A program made the translations under genes and the position numbers. Under the pieces are notes generated by a model that was not told where the DNA came from, searched no databases, and was given only the letters and a program-made list of their open reading frames with translations. A stretch of 64,000 bases of DNA from Chitinophagaceae bacterium (lineage in GTDB: Bacteria; Bacteroidota; Bacteroidia; Chitinophagales; Chitinophagaceae): positions 124,001 through 188,000 of the forward strand of contig JACSRW010000032.1 in the NCBI GenBank assembly GCA_014879565.1, written 5' to 3'. Positions 1 to 64,000 of this stretch are shown one piece after another; the first letter of the stretch is position 1; every line of letters begins with the position of its first letter.

Positions 1-771
1 GCCGCCCATGCCATCGGGGCGGTAACAGCCGGTGAATACAAGCCATTGCCCGTCCTGGGAAATATTCTGCGCACCTTCGTTTTGTTCTGTATTTACGTTG
101 CCTTCCATGGGCCGCGCTTTAAACCAGGTGCTGTCATCTTTTTTTATGCTGAAAAAAAAGTCTTCGTTTTTATGCTGCAGTTTGCGGGTGAAAGCCAGTT
201 CCTTCCCGTCTACGGTGAGACAGGGAAAATATTCAGATTCGGCAGAGTTAATACTGTCACCCAGATTGACCGGGGCAAAAACATAATTTTTATCCGGATT
301 TTTATTGGCAAAATCAACCGCAAATTCATAGTTCATTTTCCTTTTCAGTAAACGCTCCAGGGTAAGCGGGTTGGCCGGTTTCTTTTTTTCATAGAGGACA
401 TTCACGGCCGCCAGGGCTTCTTCAAAACGGCCGAGTCCGGCCAGGTTAACGGAATAAGGCAGTTTTTCATTCAGGGTATATACGGAATCAATGGCAAAGG
501 CTTTTTCAGAACAATCAATGGCTGCCTTGTAATTTTTCAGGCTTCCGTAAAGGTTGGCCAGGGCCATCCAGGCATCCGCAAAGCCGGGATCTGTTTTAAC
601 GGCCTGTTGCAGTAACCCGATGGCACTGGCTGTGTGCCCGTCCTGTGCCCGTTCGTAAGCCTGGTCAAAAAGCTGCTTCGCTTTTTTATTCACCTTATCG
701 GGGTCATAAGGCTGGGAATAGCCTGCTGTGCCAAGGAGAAGGGTTACCAGGATCAGGGAAAAATAGTTCAT
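1..771 (-). CDS. TPR and PD40 (WD40-like) secreted protein, 3' end cut off by the window
   Basis: Reading the minus strand from the ATG at 771 gives 257 codons with no stop before the window edge, so the C-terminus is missing. A cleavable signal peptide (MNYFSLILVTLLLGTAGYSQ) is followed by tetratricopeptide-like helices at about residues 30-125 (AIGLLQQAVKTDPGFADAW, then a second copy). From about residue 170 there are beta-propeller PD40 signatures (ESEYFPCLTVDGKELAFTR; NISQDGQWLVFTG). In Bacteroidota this TPR-PD40 order usually continues into an OmpA-like peptidoglycan-binding domain, as in PorE-type or gliding-associated proteins; that part is inferred because it lies outside the window. 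The protein is probably periplasmic or outer-membrane associated. There is no lipobox cysteine, unlike classical PorE. Its start lies 69 nt past the queE stop on the same strand, so it may be co-transcribed with folD-queE. Confidence 0.8.
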   Translation of the reverse strand, partial: MNYFSLILVTLLLGTAGYSQPYDPDKVNKKAKQLFDQAYERAQDGHTASAIGLLQQAVKTDPGFADAWMALANLYGSLKNYKAAIDCSEKAFAIDSVYTLNEKLPYSVNLAGLGRFEEALAAVNVLYEKKKPANPLTLERLLKRKMNYEFAVDFANKNPDKNYVFAPVNLGDSINSAESEYFPCLTVDGKELAFTRKLQHKNEDFFFSIKKDDSTWFKARPMEGNVNTEQNEGAQNISQDGQWLVFTGCYRPDGMGG

Positions 772-840
772 AATAATGATGCTGCCGCAGGACGAATCTA
801 CTGGAAAAAAATGCCAAACCGGAGAGGTAATTGTTAAAAC

Positions 841-1461
841 TCAGGGCACCTGTATATACTTATGGACCTGCAGGCTCAGTTCCCATCGGGGATGGGCCTT
901 GATGTATTCCACGATCTGCGGAGTGATTTCGGCTGATTTGTCCCACTCGGGTTGCAGGTAAAGTTTACAGGCCGGGTTTACCTGCCCGGCCCATTCCTCG
1001 GCCCAGGCAAAATCGGATTTATGAAATATTACCACTTTCAGTTCATACACAAAGGGCAGGATAGCGGGCAGCGGTTTCCTGAACTTTTTCGGGGAAAGAC
1101 AGACCCAGTCCCAGTGCCCGCTTAGAGGGTGCGCGCCGGAGGTTTCAATATGCGTCCGGATCCCGGCAGCCTGCAGGGCCGAAGTCAGGGTATCCAGGTT
1201 ATGCATCAGGGGTTCACCGCCGGTGATAACGGCCAGGGGGGCCGGTGTGTCTTTTACAAACTGAACAAGCTCATCCGGTGTATAACGGGGATGTATATCC
1301 GCATTCCAGCTGTCTTTTACATCACACCATACACAGCCCACATCGCAGCCTCCCAGGCGGATAAAATAAGCGGCTTTTCCCTGGTGGTATCCTTCTCCCT
1401 GCAGGGTGTAAAAATGTTCCATTACCGGAAGGGTAAGGGCCGTATGGGTCTCGCTGTTCAT
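841..1461 (-). CDS. queE: 7-carboxy-7-deazaguanine synthase (radical SAM)
   Basis: QueE converts 6-carboxy-tetrahydropterin to 7-carboxy-7-deazaguanine on the queuosine/preQ0 pathway, using SAM and a 4Fe-4S cluster. The 206-residue protein has the radical-SAM cysteine motif CDVGCVWC (C39, C43, C46; CxxxCxxC) after the family signature YTLQGEGYHQGKAAYFIR, and the SAM-contacting GGEP near residue 80. Length is normal for the short QueE class. The start ATG at 1461 follows the folD stop by 6 nt, so the two are very likely co-transcribed. No other queuosine gene is visible here. Confidence is high because both the N-terminal and cysteine motifs match the family. Confidence 0.92.
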   Translation of the reverse strand: MNSETHTALTLPVMEHFYTLQGEGYHQGKAAYFIRLGGCDVGCVWCDVKDSWNADIHPRYTPDELVQFVKDTPAPLAVITGGEPLMHNLDTLTSALQAAGIRTHIETSGAHPLSGHWDWVCLSPKKFRKPLPAILPFVYELKVVIFHKSDFAWAEEWAGQVNPACKLYLQPEWDKSAEITPQIVEYIKAHPRWELSLQVHKYIQVP

Positions 1462-1467
1462 TCCCGG

Positions 1468-2343
1468 TTAATTTTTTTGCATACAGGAACGATAGGTGTT
1501 TTTCATCAGGGCGGCGATGGTCATGGGGCCTACACCACCCGGTACCGGGGTGATCCAGCTGCATTTGGGTGCCACAAGATCGAAGTCCACATCGCCTTTA
1601 AGCCGGAACCCGCTTTTTTTAGCCGGATCTTCCATCCGGGTGATTCCGACATCAATGACGATGGCGCCCTCTTTTACCATTTCGGCTGTAATGAATCCCG
1701 GTTTTCCCAGGGCTGCCACGATGATATCGGCCTGCTGGCAGAAATACCGGATGTCTTTCGTTTTGGAGTGGCAGACCGTAACCGTACAGTTGCCGGGATT
1801 ACTGTTGCCGCTGAGCAGTATACTCATAGGTCGGCCAACAATATTACTGCGCCCCACTACCACAGCATGTTTGCCGGCGGTGTCAATTTTGTAATGGGCC
1901 AGCAGGAGCATGATTCCATGCGGAGTGGCCGGAACAAAAGTGGGAAGTCCCTGTACCATATTGCCCACATTCACGGGATGAAAGCCATCCACATCTTTGT
2001 CGGGATCAATGCTGTTGATCACTTCTTCGTCGGAGATATGGGGAGGAAGGGGTAATTGCACCAGGATGCCGTCCACATCGGGATCGTTGTTCAGCTCACG
2101 TATTTTATCCAGCAACCTGGATTCACTGACTGTTTCTTCAAAATGAATCAGGGTGGATTTGAACCCCACTTCCTCACAGGCTTTTACTTTGGCGCCGACA
2201 TATGTGGCACTGGCCCCGTTGTCACCGACAAGAATCGCGGCGAGATGGGGAATTGTCTTGCCTTCGGCATTGAGCTGGGCTACTTCAATTTTGAGTTCAT
2301 CCCTGATGGCCTGCGCGGCCTTTTTTCCGTCCAGAATTTGCAT
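1468..2343 (-). CDS. folD: Bifunctional methylenetetrahydrofolate dehydrogenase / methenyl-THF cyclohydrolase
   Basis: FolD interconverts 5,10-methylene-, 5,10-methenyl- and 10-formyl-tetrahydrofolate in cytosolic one-carbon metabolism. The 291-residue protein shows the substrate motif [13 protein letters not shown] with the catalytic lysine, the central VQLPLPPH block, the Rossmann signature [12 protein letters not shown] and the C-terminal [10 protein letters not shown] motif. An in-frame upstream ATG at 2412 would add 23 residues unlike any FolD; I choose the ATG at 2343 because [10 protein letters not shown] is the usual FolD start and a -7 promoter element lies just in front of it. queE follows 6 nt downstream. 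Family length is about 285-295 residues, so the gene is complete. Confidence 0.95.
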
Positions 2344-2347
2344 GGCG

Positions 2348-2355
2348 CAAAGGTA
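2348..2355 (-). promoter_or_regulatory. -7 element (TACCTTTG) four bases before the folD ATG
   Basis: On the minus strand TACCTTTG matches the Bacteroidota -7 consensus TAnnTTTG exactly and is followed by CGCC and then the chosen ATG. I see no -33 TTTG at the usual 17-23 nt spacing. If used, transcription would start at or next to the ATG, giving a leaderless mRNA. Confidence 0.5.
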
Positions 2356-2453
2356 ATGTTTACCGGCTGCCCCGGGCATGTTGATAAAAAAACGACGGCT
2401 CTTTTTTCGCACATTTTTTCATGAACTAATTTGGGAACCTAAACCTTATCATT

Positions 2454-3278
2454 ATGAAGAGATGCACACTTGCGCTGTGGATCAGCGCCCTTCTGTGCCC
2501 GCCCCTGCAGGCACAACAAACACCCGGTGTACTGGCTCATTTTGCCGGAGCCGGGGCCGCCGGTTACCGGCATCAGAATATTTTTTCTGTTATACAGCAA
2601 CCCGCCGCACTGGCGGGAATTAACAGCGCCCAGGCGGGCATGACCGGGATGCTTCCCTATAATTTGCCTGAACTGGGAACTTACCAGTTGCTAATCGCTG
2701 TTCCGGCCGGACCGGGAGCTTTTACCGGTATGGCAGGCATGTATGGAAAAGGTGTTTACACGGATAACCGGGTAAGTGCCGGTTATGGCAGAAGGCTTGG
2801 TAACCGCACAAGGGCCGGCCTGCTTTTTCATTATAACCGGGTTCAGTTTACCGGTTATACCCACTCGGCGGCCTTCTCTGCTTCAGGTGGTTTACAGACC
2901 GTACTGACAGACCAGCTCACCCTATCCTTTTCAGTCGAGAATCCGGCTGCTTTCTTCCAGGAACAAAAAAACGATCTCTACCTGCCATTACTGCTGAGCT
3001 GGGGCATCGGGTTTGAACCCTCCCATTCGGTACTTTTTTCCCTGCAGGCACAGAAACAGGAAGACAGACCGGCTTCGGTTCTTTTTAGTATGCTGTACAA
3101 ACCGGTGCCGGGGGTACAAATCCGCGCGGGCATTGAAACAGGGCAGGGCCAGTGCTGGGCCGGGGCGGGTTACCGGCTGGGGCGTTTGTGGCTGGACCTT
3201 GGATCTGCCTGGCATCCCCGGCTGGGTATCAGTCCGCTGATGCAGGCTTTGTTTTACCTGAAAAATGAAAAGCCATGA
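2454..3278 (+). CDS. Outer-membrane beta-barrel-like protein of unknown function
   Basis: The 274-residue product begins with a signal peptide (MKRCTLALWISALLCPPLQAQ) and is otherwise rich in alternating aromatic and polar residues, glycine turns and strands ending in aromatic residues, as expected for an outer-membrane barrel. The start after the signal (IFSVIQQPAALAGINSAQAGM) resembles the PorP/SprF-like conserved N-terminal pattern in which proteins report an early N/P-A-A block, but I cannot assign the family with certainty. The stop overlaps the start of the next gene by 4 nt (ATGA), so translation of the two is probably coupled and the products may act together at the outer membrane. 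No catalytic motif is visible. Confidence 0.7.
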   Translation: MKRCTLALWISALLCPPLQAQQTPGVLAHFAGAGAAGYRHQNIFSVIQQPAALAGINSAQAGMTGMLPYNLPELGTYQLLIAVPAGPGAFTGMAGMYGKGVYTDNRVSAGYGRRLGNRTRAGLLFHYNRVQFTGYTHSAAFSASGGLQTVLTDQLTLSFSVENPAAFFQEQKNDLYLPLLLSWGIGFEPSHSVLFSLQAQKQEDRPASVLFSMLYKPVPGVQIRAGIETGQGQCWAGAGYRLGRLWLDLGSAWHPRLGISPLMQALFYLKNEKP

Positions 3279-5278
3279 AGCGGGTCCTTGTCTTGTATTT
3301 ACTGGGGCTACTCTGCCTGCCCGTTTGCGCGCAGGAATGGCCCGAAGCCACCCGGCAGCAAATAGAAAGCCTGGGTGAGAATGGGGGGGAAACAGGGGAT
3401 GATCAGCTGGCGCAGGAACTGGACTATCTGCGCAGACATCCGCTGAACCTGAATACAGCGGATGCGGACGCACTCCGGGCAACCGGTTTACTGAGTGAAA
3501 TGCAGGCCGGGCAACTCCTTATTTACCGTAAGCGGCTGGGGGAACTGCTCAGTATCTATGAACTGCAGGCGGTTCCCGGCTGGAATCCGGAAACAATCCG
3601 CCGACTGCTGCCCTTTATACGGGTGGGTGCCCTGTTGACTGTAAAAGCTGAAGCTGGAAAAAGACTGAAAGACGGAGAGGGGCAGTTGCTGACCCGGATA
3701 GCCCTTGACAGGCAACCGGGGGCGGATGCGCCTGAATTTTCGGGTAGTCCTTACCGTTTGTTACTGCGGTATACTTACCGGCACAAACAGAACCTGCAAT
3801 ACGGACTGACGGCGGAAAAAGATCCCGGCGAGGGTTTTTTCCGGGGCGCACAACGGAAAGGGTTTGATTTTTATTCCCTGCATTTTTTTGCCCGTGATAT
3901 CGGGCCGTTCCGGGCAGTGGCGCTCGGTGATTTTACCGTTAACCTGGGGCAGGGGCTCCTCCACTGGCAGCGACTTTCCTTTCGTAAATCGGCCGAGCTG
4001 ACTGCGGTTAAACGGCAATCACCTGTATTACGTCCTTATCATTCCTCCGGGGAATATAATTTTCTCCGGGGAGGTGCCGTTACGATTGGCGGGGGAAAAT
4101 GGGAGGGAAGTCTTTTTGTTTCCTTCAGAAAACTGGATGCCGGTTTGATTACGGATACATTAAACGGGCAAACCTGGGTGCGTTCGGTTCAGACCAGTGG
4201 GTATCATCGCACGGCATCGGAATTATCAGCAAGGGGCCGGCTGGGACTTTTTAGTTATGGAGGGAATATCCGAAGAAAGGGACGAAACTGGCTGGCAGGG
4301 CTGAACTGGTCAGGACATCAGTTCAGTTTGCCGCTGGCGCCCGGCTATGAACCTTATCAATTCTATTCCTTTACGGGAAAGAATTGGATGAATGCCGGAG
4401 CAGACTATAGTTATACCTGGAGGAATATCCATCTGTTCGGAGAAATAGCGGCAGATTATAAAAAAAACCCGGCCTTTTTGCAGGGGTTACTTATAAGTCT
4501 TGACAGCAAGGCAGACCTTTCTTTTTTATACCGGCATATAGCCCCGGCTTATCAGACGGTTTTCGGAAGTGCCTTTACGGAGAATACCATGCCGGAGAAC
4601 GAAACCGGTTTATTTGCCGGGCTTTCGCTTCGGCCGGTTCAGGGATGGAGGCTGGATATGTATGCGGATTTATTTCGTTTTCCCTGGCTAAGATACCGGG
4701 CAGATGCACCCGGTTGGGGGAATGATTATATGCTGCAGGTCAGGCATCAGCCCGGCCGGACGACGGAGCTGGTAACCCGGTTCCGGACCGGAGTTAAAAC
4801 GAGGAATTCATCCATAGCGGATTACGGGTCGGGACAAACAGTTCTGCGCAAAACAAGCTGGCGCTTTGAAATCAGCAACCGGTACAGCCCCGGTCTGAGC
4901 GGAAGAACACGTGCCGAATATTGCCGGATAAGTGGGGAAGGATTACCGGAGTCTGGCTTCCTCTTCTTTACAGATATTCAGTATAAGCCCGTCTTTTTGC
5001 CTTTTTCAGCTGGGTTGCGCTTACAATACAATGAAACAGATGGTTATGAATCAAGAATATACACATTTGAGAATGATGTTTTGTATAGTCATGGCAGCCA
5101 GGTGAGTTATGGAAAAAATTTCCGTTATTACATTAATATTCAAATAGATATAGGGAAAAATGTGGCTTGCTGGTTGCGCTGGGCACAAACCCTGGTCCGT
5201 TCCGGATGGGGTGCGGAGGCTTACGAGCGTTCCGGAAATCAGGAGATAAAGCTGCAGTTCAGGTACATATTCCGGTAA
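3275..5278 (+). CDS. Helix-hairpin-helix (ComEA-like) domain fused to an outer-membrane barrel
   Basis: A signal peptide (MKRVLVLYLLGLLCLPVCAQ) precedes a ComEA-like helix-hairpin-helix region at about residues 50-115, with the hallmark PLNLNTADADALRATGLLS and a second hairpin around AVPGWNPETIRRLLPFI. The remaining 550 or so residues are strand-rich and aromatic (DFYSLHFFARDIGPFRAVAL; YGKNFRYYINIQIDIGK at the C-terminus) and look like a large beta-barrel. ComEA-type HhH domains bind DNA in competence systems; fused to a barrel the module may bind DNA, or another ligand, at the outer membrane. That role is inference. The gene overlaps its upstream partner by 4 nt. It is followed by 180 nt before the SusC gene with no clear terminator. 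Confidence 0.8.
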   Translation: MKRVLVLYLLGLLCLPVCAQEWPEATRQQIESLGENGGETGDDQLAQELDYLRRHPLNLNTADADALRATGLLSEMQAGQLLIYRKRLGELLSIYELQAVPGWNPETIRRLLPFIRVGALLTVKAEAGKRLKDGEGQLLTRIALDRQPGADAPEFSGSPYRLLLRYTYRHKQNLQYGLTAEKDPGEGFFRGAQRKGFDFYSLHFFARDIGPFRAVALGDFTVNLGQGLLHWQRLSFRKSAELTAVKRQSPVLRPYHSSGEYNFLRGGAVTIGGGKWEGSLFVSFRKLDAGLITDTLNGQTWVRSVQTSGYHRTASELSARGRLGLFSYGGNIRRKGRNWLAGLNWSGHQFSLPLAPGYEPYQFYSFTGKNWMNAGADYSYTWRNIHLFGEIAADYKKNPAFLQGLLISLDSKADLSFLYRHIAPAYQTVFGSAFTENTMPENETGLFAGLSLRPVQGWRLDMYADLFRFPWLRYRADAPGWGNDYMLQVRHQPGRTTELVTRFRTGVKTRNSSIADYGSGQTVLRKTSWRFEISNRYSPGLSGRTRAEYCRISGEGLPESGFLFFTDIQYKPVFLPFSAGLRLQYNETDGYESRIYTFENDVLYSHGSQVSYGKNFRYYINIQIDIGKNVACWLRWAQTLVRSGWGAEAYERSGNQEIKLQFRYIFR

Positions 5279-5458
5279 TTTTCAATAACAAGTGGCCGCA
5301 AGAATTTTTCCAGCTTTTTAACTAATTGTTAAAAAAAAAATTATCTTGCCGCAGCATAATTGAAGGCATTTCTGTCTTTGTTCAGCATCCTTACCCTGGA
5401 AAATTTATCGGATTTCCCTGATAGTCAATGCTTTTAAATTTTAAAAATTAACGTTAAC

Positions 5459-8400
5459 ATGAGAAAAATTGCATCACTGTTCACGATGCTAATGCTGTTT
5501 TCAGTATTTGCATTTGGCCAGAAGCGTACGATCACCGGTACGGTGACCGATGAAAAGGGCGACGCAGTGCCCGGCGCATCAGTTAGGATCAAAGGTGAAA
5601 GAACGGGTGTGGCTGCCGACAATACCGGTAAGTTCAGCATCCTTGCCAACACCGGCGATGTACTGATTATTTCCGGTACAAACATTGAAACGATTGAAGT
5701 GGCTGTCGGTGCCGGCAGTACGATGAGCATCGCCACTAAATCCAAAGCCACAACCGGTACGGAAGTAGTGGTTACCGGCGCCTATGGTATGAAACGCACG
5801 TTGCGGAACGTATCCACCAACACACAGGTGGTTACCTCCGAGCAGCTGAATACCATCCGCCAGACCAACCTGAACAATGCCCTGGCCGGTAAGGTATCCG
5901 GTCTCCAGGTAAGAAGCCAGTCTTCTGCCAAACTGGGGAATGCCGGTACCGGTTCTATCCGTCTTCGTGGTGAAACAGGTTTCGGAACCGGTGGTGAGCC
6001 TATCTATGTCGTAGATGGTACCATCCTGCCGAATATCAACGACGTGAACATGGATGATATTGAAGACCTCACTGTGCTGCAGGGTCCTGCAGCGGCTGCG
6101 ATCTTCGGTCCTCAGGGCGCACGTGGTGCGATTGTAATCACCCTGAAAAAAGCGAAAAAAGGTGCCAAAGGGTTCGGTGTTGATGTGAACCTTGGAGCAC
6201 AGATTGATAAAGTTTATATTCTCCCCAACTACCAGAACTCCTATGCGGGTGGTAACAGCCAGGACCTTATTAAATATGAGTGGAAAGCTGGTCACCCGGA
6301 GCTGTGGAAACGGCTGGATGGCAAATACTACCATGACTATTCCGATGACGCCAGCTGGGGTCCCCGGATGGTAGGACAGGAGTATATTCCCTGGTATTCC
6401 TGGTATGATGGTCACCGTTATGCCGGTACCACCACATCCCTGGTTCCGCAGCCGAATAACGCCCGTGATTATTATAATACAGGCGTGGTGCTGAACAACT
6501 CCATCGCTTTCTCCAAAGCTAATGAGAACGCTTCCCTGCGTCTGGCTTTCAACAACGTGGATGCCAAGGGGCTGATCCCCACCACAAGGCTGAAGAAGAA
6601 TGTGTTTAACCTGGCCGGTTCGCTGGAACTCGCAAAAGGACTGGTTGCCTCCATCAACTTCAACTACGCCACTCAGATCCTGAATGGTGAATTTGATGAC
6701 CAGTATTCCAACCAGACTACCGGTTCATTCAACCAGTGGTTCCACCGTAACCTGGATATGAATATTATCCGCGAGCTGAAAGACCTGCGTACCCCCTCGG
6801 GTATCTGGTCCAGCTGGAACCACAATAACCCCACGGTTTACAATCCCGGTAATGAGCGTCCGTTCTATGCCGGTAACTACTGGTATAATTTCTATAAGTG
6901 GTTTGACCTGGTGAAGCCCCTGACCAACACAGACCGTTTCTTCGGGGATGTGAGCCTGAACTATCAGCTCAGCAAATCTCTGCGGATAAGGGGTACCTAC
7001 CGCAAGCAGCAGAACATGGTTTGGAATGAAACCAAGTATTCTACTGACCTGCTGGAATCCGGTACACAGACAACCGGTAACTGCGGCGAGTGCCGTGGCT
7101 ATTACGGAACCTCTTCTTCCATTGCTAACCGCACCAACATGGAAGCTCAGATCTACTACCAGAAGAGCTTCAATAAGTTTGATGTGAACGCCAGTGTGGG
7201 TACCGATATCTTCCGTCAGCTGATCAAAGGCAACAATGCCAATACAGTGAACGGACTGAATGTACCCAACCTGTTTGCGATCAATAACTCCAAGGATCAG
7301 CCGAACGTAGGTAATACCCGTACGGATTATCGCTACAGCGCTCTTTATTTTACAGGTGCTGTTTCCTACAACAAAATGCTGAACCTGGATCTGACCATCC
7401 GTCAGGACTGGATGTCTGACGTACCGCCCTCCAAGCCCTTTGTGGCTTCCAAAGCGGCCGGTTTCTCTTTCATCTTCAGCCAGCTGCTGCCTGACCTGAA
7501 ATGGCTATCCTTTGGTAAACTGCGGGCCTCAATCGGTCAGATTCCTGGTGGTATCGGAGTCTATGTTTATCCGGGATTCAACTATACACCCGGCCAGTTC
7601 CAGTGGAATAACAATATCCTGATGAGTACGCCGAATAACCTGGTTGATCCCAATATCACCGGTTTCACTACCCAGCAGCAGGAGTATGGTATTGACCTGG
7701 AATTCCTCCGCAGAAGGGTAGGTCTTTCCGTGACCTACTGGAACGGAGATGACAAGGACTTTGCGACTACCCTGCCTATCAACGGTACCAGCGGATTTAC
7801 CGGATATGTAACCAATGCCGGTCTGATCACGAAGCGTGGTTTTAACTTCAAGCTGATGGGCCGTCCTGTATGGAACAGCACGATCAAGTGGGAACTGAAT
7901 GCCAACTGGGGTATCCTGGCTGAAAATAAAGTGAAGGATCTCGGACCTGATATCAATCAGACTGCAGGTCTTGACGGAAGCTGGGGAACTGTTGGCCCGT
8001 ACATGCTCCACAAAGTGGGTTATGACTGGGGGCTGCTCTTCGGTAACGGTATCAAGCGCATCAATGGCCAGCCTGTACTGGATGCCGGCGGCCTGTATGT
8101 AAATGATCCGGCTGTGAACTTCGGTTCAGTGCTGCCCAAGCATACATTCGGTGCACAGACAACAGTTGAATACAAAGGATTCACCCTGGCAGCCAATGCT
8201 GACGGCCAGATCGGTGGTAAATTCTTCTCCCTGTCTGATATGTGGGGTTCTTACTCCGGTCTGACAGCCCGTACTGCAACTACCAACGACAAAGGTAACC
8301 CCATCCGTGACCCGGTCGCTGACGGTGGTGGTGTGCATGTATTTGGTGTGGACGCCAACGGCCGCCCGGTTGATTACTATGTAGAAGCACAGGATTATTT

Positions 8401-8680
8401 CCACGGTCTCTACAATAACAGGGCAATGGATTTCTATGTATATGATCTGACTTTCATCAAACTCCGTGAAGTTTCCCTGGGATACAACCTCCCGGTGAAT
8501 AAGTGGGGCTTCCTGAAATGGGCTACCAAGGCCAACATTTCACTGACTGCCCGTAACCCGGTACTGATTTACGCGAAGACCAATGACTTTGATCCTTCTG
8601 AAATCAGTGATGTGAGTGGTGAAAGAGGACAGATGCCCGGTACAAGAGGCTGGGGTGTTAACCTCCGGATCAGTTTATAA
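5459..8680 (+). CDS. SusC/RagA-family TonB-linked outer-membrane transporter
   Basis: The 1073-residue protein has a signal peptide (MRKIASLFTMLMLFSVFAFGQ), a carboxypeptidase-D regulatory-like domain at about 22-95 (ITGTVTDEKGDAVPGASVRI), and a TonB plug at about 115-235. The plug carries the SusC signature GEPIYVVDGTILPNINDVN and the end motif GARGAIVITLKKAKKG. A 22-strand-type barrel follows, ending in ...GWGVNLRISL with the terminal aromatic/hydrophobic strand. SusC proteins import nutrients through the outer membrane using TonB energy, with a SusD lipoprotein as lid; the next gene is that partner. No glycoside hydrolase, protease or regulator is nearby, so the substrate cannot be read from context. 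The 5' region 5279-5458 is A/T-rich with a weak TATCTTG near 5342 but no convincing promoter. Confidence 0.96.
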   Translation: MRKIASLFTMLMLFSVFAFGQKRTITGTVTDEKGDAVPGASVRIKGERTGVAADNTGKFSILANTGDVLIISGTNIETIEVAVGAGSTMSIATKSKATTGTEVVVTGAYGMKRTLRNVSTNTQVVTSEQLNTIRQTNLNNALAGKVSGLQVRSQSSAKLGNAGTGSIRLRGETGFGTGGEPIYVVDGTILPNINDVNMDDIEDLTVLQGPAAAAIFGPQGARGAIVITLKKAKKGAKGFGVDVNLGAQIDKVYILPNYQNSYAGGNSQDLIKYEWKAGHPELWKRLDGKYYHDYSDDASWGPRMVGQEYIPWYSWYDGHRYAGTTTSLVPQPNNARDYYNTGVVLNNSIAFSKANENASLRLAFNNVDAKGLIPTTRLKKNVFNLAGSLELAKGLVASINFNYATQILNGEFDDQYSNQTTGSFNQWFHRNLDMNIIRELKDLRTPSGIWSSWNHNNPTVYNPGNERPFYAGNYWYNFYKWFDLVKPLTNTDRFFGDVSLNYQLSKSLRIRGTYRKQQNMVWNETKYSTDLLESGTQTTGNCGECRGYYGTSSSIANRTNMEAQIYYQKSFNKFDVNASVGTDIFRQLIKGNNANTVNGLNVPNLFAINNSKDQPNVGNTRTDYRYSALYFTGAVSYNKMLNLDLTIRQDWMSDVPPSKPFVASKAAGFSFIFSQLLPDLKWLSFGKLRASIGQIPGGIGVYVYPGFNYTPGQFQWNNNILMSTPNNLVDPNITGFTTQQQEYGIDLEFLRRRVGLSVTYWNGDDKDFATTLPINGTSGFTGYVTNAGLITKRGFNFKLMGRPVWNSTIKWELNANWGILAENKVKDLGPDINQTAGLDGSWGTVGPYMLHKVGYDWGLLFGNGIKRINGQPVLDAGGLYVNDPAVNFGSVLPKHTFGAQTTVEYKGFTLAANADGQIGGKFFSLSDMWGSYSGLTARTATTNDKGNPIRDPVADGGGVHVFGVDANGRPVDYYVEAQDYFHGLYNNRAMDFYVYDLTFIKLREVSLGYNLPVNKWGFLKWATKANISLTARNPVLIYAKTNDFDPSEISDVSGERGQMPGTRGWGVNLRISL

Positions 8681-8707
8681 TCTTTGCTTAACTACAAAAA
8701 AATTAAA

Positions 8708-10171
8708 ATGAATTATATGAGAAAAATAAGCATTCAAAGGTTGCTGGTGCTGCCGCTTGCCTTTGGCTTGTTTATGACAAGTTGCAAGCGGTACTCATCC
8801 GACTTTGGAGATACCAATGTAAACCCCGGAGTTACTGGCAGCCCGATCCTGAGCGCCCTGCTGACCAACGTACTGTCCAATATGCCGGGTTATGCGGCGC
8901 AGACACGCGGTGGACTTTACAGCCAGTATTTTTCTGAGACACAGTACACGGATGTTTCCCTGTACTCCCTGCCCCAGATCAATTTTGAGGGTGAGTATTC
9001 CGGTATCCTGTATGACCTGCAGAATATCATCAATACCAACACCAACAACAATATGACCCAGGTATCCCGTATCCTGAAGGCCTATTTCTTCAGCACCATT
9101 ACCGACCGCTGGGGAGATGTGCCTTATTCACAGGCCCTGAAGGGTAACGGTTCACCTGTTTTTGACAAACAGCAGGATATTTATACTGATCTGTTTAAGG
9201 AACTGACTGAAGCGGCTAATTCCTTTAACACATCCACAGCCATTTCCGGCGATATTATGTTCAAAGGAAGTGTGGACAAGTGGAAGAAGTTCGCCAATTC
9301 ACTCCGGATGCGTCTGGCCCTGCAGCTGACCAAGAAATTCCCGGCAGCCAGCGGTTTAGCCGCAACTGAGTTCAAAGCGGCCCTGAATGATCCCGGTGGA
9401 TATATTACCAGCAATGCAGACAACGCAGCTATTGAACATCCCGGCGGCAACTTTAAATCTCCCTGGTTCAACACTTATTTCGGTCGTAAAGACTTTGGAG
9501 AAAGTGACCAGATGACGGCCCTGATGGCCCTGATGAGTGATGGCCGCCAGAATGCTTTTGGTGGTATAACTGAAGACTTAGCGGATCCCAACTGGAATGT
9601 TTCTTCCAGCCTGGGGGTACCTTATGGTCGTCTCCGCAGTTATGTAGATCCCTGGACGCAGGCCAATCCTACCTGGGCCCGTATCCTGCGTGGTGAATAC
9701 CGCCTGGAAAACACAACTGTGGTTATCCTGCCCGCTTCTGAAGTATTCCTGGCCCGTGCAGAAGCAGCCGACCGTGGATGGACTACTGAGAACATGAATA
9801 CGCTCTATCAGTCTGGTATTAATGCTTCATTTGCCCAGTGGAAACTGGCTGCTCCCCCGGCTTCTTATTTCACACAGCCGAGTGTGGCGCTGGCGAATCC
9901 CCAGGGTACGGCTGCGAATATCCGCAACCTGGCTATTCAGCAATATGTAGCCGCCTATCCGGATGGCTTACGTGGCTGGAATATCTGGAGAAGGACCGGT
10001 TTCCCGACCCTTACCCCGGCTGTTGACGCAACAAACAGTTCCAAACAAATCCCCCGTCGTTACACCTATGGTCAAACAACCTATGGTTCCAATACGGCTA
10101 ATACAACGGCTGCTGCCAATGCATTACCCGGAGGGGATACACAGGATTCCAAAGTATGGTGGGATCAGTAA
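8708..10171 (+). CDS. SusD/RagB-family surface lipoprotein
   Basis: The SusD partner binds substrate at the cell surface and caps the SusC barrel. A lipoprotein signal with lipobox GLFMTSC places the acylated cysteine about residue 26, followed by a SusD-like_2 type sequence: ILSALLTNVLSNMPG, SQYFSETQYTDVSLY, ITDRWGDVPYSQALKG, and the C-terminal PDGLRGWNIWRRTGFPTL block. The frame is open from a TTG at 8684, but the ATG at 8708 gives a standard signal peptide and is preferred; a further ATG at 8717 is possible. It starts 27 nt after the SusC stop and is followed 28 nt later by the DUF1735 lipoprotein, so the three form one operon ending at the hairpin at 11310. Length (about 487 residues) is normal. 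Confidence 0.95.
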   Translation: MNYMRKISIQRLLVLPLAFGLFMTSCKRYSSDFGDTNVNPGVTGSPILSALLTNVLSNMPGYAAQTRGGLYSQYFSETQYTDVSLYSLPQINFEGEYSGILYDLQNIINTNTNNNMTQVSRILKAYFFSTITDRWGDVPYSQALKGNGSPVFDKQQDIYTDLFKELTEAANSFNTSTAISGDIMFKGSVDKWKKFANSLRMRLALQLTKKFPAASGLAATEFKAALNDPGGYITSNADNAAIEHPGGNFKSPWFNTYFGRKDFGESDQMTALMALMSDGRQNAFGGITEDLADPNWNVSSSLGVPYGRLRSYVDPWTQANPTWARILRGEYRLENTTVVILPASEVFLARAEAADRGWTTENMNTLYQSGINASFAQWKLAAPPASYFTQPSVALANPQGTAANIRNLAIQQYVAAYPDGLRGWNIWRRTGFPTLTPAVDATNSSKQIPRRYTYGQTTYGSNTANTTAAANALPGGDTQDSKVWWDQ

Positions 10172-10199
10172 TGTATTCGTTAAAAAATTAAACGTTTAA

Positions 10200-11288
10200 A
10201 TGATGCAAAAGAAAAATTCATTATACCTCCTGCTCCTCCTGATGGTATCCTTTACTTCCTGTATTAAGAAGGAAGTAACCCCGCTGGGAGATGAGGGCAA
10301 GAATTTTGTAAAAATTCTGGGAGGCGGATCGCCGGCTGAGGTAATCAAAAATCCGATTGACTTTGTCAATACCGCCCAGCGGCTGCTGGTTTGTGATGTC
10401 CGCAGAGATGCTAATTCCAATGCTGTGCTGAATACCACTACCACCGTGGTGGTGAAAGATGATACAGCTGCGGTTAAAGCGGCTAATCCGAATTACCTGC
10501 ATTTCCCGAAAGCCTGGTATACCCTGCAGTCTGAAGCGCCCCTGGTTGGCGGAACAGGCGGTACCTATACCTTCACTTTCAAGCCCGGTGATTTTGCCAA
10601 GCAGATTTATATTTTGATTCCCGATGCTACCCTGCTGGATCCCAGTTCCCTGTACGGTCTTGGGTTTACGATCACAACCGTAAGTGCCGATGGTACAATC
10701 GCCAACGCAAAATCTGTTGTGGTGGAAATCGGGGCAAAAAATGCGTGGGATGGTATTTATGCCGTAAGAGGTCCTGTAACCGATATCATTACCCCCAACC
10801 TGATTCAATGGGCTAATCAGCCCGGATACAGTGATCCCTGGCTGGATGCCAACCCCGGTGCCTGGGAAGCACACCTGATTACCACCGGTGCCACTCAGTG
10901 TATCGTGCTGGATAACACGATTTGGGGTTCCTGCGGACACCCGCTATACAATACGGCATCTGCCGGTAATACCGGATATGGTGGATTTGGAGTTGTAATT
11001 AATTTTGATCCCGCTACTAACACTGTGGCCAGTGTCTGGAACTATTATGGTGACCCCACCCGTGCTGCCACCAACCTGGGTAGCCCCTCCAGTGGTACAG
11101 GTGCTCCGCTGTATGCGGCCTCCAATACCCGCCGTGCCGTTCTGGATCCCACAGGCGCCAATGCGGTTCAGGGTAACGGAGATATTCTGATAAAATACCT
11201 GATGGTGCAGCCGAATTCGGGCGCCCCGGCTCCCGACTATATCCGTACTACTCTTGATGAGAAGTGGGAATATATCGGACCGAGATAA
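10200..11288 (+). CDS. DUF1735-type surface lipoprotein of the SusC/SusD operon
   Basis: The 362-residue product has a lipoprotein signal (LLLLLMVSFTSC) and an N-terminal beta-sandwich region (PEVIKNPIDFVNTAQRLL-like, FTFKPGDFAKQIYILIPDATLLDPSSLYGLGF) that matches the DUF1735/BT_3987-like family found in Bacteroidota surface lipoproteins. The C-terminal half (YAVRGPVTDIITPNLIQW onward) looks like a second, unassigned beta domain ending in TLDEKWEYIGPR. Such proteins usually sit behind SusD genes as additional surface-exposed ligand-binding subunits. Two adjacent ATG codons at 10200 and 10203 are possible starts. Function in substrate capture is inferred from position only. Confidence 0.85.
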   Translation: MMQKKNSLYLLLLLMVSFTSCIKKEVTPLGDEGKNFVKILGGGSPAEVIKNPIDFVNTAQRLLVCDVRRDANSNAVLNTTTTVVVKDDTAAVKAANPNYLHFPKAWYTLQSEAPLVGGTGGTYTFTFKPGDFAKQIYILIPDATLLDPSSLYGLGFTITTVSADGTIANAKSVVVEIGAKNAWDGIYAVRGPVTDIITPNLIQWANQPGYSDPWLDANPGAWEAHLITTGATQCIVLDNTIWGSCGHPLYNTASAGNTGYGGFGVVINFDPATNTVASVWNYYGDPTRAATNLGSPSSGTGAPLYAASNTRRAVLDPTGANAVQGNGDILIKYLMVQPNSGAPAPDYIRTTLDEKWEYIGPR

Positions 11289-11309
11289 TTTATGCTTGAT
11301 ATTTTTAGA

Positions 11310-11338
11310 AAACTGCCCCTGAAAGGGGCAGTTTTTTT
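11310..11338 (+). terminator. Intrinsic terminator of the SusC/SusD operon
   Basis: An 11-bp stem AAACTGCCCCT / AGGGGCAGTTT with a short GAA loop is followed by a run of T. It lies 21 nt after the DUF1735 stop. Confidence 0.9.
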
Positions 11339-11420
11339 ATGCTTTTTTCCGTCCTGCTTCAGCTAAAATAGCGGAACTTTGACCCGGCATATACATTATC
11401 TGTGCCTTTAAACAGCTATT

Positions 11421-11729
11421 ATGGAACCTGTACAGCAACCCAATCAGTTGAATATAGAAATCAGCGAAGAAATTGCGGAGGGCACTTATGCCAACCTCGC
11501 CATCATCACCCATTCACATGCTGAATTTGTATTAGACTTTGTGAATGTGATGCCCGGTACGCCCAAAAGCAAGGTAAAAGCCCGGGTCATTCTTACCCCC
11601 CAGCATGCCAAAAGACTGATGAAGGCCCTTATGGAAAATATCCAGAAATATGAGTCGGTTAATGGCCCCATTAAGGACCTGGAAGAGATTCAACTGCCCA
11701 TGAACTTCGGGCCGGCAGGGCAGGCTTGA
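11421..11729 (+). CDS. DUF3467 family protein
   Basis: A 102-residue protein of the DUF3467 family, widely conserved in Bacteroidota and of unknown function. Visible family features are ISEEIAEGTYANLAIITHS near the N-terminus, AEFVLDFVNVMPG in the middle, and ARVILTPQHAKRLMKALM toward the end. There is no signal peptide, so it should be cytosolic. The gene stands alone, with a possible -33 TTTG near 11378 and TATCTGTG near 11397 (short 15-nt spacer). Its stop codon is followed after one base by a heptamer array. Confidence 0.9.
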   Translation: MEPVQQPNQLNIEISEEIAEGTYANLAIITHSHAEFVLDFVNVMPGTPKSKVKARVILTPQHAKRLMKALMENIQKYESVNGPIKDLEEIQLPMNFGPAGQA

Positions 11730-11730
11730 T

Positions 11731-11758
11731 GAGCCGGGAGCCGGGAGTCGGGAGCCGG
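11731..11758 (+). repeat. Heptamer array A (GAGCCGG, 4 units) at the 3' end of the DUF3467 gene
   Basis: Four contiguous 7-mers: GAGCCGG, GAGCCGG, GAGTCGG, GAGCCGG. The array begins one base after the stop of the DUF3467 gene and is in its sense orientation. The same unit type, inverted, occurs in array B at 12301-12335. Confidence 0.9.
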
Positions 11759-11833
11759 AATTTTCAGATAAATGTCTACGGAAGAAGAAAATCTAGAGAA
11801 ATGAATATGACATATGCTGATAACAGGCCAATC

Positions 11834-12196
11834 TCATAGAAATTTTTCCGGATTCTTTATCATGTAATAAATCAGTTTACCGACTTCGTTATTCAACTCT
11901 AGCAAAAGTCTGTATTGTTCGGGTGAAATATATTTAAAATCAAGGCACATATCCAGCCATACTTCGGTTTCAGCGTTTTCGGTTTCCGCATCATTCAGTT
12001 TGCTCATAAAATAATCTTTGTATTGTCGTCTTTTCCAGGATTCGGCGAGGTTGGCACATACAGACCGGGATGAGTTTCTTATCTGAGAAGTAAGGCCGTA
12101 TCTTTCCTCATTAGGGAATGCCCTGCTGATATTGAAAATCTGAATAGCCAGTTGATATGCCTTTTGATAGGCAAGCAGACTTTTAAAGTGTCCCAT
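11834..12196 (-). CDS. Four-helix-bundle protein (S23 / IVS-encoded protein family)
   Basis: The 120-residue product has the family pattern: an N-terminal LLAYQKAYQLAIQIFNISR helix, the conserved EERYGLTSQIRNSSRSVCAN block, NLAESWKRR, and a C-terminal EVGKLIYYMIK helix. Relatives include proteins encoded in 23S rRNA intervening sequences and the Avd accessory protein of diversity-generating retroelements, both small basic nucleic-acid-binding bundles. Neither a 23S rRNA gene nor a reverse transcriptase is present here, so its role is open. Both flanks carry inverted heptamer arrays that abut the neighbouring genes. Base composition of the gene is more A/T-rich than its neighbours, which fits horizontal acquisition. 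Confidence 0.88.
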   Translation of the reverse strand: MGHFKSLLAYQKAYQLAIQIFNISRAFPNEERYGLTSQIRNSSRSVCANLAESWKRRQYKDYFMSKLNDAETENAETEVWLDMCLDFKYISPEQYRLLLELNNEVGKLIYYMIKNPEKFL

Positions 12197-12300
12197 ATCA
12201 TATTCTATTTACAATTTCTCTCACTTTTTTAACTTAAAGTCTCCGTCCCCTATTTACAATGTATTTCAATGAATAACCTCCTTTCTTTAAAGTACCAAGC

Positions 12301-12335
12301 CGTCTCCCGTCTCCAGACTCCTGTCTCCCGTCTAC
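12301..12335 (-). repeat. Heptamer array B (GGAGACG, 5 units) covering the radC stop codon
   Basis: Read on the minus strand the five 7-mers are GTAGACG, GGAGACA, GGAGTCT, GGAGACG, GGAGACG. The radC stop TAG lies inside the first unit. Orientation is sense to radC and inverted relative to array A. A single further related block (CGGAGAC on the minus strand) lies at 12239-12245. Confidence 0.88.
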
Positions 12336-13024
12336 AGAATTCCTTCGTCTGCAAAACTATAATACCCCTCCTCGCTCACAATAATATGGTCCAGGACGGT
12401 GAGGTCGAGGAAGGCGGCGGCGGATTTGATTTTCGCGGTGAGCATTTCGTCGGCCCGGCTGGGACGCAGGCTGCCGGAGGGGTGATTATGGCAGAGGATC
12501 AGGCTGACCGCGTCCTGTTCCAGGGCTTTCCGGAGGATGATACGGGGATCGGCTACTGTACCGGTAATACCCCCCTCGCTGACAATCTCAAAATGGCGGA
12601 TTTTATTGGCCCGGTTAAGGTATAAAACGGCAAAGACTTCATGCCGCAGGTCCCGGAATCGCACCTGCAGATAACGGGCGATATCCTGGCTGCCCCTGAC
12701 AGGTTCCTTATCACTTAAGCGGCTGTTTTCCCGCCTCCTGCCCAGTTCCAGCGCCGCGGCTATCGTAACGGCCTTGGCTTCCCCGATACCCTTGACCCGC
12801 ATCAGTTCACGTACGGAAAGCTTGCCCAGCTCTCCCAGGTTATCCCGCCCAAGTTTCATGATTTCCCGGGCCAGGTCCAGGGCAGATTGTTTCCGGGTAC
12901 CGTTTTGGATCAGCAGGGCCAGCAGTTCGGCATTGCTGAGGTTTTCTGCACCGGAGGATAGTAGTTTTTCGCGGGGTCTTTCGTCTTTTGCCCACTGTTT
13001 AATTGAGTACTTGTGCTCTTGCAT
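12332..13024 (-). CDS. radC: RadC-family JAB/JAMM domain protein
   Basis: A 230-residue RadC homologue with an N-terminal helix-hairpin-helix-like UPF0758 region (NLSNAELLALLIQNGTR, MRVKGIGEAKAVTIAAALELG) and a C-terminal MPN/JAMM metalloprotease-like domain with the zinc motif HNHPSGSLRPSRAD (HxHx10D). RadC was once linked to DNA repair; its actual biochemical role is not established. It begins at the ATG at 13024. Its stop is embedded in heptamer array B. Length is typical for the family. Confidence 0.93.
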   Translation of the reverse strand: MQEHKYSIKQWAKDERPREKLLSSGAENLSNAELLALLIQNGTRKQSALDLAREIMKLGRDNLGELGKLSVRELMRVKGIGEAKAVTIAAALELGRRRENSRLSDKEPVRGSQDIARYLQVRFRDLRHEVFAVLYLNRANKIRHFEIVSEGGITGTVADPRIILRKALEQDAVSLILCHNHPSGSLRPSRADEMLTAKIKSAAAFLDLTVLDHIIVSEEGYYSFADEGIL

Positions 13025-13120
13025 GCAACAAGGTTAGGTAATATTTTTACCCCTGTAAATACCACTTTGTGGTAATACAAGGCCCGTTCGATATCCACCC
13101 TTTGAAGACATTAAAATCTG

Positions 13121-13348
13121 ATGCGTATGAAAACCAGATCACTCAGCCCTGTGGGCTCATTGCACCCGGTCATCTTCTTTGTGGTAGTCTATGTGGTGGC
13201 CCTGCTGCTCTCCATTTTTATCTGTTCAGCCCTTTTCCATGCCATTAATGGTTCATCCCGGAGTACCACTCAGGAAGTGCCTGTGGAAAAGTCTGTGCCG
13301 GCCGGCAGCCCGGTAATGGCAGCCAGTACAGTGGCCTATTCGCGCTGA
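13121..13348 (+). CDS. Small single-pass membrane protein, hypothetical
   Basis: A 75-residue open frame with one strong transmembrane segment at about residues 17-42 (HPVIFFVVVYVVALLLSIFI) and a polar tail. A second in-frame ATG at 13127 is possible. I do not recognise a family. It is kept because the codon pattern resembles neighbouring genes, nothing is encoded opposite it, and it lies in an otherwise unexplained 400-nt space between radC (divergent) and prs. It may still be a chance reading frame. Confidence 0.45.
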   Translation: MRMKTRSLSPVGSLHPVIFFVVVYVVALLLSIFICSALFHAINGSSRSTTQEVPVEKSVPAGSPVMAASTVAYSR

Positions 13349-13428
13349 ACCTTTTCTTCCGTCAATATTTTTGAAGGGTATGCGGTGATTGCAGTGAGAA
13401 CTTTATCTTCGCGGCACATTCATCCGCC

Positions 13429-14376
13429 ATGCAATACGCAAAAATATTCGCCGGTACCGGCTCCCAGAAACTCGCCGAACAAATCTGTAAACGGTATGGA
13501 ACCCGGCTGGGTAAAATCAATATCCAGCGGTTCAGCGACGGGGAAATCAGCCCTATCTTCCTGGAAAGTGTCAGGGGAGACTATGTTTTCCTGGTCCAGA
13601 GCACTTTCTCACCCGCTGAAAACCTGATGGAACTCCTGCTGATGATTGATGCCGCCCGCCGGGCTTCGGCCTACAAAGTCATCGCGGTGATTCCCTATTA
13701 TGGCTATGCCCGCCAGGACCGGAAGGATCGTCCCCGGGTAGCTATTGGCAGTAAGCTGGTAGCCAATATGTTAGTTGCGGCCGGGGCCGACCGGGTCATT
13801 ACCATGGACCTCCATGCTCCCCAGATTCAGGGCTATTTTGATATCCCGGTTGACCACCTCGACAGCCATGCTGTTTTTATCCCCTACATTGAGAATTTAC
13901 GGCTTGAAAACCTTACCTTTGCGGCCCCTGACGTGGGAGCAACCAACCGCATCCGGGAAATTGCCAGTTTCTTTAACGCAGAAATGGTGATCTGCGATAA
14001 ACACCGGAAGCGGGCCAATGAAATCGCCAGCATGGTGGTTATCGGAGAAGTGAAGGACAGGGATGTGGTGATTATTGATGATATCTGTGATACCGGCGGA
14101 ACCCTGGCAAAAAGCGCAGGGCTGTTAAAAGAAAAAGGAGCGCGTACGGTAAGGGCCCTGATCACCCACCCGGTGCTGAGCGGCAAAGCGTATGAAAATA
14201 TTGAAAACAGTGTGCTCTCTGAACTGGTGGTGTGTGATACGATTCCGGTAAAACAGGAAACCGGCAAGATCAAGGTGCTGAGTGTGGCTGAATTATTCGC
14301 CGTAGCTATCCGGAATGCCTTTGAGAACAAGAGTATCACCAGCCTGTTCATTCATTCGCAGCGAAAAGACAAGTAA
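13429..14376 (+). CDS. prs: Ribose-phosphate pyrophosphokinase
   Basis: Makes PRPP from ribose 5-phosphate and ATP for nucleotide, histidine and NAD synthesis. The 315-residue protein has the N-terminal KIFAGTGSQKLAEQI and FSDGE motifs, the catalytic flexible-loop region YYGYARQDRK, the metal-binding DLHAPQIQGYF motif, and the PRPP-binding signature VVIIDDICDTGGTL. A TATCTTCG -7-like box sits at 13404, 17 nt before the ATG. rplY follows 18 nt downstream, so prs-rplY form an operon, a common pairing in Bacteroidota. Length is as expected. Confidence 0.97.
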   Translation: MQYAKIFAGTGSQKLAEQICKRYGTRLGKINIQRFSDGEISPIFLESVRGDYVFLVQSTFSPAENLMELLLMIDAARRASAYKVIAVIPYYGYARQDRKDRPRVAIGSKLVANMLVAAGADRVITMDLHAPQIQGYFDIPVDHLDSHAVFIPYIENLRLENLTFAAPDVGATNRIREIASFFNAEMVICDKHRKRANEIASMVVIGEVKDRDVVIIDDICDTGGTLAKSAGLLKEKGARTVRALITHPVLSGKAYENIENSVLSELVVCDTIPVKQETGKIKVLSVAELFAVAIRNAFENKSITSLFIHSQRKDK

Positions 14377-14394
14377 AACAATAAACAACATACA

Positions 14395-14982
14395 ATGAAA
14401 ACAATTACAATCGAAGGACAACTGAGGACCGGATTCGGCAAAAGCGCCACCCGACAACTCCGCTCTCAGGATCTCGTGCCAGGTGTAATTTACGGCGGCA
14501 AAGAAGAAGTAAATTTCGCAGCTCCTTCTGCAGCTTTTAAGAACCTGGTTTACACCCCGAGCTTCCAGATCGCAGAAGTAAAACTGGAGGGAAAAACCTA
14601 CCGCACCATTTTGAAGGATCTGCAGTTTGACAAGATCACAGACAAACTGACTCATATTGACCTGCTGGAACTGGTGGATGACAAAAAAGTGATTGCCGAA
14701 ATTCCGCTGAAATTTGTCGGCGCTTCCAAAGGGGTGAAAGACGGGGGTAAACTGGTGACCAAAATGAAGTCACTCAAGATTAAAACCTATCCGAAGTACC
14801 TGAAAGAGCAGATTGAAGTTCCCATTGACAACCTGGAACTGAATGGGAATATCCGGGTAGAAGATGTGAAGGAAGAGCATTATGAAATCCTGAATTCCCC
14901 GCGGATTCCCATCGCTTCTGTTGTGATGACCCGTCAGCTGAAACAGGAAGAAGCCGCTGCTCCGGCCGCTGCCAAGAAATAA
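14395..14982 (+). CDS. rplY: Large ribosomal subunit protein bL25 (CTC form)
   Basis: A 195-residue bL25 of the two-domain CTC type: an N-terminal 5S rRNA-binding domain (GFGKSATRQLRSQDLVPGVIYGG) and the C-terminal TL5/CTC beta domain (IPLKFVGASKGVKDGGKL...). The Ala-rich tail EEAAAPAAAKK is usual in Bacteroidota. It follows prs by 18 nt, and pth lies 78 nt downstream beyond a hairpin, the conserved prs-rplY-pth order. Confidence 0.95.
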   Translation: MKTITIEGQLRTGFGKSATRQLRSQDLVPGVIYGGKEEVNFAAPSAAFKNLVYTPSFQIAEVKLEGKTYRTILKDLQFDKITDKLTHIDLLELVDDKKVIAEIPLKFVGASKGVKDGGKLVTKMKSLKIKTYPKYLKEQIEVPIDNLELNGNIRVEDVKEEHYEILNSPRIPIASVVMTRQLKQEEAAAPAAAKK

Positions 14983-15001
14983 TCATTTTCCCTAAATTCT
15001 T

Positions 15002-15030
15002 AAACCCGTATCAGCCGATGCGGGTTTTTT
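15002..15030 (+). terminator. Intrinsic terminator after rplY
   Basis: An 11-bp stem AAACCCGTATC / GATGCGGGTTT (one G-T wobble) with AGCC loop and trailing T run, 19 nt after the rplY stop and 31 nt before pth. Confidence 0.85.
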
Positions 15031-15060
15031 ATTGGCTTAGACCGATATTTGACCTGAAGA

Positions 15061-15639
15061 ATGAATAAGTATCTGATCGCCGGACTGGGCAATACAGGGC
15101 CCGAATACGCCCATACCCGCCACAATATCGGGTTTGATGTGGTGGCAGCATTCGTCGGTAAACACGGAGGCACACTGCAAACAGGAAGGCTGGCTTATGT
15201 CGCGGAATGCCGCTGGAAAGGCCGGCAATTTGTCTGTATCTGCCCCACCACATTTATGAACCTGAGCGGAAAGGCGGTAAAATACTGGATGGATAAGGAA
15301 AAAATTCCCCTGGAACAGGTGCTGGTGGTGGTGGATGAACTGGCCCTACCCCTGGATAAACTCCGGCTGAAACCATCAGGAAGTGACGGGGGGCATAACG
15401 GACTCCGCAGCCTGGAAGAAAGCCTGGGCAGCCGCGACTACCCCCGCCTCCGGTTCGGAATCGGTAATGATTATCCCAAAGGCAAACAGGCCGATTTTGT
15501 GCTCAGTAAATGGAAGCCGGAGGAAGAACCCCTGGTAAAACTGAAGATTGAAAAGGCGGTGGAGACCATCGAAATCTTTGCCGTACAGGGGATAGCGGCG
15601 GCCATGAACCAGGTAAATAATAAAGTTTTTTCATTATGA
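15061..15639 (+). CDS. pth: Peptidyl-tRNA hydrolase
   Basis: Releases peptides from peptidyl-tRNA that drops off ribosomes. The 192-residue protein has the signature GLGNTGPEYAHTRHNIGFDVV with the catalytic histidine, FMNLSGKAV, and the DELALPLDKLRLKPSGSDGG / HNGL block. Length and motifs are complete. It follows rplY across a terminator, so it may have its own weak promoter or depend on read-through. Confidence 0.96.
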   Translation: MNKYLIAGLGNTGPEYAHTRHNIGFDVVAAFVGKHGGTLQTGRLAYVAECRWKGRQFVCICPTTFMNLSGKAVKYWMDKEKIPLEQVLVVVDELALPLDKLRLKPSGSDGGHNGLRSLEESLGSRDYPRLRFGIGNDYPKGKQADFVLSKWKPEEEPLVKLKIEKAVETIEIFAVQGIAAAMNQVNNKVFSL

Positions 15640-15802
15640 GAAGTCGGGGGGAATCCTTACTTTAGCACTCCTGACCTGTTCCCGGAAGGCAACCAAAAGC
15701 AATTTTTTCCGGGAAAATCCAATATACATCTTGATGACCACTGAATATATGGGATGCCCGGAAACGGATCCGGTATATTTAATTAAAATGTGACTTCCTG
15801 TT

Positions 15803-16414
15803 ATGAAAATTTTCTGTGTAGGCCGAAATTATGTTGCGCACGCAAAGGAACTGGGAAATGAAGTACCTGATGAGCCTGTAATCTTCATGAAACCCAAAAG
15901 CGCCCTGCTGCAGCCACATACCCCGTTTTATTATCCAGAGTTCACCAATGAACTTCATTATGAATGTGAACTGGTGCTCCGGATCAGCAAAAACGGTAAG
16001 TATATCCAGGAAAAATTTGCCTCAAAATATTATGATGCCGTCACCGCCGGGTTAGATTTTACGGCCCGCGATATCCAGAATGAACTTAAAGCCAAAGGGC
16101 TTCCCTGGGAGAAGGCCAAGGCCTGGGATAACAGCGCGGTTATCGGCAAATGGATTCCCCTGGCGAATATTAAAAACAGGAAGGATATCAATTTCGGTTT
16201 GTATAAAAACAAGGAACTGGTTCAGCAGGGCAATTCCGCCAATATGATTCATTCCTTTGACCAGATTGTTTCTTATATTTCCAATTATTTTTCCGTAAAT
16301 ATCGGCGACCTGGTCTTTACCGGCACTCCGGCAGGGGTGGGGGAAGTAGTGGTGGGTGATGAACTGGAAGGCTTTATTGAAGATGACAATATGTTCTCTC
16401 TGGAGATAAAATAA
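15803..16414 (+). CDS. Fumarylacetoacetate hydrolase family protein
   Basis: A 203-residue single-domain FAH-fold enzyme. Typical features are FCVGRNYVAHAKELGNE, FMKPKSALL, the metal-binding ELHYECELVLRI acidic block, GLDFTARDIQNELK, and VFTGTPAGVGEV at the end. Such small FAH proteins include acylpyruvases and oxaloacetate tautomerase-like enzymes; the substrate cannot be set from sequence alone. The upstream 160 nt holds a TCCCGGAA/TTCCGGGA hairpin with a long loop but no clear promoter. A terminator follows. Confidence 0.9.
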   Translation: MKIFCVGRNYVAHAKELGNEVPDEPVIFMKPKSALLQPHTPFYYPEFTNELHYECELVLRISKNGKYIQEKFASKYYDAVTAGLDFTARDIQNELKAKGLPWEKAKAWDNSAVIGKWIPLANIKNRKDINFGLYKNKELVQQGNSANMIHSFDQIVSYISNYFSVNIGDLVFTGTPAGVGEVVVGDELEGFIEDDNMFSLEIK

Positions 16415-16461
16415 ACATATTCCTGAAAAGGAAAACCAAAACCAACTGCACATCAATTAAG

Positions 16462-16491
16462 GGCTGTATCGAAAGGAGATACAGCCTTTTT
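16462..16491 (+). terminator. Intrinsic terminator after the FAH-family gene
   Basis: A 9-bp perfect stem GGCTGTATC / GATACAGCC with a GAAAGGA loop and a T tract, 48 nt after the stop. Confidence 0.9.
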
Positions 16492-16512
16492 ATTTCCGGC
16501 ACCGGAACAGGC

Positions 16513-16544
16513 ATTGGGAGAATGCCGGTGCCCGCTTAATTTTG
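16513..16544 (+). promoter_or_regulatory. Promoter of the E1 dehydrogenase gene
   Basis: ATTG at 16513-16516 (-33) and TAATTTTG at 16537-16544 (-7, exact TAnnTTTG) are separated by 20 nt, within the Bacteroidota consensus. The preferred ATG of the E1 gene is 22 nt further on. Confidence 0.65.
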
Positions 16545-16566
16545 TTCATTGTAATGCTTGCTGTTC

Positions 16567-18633
16567 ATGACCGACACATCCATATTACTCAGGGCTTACC
16601 GGCTGATGTGCCAGACGCTGGCCATGGCTGACCTCTATGAAGCCAACAGGGCTATTTGCAAATATGTACACTCCACATCCCGTGGCCATGAAGCAATCCA
16701 GCTGGCTGCTGCTTTTCAGTTACAGCCGCAGGATTTTGTGAGTCCCTATTACCGGGATGAGAGTATGCTGCAGGGGCTGGGTTTTACTCCCTATGAGCAA
16801 ATGCTTCAGCTCCTGGCCAAAAGAGATGATATTTTCTCAGGTGGCCGGGAATACTATTCACATCCCAGCTACCGCGGCAACGACAAACCCCTGATCATAC
16901 ATCAGAGCAGCGCTACCGGGATGCAGGCCATTCCCACTACCGGGATAGCCCAGGGCATCCGGTTCTGGGAAAAAGCAGACCCCGCAAGGATCCGGAAAGG
17001 CGAACAGGGAGAGCCTCCTATAGTGCTTTGTTCAATGGGGGATGCCAGTGTTACAGAAGGAGAAGTATCGGAAGCCATGCAGTTTGCCGTACTGAAGCAA
17101 TTGCCTGTTATTTACCTCGTACAGGATAATAACTGGGGCATCAGCGTTTCCGCCGGCGAAGCCCGGGCGATGAACGCGTTTGAATATGTGGCCGGCTTCA
17201 AGGGGATGAACAGGGTGCAGGTGGATGGAAGCGATTTTGAAGCCTCCTATGAAATCATGCGGGAGGTTTGCGATTTTGTCCGCAAAGAAAGGAAGCCCTG
17301 TCTGGTACATGCCGAAACACCGCTGCTGGGACACCATACCAGCGGGGTGCGTAAAGACTTCTACCGGAGTCAGGTGGATTGGGAGAAACATGCCAAAAAT
17401 GACCCAATACCCAAACTGCGTCAAAAATTATTGGCAAGGGGTGTTTCGCAGGCAGAACTGGATGGGATTGAAAAGGAGGCGGCCCTACTCGTAAAAAATG
17501 ATTTTACCCGGGCCGTGTCAGCACCGGAGCCCGATCCGGTAACCGTGACGGACCATGTGTTCCGGCCCGCCCCGGTGATTACAGAAAAAGGGGAACGGAG
17601 CCCGGCGGGTGCGGAAAAAGTGCTGATGGTGGATGCCGCTCTCTATGCGATCCGGGAATTGATGGAAGATAACCCGGAAATGATATTATACGGACAGGAT
17701 GTAGGCAAACGGCTGGGGGGAGTTTTCAGGGAAGCCGCCACACTCGCTGAACAGTTCGGGGATCACCGGGTATTTAATACCGCTATACAGGAAGCGTATA
17801 TTGTCGGTTCCACCATCGGACTGAATGCTGTCGGTATCAAACCGGTGGTGGAAGTTCAGTTTGCTGACTATATCTATCCGGGCTTTAACCAGCTGGTAAC
17901 AGAAATATCCAAAAGCTGCTACCTGACAATGGGTAAATTCCCTGTCTCTATGGTATTAAGGGTGCCCATCGGCGCATATGGCGGCGGCGGACCTTATCAT
18001 AGCGGCAGTGTGGAAACAACCTTATTATCCGTTAAAGGAATAAAAGTGGTGTATCCTTCCAATGCAGCGGATATGAAAGGACTGATGAAGGCGGCTTACC
18101 AGGATGGAAATCCGGTTGTCATGCTGGAACATAAAGGCCTTTACTGGAGTAAGGTTCCCGGAACAGAAGAGGCCAAAACGATTGAACCTTCCCGGGATTA
18201 TATTATACCACTGGGTAAAGCCAGTATTGTTCTTGCGGCTGATGCGTCTGCGGTTAAAAACGGGGACTCCTGTTTACTGATAACATATGGTATGGGTGTT
18301 TATTGGGCCAAAGCCGGAGTGAAAAATTTTCCCGGCCAGGTAGAAATAATGGATTTGCGTACCTTATTCCCCCTGGATGAAGAACTGATATTTGACAGAG
18401 TGAAAGTGCATGGAAAGTGCCTTATTCTTACAGAAGAACAACAATATAATTCCTTTGCCGAAGCCCTTGCCGGCCGGATTACAAAAGCCTGTTTCTCTTT
18501 CCTGGATGCGCCGGTGGAAGTGCTGGGCGCGCTCAACCTGCCCGCCGTGCCAATGAATGCCGGGCTGGAAAAAGCCATGTTGCCCGGACCGGAGAAAGTG
18601 GCGGAAAGGGTTGAAGAAATGTTGAGAAGTTGA
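16567..18633 (+). CDS. 2-oxoacid dehydrogenase E1, fused alpha and beta subunits
   Basis: A thiamine-diphosphate E1 that decarboxylates a 2-oxoacid (branched-chain or pyruvate) for transfer to lipoyl-E2. The first half, about 1-335, is the alpha subunit with the ThDP/Mg motif MGDASVTEGEVSEAM...NNWGIS and the E1 alpha signature RGHEAIQLAAAF-like (SRGHEAIQLAAAFQLQP). The second half, about 355-688, is the beta subunit (ILYGQDVGKRLGGVFREA, VEVQFADYIYPGFNQLV, the transketolase C-domain DLRTLFPLDEELI). The fusion is a familiar Bacteroidota form. The frame is open from a TTG at 16558, but ATG 16567 is preferred. The C-terminal codons and the stop TGA lie within an octamer repeat array, so the last residues (MLRS) are repeat-encoded. 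E2/E3 genes are not nearby. Confidence 0.93.
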   Translation: MTDTSILLRAYRLMCQTLAMADLYEANRAICKYVHSTSRGHEAIQLAAAFQLQPQDFVSPYYRDESMLQGLGFTPYEQMLQLLAKRDDIFSGGREYYSHPSYRGNDKPLIIHQSSATGMQAIPTTGIAQGIRFWEKADPARIRKGEQGEPPIVLCSMGDASVTEGEVSEAMQFAVLKQLPVIYLVQDNNWGISVSAGEARAMNAFEYVAGFKGMNRVQVDGSDFEASYEIMREVCDFVRKERKPCLVHAETPLLGHHTSGVRKDFYRSQVDWEKHAKNDPIPKLRQKLLARGVSQAELDGIEKEAALLVKNDFTRAVSAPEPDPVTVTDHVFRPAPVITEKGERSPAGAEKVLMVDAALYAIRELMEDNPEMILYGQDVGKRLGGVFREAATLAEQFGDHRVFNTAIQEAYIVGSTIGLNAVGIKPVVEVQFADYIYPGFNQLVTEISKSCYLTMGKFPVSMVLRVPIGAYGGGGPYHSGSVETTLLSVKGIKVVYPSNAADMKGLMKAAYQDGNPVVMLEHKGLYWSKVPGTEEAKTIEPSRDYIIPLGKASIVLAADASAVKNGDSCLLITYGMGVYWAKAGVKNFPGQVEIMDLRTLFPLDEELIFDRVKVHGKCLILTEEQQYNSFAEALAGRITKACFSFLDAPVEVLGALNLPAVPMNAGLEKAMLPGPEKVAERVEEMLRS

Positions 18634-18652
18634 GAGGTTGAGGGGTTGAGTG
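18621..18652 (+). repeat. Octamer array C (GTTGAGnn, 4 units) covering the E1 stop codon
   Basis: Units GTTGAGAA, GTTGAGAG, GTTGAGGG, GTTGAGTG. The E1 stop TGA (18631-18633) is inside the second unit. Orientation is sense to the gene. The same octamer type recurs at 45881 and 53305. Confidence 0.92.
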
Positions 18653-18692
18653 CGCGAGGTGTTCACGTTTTGAATTAAACAATAATTGAATA

Positions 18693-19412
18693 ATGCTTTC
18701 GGATGATCAAATACAAGAGTTGTATCACTTTGTGGAAAAGAAACAGGTGAGGTACTATGATATACAAACGGAACTGGTGAGTCACCTGTCTTCCGCCATT
18801 GAAATACGGATGAAACAGGATCCGGGTCTGGATTTTGCCCAGGCACTCGAAAAAGTGTATAAAGGTTATGGCATTTCCGGATTTTCCCAGATAGTACGGG
18901 AAAAGGAGGAGGCCGTTACAGAAAGCCAGCGCCGGATTTTTTACCAGTTTGTACATGCACAGTTCCGGCTTCCGGTGCTGCTGATGATACCGGTAACCGC
19001 ATTCCTGCTGGAAAGAATAATTTTTTACGGAGGTGAGATAGCCCTGGCGATTATGTTTATCTCCCTGTTGCTGGGTGCATTACTGCTGACCTTTATCACC
19101 GGAGCCCGTCTCCGGCGGATCCGTAAACAACACAGCAAACAACTCGTGATAGCCCGGTACCTTTATCAGTCCGACTGGATTTATGCGCCGTTCTACCTGG
19201 CTGTTATCGGTAATTTTTTGTACAGGAAGGAATTTTATACCATGCTGGCTGAACATACAGCTGCCAGAATAATTACGGCTCTGCTGCTTTCAGTGTATAT
19301 TACTGTGTTGCTGGCTCACTACCGTACCTTCAAAAAAGTAGTGCTTCAGATTGAAGAGGTGTTCAGTAATCTACAAACAAAAAACGGGAACCTTACTTCA
19401 GGTCCGGTTTAA
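18693..19412 (+). CDS. Integral membrane protein with N-terminal helical domain, unknown function
   Basis: A 239-residue protein. Residues 1-80 form a soluble helical region ([51 protein letters not shown]) similar in style to the HAAS/DUF1700 domain found in front of membrane segments. Four or so transmembrane helices follow (about 93-110, 115-135, 165-180, 193-212). Related unnamed proteins are frequent in Bacteroidota; I know of no assigned function. The last 20 nt overlap the 3' end of the convergent aspS gene. Confidence 0.75.
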
Positions 19413-21219
19413 TCTGTAATTCGTCAAACTGTTTCTGGTCAATGGTAGCGGGTGCGTCAAGCATTACATCGCGTCCTGAATTGTTTTTCGGGAAAGCGAT
19501 AAAATCACGGATGCTTTCACTGCCGCCCAGGATCGCGCAAAGCCGGTCAAATCCAAACGCGATACCTCCATGCGGGGGCGCGCCGTATTCAAAAGCACCG
19601 AGCAGGAATCCGAATTTGTGCTGCTGTTCTTCCTTGTCCATACCCAGGGCTGCAAACATTTTCTCTTGCAGTTCCCGCTGGTAAATCCGGATAGAACCAC
19701 CGCCGATTTCATTCCCGTTCAGTACCATGTCATAGGCATTCGCCTTGATATTGGCATACGGATGCTGCAGATATTCCGCTGCATTTTCTATCACCGGATT
19801 GTTCTGAATCATGGTCTCAATCTGGGAAGGCTTGGGGGAAGTAAATGGATGGTGACGGGCCACCCAGCGGTTCCCTTCCTCATCATATTCAAACAAGGGG
19901 AAGTCAAGTACCCAGAGTAATTTAAACTCATCCTCTTTTCGTAACCCCAGTCTTTTGCCCATTTCCAGCCGCAGTTCACTCATGGCCTTGCGGGTTCTTT
20001 CTTCGGTACCGGCCAGCAGCAGCACCAGGTCACCCGCCCGGGCGCCGGCAGCGTCGGCGATAGCCTTCAGCCTTTCTTCGGAGTAGAATTTATCCACGCT
20101 GCTCTTATAGGTGCCATCTGTATTACATTTAATAAACACCAGTCCTTTCATGCCGATCTGGGGACGTTTTACCCATTCAGTCAGTTCATCGGTTTGTTTG
20201 CGGCTGTATTCACTGCAACCGGGGACGGCAATGGCCAGTACGGTTTCGGCTTCATCAAACACTTTGAAGTCCGCGCCCTCAATCAGGGTTGTTTGTGCCT
20301 TTTTGTTTACATATACGGATGCCGGCTTTTTCAGATTGAGCAGCTGCATGCCGAAACGAATATCCGGTTTGTCGTTGCCATACTGCCACATGGCATCTTC
20401 CCAGGTCATACGCTCCACAGCCTCCGTGTAGTCAATGCCCTTTACTTCTTTGAAGATGGATTTGATCAGTCCTTCAAACATGTTCAGGATATCTTCCTGC
20501 TCTACGAAAGCCATTTCACAGTCAATCTGCGTGAATTCCGGTTGCCGGTCGGCCCGCAGGTCTTCATCGCGGAAACATTTTACAATCTGGTAGTACCGGT
20601 CGTAGCCGCTTACCATCAGCAGCTGTTTGAAGGTTTGAGGGGACTGGGGCAGGGCATAAAACTGGCCGGGATTCATCCGGGAGGGGACCACAAAATCGCG
20701 GGCACCTTCCGGGGTGGATTTGATCAGGAAGGGGGTTTCAATATCCATGAAACCCTGCTGATGCAGGTAATTACGGGCCGCCCGGTTAACTGCATAGCGC
20801 AGTTCAAGATTCTTTTTAACCGCATTCCGCCGAAGATCAAGAAAACGGTATTTCATCCGCAGATCATCACCGCCATCTGTGTCGTCCTGAATGGTAAAGG
20901 GAGGTACGGCTGATTTATTCAGTATGCGGAAAGAACTCACCAGTATTTCGATTTCACCGGTGGGCAGATTCGGATTTTTATTACTCCGTTCATTCACAGC
21001 ACCGGTGGCCTGCAGTACATATTCCCGGCCAAGGGGGTTTTCTTCCAGCTGTTTATTCAGTTCTTCCCCGAATAAAAGCTGGGTGATTCCGTAACGGTCG
21101 CGCAGGTCCACAAAGGTGATGGCGCCGAATTTACGGACGGTTTGTACCCAGCCGGAAAGTGTGACCGTTTTACCGGCATCCGCCAGTCTTAATTCGCCGC
21201 AGGTATGTGTTCTGTACAT
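19393..21219 (-). CDS. aspS: Aspartyl-tRNA synthetase
   Basis: A class II synthetase charging tRNA-Asp. The product has the N-terminal OB-fold ([24 protein letters not shown]), motif 2 region [18 protein letters not shown], a GAD insertion domain, and motif 3 GIAFGFDRL. An in-frame upstream ATG at 21297 would add 26 residues largely encoded by a repeat array; the ATG at 21219 ([10 protein letters not shown]) is the normal AspRS start. 608 residues is normal for the bacterial type. The leader contains octamer array D, and a -7 box lies at 21286-21293. The 3' end overlaps the convergent membrane-protein gene by 20 nt. Confidence 0.97.
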
Positions 21220-21224
21220 GGTAA

Positions 21225-21256
21225 GTTGAAAAGTTGACAGGTTGAAAAGTTGACAA
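21225..21256 (+). repeat. Octamer array D (GTTGAAAA/GTTGACAG, 4 units) in the aspS leader
   Basis: Units GTTGAAAA, GTTGACAG, GTTGAAAA, GTTGACAA, ending five bases before the aspS ATG and antisense to it. This is the only intergenic array in the window located at a 5' end. Confidence 0.9.
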
Positions 21257-21285
21257 GGGGCCGTAAAGGCCGGATTTGCCGGGGG

Positions 21286-21293
21286 CAAAGATA
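21286..21293 (-). promoter_or_regulatory. -7 element (TATCTTTG) of aspS
   Basis: Exact TAnnTTTG on the minus strand, 66 nt before the aspS ATG. No clear -33 partner. The predicted leader would include octamer array D. Confidence 0.5.
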
Positions 21294-21361
21294 ACAAAAC
21301 GGGGGGTGGTTTTGGCCCGGAAAATCAGTCAAAAAAGCGAATTCGGCCTATGTCCGGATAG

Positions 21362-21772
21362 TTACATGGTTGTAGTCCGGTTCAGCCTGATTTCCCGGGG
21401 TCTTTGTACGGCATAGTAATAAAAAAGTATCAGGGCTCCGATAAAAAAAGGAACCAGGGCCATCTGTTTCCCGGTAAATTCAGACCAGACAATGGTTTCG
21501 TCAAATCCGAAAAATTCACTGATCATCCAGTAGCCGTTGGCCGTAATCCAGAAGGCAATGGCCAGATTATGAGCCAGCTCCGATTTCATCCGGCGGGTAC
21601 GCCAGGCAATGATAATGGCGATCGTAAGGGTGGGTATAAACATGGCCAGTCCGAGGGCTTTCCAGATCAGGCACCAGCTGATGTCTTTAACCAGCCAGAA
21701 AACGATGTGCATATTTTCCATCCGCCGGTACCGGGCCGGGATGATATATTCCTGTTCTTTTGTCGGGGGCAT
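21362..21772 (-). CDS. Small integral membrane protein, unknown function
   Basis: A 136-residue protein with three to four hydrophobic segments: about 22-35 (MHIVFWLVKDISWCLIW), 36-57 (LGLAMFIPTLTIAIIIAW), 70-85, and 104-120 (MALVPFFIGALILFYYY). Conserved-looking polar residues inside the membrane (KDISW, WMISEFFGFDE) suggest a real family, seen as an unnamed protein in Bacteroidota. An internal ATG (MENMHI) is an alternative start. It lies 24 nt downstream of the FAD oxidoreductase gene and is probably co-transcribed with it. Confidence 0.75.
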   Translation of the reverse strand: MPPTKEQEYIIPARYRRMENMHIVFWLVKDISWCLIWKALGLAMFIPTLTIAIIIAWRTRRMKSELAHNLAIAFWITANGYWMISEFFGFDETIVWSEFTGKQMALVPFFIGALILFYYYAVQRPREIRLNRTTTM

Positions 21773-21796
21773 GTTTCAATGATTATAGCCCGGAAG

Positions 21797-22864
21797 TTAA
21801 GAAATGTCGCGGGAAAGTATCCGGCTGAAACGGCGCAGATCTGCTTCCGGATGAATGGGGCTGTTGTGCAGCAGGTGCTGGGTAAGTTCCCGGGCAAACC
21901 AGGGGGCCAGAGAGCAACCCTTGGTACCCATTCCGTTCAGGATACCCAGCGAAGGGTATAGGGGATGCAATCCGGCAAAGGGCCTTCTCTCAATGGTAGC
22001 CGGGCGGATACTGGCAATATGATTAATCACTTTCCAGGGTATTTTCAGCCACTGCTTTAATGCCGATTCCGCTTTTTCCCGAAACTCAACTGTAGGTTCC
22101 GTATGGGTGAAATCCCATTCATAAGCCGAGCCCAGCCACCAGTGGTCTTTCCGGAGCAGGGGAACGAGGGAGAGTCCCTTTTTATAGATATTTCCGGCAG
22201 GCAGACCGGGAATTTCAAGAAACAGCGCCTGTCCCTTATTCGGGGCAAATGGCAGGAGTTTGAACCAGGGATTATCAGCCCCGGCAGCACCATCGCAAAA
22301 AATAATTTTACGGGCCCGGATATCCCGGTAACGGATATGATCCGGGAAAATTTCCAGTTCCTCCCAATGCAGTTTTTCGGTTCGTAATCGGTTTTCCTGA
22401 ATTAGTTTTTTTCTCCAGGCTGGTATAATGGCTTCCAGGTGCGCCGTGTAGACCGGTCTGATTTCTCCGTAACCAAATTCATAATGGAAATAGTCGTTCA
22501 GCGAAGTCCCGTCATCTCCTGCAAATACATAGTCCGTTTTTTCGGCTACTCTTTTAAGGAAGCTTTCCCGCATCTGCGGATTCGGGAAAAAATCAATAAT
22601 GTTTCTCCGGGAAATGCCCGTGATACCCAGTTCTTCACCCAGCCGGGTATACGCTTCCCAGGCGAAAGGAAGCAGCTTTTCAATCATCCAGGTGCTCACA
22701 TGGCGACGGCCGGTGATAGGATTGATTATGCCGGCAGCCAGGCGGGAAGGCGCCTTTTCATCGTGATCATCGGTCACCAGGTAACTGATATTCTCTTTTT
22801 CCAGGTACCACGAGAGCCAGGTGCCTGAAATTCCCTGTCCGGCGATGAGATAATCAATTTGCAT
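21797..22864 (-). CDS. FAD-dependent oxidoreductase (DAO family)
   Basis: A 355-residue flavoprotein with the N-terminal dinucleotide-binding fold AGQGISGTWLSWYLEKEN and a later acidic end YLVTDDHDE, followed by AAGIINPITGRR, a DAO-family hallmark also found in MnmC-like and glycine-oxidase-like enzymes. The C-terminal block (GILNGMGTKGCSLAPWFAREL) is the second FAD contact region. Substrate unknown. The start ATG is immediately preceded by a perfect -7 element four bases away. The downstream membrane protein gene is probably in the same transcript. Confidence 0.87.
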   Translation of the reverse strand: MQIDYLIAGQGISGTWLSWYLEKENISYLVTDDHDEKAPSRLAAGIINPITGRRHVSTWMIEKLLPFAWEAYTRLGEELGITGISRRNIIDFFPNPQMRESFLKRVAEKTDYVFAGDDGTSLNDYFHYEFGYGEIRPVYTAHLEAIIPAWRKKLIQENRLRTEKLHWEELEIFPDHIRYRDIRARKIIFCDGAAGADNPWFKLLPFAPNKGQALFLEIPGLPAGNIYKKGLSLVPLLRKDHWWLGSAYEWDFTHTEPTVEFREKAESALKQWLKIPWKVINHIASIRPATIERRPFAGLHPLYPSLGILNGMGTKGCSLAPWFARELTQHLLHNSPIHPEADLRRFSRILSRDIS

Positions 22865-22868
22865 GAAG

Positions 22869-22876
22869 CAAAATTA
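22869..22876 (-). promoter_or_regulatory. -7 element (TAATTTTG) four bases before the FAD oxidoreductase ATG
   Basis: Exact TAnnTTTG on the minus strand followed by CTTC and ATG. No -33 match at normal spacing. Implies a leaderless transcript if functional. Confidence 0.45.
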
Positions 22877-22919
22877 AGGATTGCCTTTCTGTGTATGCCG
22901 GAGGGCAGGTTTTACTGCT

Positions 22920-23438
22920 TTAAATTTCATGAACGATAAAGGAGGAATTGCCCATCAGTTTTACCCGGTGAAATTCTTCAATTGGTAATCCCCCAACTAC
23001 TGACAGCATCACTTTGATAAGGTAACCGTGAGAGACCACCGCGATGCTGTCCCTGGCGTGCTTTTGACTGCATTCGTCCAGAAATGATTTCACTCTTGCG
23101 GCCATGGCGCCGGCTGTTTCCATACCCTCATATACATCCGCTTCCTTATAAGGCACCGGGTAGGGTACTCCCTGCAGAACACCGAGATGTCTTTCCATCA
23201 ACCGGTCATCCTTCACCAGGGGAATACCCGGATGATAACGGTGAACAGCTTCCGCAGTTTGCAGGGCCCGGGCCAGGGGACTGCTGTAGATACATTGAAG
23301 TTCTTCCTGTCGGAGCCGCAGACCCAGTTTCTCATTGTCCAGGTGTCCCTGTCCGGATAATGTGCCGTCTGTTTGTCCCTGGGCAATGCCCGCGTCATTT
23401 TCAAGCGTTACGCCGTGCCGTACTATGATCAGTTTCAT
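22920..23438 (-). CDS. Histidine phosphatase family protein
   Basis: A phosphoglycerate-mutase-like phosphatase of 172 residues with the catalytic RHG motif right at the N-terminus (IIVRHGVTLEN), the LARALQTAEAVHR block, a catalytic acid near MERHLG, and the second histidine in VVSHGYLIKVML. The frame is open upstream to 23513 but the ATG at 23438 gives the standard family start. It begins 14 nt after the alpha-2-macroglobulin stop on the same strand, so the two are probably co-transcribed. Substrate is unknown; members include alpha-ribazole phosphatases and general phosphomonoesterases. Confidence 0.9.
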   Translation of the reverse strand: MKLIIVRHGVTLENDAGIAQGQTDGTLSGQGHLDNEKLGLRLRQEELQCIYSSPLARALQTAEAVHRYHPGIPLVKDDRLMERHLGVLQGVPYPVPYKEADVYEGMETAGAMAARVKSFLDECSQKHARDSIAVVSHGYLIKVMLSVVGGLPIEEFHRVKLMGNSSFIVHEI

Positions 23439-23452
23439 CTCAATGGGTCTTG

Positions 23453-26400
23453 TTATTCCACTACAATTCTCACTCCTTCGCTGTGTGCTGAAAACTCCGG
23501 AGCATACATGCACTGAATACTGGTAATGCCGTTGCTGAATTCTCCTGCATGGGTGGCAAACAGTGCATATTCAAAAACATATGTGCCTTTCCGGAGATAG
23601 GAGATAAAGAAGTTTGTACTGGCGTCTTTGGTGCTTTCATAATAGCCAAGACCACCCTGCCATTTATACTGGCTGATCACATTCACCGGTTCGAGCGCGG
23701 AAGCCCGCATATCTTTCATGTGTATGTATTCCATGTCACGGTCGGCCCGGAGTTCTACCCGTACAACGATTTTATCACCCACTTTTACCGCCTGTCCTTC
23801 CTCCACCGGCCGGAGTACCGGTCCCCGGTCCGTATTGGTTTGTACAAAGAGTTTTTTGGACAGTTTTAACGGGGTTTCTGCCGTAGTGATTTTGTCCAGG
23901 TCTTCAAAGTACTGCCAGTACACACTTCCCCAGGTGGTATTGGCGGGAGCAGTTACCATTACCGCTATATTCCCCATTTGCGGATTTATCTTTTCTGCCG
24001 GGATTGTTGATTTGAAATAACCTGTCCCTGCCTCTGTTTGCTTCTCTGATGATTTTAACAGGGTATTACCCAGTTTGATCTCCACAGCAGGTTCCGCACT
24101 CAGCCAGTCGCTGCCCCGGATCAGTAAGGCGTAACAGGCTTCAGCCGTGGCCTTGGTACTTCCCCAATTATTGGTTTGTTTGTTCTTCATCAGCCAGGTA
24201 CGGAGTTCATCCACGGTGGTATGATCTTTTCCTGCTTCCGCAAATACTTCCGTCAGCAGTGACTGGGTTTCCAGCGGCAATTCAAACCAGAACCAGCCCC
24301 GGCGTTCCTGTTTCCAGTAACGGCCCAGTTCTTCATTATAAACGGATGTTTCCTTAAGCGATTGCAGGATAGCAGTGCTTGTTTTACTATCTCCGTTGCG
24401 ATGGCTGATCAGCGCAATCATGCCCTGCATATACTTTGAATGACGGCTCCAGCCGGCAGCTGCCCGCCCTTTGAAATAAAGCCAGGCCTGTTGATTTGTT
24501 TTTGCCACCGGATAATCCGGGAAAAAGCTGCGCATATAGAGATACTGAATGATGGTCTGGTCCGGCTGCCAGGTTTTCAGGTTGGTTTTTTGCTTAACCA
24601 GCTGAGCATAGTCCTCACTGGCTTTCCGGTCAAGGTAGGGAAGGGCTTTATCCAGGATTGTTTTCAGCTGTTCTTCCTGGCCTTTGGCCACTGCCTTCAG
24701 TTTAAAGAGATGACCAATACCGGATAGTATATACTGGGTGATATACCGGTCATCGGGGCCACCCCGGAACCATACAAAGCCGCCATTGGGACTTTGTATC
24801 TCTTTCAGTTTTTCAATGTTCCGTCCCAGTTCCTCATTCATTTTTACCAGGTCAAAAAGAAGAGCGATATTTTTTTTCTGCTGTTCTTCCGTTTTTGCTT
24901 CCAGCACCCAGGGTGTTTCTTCCAGTAACAGGGCTTTTAATTCCTGGTTTTTGGACAAATTGCTGAGCAGGGCAGCGCTGTCGCTTGTTTTCCATTTTTC
25001 AAAAACGGTACGTATCCGGGGGGCGGAATGAACGATATGACTGGCCAGGGAATTGGCGAAATACCGGTTCCAGGTTTGTTCGGCGCAATCATACGGATAT
25101 TCCATGAGCCAGGGCAGGGCCTGTACCGCATACCAGGCCGGGTTGGACGTATATTCAACGGTGAGGGCATGCTGTTGCAGGCTGCCGCTTTCCCCGCTCT
25201 TCAGCAGCTTGTCGAAACGGAATTCTTTTGTGCCACTTCCTTTTAATTGCAGGGGCAGGGATTCTGTCACCAGCATCCGGTTGGTCATTACCGGGAGAAT
25301 GTTCTCCTCCCCGTCGCTGTAATTTCCTGAACGGGCTACAATACGCCAGGTAAGGGCTTTGTTGAACAGGTAGGGCACTTCAATCGGGAAATTCACCGCT
25401 TCACTCTGTCCGGCGGCAACTGTGAAATACTGGTTCGGGAATGCATTGCGGAACCATCCATCCACCGATTGATTGGTCAGCGCATCTATAAGCTGCAGTT
25501 CGGCCGTGCCGGTGAGTTCTTTATCAGAAAGGTTAACAATCTTGGCACTGAACTCCATTTTATCACCTTCCCGCAGAAAACGGGGGGGATTGGGCTGTAC
25601 CATCAGTTCTTTCTGTGTCACGATTTCTTTGCTGCTGTAACCAAAGGCTGCCTCTTTTGTATGGGCAAGGGCCTGGAATTTCCAGCGGGTAAGGGCTTCT
25701 GGCAATGTGAAGCTGAAATCCAGGTTTCCGGTGCTGTCGGTTCGTAATTCAGGATAAAAGAAAGCGGTTTCATCAAAATTCTTTCTGACAGTTACTTCTT
25801 TCCCGGCCTGTCCTTTTTTGGTGGTGATGATGATAGCCCCCCGTGCACCTTTTTCCCCGTACAGGGCGGTGGCTTCGGCGGGCGGTAATACTTTCAGGCC
25901 GGCGATCTCCTCGGGCAGGATACTTTTTATGTTATTTACAATAACCCCGTCAACCACATAAAGCGGTTCACTGCCTGCCGGTATATCAGAAAGGCCCCTG
26001 ATGCGTATATCAGCGCTATAACCTACAGCAATGTCTTCCAATTTTTCATCCTGGGTCACGGCAGGAGCTGCAAACTGTTTACTTTCCGCAATCATTCCGT
26101 CTTTAACAGCAATACCTGCTACCCGTCCTTGCAGCATTTCAGCAAACACCAGGCTCCTCCCCAGCGGCAACAAAGCATCATATTCTTTGACCAGTTCCCT
26201 GGATTGTCGTTCCATGCCTTCATTGTACCGGCTGTAAGCACTGACGGCATTGAAATTATTCCGGCTGTTCCAGTTTAGCCAGGAATTGTAAACAGAAAAA
26301 GCAGCAGGTTTCTGCCAGTCATGGGGTGCAAACTGGTCGAGAGAAGCATCATACATGGAAGCCAGTAATTCAGCAGCCAGTTTTTCTTTTTTATACCCGC

Positions 26401-29400
26401 TGATCCGGAGTGTCCATTTTTCGGTGGCTCCTGGTTCCGTTTTATCGCGGTAGCTCAGATAGTCCACCTGCAGGTCTTTATTACTCCAGGGAACCAGCAT
26501 GCGGTAACTCTGCTGGTACACACGGTTATGTTTGACAAATACCCAGCTTACGCCAAATCCGCCGCGGTCATCTTCTGTAACAGGGAAGGAAAATATTTTT
26601 CTTTCTTCAGACAGATTAAGGGCAGTAAATTTTTTTGCAAAATATCCGTCAGACGGGTTATACCGGTTTATACCCTGTACCAGGTACAGATTCTCCGCGC
26701 TGCTGCCCAGTTCCACCCGGGCCGTGTCACCGGGTTCGGCGGTGGTTTTTTGCTGGCCTGTCCAGAGATATTCCGACCGGTTCAGCCGGCCGTTTTTTTC
26801 ATCTGTCAGTTCCATGTATTTAACATCCTTCACTTCATCTCCGTTCTCCGCGCTGGCTGTTATTTCCACTTTATAAAATCCCGGCTCTCTTTTCCCGCTC
26901 CCCACTCTCCATTCCCCACTCTCCACTTTCCACTCGCCACTTTCCACTTTCCATGCTCCTTCCTCCCAGCTCTCCATGTCCGATTCATTGTCATATTCAT
27001 CATGCGGGAAGGCCCTGACATATTCTTCTTTATGCAATACAAACTGATCAGGGCGTTCCCAGTAGCGGTTGCGGATCAGTCTTTTCTCTTCTTTCAGCCG
27101 GCTGATACGAACCTGCACACTGGTTTTAACCGGTTCCTGGTTCAGGTTTTCTGTGCGAATGTTGAATGATTTCAGGCTGTCGGCGGCCATAACCGGTGGA
27201 ACCGTAACATTCAGTGTAAAGGATTTATAACTTACCGGTACAATGAGTTCCCCGCTGCGGGTTTCGCCATTGATATCGGTTACGTCAGCATAAACCGTGT
27301 AATCAAATACCGGGTCAAAGCGGGTCTCCACTTTTTTATCCGGCAGGGCGGTAAAGTCAATTGTAAACTTTCCGTCTTCGCCGGTTTGGGTTTCGCCATG
27401 TGTTATTTCCTGTGATGCAGAGGGGGGCATCCACCATTTGCGGAACAGCCAGGGATAAAGGAAACGGGCTTTCCGGACCACGCGGTATTTTACCCTGGCT
27501 CCGTTTATATTATTGCCGGCATAGGCTTTTGCAATACCGGTTACTTTTATGGAATCATTGATTGTATAAGTGCCTTTCAGTTTTTCATACTCCACATAAA
27601 ACTTGGGCCGTTTGTATTCTTCCACCCGGAATTCGGCGAGACCGTTTTCATTTTTTGTATAAATACTGAAGGCGCCGTTCAGGGTTCCTGAAGGCAGCCG
27701 GAACTTTCCCGAAAAAGAGCCAAAATCGTTCGTTTTCACTTTCAGGCTGTCTATATCCTGGTAATTGGCATCCCGCAGGTAAAGGGTGCTGCTGTATTCC
27801 TGCCGCACACCCGCCCTTCTTCCCCCGGGGTCTTTCCGGAGAACGATTCCCTTGAAATGCAGCGTTTGTCCGGGCCGGTAGATAGAACGGTCAGTGAAGA
27901 GATGAATTCGCGTACTTTCTTTTTCACTGTTTGCTCCGGAGTAATAGTAATCATTCTCTGTTTCCGTCATGAACAGCTTATCTTTTCCATGGCGGATTTC
28001 CAGGAGGAAACTGTTCCGGGTATGATTTTCAGGATCCATTCTTTTTTCCAGCACGAATTCTCCCTTTGCCCCGGTGGTATAAAGAGCACCTTTTGTATTC
28101 AGGTACTTTGATTTTTTATAATCATACTGGCGCCACCAAACCTGTACATTGGCACCTGCCAGGGGCTGGCCGCTTTCCCGGTCAAGCACAAAATAATTTT
28201 CTGCCTGGTTGATATAGCTGATAGCGGATACATAGAAATAACGGGCACCCAGGAGGGTGTTTTTAGACGCCGGATTTTCCTGGTCGCTGGCAAGCAGTAT
28301 ATATTCTCCGGCAGGTAATCCGTCTACTTTTATTTCTGTACTGTGTTCCTGCAGATCTTTGGTGTCCGGAAGGGACTGCCACCATGTTTTCAGGGCGGTT
28401 GCTTTCAGCAGGGTGGGCCAGAAATGTTCATTGTACTGGTTTTCCAGCGCTTCCCGTAGCTTTTCATCCGCTTTAATCAGCCGCAGGTGCAGACCGGTGA
28501 TAGCCCGGTATTTGAGCAGGGCCCGGAAGGGAAGATCCGGACTATTCACTTTTTCCAGCTGGAAAGAGAAGCTTTTCTGTTTCAGTTGCAGCAGCAGGTT
28601 CCAGGCATTGATTTTTCCTTCGGAACTGTCTTTCTGCAATTGAAGCTTTTCACAGATTTCACGGGCTTTTATCCGGTCATAGCGATTGGTACTGTCGCCG
28701 TAGGGTTTGTATTGCTGCCCTCTTTCATTGTAGATTTCTGCCAGCAGGTACCAGGCCTGTGCGGCGGCAGGCAGGTTTTCGTACTGACGGGCGATATGGT
28801 TCACCGCATTGTAGTACAATTCCTCCCTTTCCGGGTGGATGGAATTTTCATTTACAAACTGTAAACGTTTCAGGTCGGCATCAATCAGGGCATCCGGTTT
28901 TGTGTCGGTAAGATGAAAACGGATCAGTTGCTGGTAAAGCAGCAGGGCTTTATGTTGAAGGGAGAGCGAATCAGGGCTGGTAAATTTTCTCTTGACAAAG
29001 TCTGCGGCGGGGTCAAAGGCTTCCGTTCCACTGATCTCAAATACCGCTGCCGGTTTAGTCAGATCCTCCTCACCACTTTCAAAATATTCAAGGGCTTCAT
29101 GGGCCAGCAGGTCAAAGAGGGTGGGGCGGAGATGGCGGACATTTCCTTTAATCAGCAGGGCATCCCAGGGTTCCAGTCGGGTGGCCTGCAGCGCCTTACT
29201 GTCTTTCAGGGAAAGCAGGTAGAGGGCTGATATTTTTTTGTGAAAGTCTTCCGCGTCCCAGGTTGCAATATCCGTTTTACTGAATGTTACTGTCCGGGTG
29301 CGGTCCATCATTTCCCATCGGTTATTGTTGTAATAGCGGAGGTACTGCCCGGCCAGCAGGCTGTTCAGGATGGCAGCGGAAATACCTGTACTGGTCTTCA

Positions 29401-29698
29401 GCTCCTTTTCTGTTTCCGTTATGGAAAGTTTATCGTTGTCTTCCCGGGTTTCCTGCTGGAAAGCAGACATATGTACCAGGGCCTTGATGACCTGGGCTTC
29501 CTGTTTTTCTTTTTTTGCCAGGCTATAGATTTTTTTTACTTCAACCAGGGCCGATTTGGGCAGATTCTGGCTGACAAAAGCATTCACTTTCTTCCAGGCG
29601 GCAGGATAGTTCTTAACCGGAGGCTGGCTGTTACTTTTCATACAAAGAATAATCAGGATGAAGGGGAGGAGGCCGTTGAGGAAACGGGGCATTTTCAT
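23453..29698 (-). CDS. Alpha-2-macroglobulin family protein with embedded TonB-plug-like domain
   Basis: A 2081-residue secreted protein starting with a signal peptide (LLPFILIILCMKSNSQ). Recognisable parts in order are a helical N-terminal region, an MG2-type domain near 600 (IHLFTDRSIYRPGQTLHFKG), further macroglobulin domains, a 7-residue repeat (WKVESGE twice, then WRVGSGK) at about 916-936 encoded by a heptamer DNA array, a SusC-type plug segment at about 1205-1295 (GSEPLYVVDGVIVNNIKS ... GARGAIIITTKKGQ), the A2M core domain from about 1316, and a thioester-type motif YPYDCAEQTW near 1536 that keeps Cys and Gln. The family traps proteases in the periplasm or at the surface. The plug insertion suggests a link to the outer membrane. 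A histidine phosphatase gene follows 14 nt downstream. Confidence 0.9.
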   Translation of the reverse strand: MKMPRFLNGLLPFILIILCMKSNSQPPVKNYPAAWKKVNAFVSQNLPKSALVEVKKIYSLAKKEKQEAQVIKALVHMSAFQQETREDNDKLSITETEKELKTSTGISAAILNSLLAGQYLRYYNNNRWEMMDRTRTVTFSKTDIATWDAEDFHKKISALYLLSLKDSKALQATRLEPWDALLIKGNVRHLRPTLFDLLAHEALEYFESGEEDLTKPAAVFEISGTEAFDPAADFVKRKFTSPDSLSLQHKALLLYQQLIRFHLTDTKPDALIDADLKRLQFVNENSIHPEREELYYNAVNHIARQYENLPAAAQAWYLLAEIYNERGQQYKPYGDSTNRYDRIKAREICEKLQLQKDSSEGKINAWNLLLQLKQKSFSFQLEKVNSPDLPFRALLKYRAITGLHLRLIKADEKLREALENQYNEHFWPTLLKATALKTWWQSLPDTKDLQEHSTEIKVDGLPAGEYILLASDQENPASKNTLLGARYFYVSAISYINQAENYFVLDRESGQPLAGANVQVWWRQYDYKKSKYLNTKGALYTTGAKGEFVLEKRMDPENHTRNSFLLEIRHGKDKLFMTETENDYYYSGANSEKESTRIHLFTDRSIYRPGQTLHFKGIVLRKDPGGRRAGVRQEYSSTLYLRDANYQDIDSLKVKTNDFGSFSGKFRLPSGTLNGAFSIYTKNENGLAEFRVEEYKRPKFYVEYEKLKGTYTINDSIKVTGIAKAYAGNNINGARVKYRVVRKARFLYPWLFRKWWMPPSASQEITHGETQTGEDGKFTIDFTALPDKKVETRFDPVFDYTVYADVTDINGETRSGELIVPVSYKSFTLNVTVPPVMAADSLKSFNIRTENLNQEPVKTSVQVRISRLKEEKRLIRNRYWERPDQFVLHKEEYVRAFPHDEYDNESDMESWEEGAWKVESGEWKVESGEWRVGSGKREPGFYKVEITASAENGDEVKDVKYMELTDEKNGRLNRSEYLWTGQQKTTAEPGDTARVELGSSAENLYLVQGINRYNPSDGYFAKKFTALNLSEERKIFSFPVTEDDRGGFGVSWVFVKHNRVYQQSYRMLVPWSNKDLQVDYLSYRDKTEPGATEKWTLRISGYKKEKLAAELLASMYDASLDQFAPHDWQKPAAFSVYNSWLNWNSRNNFNAVSAYSRYNEGMERQSRELVKEYDALLPLGRSLVFAEMLQGRVAGIAVKDGMIAESKQFAAPAVTQDEKLEDIAVGYSADIRIRGLSDIPAGSEPLYVVDGVIVNNIKSILPEEIAGLKVLPPAEATALYGEKGARGAIIITTKKGQAGKEVTVRKNFDETAFFYPELRTDSTGNLDFSFTLPEALTRWKFQALAHTKEAAFGYSSKEIVTQKELMVQPNPPRFLREGDKMEFSAKIVNLSDKELTGTAELQLIDALTNQSVDGWFRNAFPNQYFTVAAGQSEAVNFPIEVPYLFNKALTWRIVARSGNYSDGEENILPVMTNRMLVTESLPLQLKGSGTKEFRFDKLLKSGESGSLQQHALTVEYTSNPAWYAVQALPWLMEYPYDCAEQTWNRYFANSLASHIVHSAPRIRTVFEKWKTSDSAALLSNLSKNQELKALLLEETPWVLEAKTEEQQKKNIALLFDLVKMNEELGRNIEKLKEIQSPNGGFVWFRGGPDDRYITQYILSGIGHLFKLKAVAKGQEEQLKTILDKALPYLDRKASEDYAQLVKQKTNLKTWQPDQTIIQYLYMRSFFPDYPVAKTNQQAWLYFKGRAAAGWSRHSKYMQGMIALISHRNGDSKTSTAILQSLKETSVYNEELGRYWKQERRGWFWFELPLETQSLLTEVFAEAGKDHTTVDELRTWLMKNKQTNNWGSTKATAEACYALLIRGSDWLSAEPAVEIKLGNTLLKSSEKQTEAGTGYFKSTIPAEKINPQMGNIAVMVTAPANTTWGSVYWQYFEDLDKITTAETPLKLSKKLFVQTNTDRGPVLRPVEEGQAVKVGDKIVVRVELRADRDMEYIHMKDMRASALEPVNVISQYKWQGGLGYYESTKDASTNFFISYLRKGTYVFEYALFATHAGEFSNGITSIQCMYAPEFSAHSEGVRIVVE
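26892..26954 (-). repeat. Heptamer array inside the alpha-2-macroglobulin gene (9 units, in frame)
   Basis: On the coding strand the units are ATGGAAA, GTGGAAA, GTGGCGA, GTGGAAA, GTGGAGA, GTGGGGA, ATGGAGA, GTGGGGA, GCGGGAA. Nine heptamers make 63 nt, exactly 21 codons, so three heptamers encode one 7-residue repeat. It has the same construction as the intergenic arrays. Confidence 0.92.
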
Positions 29699-29983
29699 GC
29701 GTCGAAATTTTATACAAGGTAATTAATCCGTACCGGGAATAAGATGCCCGGTGGCTGCTGATTGCATAAAATTTGTTAAGAAGGCCCCTGACAGACGGAA
29801 ATCCTGCCGGAAAAACCGCAGCCCGTAATCCGCTTCTGTAAAGGATTCCTGCAAATTCCCGCAGGAAGCCGCTCTTGCCGGGCGGGTCTTTAACATATTC
29901 TTTCCGGCTGATCCGGTAAAGCTGGCATGCTGTTGGAAATACCATCACCGTAAACAGGATTATTCACTTTTAAATTTACAGTT
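29699..29983. other. Divergent intergenic region (285 nt) between the A2M and DUF4476 genes
   Basis: This should hold promoters for both divergent genes, but I find no clear TAnnTTTG box in either direction. It contains a 7-bp inverted repeat TTCCTGC / GCAGGAA at 29846-29867 with an 8-nt loop. No open frame with gene-like character is visible. Confidence 0.5.
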
Positions 29984-30706
29984 ATGAAAAAAATCTTTAC
30001 ACTTTTTATCAGTTCCCTGTTTTCCCTTTCCCTGCTGGCTTTTGACGGCTCAAGGCTGAGTATTTCATCTTTTGCCAAAGGCAAGGAATTGAAAATTGAA
30101 GTGGATGGCCGGTTATTTACTATGAAAAATAACAGTATTACCCTGGGTAATATGCGGGATGGCCATCACAAAATCATCATTTTCCGGGAAACAAAACGAA
30201 AGGGTAACGGAAATGGTTTTGGCCGCCAGGATGAAATTGTCTATACCGGCAATGTTCTTCTGCGCCGCGGTTTTCATACAGACATTACCGTTAACCGTTT
30301 TGGCAAGGTAATGATTGATGAGCGCCGTATTGACCGCAATGATGACTGGTACCATGACGAGGACGATTATTATGATGATGACCGCGGAAATGGTGGCTGG
30401 AACGGTGGCTATGGCAATGTGATGAGGGGATATGAGTTTGAATCTGTTAAGGAATCCCTGCGGAAGGAATGGTTTGAAGCTAACCGGCTGAAGTCCGCCA
30501 AATTCATCATTGACCAGCATAACTTCACCACCCAGCAGGTGAAAGAACTGATGTTGCTCTTTACCTTTGAGAACAACAAGCTCGAGATTGCAAAATACGC
30601 ATACAGCAAAACTGTTGACAAACAGAACTATTATCAGCTGAATGAGGTGCTGATGTTTGGTTCGAGTAAAGAGGAGCTGATGAGGTTTGTGAAGAGGGGG
30701 GGATGA
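29984..30706 (+). CDS. DUF4476 domain protein, secreted
   Basis: A 240-residue protein with a signal peptide (MKKIFTLFISSLFSLSLLAF), an N-terminal beta-rich part (LKIEVDGRLFTMKNNSITL; HKIIIFRETKR), an acidic Gly/Asp/Tyr-rich linker at about 118-145 (DDWYHDEDDYYDDDRGNGG), and a C-terminal helical DUF4476 domain from about 155 (RLKSAKFIIDQHNFTTQQV, YAYSKTVDKQNYYQLNEV). DUF4476 is a common Bacteroidota envelope domain without known function. The gene ends close to a heptamer array. Confidence 0.88.
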   Translation: MKKIFTLFISSLFSLSLLAFDGSRLSISSFAKGKELKIEVDGRLFTMKNNSITLGNMRDGHHKIIIFRETKRKGNGNGFGRQDEIVYTGNVLLRRGFHTDITVNRFGKVMIDERRIDRNDDWYHDEDDYYDDDRGNGGWNGGYGNVMRGYEFESVKESLRKEWFEANRLKSAKFIIDQHNFTTQQVKELMLLFTFENNKLEIAKYAYSKTVDKQNYYQLNEVLMFGSSKEELMRFVKRGG

Positions 30707-30716
30707 ATGGCGAAAG

Positions 30717-30744
30717 ATGAGTAATGAGTAATCAGTAATGAGTA
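30717..30744 (+). repeat. Heptamer array (ATGAGTA, 4 units) after the DUF4476 gene
   Basis: Units ATGAGTA, ATGAGTA, ATCAGTA, ATGAGTA, starting 10 nt after the stop. The unit recurs inverted at 30832-30880 on the other side of a hairpin. Confidence 0.9.
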
Positions 30745-30774
30745 AGGTACAAACCTTGAAGAGTTATTAAAAAG

Positions 30775-30803
30775 TTACGCCCTCCGAAATACGGGGGGCG
30801 TAA
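30775..30803. terminator. Strong hairpin between DUF4476 and sucD, probable bidirectional terminator
   Basis: A 12-bp stem TTACGCCCTCCG / CGGGGGGCGTAA (one wobble) with an AAATA loop, in the middle of the convergent intergenic space and between two inverted heptamer arrays. A-rich sequence lies on the left; no long T run on the plus strand. Confidence 0.6.
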
Positions 30804-30831
30804 TTCATTATAGAATTTGCGAAAAGCACAC

Positions 30832-30880
30832 ATTACTCATTATTGATTACTCATTACTGAGTACTCATTACTTTTCACTC
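30832..30880 (-). repeat. Heptamer array (GAGTAAT, 7 units) after sucD
   Basis: Minus-strand units include GAGTGAA, AAGTAAT, GAGTACT, CAGTAAT, GAGTAAT, CAATAAT, GAGTAAT. It starts 10 nt after the sucD stop, sense to sucD, and mirrors the array at 30717-30744. Confidence 0.9.
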
Positions 30881-30890
30881 ATAACCTTTG

Positions 30891-31766
30891 TCATTTCCCG
30901 AGTACTTCCGCCATCTTCTTCCCGATATCCGCCGGGCTGTTGACCACATGGATACCGCATTCAGTCATGATTTTCATTTTGGCAGCGGCTGTATCATCAG
31001 CGCCGCCTACAATGGCACCGGCATGTCCCATGCGGCGGCCGGGAGGAGCCGTCTGGCCGGCAATAAAGCCCACAACCGGTTTTTTATTTCCTGTTTCTTT
31101 GATCCAGCGGGCAGCTTCGGCTTCCATACCCCCCCCGATTTCCCCGATCATAACGATGGCGTCGGTTTCAGGGTCATTCATAAAGAGTTCAACGGCTTCT
31201 TTGGTGGTAGTGCCGATGATCGGGTCGCCCCCGATACCCACTGCGGTAGAGATGCCCAACCCGGCCTTGGCTACCTGATCGGCAGCTTCATAGGTAAGGG
31301 TCCCTGATTTGGACACAATACCGATCCGGCCGGGGATAAAAACAAAACCGGGCATAATCCCGACTTTAGCCTCAGCCGCTGTGATTACACCGGGACAGTT
31401 GGGGCCTACCAGCCGGGTATTTTTTCCCTGCAGATAATTCTTTACTTTAACCATATCCTGCACAGGGATACCCTCGGTAATACAGACCACCAGGCCGATA
31501 CCGGCATCCGCGGATTCCATGATTGCGTCGGCCGCAAAAGCCGGGGGTACAAAAATGATACTTACATTGGCGCCGGTGGCTTTCACCCCGTCGGCCACTG
31601 TGTTAAACACCGGGCGTTCCAGGTGGGTGCTGCCGCCTTTTCCGGGGGTAACACCGCCCACTACATTGGTTCCGTATTCGATCATCTGGGAGGCATGAAA
31701 GGTGCCTTCTGTACCGGTAAATCCCTGTACCAGGATTTTTGAATTTTTATTGACGAGGATACTCAT
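30891..31766 (-). CDS. sucD: Succinate-CoA ligase (ADP-forming), alpha subunit
   Basis: The TCA-cycle enzyme subunit that binds CoA and carries the phosphohistidine. The 291-residue protein has the CoA-binding N-terminal Rossmann domain ([19 protein letters not shown]), GGVTPGKGG, and the ligase domain with GPNCPGVI and the active-site region [12 protein letters not shown] containing the phosphorylated histidine (about residue 246). The ATG at 31766 (MSILVNKNS) is preferred over 31790. A -7 box lies 21 nt upstream. sucC is not adjacent, as often in Bacteroidota. Confidence 0.96.
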
Positions 31767-31787
31767 AGGTAAATCTTGAAAGTGGTG

Positions 31788-31795
31788 CAAAAGTA
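31788..31795 (-). promoter_or_regulatory. -7 element (TACTTTTG) of sucD
   Basis: Exact TAnnTTTG on the minus strand, 21 nt before the sucD ATG. No obvious -33 partner. Confidence 0.45.
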
Positions 31796-31823
31796 AGGCA
31801 TTTGCCCTTTCCGGATGAGGACT

Positions 31824-32669
31824 TTATTCAGAACCGGGCTGTTTCCGGTCAGTTTCCCTGTACCCGGTCATTTCATCCATATTCCGGTGATTGGGAATCC
31901 GGCCGGTTTCTTCCAGCATCCGCATATCTTTCGCGTCCTGGAGGAATTCGGAAGCGAAGATGAAACTGTTCAGCCTTTCGTTTTTGCTGAAAATGATATC
32001 TTTTTTAGAGCCTTCCCATTCCTTTCGGCCCTGGTACATATAAAGGATATAATCGCCGATTTCCATAACACTGTTCATATCGTGCGTATTCACCACCGTA
32101 GTCATATTGAATTCCAGGGTGATTTCCTTTATCAGCCTGTCAATGACCATAGAGGTTTGCGGATCCAGTCCCGAATTGGGCTCATCGCAAAAAAGGTATT
32201 TGGGATTTAGCACAATTGCACGGGCCAGGGCCACCCTTTTTTTCATGCCCCCGCTCAGTTCGGCCGGGTATTTCCGGTTTACACCGGTCAGGTTGACCCG
32301 GTCCAGCACTTCATTCACCCGGTCCAGCTTTTTTTTGTGCGTGTCACGGGTAAACATGCTGAGCGGAAACATGATATTTTCTTCCACCGTCAGACTGTCG
32401 AACAGGGCTGACCCCTGGAAAAGCATGCCGATTTCTTTGCGGATTTCCGTTTTGGCCTCTCCTTTCATAGCAGTGAAATTCTGGCCATTGTAAAGGATCT
32501 CGCCAAAGTCGGGTTCAAACAAACCCACCATACATTTCTGCAGCACGGTTTTGCCGCTGCCGCTGGCACCGATGATCAGGTTACACTGACCGGCTTTCAT
32601 CACCGCGCTCACCTCTTCTATCACGACACGGCCGTCAAAACTCTTTTTTATGTTTTTTACCTCAATCAT
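31824..32669 (-). CDS. MlaF-like ABC transporter ATP-binding protein
   Basis: A 281-residue ATPase with Walker A GASGSGKT, Q-loop region MLFQGSALFDSLTVEENI, ABC signature ELSGGMKKRVALARAI and Walker B YLFCDEPNSGLD. The LFDSLTVEENI and SGGMKKR motifs are characteristic of the MlaF/MkL group, which moves phospholipids between membranes. The permease gene ends 9 nt upstream, so the pair is one operon. The C-terminal 30 residues (NHRNMDEMTGYRETDRKQPG) are an extra polar tail. No MCE-domain (MlaD) gene is visible in this window. Confidence 0.9.
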   Translation of the reverse strand: MIEVKNIKKSFDGRVVIEEVSAVMKAGQCNLIIGASGSGKTVLQKCMVGLFEPDFGEILYNGQNFTAMKGEAKTEIRKEIGMLFQGSALFDSLTVEENIMFPLSMFTRDTHKKKLDRVNEVLDRVNLTGVNRKYPAELSGGMKKRVALARAIVLNPKYLFCDEPNSGLDPQTSMVIDRLIKEITLEFNMTTVVNTHDMNSVMEIGDYILYMYQGRKEWEGSKKDIIFSKNERLNSFIFASEFLQDAKDMRMLEETGRIPNHRNMDEMTGYRETDRKQPGSE

Positions 32670-32678
32670 GTTAACAGG

Positions 32679-33416
32679 TCAAAGTAACAGGGCCGATAAT
32701 ACATAGTCGGCAAACAGGATCAAAATACAGCTTACCACCACTGCTTTGGTACTGGCCCTTCCAATCTCCAGGGCTCCCCCCTTCACATAATAACCGTAAT
32801 AAGCGGGTATGCTGGATATGATGAATGAAAACACATAGGCTTTTACAAGCGCAAAAAACACATTGTAAGGAACAAACTGTTCCAGTAGTCCCTTGTCATA
32901 AATATTGGGAGAAAGGATGCCGGCCATAGTGCCTGCCAGCCTGCCTCCCCAGATGCCCAGGGCCATCGCGATCACCACCAGCAGGGGGATCATCAGTAGT
33001 GCGGCCGCCACTTTGGGCAGGATCAGGTAGGTTTTGGTATTTACCCCCATGATCTCGAGCGCATCAATCTGTTCGCTTACCCGCATATTACCCAGTTCAC
33101 TCGCAATCCGGCTCCCGGCCACACCCGCCAGTACGATACAAACCAGGGTAGGGGCAAACTCCAGGATTACAGTATCTCTTACAATCTGGGCGATGGTGGA
33201 AAGCGGGATCAGGGGGCTGACCAGCTGGTAAGCGGTTTGTATGGTGGAGACCGCTCCGATAAAAACGGAGATAATTGCCACGATCCCCAGGGAGCCGAAC
33301 CCGATTTCGGTGCACTGGTGAATAAATTCCTTCCAGTACATTTTATGATTTTCGGGTTTGGTAAACATCCCCTTCAGCATCAGCAGGTAACGGCCTATGT
33401 CATTGAAAATGGTCAT
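32679..33416 (-). CDS. MlaE-family ABC transporter permease
   Basis: A 245-residue permease of the MlaE/DUF140 family with about five membrane segments and the family blocks IGFGSLGIVAIISVFIGAV, VILEFAPTLVCIVLAGVAGSRIASELG, SEQIDALEIMGVNT and FALVKAYVFSFIISSIPAYYGYY. It pairs with the ATPase gene 9 nt downstream. The frame is open to 33494, but ATG 33416 (MTIFNDIGRYL) is the usual start. A terminator of the upstream malic enzyme gene lies between. Confidence 0.92.
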   Translation of the reverse strand: MTIFNDIGRYLLMLKGMFTKPENHKMYWKEFIHQCTEIGFGSLGIVAIISVFIGAVSTIQTAYQLVSPLIPLSTIAQIVRDTVILEFAPTLVCIVLAGVAGSRIASELGNMRVSEQIDALEIMGVNTKTYLILPKVAAALLMIPLLVVIAMALGIWGGRLAGTMAGILSPNIYDKGLLEQFVPYNVFFALVKAYVFSFIISSIPAYYGYYVKGGALEIGRASTKAVVVSCILILFADYVLSALLL

Positions 33417-33444
33417 ACCGGTTGCTAAGATACGGAGACCTGAT

Positions 33445-33470
33445 AAAAGAGGCCGCCTGAATTGGCGGCC
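33445..33470 (-). terminator. Intrinsic terminator after the malic enzyme gene
   Basis: On the minus strand GGCCGCC - AATTCA - GGCGGCC is followed by TCTTTTATC, 27 nt after the stop. Confidence 0.8.
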
Positions 33471-33496
33471 CCGGGTTAATAACGAAGGAAGCAAAA

Positions 33497-35839
33497 TCAG
33501 TCTTCCTTATTTTCTTTCCGGAGTTTTTTCCACCAGGGTGATTTTTTTACGATCTCGTGGGTGGAGGTTTTACTCTTTATCTGGGCATCCACAACGGCAA
33601 TGAGAGCCATATTCAGGATGCTCCGGACGGAACTGCCCAGTTGCAGCACATGCACCGGTTTTTTCAGTCCCAGCAGAATGGGCCCCACGGCGTCGGCCAT
33701 TTCCAGTTCCTTCATCAGGTTATAGGCAATATTACCGGATGCCAGGTTCGGGAAGATCAGGGTATTCACATCCTGGTCTACCAGTTCACTGAAAGGGTAA
33801 TTTTCCTTCATGAGTTCCTTATTAAACGCCACACTGGCCTGCATTTCTCCGTCTACGATGAGATTGGGCATTTTTTTCTTGACAATTTTCCGGGCTTCCG
33901 CCACCACTTTCGCTTCTGGCGAATCACTGCTGCCAAACGTGGAATAACTCAGCATGGCAATCCGCGGGGTAATATTGAAATGCCTTACTTCCCGGGCAGC
34001 CAGCAGGGTGATCTCCGCCAGTTCTTCCGCCGTGGGATTAAAATTCACCGTCGTATCTGCCAGGAACAGGGGGCCTTTTTTGGTCAGCATCATATACATG
34101 CCGGCTATCCGGGAAACCCCTTCCTCCGTGCCGATGGTTTGCAGAGCGGGACGGATCGTATCCGGGTAGTTTTTGGATAGCCCGGAAATCATAGCATCTG
34201 CATCTCCGCACTCCACCATCATACATCCATAGTAGTTCCGGTCTTTCATGATCTTCCGGGCTTCGTAGGCATTAAAGCCTTTACGACCTCTTTTGGCAAA
34301 GAAAATGTCCGCATACTGATTTCTCTTCTCTTCCTGGGCATCACTGCGGGGGTCAAAAATGGGCAGGTCATCAATATCAATGCCATTCACCTCTGCAATG
34401 GTGCGGATCTTATTTTCTTCACCCAGTAAAATCGGGTAACCAATTCCTTCATCAAAAATCAGCTGAGCGGATTTCAGAATCTTTACATTATCGGCCTCGG
34501 CAAATACAATTCGTTTGGGATCTTTCCGGGCCTTGTTGCCCAGCGCCCGCATTACCTGGTTGTCCAGGCCAAGGCGTTTATTCAGTTCGTTGGCATAGGC
34601 ATCCCAGTCGGCAATCGGATGTTTTGCCACCCCGCTTTCAATAGCGGCTTTGGCCACGGCCGGGGCCACGGTGGAGAGTAAGCGCGGATCAAGGGGTTTG
34701 GGAATAATATAATGTTCGCCAAAAACAATATTGGTTTCATTATACGCCATGTTCACAATATCCGGTACGGGTGTTTTGGCCAGTTCTGCCAGGGCCCTTA
34801 CGGCGGCCAGTTTCATGGCTTCATTGATCGTCGTGGCTTTTACATCCAGTGCGCCGCGAAAGATATAGGGGAATCCGAGTACATTATTTACCTGGTTGGG
34901 ATAATCACTCCGGCCGGTGGCCATAATAATATCTTTCCGGGCTTCAGTGGCTTCCTCCCAGCTGATTTCCGGATCCGGGTTAGCCATAGCAAAAACAATC
35001 GGGTTTTTGGCCATGGTTTTTACCATTTCCCCGGAAAGAACACCTCCTTTACTCAGTCCGATAAAAACATCCGCGTCTTTGAGCCCTTCCGCCAGTGACA
35101 GGTTTTTGCCGCCGCAAATGAATTCTTTCTTTAGTTCATCCAGGTCTGTGCGGCTTTCATGAATCAGTCCTTTGCTGTCGTATACCCTGAAATTTTCTTT
35201 TTTGGCGCCCAGGGCTATATACAGTTTCATGCAGGCAACAGCCGCAGCGCCGGCGCCGTTCACGACAAAACGGATCTTTTCGATTTTCTTTTTCTGGATT
35301 TCACAGGCATTCAGCAGGGCGGCGGCACTGATGATCGCGGTGCCGTGCTGGTCATCATGCATCACCGGGATATTCATCTGCTCTTTGAGTTTCTTTTCTA
35401 TGTAGAAACATTCAGGAGCCTTGATGTCTTCCAGGTTCACACCGCCAAATGTCGGTTCCAGGGCTTTTACAATCTGTACAAATTTTTCCGGATCTTTTTC
35501 ATTGATCTCGATATCAAAAACATCTATATCTGCAAAAATTTTAAACAACACACCCTTTCCTTCCATCACGGGTTTGCCTGCTTCGGGGCCGATGTCACCC
35601 AGACCGAGTACAGCTGTGCCGTTGCTGATCACCGCTACCAGGTTCCCCTTGGCGGTGTATTTGTATACATCTGCCGGATTAGCGGCGATTTCCAGACAGG
35701 GAACAGCTACACCGGGTGAATAAGCGAGGGAGAGATCTCTTTGTGTTTTGGCTTCCTTGGTAGGGATTACTTCAATTTTTCCGGGTCTTCCTTTGGCATG
35801 GTATTCCAACGCCTGTTGCTTACGGAGATCATTCTGCAT
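33497..35839 (-). CDS. maeB: NADP-dependent malic enzyme fused to a phosphotransacetylase-like domain
   Basis: The 780-residue MaeB-type protein decarboxylates malate to pyruvate. Residues 1-430 form the malic domain ([16 protein letters not shown], the metal/substrate block [23 protein letters not shown](P)-binding [20 protein letters not shown]). Residues 445-760 form a Pta-like domain ([48 protein letters not shown]) that in this family is regulatory and binds acetyl-CoA rather than being clearly catalytic. The architecture and length are normal for MaeB. A hairpin terminator follows. Confidence 0.95.
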
Positions 35840-35954
35840 AAATAAATTATTTTATCATACGGCTTGCGGAGTGTGCAAGGTACAAAATATCAAAGGGAAT
35901 GGAGGTGACATAAATTACCTCCCTGTTATACTGCTGTTGCGTGAAAAAGACGTT

Positions 35955-37133
35955 TCAGTATTTTACGGAAACAGCCAGCCAGGCCATCATGCCCATACCC
36001 GTCTCAATCGCGTCTTCATCTATATTGAAAGTGGGGGTATGCACGCCGGCCGTGATACCTTTTTCTTTATTCATGGTACCGAGTCTGAAAAAGCAGGCGG
36101 GTATCTGCCGGGCATAGTAACCGAAATCTTCTGCACCCATCCGGAGTTCTGTTTCGGTTACATTTTCACTGCCCATATATTCTTTGGCGGCTGACATGGC
36201 TGCAGCGGTCAGTTTTTCATTATTGAAAACACAGGGATAACCCACGTCTATATGCAGATCAGCCTCACCACCCATGGCTGTCACCAGTTCTTCGGTGATT
36301 TTCCGGATCAGACCGTGTGCCCGGAAACGCCACTCTTCATCCATGGCACGGAAGGTGCCCATCAGTTTTACTTCATTGGGAATTACATTCGTGGTAGTGC
36401 CTCCGTTAAATGCCGTGATTGATAATACGGAGGGGTTAAACGGATTATTGTACCGGCTGATCACCTGTTGCAGCGCCAGTACCAGGTGAGCGCCGATTAA
36501 AACCGGATCGGTTACCAGTTGCGGGGAGGCTGCATGCCCTCCCTTACCGCGCAGGGTGAAATATAATTCATCGGCACTGGCCATCACTTTCCCTCCCCGG
36601 AAACTCAGTTTCCCTGTTTCCAGTATGGTATTGACATGCAAAGCAATAATGGCATCGGGTTTGGGATTTTCCAGTACCCCGTCACGGATCATCAGGGAAG
36701 CGCCTCCCGGATTTTTTTCCTCGCCGGGCTGGAATATCAGTTTAACGGTCCCTTCCCATTCGTCTTTTGTTTCCTGCAATATACGGGCGGCGCCAAGCAG
36801 ACAGGTGGTATGCACATCATGCCCGCAGGCGTGCATGACGCCTTCATTTTTTGAGGTATAGGGCAGGTCGTTTTCTTCTTTTATCGGCAGGGCATCCATA
36901 TCTGCCCGCAACGCAATTACACGGCTCTCCGGGTTTCGCCCCCTGATCAGGCCCACCACACCTGTCGTGGCCATCACGGTAAAAGGAATCCCCAGTTGCT
37001 GCAATTTCTCCTGAATAAACCGGGAGGTTTCAAATTCCTGGTAACTCAGTTCAGGGTGGGCATGCAGGTGATGACGGATCTCAATATATTCCGGCGCATA
37101 TTTTTTGGCCAGTGAGCTGATTCTGGATAACAT
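35955..37133 (-). CDS. M20-family amidohydrolase / N-acyl-amino-acid hydrolase
   Basis: A 392-residue metallo-amidohydrolase of the M20D group (hippurate hydrolase, IAA-amino acid hydrolase, N-acetyldiaminopimelate deacetylase-like). Metal motifs are HACGHDVHTTCLLGA and the FQPGEEKNPGGA block; the dimerisation region (FTLRGKGGHAASPQL) and the final EDFGYYARQIPACFFRLG are conserved. There is no signal peptide, so it is cytosolic. The start ATG is preceded by a -7 box four bases away, and that box overlaps a 41-bp palindrome. Confidence 0.93.
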   Translation of the reverse strand: MLSRISSLAKKYAPEYIEIRHHLHAHPELSYQEFETSRFIQEKLQQLGIPFTVMATTGVVGLIRGRNPESRVIALRADMDALPIKEENDLPYTSKNEGVMHACGHDVHTTCLLGAARILQETKDEWEGTVKLIFQPGEEKNPGGASLMIRDGVLENPKPDAIIALHVNTILETGKLSFRGGKVMASADELYFTLRGKGGHAASPQLVTDPVLIGAHLVLALQQVISRYNNPFNPSVLSITAFNGGTTTNVIPNEVKLMGTFRAMDEEWRFRAHGLIRKITEELVTAMGGEADLHIDVGYPCVFNNEKLTAAAMSAAKEYMGSENVTETELRMGAEDFGYYARQIPACFFRLGTMNKEKGITAGVHTPTFNIDEDAIETGMGMMAWLAVSVKY

Positions 37134-37137
37134 GCTG

Positions 37138-37145
37138 CAAAAATA
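37138..37145 (-). promoter_or_regulatory. -7 element (TATTTTTG) four bases before the M20 ATG
   Basis: Exact TAnnTTTG on the minus strand followed by CAGC and ATG. The element overlaps the left arm of the palindrome at 37142-37182. No -33 match. Confidence 0.45.
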
Positions 37146-37182
37146 AACAAACCATTCTGCCCGGCAGAATGGTTTGTTTATT
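37142..37182. terminator. 41-bp perfect palindrome, likely terminator of the SPOR gene
   Basis: Two 20-nt arms, each the exact reverse complement of the other (left arm 37142-37161, right arm 37163-37182), around a single central C. The core CCATTCTGCC / GGCAGAATGG is GC-richer than the AATAAACAAA / TTTGTTTATT flanks, which supply a T-rich tail in both directions. It lies 17 nt after the SPOR gene stop and directly upstream of the M20 gene. Confidence 0.7.
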
Positions 37183-37198
37183 GTGTGTTTTTTAGTTG

Positions 37199-37684
37199 TC
37201 AGAGGGAAATTTCTTCTTCTCCCGGTTTGAGCGGTTTTACTTCAATGATATCGTTCATAATAAAGACGCCTTTGGGAAAATAGACATTCAGCTTCTTCTG
37301 GTACTGTTCCGCCTCTTTCTTGTCCTTAAAGTTACCGGCTTTTACCTTATAATAAGGTGACTGGTGCCAGAGATAGGCTTTCAGTTCCGGGAAATAGGTA
37401 TAGACCTTGGTTTTGGCTTTCAGGGCCTCATCCCTGCTGGAGGTGCTGATGACCAGGAGGCGAAATCCCTTGTCAGTACGCCGGGCCGCCCGGCTGGTTT
37501 CCTCATTGATCTGTGCCTGTTTACGGATCAGCAGGTCTACCCGCTGATCTTTGTGTATGACGACATAAGAGGTGTCCTGCTGCTCCTTACCGCTGGTGTC
37601 TTTCAGGGGATTATGGGGCAGTTCCTGCGACCGGGAAACAAATCCGGCCAGTAGGAAGAGGCAGGTCAGCATTTTTTTCATCAT
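37199..37684 (-). CDS. SPOR-domain periplasmic protein
   Basis: A 162-residue protein with a signal peptide (MMKKMLTCLFLLAGFVSRSQ), a polar linker, and a C-terminal SPOR-like repeat region at about 80-150 (GFRLLVISTSSRDEALKAK; YYKVKAGNFKDKKEAEQYQ), the latter matching the canonical YKVRVGxFxxxxEAxxLxxxL pattern. SPOR domains bind denuded septal peptidoglycan. Start at ATG 37684 (or the next ATG, 37681) gives the normal signal peptide; an upstream in-frame start at 37711 is unlikely. Confidence 0.85.
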   Translation of the reverse strand: MMKKMLTCLFLLAGFVSRSQELPHNPLKDTSGKEQQDTSYVVIHKDQRVDLLIRKQAQINEETSRAARRTDKGFRLLVISTSSRDEALKAKTKVYTYFPELKAYLWHQSPYYKVKAGNFKDKKEAEQYQKKLNVYFPKGVFIMNDIIEVKPLKPGEEEISL

Positions 37685-37742
37685 AGACACAAATTGCAAA
37701 TATCTTACCAAAAATGAAAATGTCTTTTTGTTAAAAAAAAGA

Positions 37743-38624
37743 TCAGTACCCGCCGCCGGCTCCCGCTATGTTTTCCACCGGATGCCAGGTTGTTTTAATT
37801 TCCTGGGTGTCGAGGATCAGGTATGGAGATTCCCCCTCCCCGCCGGTCCAGTTCCGTTTGTCATAGAAAAAAACTCTTTTCAGGTTGGCAACCGATTTTT
37901 CCCGGATAAGCTTTTGAACCTCCGGATTTTCATCGCAGCTGATGACCGCATTGATGTCCATATGGCCGGCAAACCAGGGATTCAGTTCTTCCGGTTTTCC
38001 TGTAAGGATATTCACCACCCCGCCCGGCAGATCGGAAGCGTGCAGCACTTCTGCCAGCGTGATGGCGCAGAGTGGTTTTTCCTCAGAACCCAGCACCACA
38101 CAAGTATTGCCGCCTGTTATAACAGGGGCTATAACAGAAACTATACCCAGCAGGGAACTGTCCTGCGGAGCGATAATGCCTGCAACCCCCATGGGTTCGG
38201 GAACCGAAAAATTAAAATGCGGCGAGCCCACCGGGTTTACCGTGCTGAACAATTGCTGGTATTTATCGCACCAGCCTGCATAATAAATCAGCCGGTCAAT
38301 AGCCAGGTTCACTTCTTTTTCAGCGGCAGCTTTAGCCGAATCCTGCATCACCAGTTCTTCCACAAACTGGGCCTTTCTTCCTTCCAGCATTTCCGCCATC
38401 CGGTAAAGAATCTGCCCCCTGTTGAATGCAGCCCGGTTGCTCCAGCTCCCATAGGCGCTCCTAGCGGCCACCACGGCATCCCGCAGGTCTTTCCGGGAAC
38501 AAAGACAGACATTCGCCAGTTTTTTCCCGGACTTATTTTCCGGGGTGTAATAGCGCCCCGACTCCGTACGGGGAAACTGTCCGCCGATATAGATTTTGTA
38601 TGTTTTTAAAACTTCAAGTCTCAT
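37743..38624 (-). CDS. Truncated aldehyde dehydrogenase-like protein lacking the catalytic half (ALDH16-like second domain)
   Basis: A 293-residue protein that aligns with the N-terminal, NAD-binding half of aldehyde dehydrogenases (KIYIGGQFPRTESGRYY, AFNRGQILYRMAEMLEGRK, EPMGVAGIIAPQDSSLLGIV, CVVLGSEEKPLCAITLAEVL, ASDLPGGVVNILTG). It lacks the catalytic Glu motif (ELGG) and the catalytic Cys motif, and stops shortly after the ending NIAGAGGGY. The gene lies 70 nt downstream of a complete ALDH gene on the same strand, after an octamer array. A full ALDH plus a truncated, non-catalytic ALDH domain is the organisation of the ALDH16 family, where both are fused; here they appear as two genes. 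This assignment is inference. Confidence 0.8.
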   Translation of the reverse strand: MRLEVLKTYKIYIGGQFPRTESGRYYTPENKSGKKLANVCLCSRKDLRDAVVAARSAYGSWSNRAAFNRGQILYRMAEMLEGRKAQFVEELVMQDSAKAAAEKEVNLAIDRLIYYAGWCDKYQQLFSTVNPVGSPHFNFSVPEPMGVAGIIAPQDSSLLGIVSVIAPVITGGNTCVVLGSEEKPLCAITLAEVLHASDLPGGVVNILTGKPEELNPWFAGHMDINAVISCDENPEVQKLIREKSVANLKRVFFYDKRNWTGGEGESPYLILDTQEIKTTWHPVENIAGAGGGY

Positions 38625-38661
38625 GATGCCATTTTATAAACTTTATACACCTAATGCTTGT

Positions 38662-38701
38662 ATGAACTAGTTAACTAGTCCACTTGTTAATCGGTTAACT
38701 A
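38662..38701 (-). repeat. Degenerate octamer array (TAGTTAAC, 5 units) covering the ALDH stop codon
   Basis: Minus-strand units TAGTTAAC, CGATTAAC, AAGTGGAC, TAGTTAAC, TAGTTCAT. The ALDH stop TAA is inside the first unit. Orientation is sense to the ALDH gene. Confidence 0.7.
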
Positions 38702-40206
38702 ATCAGCTTCACATAAGGAAGTAAACCATGCAAGCCTCCTTCCCGTCCGTACCCGCTTTCTTTGAAACCTCCAAATGGAGAGGAGGGATCAAACTTGTTA
38801 AAGGTATTGGCCCAGATCACACCGGCCCGTATTCTTTTTGTCATGTTGAATATCTTGGAACCTTTGTCCGTCCATACCCCCGCGCTGAGCCCATAAGGGG
38901 TATTATTGGCCTTTTCAATTACTTCGTCATCGGTCCGGAAAGTAAGGATGGCGAGTACCGGCCCGAATATTTCTTCCTGTGCGATTCGGCTGCTCTGGGC
39001 TACCTGGGAGAAAAGAGTGGGCTTGCAGAAAAACCCTTTGCCGGGTAAACGGCAGTCGCTTTCATAAAATTCTGCCCCTTCTTTTTTACCGATGCTGATG
39101 TATTTGCGGATTGTATCCAGTTGCTGGCGGGAATTAATGGCTCCGATATCTGTGTTTTTATCAAGCGGGTCGCCCACAATCAGGGAAGCCATCCGGTCTT
39201 TCAGTTTACGGATGACTTCTTTCGCGACAGATTCCTGCACATAAAGCCGGGAGCCGGCACAGCATACATGGCCCTGGTTAAAAAAGATTCCGTTGATCAC
39301 CCCTTCCACGGCCTGGTCAAGCGGGGCGTCTTCAAAGATGATATTCGCTGCTTTGCCGCCGAGTTCAAGGGTGAGTTTTTTGGATGTACCTGCCGTACTT
39401 TGCTGAATAAGTTTTCCAATTTCGGTGGAACCGGTAAAGGCGATTTTACTGACACCCGGATGCTGTACCAGGGATGCACCGGTGGCACCGGCCCCCGTGA
39501 TAATATTTACTACACCGGGCGGAAGATCCGCTTCCCGGATGATTTCAGCCAGTTTGAGGGCAGTAAGCGGGGTGGTTTCAGCCGGTTTCAGTACAACAGT
39601 GTTTCCTGTTGCCAGCGCCGGGGCAATTTTCCAGGCAGCCATCAGCAGAGGAAAGTTCCAGGGAATAATTTGTCCCGCCACACCCAGCGGTTCCGTTTTC
39701 CGGTTAGGGAAAGCGTATTCCAGTTTGTCGGCCCAGCCGGCATAATAGAAAAAGTGATTGGCGGCTGTGGGCACATCAAAATCCCGGCTTTCGCGGATTG
39801 GTTTACCGCCGTCAAGGGTTTCAATCACCGCCAGTTCCCTGGCTTTTTCCTGGATCATCCGGGCTATACGGAAGATGTATTTGGCTCTTTCCCTGGCCGG
39901 CATTTTTTTCCAGGTCTTCTCATAAGCCTGCCCGGCGGCAGTAACCGCCTTATCCACATCCGCCACTCCCGCCTCGGCCACTTCACTCAGTTTTTCCTCC
40001 GTTGCCGGGTTGATCGTATCAAAGTATTTCTTGCTCAGGGGCGCTTCCCATTTTCCATTGATAAACAGCTCGTATCTTTTATCTATCCGGGCAACCGACT
40101 TGCTTTCCGGCGCCGGATCATACGTCCAGCCCGTTTGCAGGGAAACCCGGAGGGTGTTTTTACCGGCTGTCGTTTTTTTCCTAACCGGTTTTTTAGCAGT
40201 GGCCAT
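38695..40206 (-). CDS. Aldehyde dehydrogenase (catalytically complete)
   Basis: A 503-residue NAD(P)-dependent aldehyde dehydrogenase. Motifs include GVAGQIIPWNFPLLMAAWKI, the cofactor-binding FTGSTEIGK, the catalytic Glu in LTLELGGKAA (about 279), the catalytic Cys in GHVCCAGSR (about 313) and EEIFGPVL near the C-terminus. A basic N-terminal extension (ATAKKPVRKKTTAGKN) precedes the fold. Transcription order deoC-ALDH-truncated ALDH suggests a role in oxidising acetaldehyde released by the aldolase, the same neighbourhood seen in Actinobacteria; this is inferred. The stop codon is inside an octamer array. Confidence 0.93.
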   Translation of the reverse strand: MATAKKPVRKKTTAGKNTLRVSLQTGWTYDPAPESKSVARIDKRYELFINGKWEAPLSKKYFDTINPATEEKLSEVAEAGVADVDKAVTAAGQAYEKTWKKMPARERAKYIFRIARMIQEKARELAVIETLDGGKPIRESRDFDVPTAANHFFYYAGWADKLEYAFPNRKTEPLGVAGQIIPWNFPLLMAAWKIAPALATGNTVVLKPAETTPLTALKLAEIIREADLPPGVVNIITGAGATGASLVQHPGVSKIAFTGSTEIGKLIQQSTAGTSKKLTLELGGKAANIIFEDAPLDQAVEGVINGIFFNQGHVCCAGSRLYVQESVAKEVIRKLKDRMASLIVGDPLDKNTDIGAINSRQQLDTIRKYISIGKKEGAEFYESDCRLPGKGFFCKPTLFSQVAQSSRIAQEEIFGPVLAILTFRTDDEVIEKANNTPYGLSAGVWTDKGSKIFNMTKRIRAGVIWANTFNKFDPSSPFGGFKESGYGREGGLHGLLPYVKLIS

Positions 40207-40266
40207 GCATTTGTATTTACAAAATAAAATAGATGTCAGGGTTATAACGGTGTTGTATAGACGAAT

Positions 40267-41193
40267 TTAATCCGCGCTGAAATAGTTGCCAGCCTGATAC
40301 TGGCCGGTTTCCATCTTCACCAGCTGCATCAGTACATCATTGGCCAGGCTGCTGGCGCCGAAACGGAACCATTCGTTGGTCAGCCAGTCATCGCCCAGTA
40401 CTTCTTTCACCATCACCAGGTAATGAAGGGCCAGTTTGGATTTGGAAATACCACCGGCCGGTTTCATCCCGGTCATTTTTCCGGTTTTGTTATAAAAGTC
40501 ACGGATTGCTTCCAGCATCACGAGGGTAACCGGCAGGGTAGCCGCCGGCTGAATCTTCCCGGTGGAGGTTTTAATAAAATCAGCCCCTGCGTACATGGCG
40601 ATATCGCTGGCCCGTCTGATTTTATCATAGGTACCCAGTTCGCCGGTTTCCAGGATCACTTTTAACCGGGCCTGTCCGCAGGCTTCCTTAATGGCGGCGA
40701 TTTCATCAAACACAAAATTGTATTCGCCTTCATGAAATTTTCCCCGGCTGATGACCATATCCACTTCATCGGCCCCGTTGGCAACCGCGTACCGGGTATC
40801 TCTTAATTTGATATCCCGGGGGGCCTGGCCACTGGGAAAGGCGGTGGCCACGGAGGCTACTTTTATTCCGGATCCTTCAAGGGCCTTTTTGGCGGTTTTC
40901 ACCATACTGGGGTAAACACAGACAGCCGCCACTGCGGGCAGCCCGGGCAGGGCATCATGCGGATGCCGGGCCTTGTAACATAATTGTCTGACTTTTCCCT
41001 CGGTGTCTTTGCCTTCCAGGGTCGTGAGATCAATCATATTGAGCACCAGTCTGAGCCCGTCTTTTTTGGATTCGTTTTTTATACTGCGTTTGGTAAAACG
41101 GGCGGCTCTTTCTTCCACCCCCACCTGGTCAATCCGCGGACTGAGCCGGAAATCGGGCAGGTATTGTATTTCCTTTCTGAGAGGCATATTCAA
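40267..41193 (-). CDS. deoC: Deoxyribose-phosphate aldolase
   Basis: Cleaves 2-deoxyribose 5-phosphate to acetaldehyde and glyceraldehyde 3-phosphate in deoxynucleoside breakdown. The 308-residue protein has the Schiff-base lysine motif GADFIKTSTGK (about residue 207), the second active-site lysine region KPAGGISKSK, and AAVCVYPSMV early in the barrel. It is the longer class of DeoC, with an extra N-terminal 50 residues. It begins a probable operon with two aldehyde dehydrogenase genes downstream. Confidence 0.95.
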   Translation of the reverse strand: MNMPLRKEIQYLPDFRLSPRIDQVGVEERAARFTKRSIKNESKKDGLRLVLNMIDLTTLEGKDTEGKVRQLCYKARHPHDALPGLPAVAAVCVYPSMVKTAKKALEGSGIKVASVATAFPSGQAPRDIKLRDTRYAVANGADEVDMVISRGKFHEGEYNFVFDEIAAIKEACGQARLKVILETGELGTYDKIRRASDIAMYAGADFIKTSTGKIQPAATLPVTLVMLEAIRDFYNKTGKMTGMKPAGGISKSKLALHYLVMVKEVLGDDWLTNEWFRFGASSLANDVLMQLVKMETGQYQAGNYFSAD

Positions 41194-41203
41194 ATCTTGG
41201 GTT

Positions 41204-41211
41204 CAAAAGTA
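41204..41211 (-). promoter_or_regulatory. -7 element (TACTTTTG) of deoC
   Basis: Exact TAnnTTTG on the minus strand, ending 10 nt before the deoC ATG. No clear -33 element. Confidence 0.45.
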
Positions 41212-41375
41212 TAACTATTTATGGGGATTACCGGTGGGTAAATCTGTGCTAAAAGCCTGAAAGTTAAGTTGGTTTTTTCCGTCAAATGCCGGTTCCGTCT
41301 GTAAATGGAATGAGGCGGAACAGGGTTTTTTATGTAAAATCGCATTTCGGTAACTTTCAATAAAATCAAAACTGT

Positions 41376-44300
41376 ATGAGAAAACTGAAAAGCCTGGCCT
41401 GGACGGTCATCGGATTGCTGTCCTCGGCACTCGCGTTTTCCCAGCCAACCTTCCCGGCAAACGGGGTGGCGGATCCCCGGCATGGGTATTATGCATTTAC
41501 GCATGCCACTGTGTATAAGGATGCAAACACGCCGGTCAGCAATGCCACACTGGTCATAAAAGACGGGCGTATCATTGCTTTAGGCGCCGGTCTGCCGGTT
41601 CCGGCCGGGGCCGTGGAAGTGGATTGCAGTGGTAAATACTTTTATCCTTCTTTCATTGACATTTATTCTGATTACGGAACACCGCAGCGACAGCCGCAGC
41701 AGGGCGGGTTTAACTTCTTTGCCCAGCAGCAGTATGAAACAGCCGTAAAAGGACCTTTTGGCTGGAATCAGGCGATCAGGCCGGATGCGGATGTATACAA
41801 GGTTTTTGCCGTCAGCGAAACCAGCGCCAAAGCGATGCGGGAAATCGGTTTCGGGACTGTCCTCACACACGTGAAAGATGGAATAGCCCGGGGCACCGGT
41901 GCAGTGGTTACCCTGGCCAATGCCCGGGAAAACCTGGTATTTGTGAAAGAAAAAGCCTCCGCGCATTATTCTTTTTCCAAAGGCAGTTCAACGCAGTCCT
42001 ATCCCAGTTCCATGATGGGATATATTTCTTTATTGCGCCAGACCTACCTGGATGCGGCCTGGTATAAAAACAAACCCTATGAAGAGGGGTTCAATGCCAC
42101 CCTGCAGGCCTGGAATGATATACAGCCGCTGCCCCAGATTTTTGAAGCCAATGATAAATGGAACGCGCTCCGCGCCGACCGGATCGGCGATGAATTTGGT
42201 GTGCAGTATATCATTAAAGCAGGGCAGAATGAATACCAGCGGATAAAGGATATGAAAGCGACCAATGCCACTTTTATCCTGCCGCTGAATTTCCCGCAGG
42301 CCCAGGATGTGGAAGATCCCAATGAAGCCCGCTTTGTTTCCCTCGAAGACATGAAACACTGGGAAATGGCACCGGGTAACGCCGCAGCCTTTGAAAAAGC
42401 AGGGATCCCTTTCTGTCTGACAACAGCCGATCTGCGTTCGCCTGCCGTATTCTGGTCAGGCCTGCGTAAGGCCATAGAGTATGGCCTCAGTGAAACCAAA
42501 GCCCTGGAGGCCCTGACCAGTGTGCCGGCTAAAACACTGGGTGTATTTGATAAAGTCGGAAGTCTTGAGCAGGGAAAGCTGGCGAATTTCATTGTCACCA
42601 ACGGCCCGGTATTCAACGAAAAATCCACGATCCTTTACAATTATGTGCAGGGAATAAAGTACAGTGTAAAAGACGACAGTCAGATTGCCGGTACCTATCA
42701 GCTGACCATCAACACCCCGGCGGGTAAGGAAAACTATACATTGGATGTAAAGAGCAACAACGCACTCTCCATGTGGGGCAAAGACACCCTGAACACTAAA
42801 TTCAGCTTTGACGGTAAACAGGTGAAATTAAATTTTGCCCCGATGCCGAAAAGACAAAGACCATCCCCGGGCGCCGACAGCAGCCAGCGCCGGCCCGGTG
42901 GTTTTTCAGGCAGAAGCGGTATGCCCGATATGACTCTTCCGGCCACAGCCACCAGGCTGGGAGGTATCAGCAACGGTACAGAATGGAACGGAACGGGTAC
43001 AGACTCCCTGGGGAATAACCTGACCTGGACCGCCGTATTTGTAAAAGCCGCCGAGGTAAAATCGGACAGCCTGCGTAAAAAAGAAGCGCCTGTTACCGGT
43101 AAACTGGCCTATCCCTTCCTGCCTTATGGCTGGGCAGAAGAGCAGCAACCCCGGCAGGAAACCCTGCTGATTAAGAATGCAACGGTATGGACCAGCGAAA
43201 AAGAAGGGGTGCTGGCCAATACAGATATCCTGGTAAAAAACGGAAAGATAACTGCCATTGGAAAAAACCTAAGTGACGCCACAGCAAAAGTGATTGACGG
43301 AACCGGCAAACATGTATCTGCCGGGATCATTGATGAACACTCGCATATCGCCGCCGCATCAATCAACGAGGGTGCCCAATCCGTCACCTCTGAAGTGCGT
43401 ATCGGAGATAACCTGAACCCGGATGATATCAATATTTACCGTCAGCTGAGCGGCGGGGTTACGACATCACATATCCTGCACGGTTCCGCCAATGTTATTG
43501 GCGGCCAGACCCAGCTGATCAAACTGCGCTGGGGCGCCAACGACAATGACCTGAAGTTCAGCGGGGCAGATGGTTTTATCAAATTCGCCCTGGGAGAGAA
43601 TGTGAAACGTTCTGCCTCCACGCAGGGGAATAACCGGTATCCCGATACCCGGATGGGTGTGGAGCAGGTGCTGGTGGATGCCTTCACCCGGGCAAAGGAT
43701 TATAAAAAAGAGTGGGAAGAATTCAATACGAAAAAAGAGCAGCTGCTGAAAGCGAAAAAGCCGCTCAGCGGACTGGCCATTCCCCGCCGCGACCTGGAAC
43801 TGGATGCACTGGTGGAAATTCTGGACCGGAAGCGGTTTATAACCTGTCACTCCTATGTACAAAGTGAAATCACCGGCCTGATTGAAGTGGCGGATAAGAT
43901 GGGTTTTAAAGTGAATACATTTACGCATATACTGGAGGGTTATAAGGTGGCCGATAAAATGCTGAAACACGGATCCTATGCGTCCACCTTCTCCGACTGG
44001 TGGGCTTATAAGATGGAAGTGGAAGACGCGATTCCGTACAATGCCGCCATCATGCACAAAGTGGGACTGACCGTGGCAATTAATTCGGACGACGCCGAAA
44101 TGGCCCGCCGGCTGAACCAGGAAGCCGCCAAGACCATGAAGTACGGGGGACTTTCTGCTGAGGAAGCGCTGAATATGGTTACCATTAACCCGGCCAAAAT
44201 GCTGCATGTGGATGACAAAGTCGGAAGCATCAAAGTGGGCAAAGATGCCGACCTGGTTCTCTGGTCAGACAACCCGCTGAGTATTTATGCCAGGGCCCTG

Positions 44301-44522
44301 TACACTATCGTGGACGGCACCATTTATTTTGACCGGCAGAAAGATGAGCAACTGCAGCAGGAAGTGGCTGCGGAAAGAGCCAGACTGATTAAGAAACTCA
44401 ACGGGGAAAAAAGAAGCGGCGCCCCGGTAATCCCGGCACAGCCTTCCTACCAGGTGATGCACAGCTGTTCCGATCACGGACACAGCCACGGATTGCTGGT
44501 GATTGATGCCGATAATTATTAA
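41376..44522 (+). CDS. Secreted two-domain amidohydrolase
   Basis: A 1048-residue protein with a signal peptide (SLAWTVIGLLSSALAFSQ). The first amidohydrolase-like domain (about 25-430) opens with KYFYPSFIDIYSDYG where active family members have HxH, so its metal site is probably lost. A beta-rich linker follows (TYQLTINTPAGKENYTLDV...). The second domain (about 590-1010) keeps the metal motif GIIDEHSHIA, later histidines (ITCHSYVQSE, TFTHILEGY) and the aspartate NSDDAEMA, so it should be active. The tail HSCSDHGHSHG is histidine-rich and could bind metal. The substrate is unknown; the related gene 18 nt downstream suggests a joint function. Confidence 0.88.
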   Translation: MRKLKSLAWTVIGLLSSALAFSQPTFPANGVADPRHGYYAFTHATVYKDANTPVSNATLVIKDGRIIALGAGLPVPAGAVEVDCSGKYFYPSFIDIYSDYGTPQRQPQQGGFNFFAQQQYETAVKGPFGWNQAIRPDADVYKVFAVSETSAKAMREIGFGTVLTHVKDGIARGTGAVVTLANARENLVFVKEKASAHYSFSKGSSTQSYPSSMMGYISLLRQTYLDAAWYKNKPYEEGFNATLQAWNDIQPLPQIFEANDKWNALRADRIGDEFGVQYIIKAGQNEYQRIKDMKATNATFILPLNFPQAQDVEDPNEARFVSLEDMKHWEMAPGNAAAFEKAGIPFCLTTADLRSPAVFWSGLRKAIEYGLSETKALEALTSVPAKTLGVFDKVGSLEQGKLANFIVTNGPVFNEKSTILYNYVQGIKYSVKDDSQIAGTYQLTINTPAGKENYTLDVKSNNALSMWGKDTLNTKFSFDGKQVKLNFAPMPKRQRPSPGADSSQRRPGGFSGRSGMPDMTLPATATRLGGISNGTEWNGTGTDSLGNNLTWTAVFVKAAEVKSDSLRKKEAPVTGKLAYPFLPYGWAEEQQPRQETLLIKNATVWTSEKEGVLANTDILVKNGKITAIGKNLSDATAKVIDGTGKHVSAGIIDEHSHIAAASINEGAQSVTSEVRIGDNLNPDDINIYRQLSGGVTTSHILHGSANVIGGQTQLIKLRWGANDNDLKFSGADGFIKFALGENVKRSASTQGNNRYPDTRMGVEQVLVDAFTRAKDYKKEWEEFNTKKEQLLKAKKPLSGLAIPRRDLELDALVEILDRKRFITCHSYVQSEITGLIEVADKMGFKVNTFTHILEGYKVADKMLKHGSYASTFSDWWAYKMEVEDAIPYNAAIMHKVGLTVAINSDDAEMARRLNQEAAKTMKYGGLSAEEALNMVTINPAKMLHVDDKVGSIKVGKDADLVLWSDNPLSIYARALYTIVDGTIYFDRQKDEQLQQEVAAERARLIKKLNGEKRSGAPVIPAQPSYQVMHSCSDHGHSHGLLVIDADNY

Positions 44523-44540
44523 CAGAGAAAACTAACGATC

Positions 44541-45875
44541 ATGAAAAAGATATTTTTCACATTTCTGCTGGCCTTCGGAGCCCTTCAGCTCTTTTCCCAG
44601 GCCAATGTGTTGCCGGCTCCGGCGCAAAAAGGAGTCATGCTGGTAAAAAATGCCATCATACACGTGGGTAACGGTACGGTAATTGAAAACGGTACCGTAC
44701 TAATCAAAGACGGGAAAATTGAAAAAGTGGGCCGCGACCTTCCGGTACCCGAAGGCGTAACTGAAATCATGGATGCAGGGGGCAAACACCTCTATCCGGG
44801 ATTGATGCTGCCGGTCAGCAACCTGGGACTTATTGAAATCAGCAGTATCCGGGCTTCCAATGATGCGCGGGAGATCGGCGACATGAACCCGAATGTACGG
44901 AGTATTGTGGCCTACAATACAGATTCCAAAGTAATCAATACCCTCCGGTCAAACGGAATCCTGTCCGCCAACATCGTACCCCAGGGATCATTCCTGGCGG
45001 GCTCTTCTTCAGTGGTACAACTGGATGCCTGGAACTGGCAGGATGCTTCCTTAAAAACAGACGGTGGAATGCATCTGTATATGCCCAGCCTGATGCCCCG
45101 GATGGGTTTTGGCCGCAGGGGTGGAATGCCCGGCGGGCCGAATGCCGGTGCCGTATCAGATCCTGTAAAGGAAGGCCTGGAACAGATTGAAAACCTGAAG
45201 GCTTTTTTCCGGGAAGCCAAAGCCTATCTCAGCGCTCCGGGCCGGGAAGAAGTGAACCTGAAATTTGAAGCGGTAAAGGATCTGCTGGCGAAAAAGCAGA
45301 AATTCTATGTTCACGCCAATACCGTAAAACAAATGCTGGTGGCCCTTGATTTTGTCAGGGAATTCGGGTTTGAACTGGTATTGGTCGGGGCCAGTGAAAG
45401 CTGGCAGATCGCTGACCTGCTGAAACAGCATAATGTTTCCGTAATCCTGCAGCAGATGCACAGTTTGCCTACTACTACCGATGACGATGTTGATCAGCCG
45501 TATAAATCAGCAGCCGCCCTGCAAAAAGCGGGGGTACTCTTCGCTATTTCTGATGACGATTCACAAACCAGGGGGCGCAACCTGGCATTTAATGCCGGTA
45601 CCGCTGTTGCGTATGGATTATCCAAAGAAGAAGCGCTTGCCGCAATTACCCTTAATGCCGCGAAACTGATGGGAGTGGCGGATAAAACCGGCAGCATTGA
45701 ACCGGGCAAGGAAGCCAGTTTTATTATCAGTTCCGGTGATATCCTGGATATGGCTACCAGCAATGTCACCGATGCCTTTATACAAGGCCGGAAAGTAAAC
45801 CTGGATGATAAACAGAAACAGCTCAGTGACCGCTATGAGCAGAAGTATGAACTGAAGCAGAAGAAAGGATTCTGA
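44541..45875 (+). CDS. Secreted amidohydrolase-like protein without the HxH metal motif
   Basis: A 444-residue secreted protein (MKKIFFTFLLAFGALQLFSQ signal) of the amidohydrolase superfamily, similar to the first domain of its upstream neighbour. The beta-sandwich and barrel landmarks are present (AIIHVGNGTVIENGTVLIKDG, LYPGLMLPVSNLGLIEISS, SIEPGKEASFIISSGD), but the usual HxH after YPGL is replaced by PVS, so the binuclear metal site is incomplete. Later positions still show H (KFYVHANTVK) and D (AISDDDSQTRG). It may be a non-catalytic partner or use another metal arrangement. The genes are 18 nt apart. An octamer array and a strong hairpin follow. Confidence 0.85.
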   Translation: MKKIFFTFLLAFGALQLFSQANVLPAPAQKGVMLVKNAIIHVGNGTVIENGTVLIKDGKIEKVGRDLPVPEGVTEIMDAGGKHLYPGLMLPVSNLGLIEISSIRASNDAREIGDMNPNVRSIVAYNTDSKVINTLRSNGILSANIVPQGSFLAGSSSVVQLDAWNWQDASLKTDGGMHLYMPSLMPRMGFGRRGGMPGGPNAGAVSDPVKEGLEQIENLKAFFREAKAYLSAPGREEVNLKFEAVKDLLAKKQKFYVHANTVKQMLVALDFVREFGFELVLVGASESWQIADLLKQHNVSVILQQMHSLPTTTDDDVDQPYKSAAALQKAGVLFAISDDDSQTRGRNLAFNAGTAVAYGLSKEEALAAITLNAAKLMGVADKTGSIEPGKEASFIISSGDILDMATSNVTDAFIQGRKVNLDDKQKQLSDRYEQKYELKQKKGF

Positions 45876-45880
45876 TAGGA

Positions 45881-45920
45881 GTTGAGGGGTTGAGAGGTTG
45901 AGGGGTTGAGAGGTTGAGAA
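45881..45920 (+). repeat. Octamer array (GTTGAGGG/GTTGAGAG, 5 units) after the amidohydrolase genes
   Basis: Units GTTGAGGG, GTTGAGAG, GTTGAGGG, GTTGAGAG, GTTGAGAA, starting 5 nt after the stop, in sense orientation. Confidence 0.92.
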
Positions 45921-45940
45921 AGTCAGGCGTTTGAAATATG

Positions 45941-45970
45941 AAGGGGCCGGGAAGAAATTCCCGGCCCCTT
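45941..45970. terminator. Bidirectional terminator between amidohydrolase and secA genes
   Basis: A perfect 13-bp stem AAGGGGCCGGGAA / TTCCCGGCCCCTT closed by a GAAA tetraloop, between two convergent genes. T tracts are short on both sides. Confidence 0.85.
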
Positions 45971-45992
45971 TACGTTATCGTGTGATCATTTA

Positions 45993-48900
45993 TCAGGCGT
46001 CTTTGCCGTGACAGTGTTTGTATTTTTTGCCGCTGCCGCAGGGACAGGGATCGTTCCGGCCGATTTTTGGCCCTGCTACCACCGGTACAGGTTTATCTTT
46101 TTCGTTGGCGGCATAATCTTCTCCGGCCGCATCCACTTCTTCCTTATTCACTTTCATCCGGCTCATATCCGTTTTCTGCTGACGACCTTCTTTCAGCTGC
46201 TGATTCTCTTCCTGGATGGGTAATCCTGAATGGGAGAGGAAGGAAACGATATCCTTGTTGACATCGGCATTCATGTTCCGGAAAAGGTTATAGGCCTCCA
46301 TCTTATAGATCACCAGCGGATCTTTCTGTTCCAGGTAAGCGGTCTGCACACTTTGCTTGAGATCGTCCATCGCACGCAGGTGTTCTTTCCAGGCATCATC
46401 AATAACAGCGAGGGTTATGGTTTTTTCCAGCGAATTGCTCAGTTCTGTTCCGTTAGTCTGAACGGTCTTATCCAGATTCGCCAGTACGTTCAGTCCCTTC
46501 CGGCCATCGGTAAACGGCACCACCACATTTTCGATATGGCTGCCCTGGGTCAGGCGGATATTCCGGAACACCGGCAGGGCCTGTTTATGAATATCCTCTT
46601 TATGGCGGTTGTATTTTTCGGTGGCTTCATTATATAACTGATCAGCCAGTTTGCCGAGATCTGATTTCCTGAATTCATCTTCCGATATGGCGGTATCCAG
46701 TCCAAAGTTTACAATGCAGGCCATTTTGAAACCTTCATAGTCTTCCTGTTCCCTGAATGAGCTCACGAGTCCTTCTGCCAGGGAAGAGAAGGACGTGTCA
46801 ATATCAAGGGCCAGCCGGTCTCCGAACAGGGCGTGGTTGCGCCGTTTGTATACGGCATTCCGCTGCATATTCATCACGTCATCATATTCCAGCAGCCTTT
46901 TCCGGATACCAAAGTTGTTTTCCTCCACTTTTCGTTGAGCCCGCTGGATCGAATTACTGATCATACTGTGCTGGATAACATCTCCTTCCTTATAACCCAG
47001 TTTATCCATCAGGGAGGCAATCCGTTCACTGCCGAACATCCGCATCAGGTCGTCTTCCAGGGAAACATAGAACTGGGAGGATCCGGGATCACCCTGCCGG
47101 CCGGCACGACCACGCAGCTGACGGTCAACACGGCGGCTTTCATGTCTTTCGGTACCGATAATGGCCAGACCACCTGCTTCTTTTACACCCGGGCCGAGTT
47201 TGATATCCGTACCCCGGCCGGCCATATTCGTGGCGATGGTAACCGCTCCGGCAAGGCCGGCTTCAGCCACCACCTGGGCCTCCCGGGCGTGCTGTTTTGC
47301 GTTCAGTACATTGTGCGGTATTTTTTTCTGCTGCAGCATCCGGCTCAGCAGCTCACTCACTTCCACCGAAGTGGTACCCACCAGGCAGGGACGGCCTGCA
47401 TTACGCAGGGTTTCAATTTCATCAATAACGGCCCTGTATTTTTCCCTTTTGGTTTTGTACACCAGGTCGTTTTTATCATCCCGGATCATATTCAGATTAG
47501 TCGGGATACTGACCACATCCAGTTTATAAATACTCCATAATTCTGCCGCTTCTGTTTCGGCTGTACCGGTCATACCTGCCAGTTTGTGATACATCCTGAA
47601 ATAATTCTGCAGGGTGATGGTGGCATAGGTCTGCGTGGCGGCTTCAATTTTTACATTCTCTTTTGCTTCAATCGCCTGGTGAAGTCCGTCGGAATAGCGG
47701 CGTCCTTCCAGTATACGGCCCGTCTGTTCGTCCACGATCTTGATGGCCCCGTCCATAACTACATACTCCACATCTTTCTCAAAAAGGGTATAGGCTTTCA
47801 GCAATTGCTGAACCGTATGAATGCGGTCGGCTTTCTGGGCATAATCGTTCAGGATAACCTCTTTTTGCTGCAGTTTTTCCTCCGCAGTTACGGCACTTTT
47901 TTCCACATCTGCCAGGCGGACACCAATATCCGGTAATACGAAAAATTCAGGGTCTTCTCCGGTACGGGTGATCATGGCCAGCCCCTTATCGGTCAGTTCC
48001 ACTGATTTGTTTTTTTCATCAATATGAAAAAGCAGTTCAGCATCTACAATATGCATATTACGCTGCTGATCCTGCAGGTAAAAGTTCTCCGCTTTCTGCA
48101 ATTTCACTTTCACCCCCGGTTCGCTGAGGAATTTGATTACCGGTCCGTATTTAGGAAGACCCCTGAAAGCGCGGAAAAGATAAAGTCCCCCGCTTTTCGG
48201 ATCATCATCTCCTTCAGAAAATTTCTTTTTGGCTTCATTCAGGCAGTTCCGCACAATGCGTTCCTGTTCCTGCACGAGTTGCTGGATACGGGGTTTGTGA
48301 ATATGGAACTGCTGGTCCTCACCCCGGGGCACCGGACCGGAAATGATCAAAGGAGTACGGGCGTCGTCAATCAATACGGAGTCTACCTCATCCACCATGG
48401 CGTAATGGTGTTTGCGCTGAACCATTTCCTCCGGGGTATGCACCATATTGTCGCGCAGGTAATCAAAGCCGAATTCGTTGTTGGTGCCGTAGGTGATGTC
48501 GGCAAGATAGGCTTTGCGGCGCTCTTCGCTGTTGGGCTGGTGTTTGTCAATACAATCCACAGTGATGCCCAGCCATTCAAAGATAGTTCCGTTCCATTCC
48601 TGGTCACGGCGGGCCAGGTAATCGTTCACCGTAACAATATGCACACCTTCGCCGGGCAGGGCATTCAGGTAAGCGGGCAGCGTGGATACCAGGGTTTTAC
48701 CTTCCCCGGTAGCCATTTCAGAAATTTTACCCTGGTGTAAAACGATACCACCGATCAGCTGCACATCATAATGGACCATGTTCCAGGTTACTTGTCCGCC
48801 GGCAGCAGACCAGGTATTTTTAAAAACAGATTTATCCCCGTCAATGGTGATATAGTCTTTTCGTACACTCAGGTCCCGGTCAAGCTGAGTGGCCGTGGCC

Positions 48901-49289
48901 ACCATTTCCGGGTTTTCCTTGAAGCGGCGGGCTGTCTCTTTCACCACCGCGAAGGCTTCCGGCAGAATTTCTTCCAGGATCTCTTCAATTTTCCTGTTCC
49001 TTTCTTTTTTCAGCTTGTCCACTTCCTGGTAAATGGAATCCTTACCGCTGAGGTCATTAAAGGGAAGGGCATCGGCAGCCGCGTTTTTTTCCGCGATTTC
49101 TGCATCAATTCCCGTTAAATATTCGCTGATCCGCTGACGGAATTCCTGTGTTTTATTGCGTAACTGATCGTTATTCAGCGTTGCATAGGAGGCAAAAAAC
49201 TGGTTGATTTTGGCGACAATCGGTTCGATTTTCTTCACATCTTTCTCTGACTTACTGCCGCCAAAGATTTTTGAAATGAAACCAAGCAT
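45993..49289 (-). CDS. secA: Preprotein translocase ATPase SecA
   Basis: The motor of Sec-dependent export. The 1098-residue protein begins [20 protein letters not shown] and has the nucleotide-binding motif [15 protein letters not shown], the DEAD-type box [20 protein letters not shown], the [12 protein letters not shown] region, [35 protein letters not shown], and a C-terminal zinc SEC-C motif [14 protein letters not shown]. The extra length relative to E. coli SecA comes from the insertion around residues 300-430 typical of Bacteroidota. A -7 box lies 104 nt upstream. Confidence 0.97.
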
Positions 49290-49393
49290 GGTTGTATGAT
49301 TAAAAATTAATTGAGTAATAGCTCATTACCTTTCAAAAACGGTGCTACAATATCAGGCTGGCCATTTTGTCAGGTTGACCCTTCCGGGGCCGC

Positions 49394-49401
49394 CAAAGAT
49401 A
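49394..49401 (-). promoter_or_regulatory. -7 element (TATCTTTG) of secA
   Basis: Exact TAnnTTTG on the minus strand, 104 nt before the secA ATG. -33 not evident. Predicts a leader of roughly 100 nt. Confidence 0.45.
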
Positions 49402-49513
49402 AGCCTAACCGGGGAGTTTAGGATTGCCCTTATTTGAATATTCATAGCGGTTTCGTTAAAAGAGGTGGTCGCTACCCGAATATCGGGCCGGCTCCCTAAC
49501 TTCATTCCCGATT

Positions 49514-50218
49514 ATGAAAATGACTGAAACCCGGATGGTGTATGTTTTTTTTCTGGCGGGCTTACTCCTGTTGTATGCCGGGTGCCGGTCTGAAGACCGT
49601 CGGGGAGGCGCAGATTTGTCTGTGAATGCCCTTTACCTGGATATCCGGCTGAGCGGGGAAGAGGGGGATGATAACCTGACGGTGCTGATCCGGTTCAGGG
49701 AGGAAGAAAACGGACTGGCTGTCGCCTTGCCCGAAGGCGGCACGGTGGTTTGGGATGGGGACACTTTAGAGCCTTTATACAGTAAAAGGGAGGGGGTTTA
49801 TTACGAATTACACCCGCCCCTGAGTGGCTTTGCCGGTCTGCATACCCTGCAATTACTGGATCAGGGGAACCGGGTCAGGGAGGAAAAAATTGAATTCCAT
49901 CCCCTTGAACTGGGAGAGGGCCTGGCAGATACCCTTTATCCGGCGGATACGGAGATCCATCTCGCAGGCCTTGAAAAAGAGGATTATGTGCGGATCATTC
50001 TGACCGACACGGTCTTCAGTCATGCGGGTATTAACCGACTGGATACCGTTCGGGATGGAAGACTCCTGTTATCCCGTCAAGACCTGGAGACATTGAGTCC
50101 GGGGCCATTGCAACTGGTACTGCTGCGCGAGTACGAAGAGATCCTTCCAGGGGCGGGTGGAATCAAAGCGGTTACCTATGGAATAAGGCGGGAAATTCAG
50201 CTGTCCGGTTCCCGCTGA
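49514..50218 (+). CDS. Lipoprotein of unknown function
   Basis: A 234-residue product with a lipoprotein signal ending LLLLYAGC (lipobox with Cys at about 24), so it should be anchored to a membrane facing the periplasm or surface. The mature part is predicted to be mostly beta strands (LYLDIRLSGEEGDDNLTVL, GGTVVWDGDTLEPLYSK, LHTLQLLDQGNRVREEKI) and is unlike any family I recognise. It ends 67 nt before atpG and is on the same strand. A -7 box within that gap suggests atpG has its own promoter. Confidence 0.75.
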   Translation: MKMTETRMVYVFFLAGLLLLYAGCRSEDRRGGADLSVNALYLDIRLSGEEGDDNLTVLIRFREEENGLAVALPEGGTVVWDGDTLEPLYSKREGVYYELHPPLSGFAGLHTLQLLDQGNRVREEKIEFHPLELGEGLADTLYPADTEIHLAGLEKEDYVRIILTDTVFSHAGINRLDTVRDGRLLLSRQDLETLSPGPLQLVLLREYEEILPGAGGIKAVTYGIRREIQLSGSR

Positions 50219-50256
50219 CGGGGAAAAAAAGGGATGGAATTTCCGTCTCATCGCCC

Positions 50257-50264
50257 TACCTTTG
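50257..50264 (+). promoter_or_regulatory. -7 element (TACCTTTG) of atpG
   Basis: Exact TAnnTTTG, 21 nt before the atpG ATG. The -33 position shows no TTTG. Confidence 0.45.
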
Positions 50265-50285
50265 CGCCCAATTTAAGTTTGATTT

Positions 50286-51167
50286 ATGGCAGGTCAGTTA
50301 AAAGAAGTACGTAACCGGATCAAATCCGTTCAGAGCACCCAGCAGATTACCAAAGCCATGAAAATGGTGAGTGCCGCCAAACTGCGGAGAGCCCAGGATG
50401 CTATCCTCCAGATGCGTCCCTATGCCCAGAAACTGCAGGACTTGCTCAGCAATATTGTGAGCAACAGCGAAGCCGGCTCCGGAATGGCCCTGGCGAGCGA
50501 ACGGCCGGTGGAAAAAGTACTGCTGATCGTGATTACCAGTGACCGCGGACTGGCAGGCGCTTTTAATGCCAATCTGATCAAACTGGCTAAAGCGACCATT
50601 GCAGAAAAATATGCTGAGCCGTATAAAAAAGGGCAGGTCTCCATTTGGGGAATCGGGAAAAAGGGGTACGAGAGTCTGACCAAGAGTAATTATAAAACCA
50701 GCGATGAGTTTCGTGATATCTTTCACCACCTGAGTTTTGAAAATGTGCAAAAAGCCTCCCAGGCGGCCATGAAGGCATTTGAGAATAAAGAGTTTGATGT
50801 GGTGGAGATCGTGTACAGCCAGTTCAAAAATGCGGCTACGCAGCGCTATGTGGTGGAGCGTTTTCTGCCTATTCCCAAAACAGAGAAAAAGGCCGGAGGC
50901 GTGAAGGCTGATTTTATTTATGACCCCTCGAAGGAAGTGCTGGTGGCCGAACTGATGCCCAAAATCCTTAATACCCAGTTGTATAAAGCTGTGCTGGACT
51001 CCAATGCTTCTGAGCATGGTGCCCGGATGACTGCCATGGATAAAGCCAGTGAAAATGCCAATGAAATGCTGCGGACCCTGAAAATTACGTATAACAGAGC
51101 CCGTCAGGCAGCAATCACAACGGAATTGACAGAGATTGTGAGCGGTGCAGCCGCCCTGCAAGGCTGA
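50286..51167 (+). CDS. atpG: F1F0 ATP synthase gamma subunit
   Basis: The rotor stalk of the ATP synthase. The 293-residue protein has the family N-terminal helix (LKEVRNRIKSVQSTQQITKAMKMVSAAKLRRAQ), the SDRGLAGAFNANLIK core, and the C-terminal helix ending ITTELTEIVSGAAAL. In most bacteria it lies in the atp operon between alpha and beta or after alpha; here the upstream gene is an unrelated lipoprotein and the downstream gene is scpB beyond a terminator, so it is separated from atpA. Confidence 0.97.
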   Translation: MAGQLKEVRNRIKSVQSTQQITKAMKMVSAAKLRRAQDAILQMRPYAQKLQDLLSNIVSNSEAGSGMALASERPVEKVLLIVITSDRGLAGAFNANLIKLAKATIAEKYAEPYKKGQVSIWGIGKKGYESLTKSNYKTSDEFRDIFHHLSFENVQKASQAAMKAFENKEFDVVEIVYSQFKNAATQRYVVERFLPIPKTEKKAGGVKADFIYDPSKEVLVAELMPKILNTQLYKAVLDSNASEHGARMTAMDKASENANEMLRTLKITYNRARQAAITTELTEIVSGAAALQG

Positions 51168-51187
51168 TCGTACAGTAATTAATATCC

Positions 51188-51221
51188 AGCCCGGCATGCG
51201 AAAGTATGCCGGGCTTTTTTT
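51188..51221 (+). terminator. Intrinsic terminator after atpG
   Basis: A 10-bp perfect stem AGCCCGGCAT / ATGCCGGGCT with a loop GCGAAAGT and a run of T. Confidence 0.92.
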
Positions 51222-51314
51222 GGTCTGCAAATTGTGAATAACCTGTGGGCTTCTTTTGCCCTCCAATGTATATCTTGCCCTTCCGTTTCATGTTTTTGAC
51301 CCTATTTGATTTCT

Positions 51315-52025
51315 ATGACAATAGACAACCTCATACCTCATATTGAAGCCCTGATATTTGCCAGTGAGAAACCACTGACATCCCTGGAGATCACCGAATT
51401 ACTGAATAATGCATTTGGTTTTATGGAGGAGAAAATTTCTCTTGACCAGGTGGAAGCAGGGGTGGAGGGTATCCGGGAAAAATATAATGCCGAGTTTTAC
51501 GCCTTCGAATTAAGACAGAGCGGCGGAGGCTGGCAGTTCCTGACTAAAAAGGATTATCATAAAACCATTGCCCAACTGAATGGAGATAAATTCCTGAAGA
51601 GGTTATCCGCGGCTGCCATGGAGACCCTGGCGATCATTGCCTACAAACAACCGGTAACCAAAGGAGAAATTGAAGCTATCCGCGGGGTAAGTTCAGATTA
51701 CGCGGTCCAGAAACTGCTGGAAAAGGAACTGATCATCATTACGGGCCGAAATGAAAAATTACCCGGTCACCCGCTGGTATACTGCACCTCCAAAAACTTT
51801 ATGGATTATTTCGGCATCAATTCTGCAGAAGATCTTCCCCGTATAAAAGAAGTACTGGCAGAACAACTGGTGGAGCCTACCATTATGAAAGAAGTACAGG
51901 AAGAAGGGGAGGCTACCCTCCCGCCGGCTGATGACAGCGAAACCCCGCTCGCCCTGGTGGTGAATGAAGGGGGAGAGCTGATTGAAAATAACGGCAACCC
52001 GGAAGAAGAAAATCAGCACGGTTAA
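51315..52025 (+). CDS. scpB: Segregation and condensation protein B
   Basis: ScpB binds ScpA and SMC in the condensin complex that organises the chromosome. The 236-residue product has the winged-helix pattern of the family: HIEALIFASEKPLTSLEIT, the second helix-turn-helix KRLSAAAMETLAIIAYKQPVT-like block (LSAAAMETLAIIAYKQPV, GEIEAIRGVSSDYAVQKLLE), and GRNEKLPGHPLVYCTSKNFM. A non-conserved acidic tail follows. The frame extends to a TTG at 51306 but ATG 51315 is preferred. scpA is not adjacent. Confidence 0.93.
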   Translation: MTIDNLIPHIEALIFASEKPLTSLEITELLNNAFGFMEEKISLDQVEAGVEGIREKYNAEFYAFELRQSGGGWQFLTKKDYHKTIAQLNGDKFLKRLSAAAMETLAIIAYKQPVTKGEIEAIRGVSSDYAVQKLLEKELIIITGRNEKLPGHPLVYCTSKNFMDYFGINSAEDLPRIKEVLAEQLVEPTIMKEVQEEGEATLPPADDSETPLALVVNEGGELIENNGNPEEENQHG

Positions 52026-52040
52026 ATAAGGAAATTATTA

Positions 52041-52079
52041 AAACAGAAGTGATCCGCCCGGCGGATCACTTCTGTTTTA
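52041..52079. terminator. Strong terminator hairpin after scpB (17-bp stem)
   Basis: A perfect 17-bp stem from AAACAGAAGTGATCCGC to its complement with a 3-nt CCG loop, then TTTTAT. It ends 18 nt before lysA. Confidence 0.9.
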
Positions 52080-52097
52080 TGTAATATCTTCGCCGCT

Positions 52098-53309
52098 ATG
52101 GCAGCAGCACTTTCGCATGAACAACTGACAGCATTGGCCCGTGAATTCGGAACCCCGCTTTATGTCTACCAGGCAGACCGGATCGGTGAACAATATCAAA
52201 AACTGACTTCAGCATTCAAAGGAACGGATGTCCGTTTTTTTTATGCAGCCAAAGCGCTTACGAATCTCTCCATTCTTCATTATATCCGGGATACCGGTTG
52301 CGGGGTAGATTGCAGTTCATACAATGAAGTGCAACTGGCCCTTCATGCAGGATTTAAACCGGCCAATATTCTCTACACCTCCAACAATGTTTCTTTTGAA
52401 GAAATATGTGCCGTTCAGGCCACCGGCGCGCATATGAATATTGACAGCCTTTCCAATCTCCGCAAATTCGGGGAGAAGTTCGGGCATACGGTGCCGGTGG
52501 GGGTCAGGTTACGCCCCAATATTATGGCCGGGGGGAATCTCAAAATCTCTACGGGCCATGATGAAAGCAAGTTTGGTATACCGGTTGAACAGTTGCCTGA
52601 ACTCCTGGACCTGATAGCGGAAACCAGTCTGCATATTAAGACACTGCATATTCATACCGGCAGTGAAATAAAGGATGTCGAAGTGTTTGCTAAAGGCATT
52701 GAAGTACTTTTTGAGGTGGCCCGGCAATTTCCTGAAGTGGAAGTGATTGATTTGGGCGGTGGCTTTAAAGTACCGTATAAACCGGGAGAAGAGGGAACCG
52801 ATATTCCGGCCCTGGGAAAAAAAGTGAAAGAGGAATTTGACAGCCTGGAAAAAAATACCGGCCGTCATTACCAGGTCTGGTTTGAACCGGGCAAGTACAT
52901 GGTTAGTGAGTGTGGTTATTTGCTGACAAAGGTGAATGTGCTGAAAAACACCGGAAGTATTGTTTTTGCCGGGGTGGATACGGGCCTCAATCACCTGATC
53001 CGGCCGATGTTTTACGGCGCCTATCACGCCATTGAAAATTGCAGCAACCCGGACGGTGTAGTACATACTTACCATGTTGCCGGGAATATTTGTGAAACGG
53101 ACAATTTTGCAGAAAACCGTGCTTTACCTGAAATCCGGGAAGGTGATATCCTGGCTATCCGGAATGCAGGCGCCTACTGCTTCGAAATGTCATCCCATTA
53201 TAATGCCCGTTTTAAACCCGCCGAAGTAATGATTGAAAACGGGAAAGCCCGGCTTATCCGGAGAAGAGATGTGCTGGAGGACTTGCTTAGAGGGCAGGAG
53301 AGAGGTTGA
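52098..53309 (+). CDS. lysA: Diaminopimelate decarboxylase
   Basis: A PLP enzyme making lysine from meso-diaminopimelate. The 403-residue fold-III barrel has the Schiff-base lysine in FFYAAKALTN, HIHTGSEI, the glycine loop DLGGGFKVPY, and a C-terminal substrate motif that reads CETDNF in place of the usual CESGD-like sequence. A TATCTTCG box at 52085 is five bases from the ATG, directly after the scpB terminator. The stop codon TGA lies inside the first unit of a 13-unit octamer array, the longest in the window. Confidence 0.94.
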   Translation: MAAALSHEQLTALAREFGTPLYVYQADRIGEQYQKLTSAFKGTDVRFFYAAKALTNLSILHYIRDTGCGVDCSSYNEVQLALHAGFKPANILYTSNNVSFEEICAVQATGAHMNIDSLSNLRKFGEKFGHTVPVGVRLRPNIMAGGNLKISTGHDESKFGIPVEQLPELLDLIAETSLHIKTLHIHTGSEIKDVEVFAKGIEVLFEVARQFPEVEVIDLGGGFKVPYKPGEEGTDIPALGKKVKEEFDSLEKNTGRHYQVWFEPGKYMVSECGYLLTKVNVLKNTGSIVFAGVDTGLNHLIRPMFYGAYHAIENCSNPDGVVHTYHVAGNICETDNFAENRALPEIREGDILAIRNAGAYCFEMSSHYNARFKPAEVMIENGKARLIRRRDVLEDLLRGQERG

Positions 53310-53408
53310 GGGGTTGAGAAGTTGAGGGGTTGAGAAGTTGAGGGGTTGAGAAGTTGAGAGGTTGAGAAGTTGAGGGGTTGAGAAGTTGAGAGGTTGAGGA
53401 GTTGAGGG
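53305..53408 (+). repeat. Octamer array (GTTGAGGG/GTTGAGAA, 13 units) covering the lysA stop codon
   Basis: Thirteen contiguous 8-mers of the form GTTGAGnn, with nn being GG, AA, AG or GA and the first units alternating GG/AA. The lysA stop TGA (53307-53309) is in unit 1. Sense orientation. It is followed by the different array at 53425. Confidence 0.95.
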
Positions 53409-53424
53409 GTTTGATGTTTGGGTG

Positions 53425-53543
53425 TTGGTTCTTGGCTCTTTGGCTCTTGGTTCTTTGGTTCTTGGTTCTTTGGTTCTTGGTTCTTTGGCTCTTTGGTTCT
53501 TGGTTCTTGGTTCTTTGGCTCTTTGGTTTCTGGTTCTTTCTTC
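53425..53543 (-). repeat. Mixed 7/8-mer array (GAACCAA / GAGCCAAA, about 17 units) at the 3' end of the DUF6263-like gene
   Basis: On the plus strand TTGGTTC, TTGGCTC and TTTGGCTC-type units alternate between 7 and 8 nt with an optional extra T. The array ends directly at the stop codon of the convergent gene (53544) and is in that gene's sense orientation. Confidence 0.93.
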
Positions 53544-54422
53544 TTACTCTGCCTTTACCCGTATCACACTGGTAGACTTTGAGGTCAGCGGAATATCCCC
53601 CATAAAGGAAGCTGTGGTTCCCGCAGATTCAGTAGTGGTTGTTTTCTCCCGGATCAGCATAGTGGCTTTGTCCAGGATTATTTTCCCCGTTGTTTTATGG
53701 GTCATTGTGGTGGTGGATGTATTGCCCATCATTTCTGCGGTGGTCACACTGCTGGAGTTACCTGTGAAATCAACAATTACCGTGCTGTCAGTAACGGAAC
53801 TGATCACATAGGTTGTTTCATATTTCTCCGTCAGGGTGGAACCGGATTCGGTCCAGGATTCGCCGGTTTTCAATCCGCCTTCTTTCGGGGGTACCACCCG
53901 GAAGAAACTGCCCTTTCCTTTTTTGGGGGGCTGAATCACCTCCAGCACTTCCTTCATCATGCCGCCAATAACAGCCATCCGGTTATCGGTGGCACTGGTG
54001 GCAAAACTGTCGGGCATACAGAGTAATACTTTTCCGTAGGGGTCAATGATCATATCGTATTTTTTCTCCAGCAGTTCTTTAACGGGTTTCCCCATTTGTC
54101 CGTTCAGATCTTTGGGATTCTCTGAGTCAAAATTCATTTTCTGCCCCATCCCGTCAAACCGGAAAGAGAGCTGACGGGTACTGTGCCGCAGACTGTGATT
54201 ATCTTCTGTGGTATTCGTTACCTGGTATTGATGCCGGCAGGCGGCATCCACATTAAAATCAATGGCCTGCCCCATAGCCTGCTGGGAAATGGTGGTTTTT
54301 GTCTCCAGACTGATGGCCAGTATCTGCCCCTGCTGTAACGTGATTTTGCCGTCAACAGTTTGAGCGGAAATATTTTGAAATAATAAAAAGGCGGCGGTTA
54401 CAAAGGGGAAGAAAGGTTTCAT
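53544..54422 (-). CDS. DUF6263-like secreted protein
   Basis: A 292-residue protein with a signal peptide (FFPFVTAAFLLFQNISAQ) and a beta-rich mature part that is unusually rich in Ser/Thr. Landmarks are LQQGQILAISLETKTTISQQ, KKYDMIIDPYGKVLLCMPD, LKTGESWTESGSTLTEKYET and a C-terminal KTTGKIILDKATMLIREK. The layout fits the DUF6263 family of Bacteroidota envelope proteins, but I am not certain of the family name. Function unknown. Its stop is directly followed by a 7/8-mer array. Confidence 0.78.
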   Translation of the reverse strand: MKPFFPFVTAAFLLFQNISAQTVDGKITLQQGQILAISLETKTTISQQAMGQAIDFNVDAACRHQYQVTNTTEDNHSLRHSTRQLSFRFDGMGQKMNFDSENPKDLNGQMGKPVKELLEKKYDMIIDPYGKVLLCMPDSFATSATDNRMAVIGGMMKEVLEVIQPPKKGKGSFFRVVPPKEGGLKTGESWTESGSTLTEKYETTYVISSVTDSTVIVDFTGNSSSVTTAEMMGNTSTTTMTHKTTGKIILDKATMLIREKTTTTESAGTTASFMGDIPLTSKSTSVIRVKAE

Positions 54423-54588
54423 ACGAGAAATAATTTAGCGCTGTAAGGCACACAAAGTTGACGAATCCGGTCCGGATTCGTTGCACCCGGTGGAAAAATA
54501 TTCATTTTAAAAAAGGCGTCCGGCCCGGGCTGCTTTTGCGCCGAAGTGTTTACTTTTAAAATAACATATACACCCTAAACTTAGTTTT

Positions 54589-56193
54589 ATGCCGATACGT
54601 ATGACCGATGATCCGGTGGATCCCAATCAGCACAATGATAACAGCGGAGGGGGCGGGGGCCGTCGTCCGGTTTTTCCCGGTGGAGGAGGGGGCGGAGGCC
54701 TCGGATCTTTATTACCCCTTTTATTAGGACTTTTCAAGGGGAAAGGAATACTCCTGCTCCTGGTGCTTGCGGGTGGTTTGTACTTTCTCAGCCGGATCGG
54801 CGGGTGTGATCTGAACCAACTGGCTCAGCTGGCCACCGGCGGAATGCTGGATCCCCGCCAGTTTGAAAAGGCAAAAATTTATGAACCGCTCGCAGATGAT
54901 CCCAATCGTCCGGCACTGCCGGAAGCGGCCAGTCTGCAGCAATTTGCACCAGCCGTTGGCAACCAGGGGGCACAGGGATCCTGTGTGGCCTGGAGTGCGG
55001 CGTATGCGGCCAGAACCATCCTCGAATCGGCCCGCACCGGCCAGGCAGGGGATAACCTGAAATTCAGCCCGGCCTTTCTGTATAACCAGATCGGACTGGA
55101 GGGTTGCCAGGGTTCCTATATAATCCGGGCCATGGAATTTATGACCAATAAAGGCGCGGTTCCGTATGACCAGTTCCGTTATACCGACCAGGATTGCAGC
55201 CGGCAGCCGGATGATCAGTTGCAACGCGCCGCTTTACAGTATAAAATGCATGGTTTCAACCGGCTTTCCCTGGGCGAACGCAATGACGTTTTAGACCTCC
55301 ATGCCATTAAGGAAAATCTATCCCAGGGAGCGCCGGTGGTAATCGGCATGATGGTGGGACAAAGTTTTATGCAGGCTATGCAGGGGCAGGATGTTTGGGA
55401 ACCCGCGCCGGGGGATGAGAATATGATGGGTTTTGGCGGTCATGCCATGTGTGTGGTAGGTTATGATGATGCCCGGTACGGAGGCGCTTTCCTGATTATG
55501 AACAGTTGGGGACCGGAATGGGGACAAAACGGTTTTGCGTGGGTGCGGTACAGTGATTTCAATTATTATGTTCGGGAAGCATACGGCCTCGATCCAATGG
55601 CCAGAACGGGCGAAGCGGCGGCGCAGCCTTTTTCCTGTGAAGTGGGACTGGTACAGGTGGAATACCAGGGAAACAAAACGGTTACTGCGGGTTATATTCC
55701 GCTGCGGAATGCAGGCAGCGGACGTTTTGTAACCAGCCAGCCCGTAGCCATCGGCAGTAAGTTTAAAATGGAAGTCAGGAATAACACGGAGTGTTATATC
55801 TATGTATTCGGTAAGGAAACGGATGGCACCAGTTATACATTATTCCCCTACCCGACTAAAGAAGATCCTTCTCAAACAAGGTATTCCGCTTTTTGCGGCA
55901 TTACGGGTTACCGTCTTTTTCCCCGGGATAAAAGTATGACACCGGACAGTATCGGCACACGGGATGTAATCGCCGTAGTACTCAGCCGGGAAGAGCTGGA
56001 TTGGGCAACCCTGAACAGGGAAATCAGCCGGAATCCGCAAATGGATTATTCAAGCAGGCTCCGTTCGGCCCTGTCAGGGAAAATCAGTCGTACAGTCCGT
56101 GCAGGTAACAGCGGCAAGGGCACCATGCTGTTTGAAACAGAGGCTGGCGATAAGGGAGTCATACTCTGTACTGTTGAAATTGACAAGGAATAA
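54589..56193 (+). CDS. Membrane-anchored C1-family (papain-like) peptidase with DUF4384-like domain
   Basis: A 534-residue protein. The N-terminus is glycine-rich (GGGGGRRPVFPGGGGGGG) followed by one transmembrane helix at about 40-68 and no classical signal peptide, so the rest should face the periplasm. The papain-like catalytic set is present: Cys in NQGAQGSCVAWSAAYAAR (about 132), His in GFGGHAMCVVGYDD (about 284) and Asn in FLIMNSWGPEWGQNG (about 305). A C-terminal DUF4384-like domain follows (NNTECYIYVFGKETDG, YTLFPYP). Papain-like enzymes with this accessory domain occur in Bacteroidota but their targets are unknown. The DUF4442 gene starts 5 nt downstream. Confidence 0.87.
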   Translation: MPIRMTDDPVDPNQHNDNSGGGGGRRPVFPGGGGGGGLGSLLPLLLGLFKGKGILLLLVLAGGLYFLSRIGGCDLNQLAQLATGGMLDPRQFEKAKIYEPLADDPNRPALPEAASLQQFAPAVGNQGAQGSCVAWSAAYAARTILESARTGQAGDNLKFSPAFLYNQIGLEGCQGSYIIRAMEFMTNKGAVPYDQFRYTDQDCSRQPDDQLQRAALQYKMHGFNRLSLGERNDVLDLHAIKENLSQGAPVVIGMMVGQSFMQAMQGQDVWEPAPGDENMMGFGGHAMCVVGYDDARYGGAFLIMNSWGPEWGQNGFAWVRYSDFNYYVREAYGLDPMARTGEAAAQPFSCEVGLVQVEYQGNKTVTAGYIPLRNAGSGRFVTSQPVAIGSKFKMEVRNNTECYIYVFGKETDGTSYTLFPYPTKEDPSQTRYSAFCGITGYRLFPRDKSMTPDSIGTRDVIAVVLSREELDWATLNREISRNPQMDYSSRLRSALSGKISRTVRAGNSGKGTMLFETEAGDKGVILCTVEIDKE

Positions 56194-56198
56194 TCATC

Positions 56199-56696
56199 AT
56201 GAAAGAAACTATTTCCTCCTTTATCCGCCTGGTGAAACACCCGCTGAAGTTCCGGCTGTTCCTCCTCTATAAACTCCCGGCTGCCTATATAGCCGGGGTG
56301 CGGGTAAAAGGGATCAGTGCGGATAAAGCCGTGGTGACAGTGCCCTATAAATGGCTTTCCCAGAATCCCTTTCGCTCCACCTATTTTGCCTGTCTCAGTA
56401 TGGCGGCGGAAATGAGTACCGGAGTACTGGCCCTGGCCCGGGTTTACAGGTCAAAACCGGACGTATCCATGCTGGTAACCGGACTGGAAGCACAGTTTTT
56501 TAAAAAAGCTATTGACCGCAGTTTCTTTGTCTGTGAAGACGGGGCTGCATTCACCCGGGCGGTGGAAGAAACAAGGGCAACAGGTGAAGCCAGGGAGGTA
56601 AAGGCCCGGTCGGTAGGCAGAAATGAGGCCGGAGAAATAGTGGCGGAGTTTGTGATAACCTGGTCGTTTAAGAGGAAAGGGGGAAATGGGCAATAG
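56199..56696 (+). CDS. DUF4442 (hotdog-fold thioesterase-like) protein
   Basis: A 165-residue protein with the hotdog pattern of DUF4442: LKFRLFLLYKLPAAYIAGVRV, VTVPYKWLSQNPFRSTYFA, LSMAAEMSTGVLAL, and a C-terminal FVITWSFKRK. Related proteins are putative acyl-CoA thioesterases. It starts 5 nt after the C1 peptidase stop, so the two are one operon. The stop TAG is inside a heptamer array. Confidence 0.87.
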   Translation: MKETISSFIRLVKHPLKFRLFLLYKLPAAYIAGVRVKGISADKAVVTVPYKWLSQNPFRSTYFACLSMAAEMSTGVLALARVYRSKPDVSMLVTGLEAQFFKKAIDRSFFVCEDGAAFTRAVEETRATGEAREVKARSVGRNEAGEIVAEFVITWSFKRKGGNGQ

Positions 56697-56719
56697 GCAA
56701 TGGTGAACAGGCAATGGGC
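56685..56719 (+). repeat. Heptamer array (AATGGGC/AATAGGC, 5 units) covering the DUF4442 stop codon
   Basis: Units AATGGGC, AATAGGC, AATGGTG, AACAGGC, AATGGGC. The stop TAG (56694-56696) is in unit 2. Sense orientation. Confidence 0.85.
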
Positions 56720-56823
56720 GCTCTGCAGGGGTGCATTGTGGGTTTATAAAAGGGGGAGCTATGTGGTTTGTTTGTGTCCTCTGTTTCTATTTGGTAAAAT
56801 AATTCATCCTTCAAATTATAACT

Positions 56824-58227
56824 ATGAAAATAGCATTCCATGGAGCGGCGCGCACGGTTACCGGATCCAAACATGTACTGACATTAAAAAGCGGGAAGAA
56901 AATTCTGCTTGATTGCGGGATGTTTCAGGGACTGGGTAAGGAGACCGATCACCTGAACCGGCATTTTGGCTTTGATCCGGCTGCTATTGATGTCATGATT
57001 CTTTCGCATGCGCATATAGATCACAGCGGACTGATTCCAAAACTGATCAAGGAGGGTTTCCGGGGAAAAATTTTCTGTACCCATGGCACCAGTGAACTGG
57101 CGGCAGTATTGCTGGAAGATTCGGCCGAGATTCAGGAGGATGATGTGAAATATGTGAATAAACGAAGGGCTGCGGCCGGGCAGGGTTATCTCCGTCCCCT
57201 TTATACGATTGAGGATGCCAAAAAGGCGGTGGATTATCTGCATGAAGCGGAATACAATACCTGGTTTGACGTTACGGACGGAGTGCAGGCGATATTTACC
57301 GACGCCGGGCATATCATCGGCAGTACCTGTGTGAATCTGAAGATCAAAGAAAACGGAAAGGAAACAAGGCTGACCTTCAGTGGTGATATCGGCCGCTACC
57401 GGGATGCGATCCTGAAGTCGCCGGAGAATTTCCCTCAGGCGGATTATATCATTATGGAATCCACCTATGGCAACAGTCTGCATGATGAACATTCCACCAC
57501 GCCGGAAATGTTGCTGCAATGGATAGAAAAAGCCTGTTTGCAGAAAAAAGGAAAACTGATCATGGCGGCTTTCAGTGTGGGCCGGACACAGGAGATACTT
57601 TACTCTCTTAATCAGCTGGAACTGGAGAACCGGCTGCCGGCGCTGGATTATTTTGTGGACAGTCCGCTTAGTATTGAGGCGACCGAGATTATTAAAAAAT
57701 ATCCGGAATACTTTAACCGGCGTATTCAGAAGATCATGCAGGAAGATAAAGATCCTTTTAGTTTCGCCGGACTGAAATATATTAAAACGGTAGAACAGTC
57801 CAAGCTGCTCAATTTCCGCAATGGCCCCATGGTGATCATTTCTGCCAGCGGTATGGCCGATGCAGGACGGGTAAAGCACCATATCAGCAATGCGATAGAA
57901 AACAGTCACAATACCATCCTGATGACGGGTTATTGCGAGCCCCGTTCGCTGGGAGCCCGTCTGTTATCCGGAGATAAAGACGTGAGCATATTCGGGATAC
58001 AGCATGAGGTGCATGCCGATATCGGGCAGATCCGGAGTATGAGTGCACATGGGGATTATGAGGATATGAGCCAGTGGCTGGCCTGTCAGGATCCGGGACA
58101 GGTAAAGAAGCTGTTCCTCGTTCACGGAGAATACCCCGTTCAGCAGGATTTCAAACAAAGACTGATCCGGAAGGGATTCCAGGATGTGGATATTCCGGAA
58201 ATGCACCAGGAAATTGGTCTTGGCTGA
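56824..58227 (+). CDS. Beta-CASP metallo-beta-lactamase-fold ribonuclease-like protein
   Basis: A 467-residue metallo-beta-lactamase fold enzyme with the zinc motif LSHAHIDHSGLIPKL, later ligands in FTDAGHIIGST and FSGDIGRYRD, a beta-CASP insertion at about 210-335 (ILYSLNQLELENRLPALDYFV), and the C-terminal RNA-specificity region (MVIISASGMADAGRVKHHI, RSMSAHGDYEDMSQWL, FLVHGEYPVQQDF). Bacterial relatives include exo- and endoribonucleases. It is followed by the tRNA-Met gene. Confidence 0.92.
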   Translation: MKIAFHGAARTVTGSKHVLTLKSGKKILLDCGMFQGLGKETDHLNRHFGFDPAAIDVMILSHAHIDHSGLIPKLIKEGFRGKIFCTHGTSELAAVLLEDSAEIQEDDVKYVNKRRAAAGQGYLRPLYTIEDAKKAVDYLHEAEYNTWFDVTDGVQAIFTDAGHIIGSTCVNLKIKENGKETRLTFSGDIGRYRDAILKSPENFPQADYIIMESTYGNSLHDEHSTTPEMLLQWIEKACLQKKGKLIMAAFSVGRTQEILYSLNQLELENRLPALDYFVDSPLSIEATEIIKKYPEYFNRRIQKIMQEDKDPFSFAGLKYIKTVEQSKLLNFRNGPMVIISASGMADAGRVKHHISNAIENSHNTILMTGYCEPRSLGARLLSGDKDVSIFGIQHEVHADIGQIRSMSAHGDYEDMSQWLACQDPGQVKKLFLVHGEYPVQQDFKQRLIRKGFQDVDIPEMHQEIGLG

Positions 58228-58269
58228 CAGGCTTTTAAGTCAGGCTAAAGGAAAAAAGACGCATATTTC

Positions 58270-58302
58270 TTTGCCTCCAATTGGCAGGATTTGTTATCTT
58301 TG
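58270..58302 (+). promoter_or_regulatory. Promoter of tRNA-Met
   Basis: TTTG at 58270-58273 (-33) and TATCTTTG at 58295-58302 (-7) with a 21-nt spacer, both exact Bacteroidota consensus elements. The -7 box ends 9 nt before the mature tRNA 5' end. Confidence 0.8.
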
Positions 58303-58311
58303 CCGCCCGTT

Positions 58312-58385
58312 GCCGGGGTAGCTCAGCTGGTTAGAGCATCGGATTCATAACCCGAAGGTCGGCAGTTCAAGTCTGCTCTCCGGTA
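58312..58385 (+). tRNA. tRNA-Met (anticodon CAT)
   Basis: A complete cloverleaf of 74 nt: acceptor GCCGGGG / CTCCGGT, D arm GCTC...GAGC, anticodon loop TTCATAA with CAT, and T arm GGCAG TTCAAGT CTGCT. Under this fold the anticodon stem has one A-C mismatch at its loop end. The next bases are CCC, so the CCA end is not encoded. The D-arm and stem bases fit the elongator type; a lysidine-modified tRNA-Ile2 cannot be excluded from sequence alone. Confidence 0.93.
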
Positions 58386-58411
58386 CCCTGTTATTTTAAA
58401 AATAACATAAA

Positions 58412-58443
58412 CAAGCCCCTCCAAATCGGAAGGGGCTTGCTTG
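58412..58443 (+). terminator. Terminator after tRNA-Met
   Basis: An 11-bp stem CAAGCCCCTCC / GGAAGGGGCTTG with one bulged A and an AAATC loop. It also lies downstream of the convergent ATPase pseudogene. Confidence 0.8.
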
Positions 58444-58469
58444 TTTACAGTCCACCTGACACTGACCGG

Positions 58470-59654
58470 TTAAAATAACTGGACCGGATTCATTTTCAAA
58501 AATTCCTGCCAGGGCAACCCGGCATTACCTATCAGCAATACCTTTTCAGGCATGACCTGCTTCTGAAAAGCAGCGAAAGATGCGGTGGGGTGGGTCGCGC
58601 CGCTCTTGACTTCAATGCCGATGACTTTGCCGTTTTTTTCAATAACAAAATCAATTTCATCGTTTCGCTCGCGCCAATAATAAATCTTGAAATCTTCTGA
58701 ATAAGCATAATTGATCAGGTGTGCTCCCAAGGCTGATTCCACACACCGGCCCCAGGCTTCGGGATGCCCGATAATTTCCTGGTACGCTTCATTACGCTGC
58801 GCACTGATCAACGCGGTATTGTGCACCTGGAATTTCGGACTGGAGGCTCGCTTCCGGATGATGTCCTTCGCGTATTTTTCAATGCCGGCCAAGAGACCTG
58901 CCGTGTCCAGCAACTGAAGATAATGTGAGAGTGTGGTGGTATTGCCGGCATCGGCCAGTTGGCCCATGATCTTATTGAAGGATAGTACCTGGCCGGAATA
59001 CATGCATCCTAATTCGAACAACCGCTTCATCAGCGCCGGTTTATCAATCCGGGTCAGCATCAATATGTCCTTTGATATACTGGTCTCGATCAACGAATGC
59101 CTGATATAGTCCTTCCACCTTTTCTCATCCTGGATCAGTTGGGCCGATCCCGGGTATCCTCCAAACCATACGAACTGCGCCGCATCCCATCCAAATGCCG
59201 CTTGCATTTCCGAAAAGGACCAGTGCCCCATATAAGTCACTTCAAATCGCCCTGCCAAAGATTCCGTCAGCCCTTTTTGCAGCAACAACCGGGAGGAACC
59301 CATCTAGATCAGTTTCAGGTTGCGTTTTGCACGGGTATCTGCATCCCATAATAGTTTTATGATCTCGCTCCAATTGGCCACTTTCTGTATTTCATCGATC
59401 ACCAGCAGGTACGATGACGCATTAGCCTGGTCCATCCTGGTGCGTGCGATTTCCCATTGCTGCTCGATCCAGGTTGTGTCCGTCGCCGCCACCGTATCCG
59501 CCGATACAAAATGATAGCCGGTTTTAATCTTTTCTGTCAGTTGGGTAACCAGGGTGGTTTTTCCTACCTGCCTTGGCCCCAAAAGCACCTGAATGAATTG
59601 ACGTGGCTCTTCAATCCTTTTTATAAGTGGTTGTATATGATGTCTTTCAAACAT
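58470..59654 (-). pseudogene. AAA-family ATPase (DUF4143 type) interrupted by one in-frame TAG
   Basis: Two reading segments in the same frame are separated only by TAG at 59306-59304, which is directly followed by ATG. The N-terminal part (59654-59307) has Walker A LLGPRQVGKTTLVTQL, Walker B YLLVIDEIQKVANWSEII and ends ...RNLKLI. The C-terminal part begins MGSSRLLLQKGLTESLAGRF, the expected sensor/arginine region, and continues through the DUF4143 domain (FEVTYMGHWSFSEMQAAFG; RNDEIDFVIEKNGKVIGIEVKSG, a nuclease-like motif). Together about 395 residues, the normal family length. Apart from the stop no damage is visible, so it could be a recent nonsense allele, a sequencing error, or a translationally coupled split pair. 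The start MFERHHI (59654) is preferred over 59672. Confidence 0.8.
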
Positions 59655-59665
59655 TGAAAACAAAA

Positions 59666-59712
59666 TACTCAATATAATGAGTAAATTTACTCACATTTTT
59701 GGAGATCTCCAA
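59666..59712. promoter_or_regulatory. Operator-like palindromes upstream of the ATPase gene
   Basis: Three alternating half-sites TACTCA (59666), TGAGTA (59678), TACTCA (59688) lie just upstream of the ATPase start, the last two forming a 16-bp perfect palindrome TGAGTAAATTTACTCA. A second perfect 14-bp palindrome TTGGAGATCTCCAA lies at 59699-59712. No regulator gene is adjacent. Confidence 0.4.
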
Positions 59713-59854
59713 CCGTTTCATCCCACTTTTTACTCCGCTGCGGCATTTTTGCCGGAAGAAAGGCCAGCATTAATTGTTTTCGCGCTTGTTAAAGCAATGA
59801 AATCTTCAACGAATTGGTTATATGTGAGCTTTAAGCTTTAGTCTTGCAAATGGC

Positions 59855-60112
59855 TCAGAAATCAAATAAATCTTCCAGGAAGCCACCCTTTTTTCGTTTT
59901 CCCTGATAAGGCTGCTTGTATTTGTTGTCGTGTTCCCGGTAAGGTTGCTTTTCGTCATTGTAGTTTGGCATTGACTCCCGGCCCGAACGTTCAATGATCT
60001 TGTCCAGTTCCCCTTTGTCCAGCCAGACACCCCGGCATTTGGGGCAATAATCAATTTCCACTCCCTGTCTTTCGGTCATTACCAGTAATTCATCACATGA
60101 AGGACATTTCAT
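59855..60112 (-). CDS. Zinc-ribbon (zf-TFIIB) protein
   Basis: An 85-residue protein with a zinc ribbon at the N-terminus: CPSC (C3, C6) and CPKC (C23, C26) with the family ending CRGVWLDKGELDKI. The remaining part is polar and charged (QPYREHDNKYKQPYQGKRKK) and ends in a hydrophobic/acidic LEDLFDF. zf-TFIIB proteins are frequent and have no set function; a nucleic-acid or metal role is possible. The preceding 59713-59854 stretch shows nothing else. Confidence 0.9.
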   Translation of the reverse strand: MKCPSCDELLVMTERQGVEIDYCPKCRGVWLDKGELDKIIERSGRESMPNYNDEKQPYREHDNKYKQPYQGKRKKGGFLEDLFDF

Positions 60113-60272
60113 ATCAGTATTTTTTTGGATGATATATATATAACAGGTTTCCGCCGGCTTTGTTATGAAAACATAAAAATTAAGCGGCTTCCGGCAAGCA
60201 CTATTACCTAATTTTAGCAGGCAGGAACAGAGATACAGTTTTTATTTTAATGTGTTAATCAAACAGACAGTC

Positions 60273-61175
60273 ATGGACAGCGAGTTCAGATGGGGCATCG
60301 ACCTGGGCGGTACAAAAATTGAATGTGCCGTACTGGACAAGAACAATGAAGTGCTGATCCGGAAGCGGGTGCCTACCGGGGCGGAAAACGGCTATACACA
60401 TATCTTAAACCAGATCCGGACACTGACCGGTTCCGTAGCATCAGAACTGGGGGTAAAACCAACCCGGATCGGATTTGCCACCCCCGGTACCCTGGTACCC
60501 GCCACCCAAAGAATGAAAAATTGCAATACGGTTTGTATGAACGGGCAGCCGATGAAAGCCGACCTGGAAGCAACACTGGAATTGCCGGTTTCTATTGCCA
60601 ATGATGCCAATTGTTTTGCCCTGGCAGAAACCCTGATGGGCGCCGGCCGGCGCTTTCCGGATGCTGAACTGGTTTTTGGCGTGATAATGGGCACGGGTGT
60701 TGGCGGGGGACTGGTGGTGAATAAAAAAGTTATTAACGGTCACCAGGGACTGGGTGGAGAATGGGGCCATAATATTCTGGAAGAAAACGGGGACCCCTGC
60801 TATTGCGGTAAAAGAGGTTGTGTGGAGAAAGTGATCAGCGGCGTGGGTCTGGAAAACCATTATGAAAAACTGACCGGTAATAGAATTTCCCTTCGGGAGA
60901 TTGCTGCACGAAAGGAAGCCGGAAACGATCCGGCGGCCGAAGCCACAATTGAAAGACTGCTCGAATACTACGGCCGGGCTATCTCCACCCTGGTTAATGT
61001 GCTGGATCCGGATCTGATCATAATCGGCGGGGGCGTGGGGAATATTGACCTGCTTTATACTGAAGGATCTGAACGGATTAAAAAATACGTTTTTAATGAA
61101 GGACAACTGTCCACCCCGGTCTGCAAACCGGTGCTGGGTGATTCAGCCGGTGTTTTCGGAGCGGCACTTCTTTAA
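60273..61175 (+). CDS. ROK-family sugar kinase
   Basis: A 300-residue ROK protein with the ATP-binding start WGIDLGGTKIECAVL, the substrate block RVPTGAENGY, the acidic catalytic motif IANDANCFALAE, the phosphate loop GVIMGTGVGGGLVVN, and the zinc-binding GHNILEENGDPCYCGKRGC. There is no N-terminal DNA-binding domain, so it is a kinase rather than a repressor; fructokinase, glucokinase or N-acetylhexosamine kinase are all possible. The frame extends upstream to a GTG at 60252, but ATG 60273 fits the family start. Confidence 0.9.
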   Translation: MDSEFRWGIDLGGTKIECAVLDKNNEVLIRKRVPTGAENGYTHILNQIRTLTGSVASELGVKPTRIGFATPGTLVPATQRMKNCNTVCMNGQPMKADLEATLELPVSIANDANCFALAETLMGAGRRFPDAELVFGVIMGTGVGGGLVVNKKVINGHQGLGGEWGHNILEENGDPCYCGKRGCVEKVISGVGLENHYEKLTGNRISLREIAARKEAGNDPAAEATIERLLEYYGRAISTLVNVLDPDLIIIGGGVGNIDLLYTEGSERIKKYVFNEGQLSTPVCKPVLGDSAGVFGAALL

Positions 61176-61193
61176 TCATTATCTGTAAGTAAT

Positions 61194-62225
61194 ATGGAAT
61201 TAGGCATCAGCATGTTTGGGGATAATCATCACGATGATTCCGGAAAAGCTCTTCCCGTGGGTGAACGTTTAAGGGAACTGCTTGAAGAAATCAAACTCAT
61301 GGATGAACTGGGACTTGATTTCTTTGGCATAGGCGAACATCACCGGCCGGATTATTCAGTCTCGGTTCCTGAAATTATCCTGGCTGCCGCTGCCTCAGTC
61401 ACAAAGAACATTAAACTCGGGAGTGCTGTAACCGTTCTGAGTTCAGCTGATCCGGTAAGGGTGTACCAGTCTTTCGCAACGATAGATCAGTTGTCCGGCG
61501 GAAGGGCGGAAATCTGCGCCGGCCGGGGTAGTTTTATTGAATCCTTTCCCATCTATGGTTTTGATCTCCGCGATTATGATGAGCTGTTTGAAGAAAAGCT
61601 GGATTTGCTGGTGCAAATCAACCAGCAGTCTCCGCTGACCTGGAAAGGAAAATTCCGTCCTTCATTGAACAGCCAGGAAATTCTGCCCAGGGCGGTAAAC
61701 AACCGCCTGCCGGTCTGGGTAGCAGTTGGCGGCACACCGGAATCAGTATTGCGGGCGGCCCGGCACGGATTACCGGTCATTTTTGCGATTATCGGGGGAA
61801 ACCCTGCCCAGTTTACGCCATTGGTTGAGTATTACAGGAAGGCCTATGCGCATTTCGGGCATGATGCAGCCGGTATTCAGGCGGGGGTACATATGCATTG
61901 TTTTTTCGGAGAAAGCAGTAAAGCAACGGCCGATTTCTATTATCCGCATTATGCGGCCCAGATGAACCGGGTGGGCAGCAGCCGCGGCTGGCCGCCCTAT
62001 CAGCGGCAGCAGTTTGAAGCAGGAAGGGAAAAGAAGGGCGCCCTGCTTATCGGGGATACACAGGAAGCCATAGACAAAATTCTTTACCTGCAGGAAATGT
62101 TCGGGCTCACCCGTTTTGCCGCCCATATGGATGTGGGCGGTCCGCCGCATATGGCCCTGATGAAGTCAATCGAGATTTACGGAACAAAGATCGCCCCGGC
62201 TGTCCGGAAAGCACTGGCAGGTTAA
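61194..62225 (+). CDS. LLM-class flavin-dependent oxidoreductase
   Basis: A 343-residue luciferase-like TIM-barrel monooxygenase, using reduced FMN. Typical parts are LGISMFGDNHHDDSG at the start, ELGLDFFGIGEHHRPDYSVS, KNIKLGSAVTVLSSADPVRVYQ-type region (KLGSAVTVLSSADPVRVYQ), AEICAGRGSF, and PVWVAVGGTPESVLRAARHG. The substrate is unknown. It starts 18 nt after the ROK gene, so they are probably co-transcribed. Confidence 0.92.
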   Translation: MELGISMFGDNHHDDSGKALPVGERLRELLEEIKLMDELGLDFFGIGEHHRPDYSVSVPEIILAAAASVTKNIKLGSAVTVLSSADPVRVYQSFATIDQLSGGRAEICAGRGSFIESFPIYGFDLRDYDELFEEKLDLLVQINQQSPLTWKGKFRPSLNSQEILPRAVNNRLPVWVAVGGTPESVLRAARHGLPVIFAIIGGNPAQFTPLVEYYRKAYAHFGHDAAGIQAGVHMHCFFGESSKATADFYYPHYAAQMNRVGSSRGWPPYQRQQFEAGREKKGALLIGDTQEAIDKILYLQEMFGLTRFAAHMDVGGPPHMALMKSIEIYGTKIAPAVRKALAG

Positions 62226-62230
62226 TCAGC

Positions 62231-64000
62231 TTATTGTAACAGGAAGGCCACATCCTCTTCCGTCAGGGCTTTTACAAACCCTTCTTCCTCCGGGATCAGT
62301 TCCCGGGACAGGTTTTTCTTCCGTTCCTGCAGCTGTATGATTTTTTCTTCAATGCTGTCGCGGCAAATCATTTTGTAGGCGAATACGGCCTGTTGCTGAC
62401 CGATCCGGTGCGTCCGGTCAATAGCCTGCTGCTCCACGGCATGATTCCACCAGGGATCAAAAAGGAATACATAATCCGCCGCCGTCAGGTTCAGCCCGGC
62501 ATTCCCGGCCTTAAGACTCAGCAAAAAAATACGCGGACTATCGGGATCATGGTTAAAGGCCTGTACCATCCGGTCACGCTCCCTGGCAGGGGTGGCGCCG
62601 GTGAGTATAAAATGGGACATCCCCTCTTTTTTCAATAAAGCGGATAAACGATCCAGCATCCGGGTAAACTGGGAAAAGATCAGCACGCTGTGATCCGACA
62701 GATTATTGATCAGCTCATCCATCAGTGCTGTGCTCTTTACAGAAGGCAGGTTGAGATGCCGGTACTCTTCCAGCAGGGAAGGATCATTGCAGATCTGCCT
62801 GAGTTTGAGTATGCCTTCCAGCACCTGCAGTTTGCTTTTCTGCATACCCTGTTTTTTGATGATGTCACTCAGCGTGCCTTTTACCTGGTCACGGATTTCA
62901 TTATATACCTCCTGCTGTTCGGGTTCCATCTGGCACCAGAGGGTGATTTCTGTTTTGGGGGGCAGGTCGCGGGCTACCTGTTCTTTAGTACGTCGCAAAA
63001 TAAATGGAGCCGTCAGCTTTTTGAGCGCGGCCACTTTCTTCTCATCCCGTTGCAGATCGATCGGGTCGGCGTATTCGCGTTTGAAAAATTCGCGTGAACC
63101 GAACATGCCGGGCAACACAAAATGTAGCTGACTGAACAAATCTGTCGTATTATTCATCACCGGCGTGCCACTGAGTACTACCCGTTTTTCTGCATTTAAT
63201 TGGTGGGTCAGCTTAGTGATCTGTGAAGACGGATTCTTGATGGTGTGACTTTCATCGAGGATGACAGCTATAAATGATTGAGTCAGGACAAATTCTTCAT
63301 CGGAGCGGATCGTGCCATAGGTGCTGATGATCACCTGTACACCTTCCTGCTCAAACAAAGCTTCTTCACGACTGCTTCCATGATAAATAACGGAACGTAT
63401 ACCCGGCGCGAACTTGTTGATCTCGTTCTGCCAGTTGTAGACCAGCGAGGCCGGACAAATGATCAGGATATTACCAGCCGTGTTGTTATCTGCGAGATAG
63501 GCTATATAGCAGATAGTCTGCAGGGTTTTACCCAATCCCATATCATCGGCGAGGAATACGCCGGCTTCGATCTCATCGAGCAACCGCATCCACTCGTACC
63601 CTTTTTGCTGGTAAGTGCGGAGATCGGCTTTTATGGTGGCCGGCAGGGTATACAATGGACTATCTGCCGTTTGCCAGTTCATCCATTTCTGCTTCCAGCC
63701 GGACGGAATGAATGACAAAGACAGTTGTTCTGCCTGGCTGCCATTTTCCAGGGCAATGAACACCCACTTCGGCACCCGGATCTGTTTGTTTTCAATCCGT
63801 GCATGTTTAATGATAATACCATAAGCTTTTTGCCAGTCTTCATCCAGCAGAGTAATGGTGCCGTCTTTCAACATCAGGGCCTGTTCGCCGGTACGGAGTA
63901 CTTTTTGTAATTCCTTATTACTGATCTCTTCTTTGCCAACCTTAAGTGAGAAGGAAAGAAGACACCAGCCTTTTTCTTCACTGATGTACTGGTACTGCGT
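62231..64000 (-). CDS. SNF2-family DEAD/DEAH-box helicase, 5' end cut off by the window
   Basis: The frame stays open to the window end (590 codons seen), so the N-terminus is missing. Helicase motifs: I DDMGLGKTLQTICYIAYL, II VILDESHTIKNPSSQ (DEAH-like DESH), III VLSGTPVMNNTTDLFSQL, then IV-VI in the C-terminal lobe (LIFSQFTRMLDRL, FLLSLKAGNAGLNLTAADYV, QQAIDRTHRIGQQQAVFAYK). These are SNF2 ATPase features of DNA-tracking remodellers. The stop lies 5 nt from that of the LLM gene (convergent). The visible N-terminal residues beyond the helicase lobe belong to an unassigned domain. Confidence 0.93.
   Translation of the reverse strand, partial: TQYQYISEEKGWCLLSFSLKVGKEEISNKELQKVLRTGEQALMLKDGTITLLDEDWQKAYGIIIKHARIENKQIRVPKWVFIALENGSQAEQLSLSFIPSGWKQKWMNWQTADSPLYTLPATIKADLRTYQQKGYEWMRLLDEIEAGVFLADDMGLGKTLQTICYIAYLADNNTAGNILIICPASLVYNWQNEINKFAPGIRSVIYHGSSREEALFEQEGVQVIISTYGTIRSDEEFVLTQSFIAVILDESHTIKNPSSQITKLTHQLNAEKRVVLSGTPVMNNTTDLFSQLHFVLPGMFGSREFFKREYADPIDLQRDEKKVAALKKLTAPFILRRTKEQVARDLPPKTEITLWCQMEPEQQEVYNEIRDQVKGTLSDIIKKQGMQKSKLQVLEGILKLRQICNDPSLLEEYRHLNLPSVKSTALMDELINNLSDHSVLIFSQFTRMLDRLSALLKKEGMSHFILTGATPARERDRMVQAFNHDPDSPRIFLLSLKAGNAGLNLTAADYVFLFDPWWNHAVEQQAIDRTHRIGQQQAVFAYKMICRDSIEEKIIQLQERKKNLSRELIPEEEGFVKALTEEDVAFLLQ

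Follow-up and report, generated by a model that had tools for sequence, protein, structure and literature searches.

The arrays of 7- and 8-nt words described here belong to a little-studied kind of repeat already reported in other bacteria, among them the tandem heptanucleotides of the cyanobacterium Calothrix, known as STRR. A literature search that included Chitinophaga retrieved no system nearer than two families of heptamers (Rehm et al. 2015, PMC4692102; MacGregor 2015, PMC4679880). In the passages of the former that were compared, the Xanthomonas and Nostoc repeats, GGGAATC or GGGGA(C/T)T, are dispersed over the genome, mostly noncoding and under-represented between divergent genes. Their G-rich strand is found within 50 bp past stops (sense) or before starts (antisense), the unit number varies among relatives, the neighbouring genes are of many functional classes, and no function was found (PMC4692102). 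The second family, the TAACTGA direct repeats, is described in the parts considered for Beggiatoaceae, Cyanobacteria and some Bacteroidetes; in some of the latter, other heptamer words occupy the same gap, and close relatives are devoid of them (PMC4679880). The Calothrix genome contains several tandem heptanucleotides (cited in PMC4692102) and resembles the present case in this respect, by description and not by sequence or position. Archaeal Borg elements carry rapidly evolving, recently formed tandem repeats in the account consulted (PMC9879509); they are extrachromosomal, unlike the present arrays, and are likened to them by description, not by positions or unit sizes.

The present arrays were found in a window of 64,000 nt from a Chitinophagaceae bacterium (GCA_014879565.1, contig JACSRW010000032.1, 124,001-188,000, forward strand; coded G000), and genome-wide counts for this host come from a 1.09 Mb sample. 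Three close Chitinophagaceae, G038, G012 and G004, were compared through fetched parts of their genomes, from which the position and strand counts were made, together with Flavihumibacter stibioxidans (G043). Gene positions rely on a Markov gene caller. The original prediction knew of no described system that explains such arrays. Within the passages compared, the GGGNATC heptamers of Rehm et al. obey the same position and strand rule, which removes this claim, and the two systems share a dispersed, mostly noncoding heptamer organization (PMC4692102). The Chitinophagaceae arrays differ by several coexisting words, by 8-nt units, by words devoid of G runs, by vocabularies that change between near relatives and by a fixed 3' tail in two sisters (PMC4692102, passages compared). 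The units GGGNATC and GGGGA(C/T)T are not among the main words here, the host word GGGAGNC being similar but not identical. The TAACTGA repeats are likewise intergenic heptamer arrays, but lie mostly just upstream of starts in the parts considered, whereas the present ones follow stops in sense or precede starts in antisense (PMC4679880).

At all 12 places predicted in the window, TRF retrieves an array whose period is 7, 8 or a multiple of these, two of the arrays being near noise. The stop codon was said to lie inside a unit in five genes. A second detector confirms this for radC (12332-13024, minus strand; GGAGACGGGAGAC... at 12300..12338, minus), for an E1 dehydrogenase gene (16567-18633, plus; GTTGAGRG at 18621..18650, plus, extending over the stop and the four codons before it) and for a lysA-like decarboxylase gene (52098-53309, plus; GTTGAGRG, with the 16-nt dimer GAGAAGTTGAGGGGTT, at 53300..53411, plus), the distance from array start to stop-codon end being 7, 13 and 10 nt, respectively. 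The E1 dehydrogenase has the same C-terminal length at all 80 related loci. In the aldehyde dehydrogenase (ALDH) gene (38695-40206, minus; AACTAGTT at 38665..38701) and the DUF4442 gene (56199-56696, plus; GGGCAAT at 56681..56719, plus), the overlap is read from TRF and ORF coordinates alone, and these weakest arrays are near noise by score alone (score 32 with 62% matches, and 36 with 65%). The ALDH array has no assigned strand or sense, as its word is nearly self-complementary. Five others were placed 0-10 nt from a stop, which is correct for GAGCCGG x4 (11731..11758, plus), 1 nt past the DUF3467 gene (11421-11729, plus); for GAGTAAT (30717..30745, plus), 10 nt past the DUF4476 gene (29984-30706, plus); for GTTGAGRG (45877..45919, plus), 1 nt past an amidohydrolase gene (44541-45875, plus) and followed by a GC-rich hairpin; and for AGAACCA/AGAACCAA (53425..53539, minus), 4 nt past the DUF6263 gene (53544-54422, minus). 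The fifth, GAGTAAT at 30832..30872 (minus), starts 18 nt past the stop of a CoA-ligase gene (30891-31766, minus) and forms with the array at 30717 an inward-facing pair flanking a hairpin.

Two window arrays are away from any 3' end. The one at 21225 (GTTGAAAAGTTGACAG, 21223..21257, plus) precedes an aspartyl-tRNA-synthetase-like gene (19393-21219, minus), 5 nt before its called start, and has its G-rich strand antisense to this gene. The other, GTGGAAA/GTGGAGA at 26894..26954 (minus), lies in frame within an alpha-2-macroglobulin gene (23453-29698, minus). The 13 window proteins scanned have no common theme, being mostly enzymes or unknown, and this, together with 69 of 71 period-7/8 arrays being noncoding, is the comparison with phase-variation repeats (contingency loci), which lie in a reading frame or promoter and switch a surface gene. 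An Rfam scan of the window at gathering scores returned tRNA alone, so that the arrays match no known structured RNA family. They are contiguous 7/8-nt units, unlike the constant repeats and unique spacers of CRISPR, and direct repeats rather than the GC hairpin and T run of an intrinsic terminator, although separate hairpins adjoin some of them.

The arrays stand well above chance. With a score of at least 45, TRF gives 10 rows of period 7/8 in the window and none across 30 first-order Markov shuffles; when the threshold is lowered to 30, the figures are 15 against a shuffle mean of 2.4 (maximum 5). In the 1.09 Mb host sample, 82 of 102 short-period arrays have period 7, 8 or 14 and 80 of the 82 are noncoding, the noncoding/coding numbers being 33/1, 36/1 and 11/0; no other period between 2 and 24 accounts for more than 6 arrays, and one Markov shuffle yielded zero.

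That each locus uses its own unit does not hold genome-wide, as a few words recur across many loci. The GTTGAGRG doublet has 114 matches in G000 (reversed control, 0), against one match in 1 of 37 other genomes and 2 in G038. The doublet of GAAGTACG is found 35 times in G038, 29 in G012 and 24 in G004 versus once in G000. The main host words are GTTGAGRG, GAGTAAT, GGGAGNC, GTGGARA and AGAACCAA; GAGTAAT and AGAACCAA have no G runs, while many other words do. Each genome uses a small vocabulary of mostly G-rich words that differs between relatives. The presence of one word at dozens of unlinked loci supports the spreading repeat that was envisaged.

The sense 3'-end rule of the original prediction is one half of a broader one, by which the G-rich strand points away from whichever ORF is closer, in sense after stops and in antisense before starts. 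The 5' end of this strand is the one nearer an ORF in 70 of 79 arrays of G000, 38/49 in G038, 56/69 in G012 and 46/54 in G004. Within 20 nt of stops, the sense:antisense ratios are 37:3, 21:4, 35:3 and 20:1 in the same order, and within 20 nt of starts, rule-following and opposing arrays number 13:0, 5:1, 5:2 and 8:0. The position rule of the Rehm repeats is thus observed in these four genomes; at stops it is not in G043, with a ratio of 4:5 (starts 5:0; 5' end nearer an ORF in 10/14). The enrichment at sense 3' ends by which the original prediction was to be judged was confirmed outside the window. There, random placement in the same gaps (500 simulations) puts on average 15.5 arrays, and at most 27, within 10 nt of a stop, against 26 of 70 host arrays observed; of the 32 arrays within 20 nt, 30 have the G-rich strand in sense. 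With the window included, 33/79 arrays are within 10 nt of stops against 18.2 expected. In G038, 23/49 are within 10 nt (8.7 simulated, highest 16) and 21/25 sense within 20 nt. Arrays between convergent genes number 24 versus 8.7 expected by base count in G000, and 16 versus 9.0 in G038; the Rehm repeats are there at 11-16%, given without an expectation in the passages compared (PMC4692102).

Base composition can explain one side of this rule and not the other. In array-free gaps, the G/C skew of the first 10 nt past stops is 0.00 in G000 and -0.05 in G038, and composition was rejected as a cause there. Reading away from starts, the skew is already +0.18 and +0.21, so that the start side needs no special cause: leader composition can account for its orientation. 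The arrays that start 0-20 nt past a stop follow the rule by 18:1 in G000 outside the window and 12:2 in G038. The stop-side rule is limited to arrays that abut the gene: in tandem gaps, those closer to the stop but separated from both genes by more than 20 nt favour neither strand (2:2 and 3:5).

The arrays turn over rapidly between relatives. Among 155 conserved gene pairs of G000 and G038 (period 5-24), 137 have no array, 5 have one in G000 only, 10 in G038 only and 3 in both. In the one-sided pairs, the gap is longer in the array-bearing genome in 15 of 15 cases, as pure insertion would have it, but this is contradicted by the macroglobulin gene, the sole gene found with a heptamer array inside: its relatives are equal in length, and the array has replaced sequence rather than added to it. 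G004 and G012 are 88% identical in nucleotides over 30 kb, and of 15 arrays in G004, 8 overlap one in G012. Of their 15 indels of at least 3 nt that touch arrays, 7 are exact unit multiples versus about 2 at random, and 8 are not whole units. Gaps in the G038 sample are longer overall (median 79 versus 65). Stop codons of G038 array genes are TAG in 14 of 25 cases versus 29/284 in others (p 2e-7). Growth from the gene end leaving an old trail was also considered, and was dropped for want of both an age gradient and a decayed trail: mismatches of ORF-side versus distal units are 0.87 versus 0.82 in G000 (p 0.59) and 0.72 versus 0.90 in G038 (p 0.09), and 3' flanks are no more word-like than 5' flanks (p 0.67, 1.0) or shuffles (p 0.16, 0.21).

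We give even chances, more than to any other reading, to the arrays being lineage-specific, fast-turnover simple-sequence repeats of a 7/8-nt unit that spread, slip and are placed by selection, and are not a terminator. This reading builds on the observed period, intergenic bias, word families, differing vocabularies, presence of an array in one relative and absence in another at a given gap, and length changes by whole units in excess of chance. A putative copying process would move a word from locus to locus, each copy would grow or shrink by replication slippage, and selection would determine where copies persist. Directly past a stop codon, an array would harm neither protein nor promoter, and the word may supply the stop codon itself; before starts, the antisense orientation would persist because 5' leaders are poor in G in these genomes. 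The sense bias at stops could be due to transcription of the array, as a C-rich, G-poor RNA behind the ribosome would load Rho, or else a G-rich RNA might promote expansion via R-loops. Several observations do not fit easily. Slippage by itself does not carry a word to other loci. The indels that are not whole units and the replacement in the macroglobulin gene count against the reading. The absence of an age gradient or decayed trail and the G043 stops also count against it, as does the conserved tail of two sisters, a feature foreign to ordinary microsatellites.

This 17-nt tail, common to two sister species, stands behind many arrays and suggests another reading, an unlikely one: the arrays would form the 5' portion of a small dispersed element whose 3' tail is fixed, AACAGCCCcTnCTaAGaa (G012, G004, G038), and which a hypothetical enzyme would move as one piece, the tail being mostly lost in G000. 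When the 276 array 3' flanks of the four genomes are pooled, 32 contain the motif AACAGCCC, against 0.96 expected. The pattern AACAGCCCNTNCTAAGA is found 26 times in G004, 21 in G012 and 4 in G445 (reversed control, 0), and in none of the remaining 55 of 58 genomes searched, G000 among them. The parts fetched from G038, G012 and G004 contain 50 noncoding AACAGCCCNT sites, 32 of which show a period-7/8 texture in the preceding 40 nt, and array and tail modules form chains of up to four, with differing words. Against this reading, different words attach to the same tail, no shared tail is visible by eye behind the 34 GTTGAG arrays of G000, and no listed 6-mer occurs in more than 8 array flanks of this genome. 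The lack of inverted tail pairs within 250 nt and of a folding signal (mean z -0.14) also weighs against it. With respect to MITE/REP elements, defined by a conserved body with terminal inverted repeats or a palindrome, G000 has no shared body and the sisters have a one-sided tail. A viral origin of the tail was discarded: the pattern has 32 matches in viral contigs, taken as chance since the texture in their preceding 40 nt (mean 0.31, highest 0.47) is close to that of random 40-mers (0.29, 95th percentile 0.41).

That the arrays are functional 3'-end elements, transcribed past the stop and stabilising or terminating the mRNA, or guarding against readthrough with stops in all frames, is quite unlikely. 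Their enrichment at stops and between convergent genes, the sense bias there, and the two or more stop codons in 30 of the 40 stop-side words of G000 would suit such a role, as would the inverted GAGTAAT pair, which folds with its hairpin at z -8.5 versus shuffles and is kept in G038. Yet the same arrays precede starts in antisense, ordinary hairpins adjoin some of them, and the window proteins have no common theme. Words without stop codons also obey the rule (8:2 in G000, 6:1 in G038), which weakens the backup-stop reading. The processing or termination signal initially proposed is further disfavoured by G038 having an array in only 3 of 8 conserved gaps that contain one in G000.

Likened to telomerase, which adds a word, a hypothetical enzyme might start at the motif TTCTTAGnAGGGGCTGTT, complementary to the G012 and G004 tail, add a genome-specific 7/8-nt word toward the gene and halt at the stop or start codon, rewriting the sequence; we regard this as improbable. 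If true, it would account for fixed 3' ends with differing words, for 5' ends abutting the ORF, for species-wide vocabularies, for changed stop codons such as the TAG excess of G038, and for in-place rewriting in the macroglobulin gene; a changed template would alter the word simultaneously at every locus of a species. The main G000 family has no tail, and array-containing gaps are longer rather than constant in length, which both argue against it.

G-quadruplex elements, as considered for the GGGNATC repeats, which are characterized by a capacity for quadruplexes and a preference for four units, are highly improbable. The position and strand rule is that of those repeats (PMC4692102, passages compared), and many words have G runs; arrays without GGG or CCC nevertheless obey it at stops (12:1 in G000, 11:3 in G038), and GAGTAAT and AGAACCAA have no G runs. 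The rule holds for many words, whether or not they contain G runs, in the four close genomes, as reported for Xanthomonas and Nostoc; this argues against quadruplexes and for a more general cause. Just as improbable is a compositional or annotation artefact, in which purine-rich gene ends and Markov gene calls stopping inside repeats would mimic anchoring: stop-overlapping arrays do favour stop-containing words, but the arrays wholly past stops keep the bias, array-free gaps have no skew there, and protein lengths agree within 5 aa in 13 of 16 G000 array genes with a tabulated ortholog.

Coming back to lineage-specific repeats placed by selection, a word common to dozens of unlinked loci and yet differing in near relatives means that slippage leaves its spread or replacement unanswered. 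The fixed tail of the two sisters, along with the closely related pair G004 and G012, provides a handle for testing how such words spread.

The window spans bases 124001-188000 of contig 1 of the host genome (G000; 3.43 Mb, 44 contigs). Its E1 dehydrogenase is closest to Chitinophagales/Chitinophagaceae records (86% for UWPOB_CHIT6, the next at 82% and lower), and the genome of that first record (G038, via locus L051) was sampled over 400 kb. ORFs were taken from a simple Markov gene caller, leaving stop codons firm and starts less firm. The tandem arrays claimed by the original prediction at twelve window sites are present at all 12, those at 38665 and 56681 being weak; TRF gives ten rows of period 7/8 with a score of at least 45, and none in 30 shuffles. 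The stop codon lies within the array in the five genes for which this was claimed, two of them from TRF coordinates only. The remaining 3'-end arrays, placed at 0-10 nt from the stop, were found at 1, 10, 1 and 4 nt and, outside that range, at 18 nt. Away from 3' ends, one array is antisense before a start and one lies within a macroglobulin gene.

In a 464 kb host sample chosen without regard to arrays (window included), 16 arrays of period 6-9 were detected, 15 of them noncoding, while a Markov null produced none of these periods. In a 1.09 Mb sample, partly picked for GTTGAGRG matches, 102 arrays of period 2-24 clear the lowest threshold, with period 7 accounting for 34, period 8 for 37 and period 14 for 11. 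The words of 89 host arrays belong to families GTTGAG (34, a share raised by the way stretches were selected for the 1.09 Mb sample), GAGTAAT (20), GGGAGNC (14), GTGGAAA (7), AGAACCAA (5), GCAAATGT (5) and others (4). Across 80 short loci from related genomes, the favoured periods of noncoding arrays are again 7 (9 arrays) and 8 (4), and their words are mostly different. Host contigs C4 (end), C5 (start) and C13 (end) break off within arrays, so draft genomes may undercount them.

Position and strand follow a common rule. Taking the strand in which G outnumbers C as the array strand, this strand is sense after stops and antisense before starts in the host: in tandem gaps, sense to antisense is 16:1 within 20 nt of a stop and 0:9 within 20 nt of a start. 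The 5' end of the array is the closer one to the ORF in 70 of 79 cases (median distance 9 nt versus 111 nt for the 3' end), and distances peak at -10 to +15 nt for stops and 5-10 nt for starts. The enrichment at gene stops, for which the original prediction proposed a genome-wide check, is there in the host sample, with 33 of 79 arrays within 10 nt of a stop versus 18.2 expected; starts exhibit no excess at that distance (11 versus 9.5). Convergent gaps are array-rich (24 versus 8.7 expected from base count) and divergent gaps array-poor (11 versus 22.1). The rule also holds in G038 and in the sister species G012 (69 arrays) and G004 (54 arrays). G042, with few arrays, is consistent with it (7:1); Flavihumibacter stibioxidans (G043) is only partly so (10:4, yet 4:5 for strand at stops). 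Base composition could account for such orientation, and at starts it does: in array-free gaps the strand leading away from starts is G-rich (skew 0.18, 0.21), leaders being poor in G. Directly after stops these gaps display no G/C skew, and the stop-side orientation therefore does not follow from composition.

Stop codons of host array genes (TGA 24, TAG 9, TAA 9; n=42) are richer in TGA and TAG and poorer in TAA than those of comparison genes (309, 69 and 417; n=795), with p values of 0.02, 0.01 and 1e-4, respectively. In G038, TAG ends 14 of 25 array genes versus 29 of 284 others (p 2e-7), and TGA use does not differ (p 0.49). Words containing TTGA pair with TGA in 10 of 13 host cases, and GGGAGNC words with TAG in 6/10 (host) and 6/6 (G038). 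The E1 array spans the last four codons; the C-terminal length is nonetheless equal in 80/80 relatives. The heptamer array of the alpha-2-macroglobulin gene (window 26894-26954) is in frame and occupies a 74-residue block, on the 3' side of which G012 and G004 harbor a short forerunner of native sequence. Of the 14 relatives aligned, eight (G038 plus seven genomes of the same genus) also have 74 residues in this block and six have 70-76.

Vocabulary changes between relatives. GTTGAGRG doublets are almost limited to the host (114 matches; 1 in G021, 2 in G038); GAAGTACG and GTTGATAR doublets, common in G038, G012 or G004, have 1 match each in the host. Triplets of GGGAGNC and GAGTAAT are frequent in the host and G004, and G012 has them too; out of 395 genomes from the phylum, nine contain GAGTAATGAGTAATGAGTAA, the host included. 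Among 155 gene pairs conserved between the host and G038, both carry arrays in 3, the host alone in 5 and G038 alone in 10. An array-bearing gap on G038 C1, orthologous to host C1:109322, contains another dispersed repeat, of type ATTTCGAGCG.AGCGAGAAATCT. Between G004 and G012 (88% identity over 30 kb), the 15 G004 arrays include 8 with an overlapping array in G012, and at one site the word differs by eye.

The top 8-mer of 276 array 3' flanks from four genomes is AACAGCCC (32 versus 0.96 expected), part of a conserved 17-nt tail; 30 of its copies are noncoding and lie no more than 40 nt 3' of an array, 21 in G012, 8 in G004, 1 in G038 and none in the host. The longer tail pattern is found in G004 (26), G012 (21) and G445 (4; this may be the G038 genome) and is absent from the other 55 genomes searched. 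In the host sample, a related sequence, CTNCTAAGA, lies behind two arrays of GTGG type. Neither a fold nor an inverted partner of the tail was found. Array and tail modules form chains at L227 (G012:C70, about 8680-9060, minus strand) and L232 (G012:C90, about 5170-5550), adjacent modules carrying different words. Within a ~100-nt tandem repeat at host C10:200-600 (L136), arrays of GTTGAG stand together with a GTCACCCTG...GTGTCGAAGGGTGA element. Two inward-facing GAGTAAT pairs, at host C1:117906-118049 and C19:53352-53544, have diverged flanks in common and look as if they were copies of one larger element.

This kind of repeat is already known: in Rehm et al. (PMC4692102), G-rich heptamers, for which no function was found, obey the same position rule as the host arrays. 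Our preferred reading, held at about even odds, is of repeats that spread, slip and are sorted by selection: words would spread between loci, array copies would slip and selection would remove or retain them. Confidence is slightly lowered by the fact that only 7 of the 15 indels of at least 3 nt touching arrays between G004 and G012 are whole units. Relative to Rehm et al., the present analysis adds that the rule is independent of any one word and of G runs, that 8-nt units obey it too, that near relatives have different vocabularies, and that two sisters, G012 and G004, attach many words to one tail.
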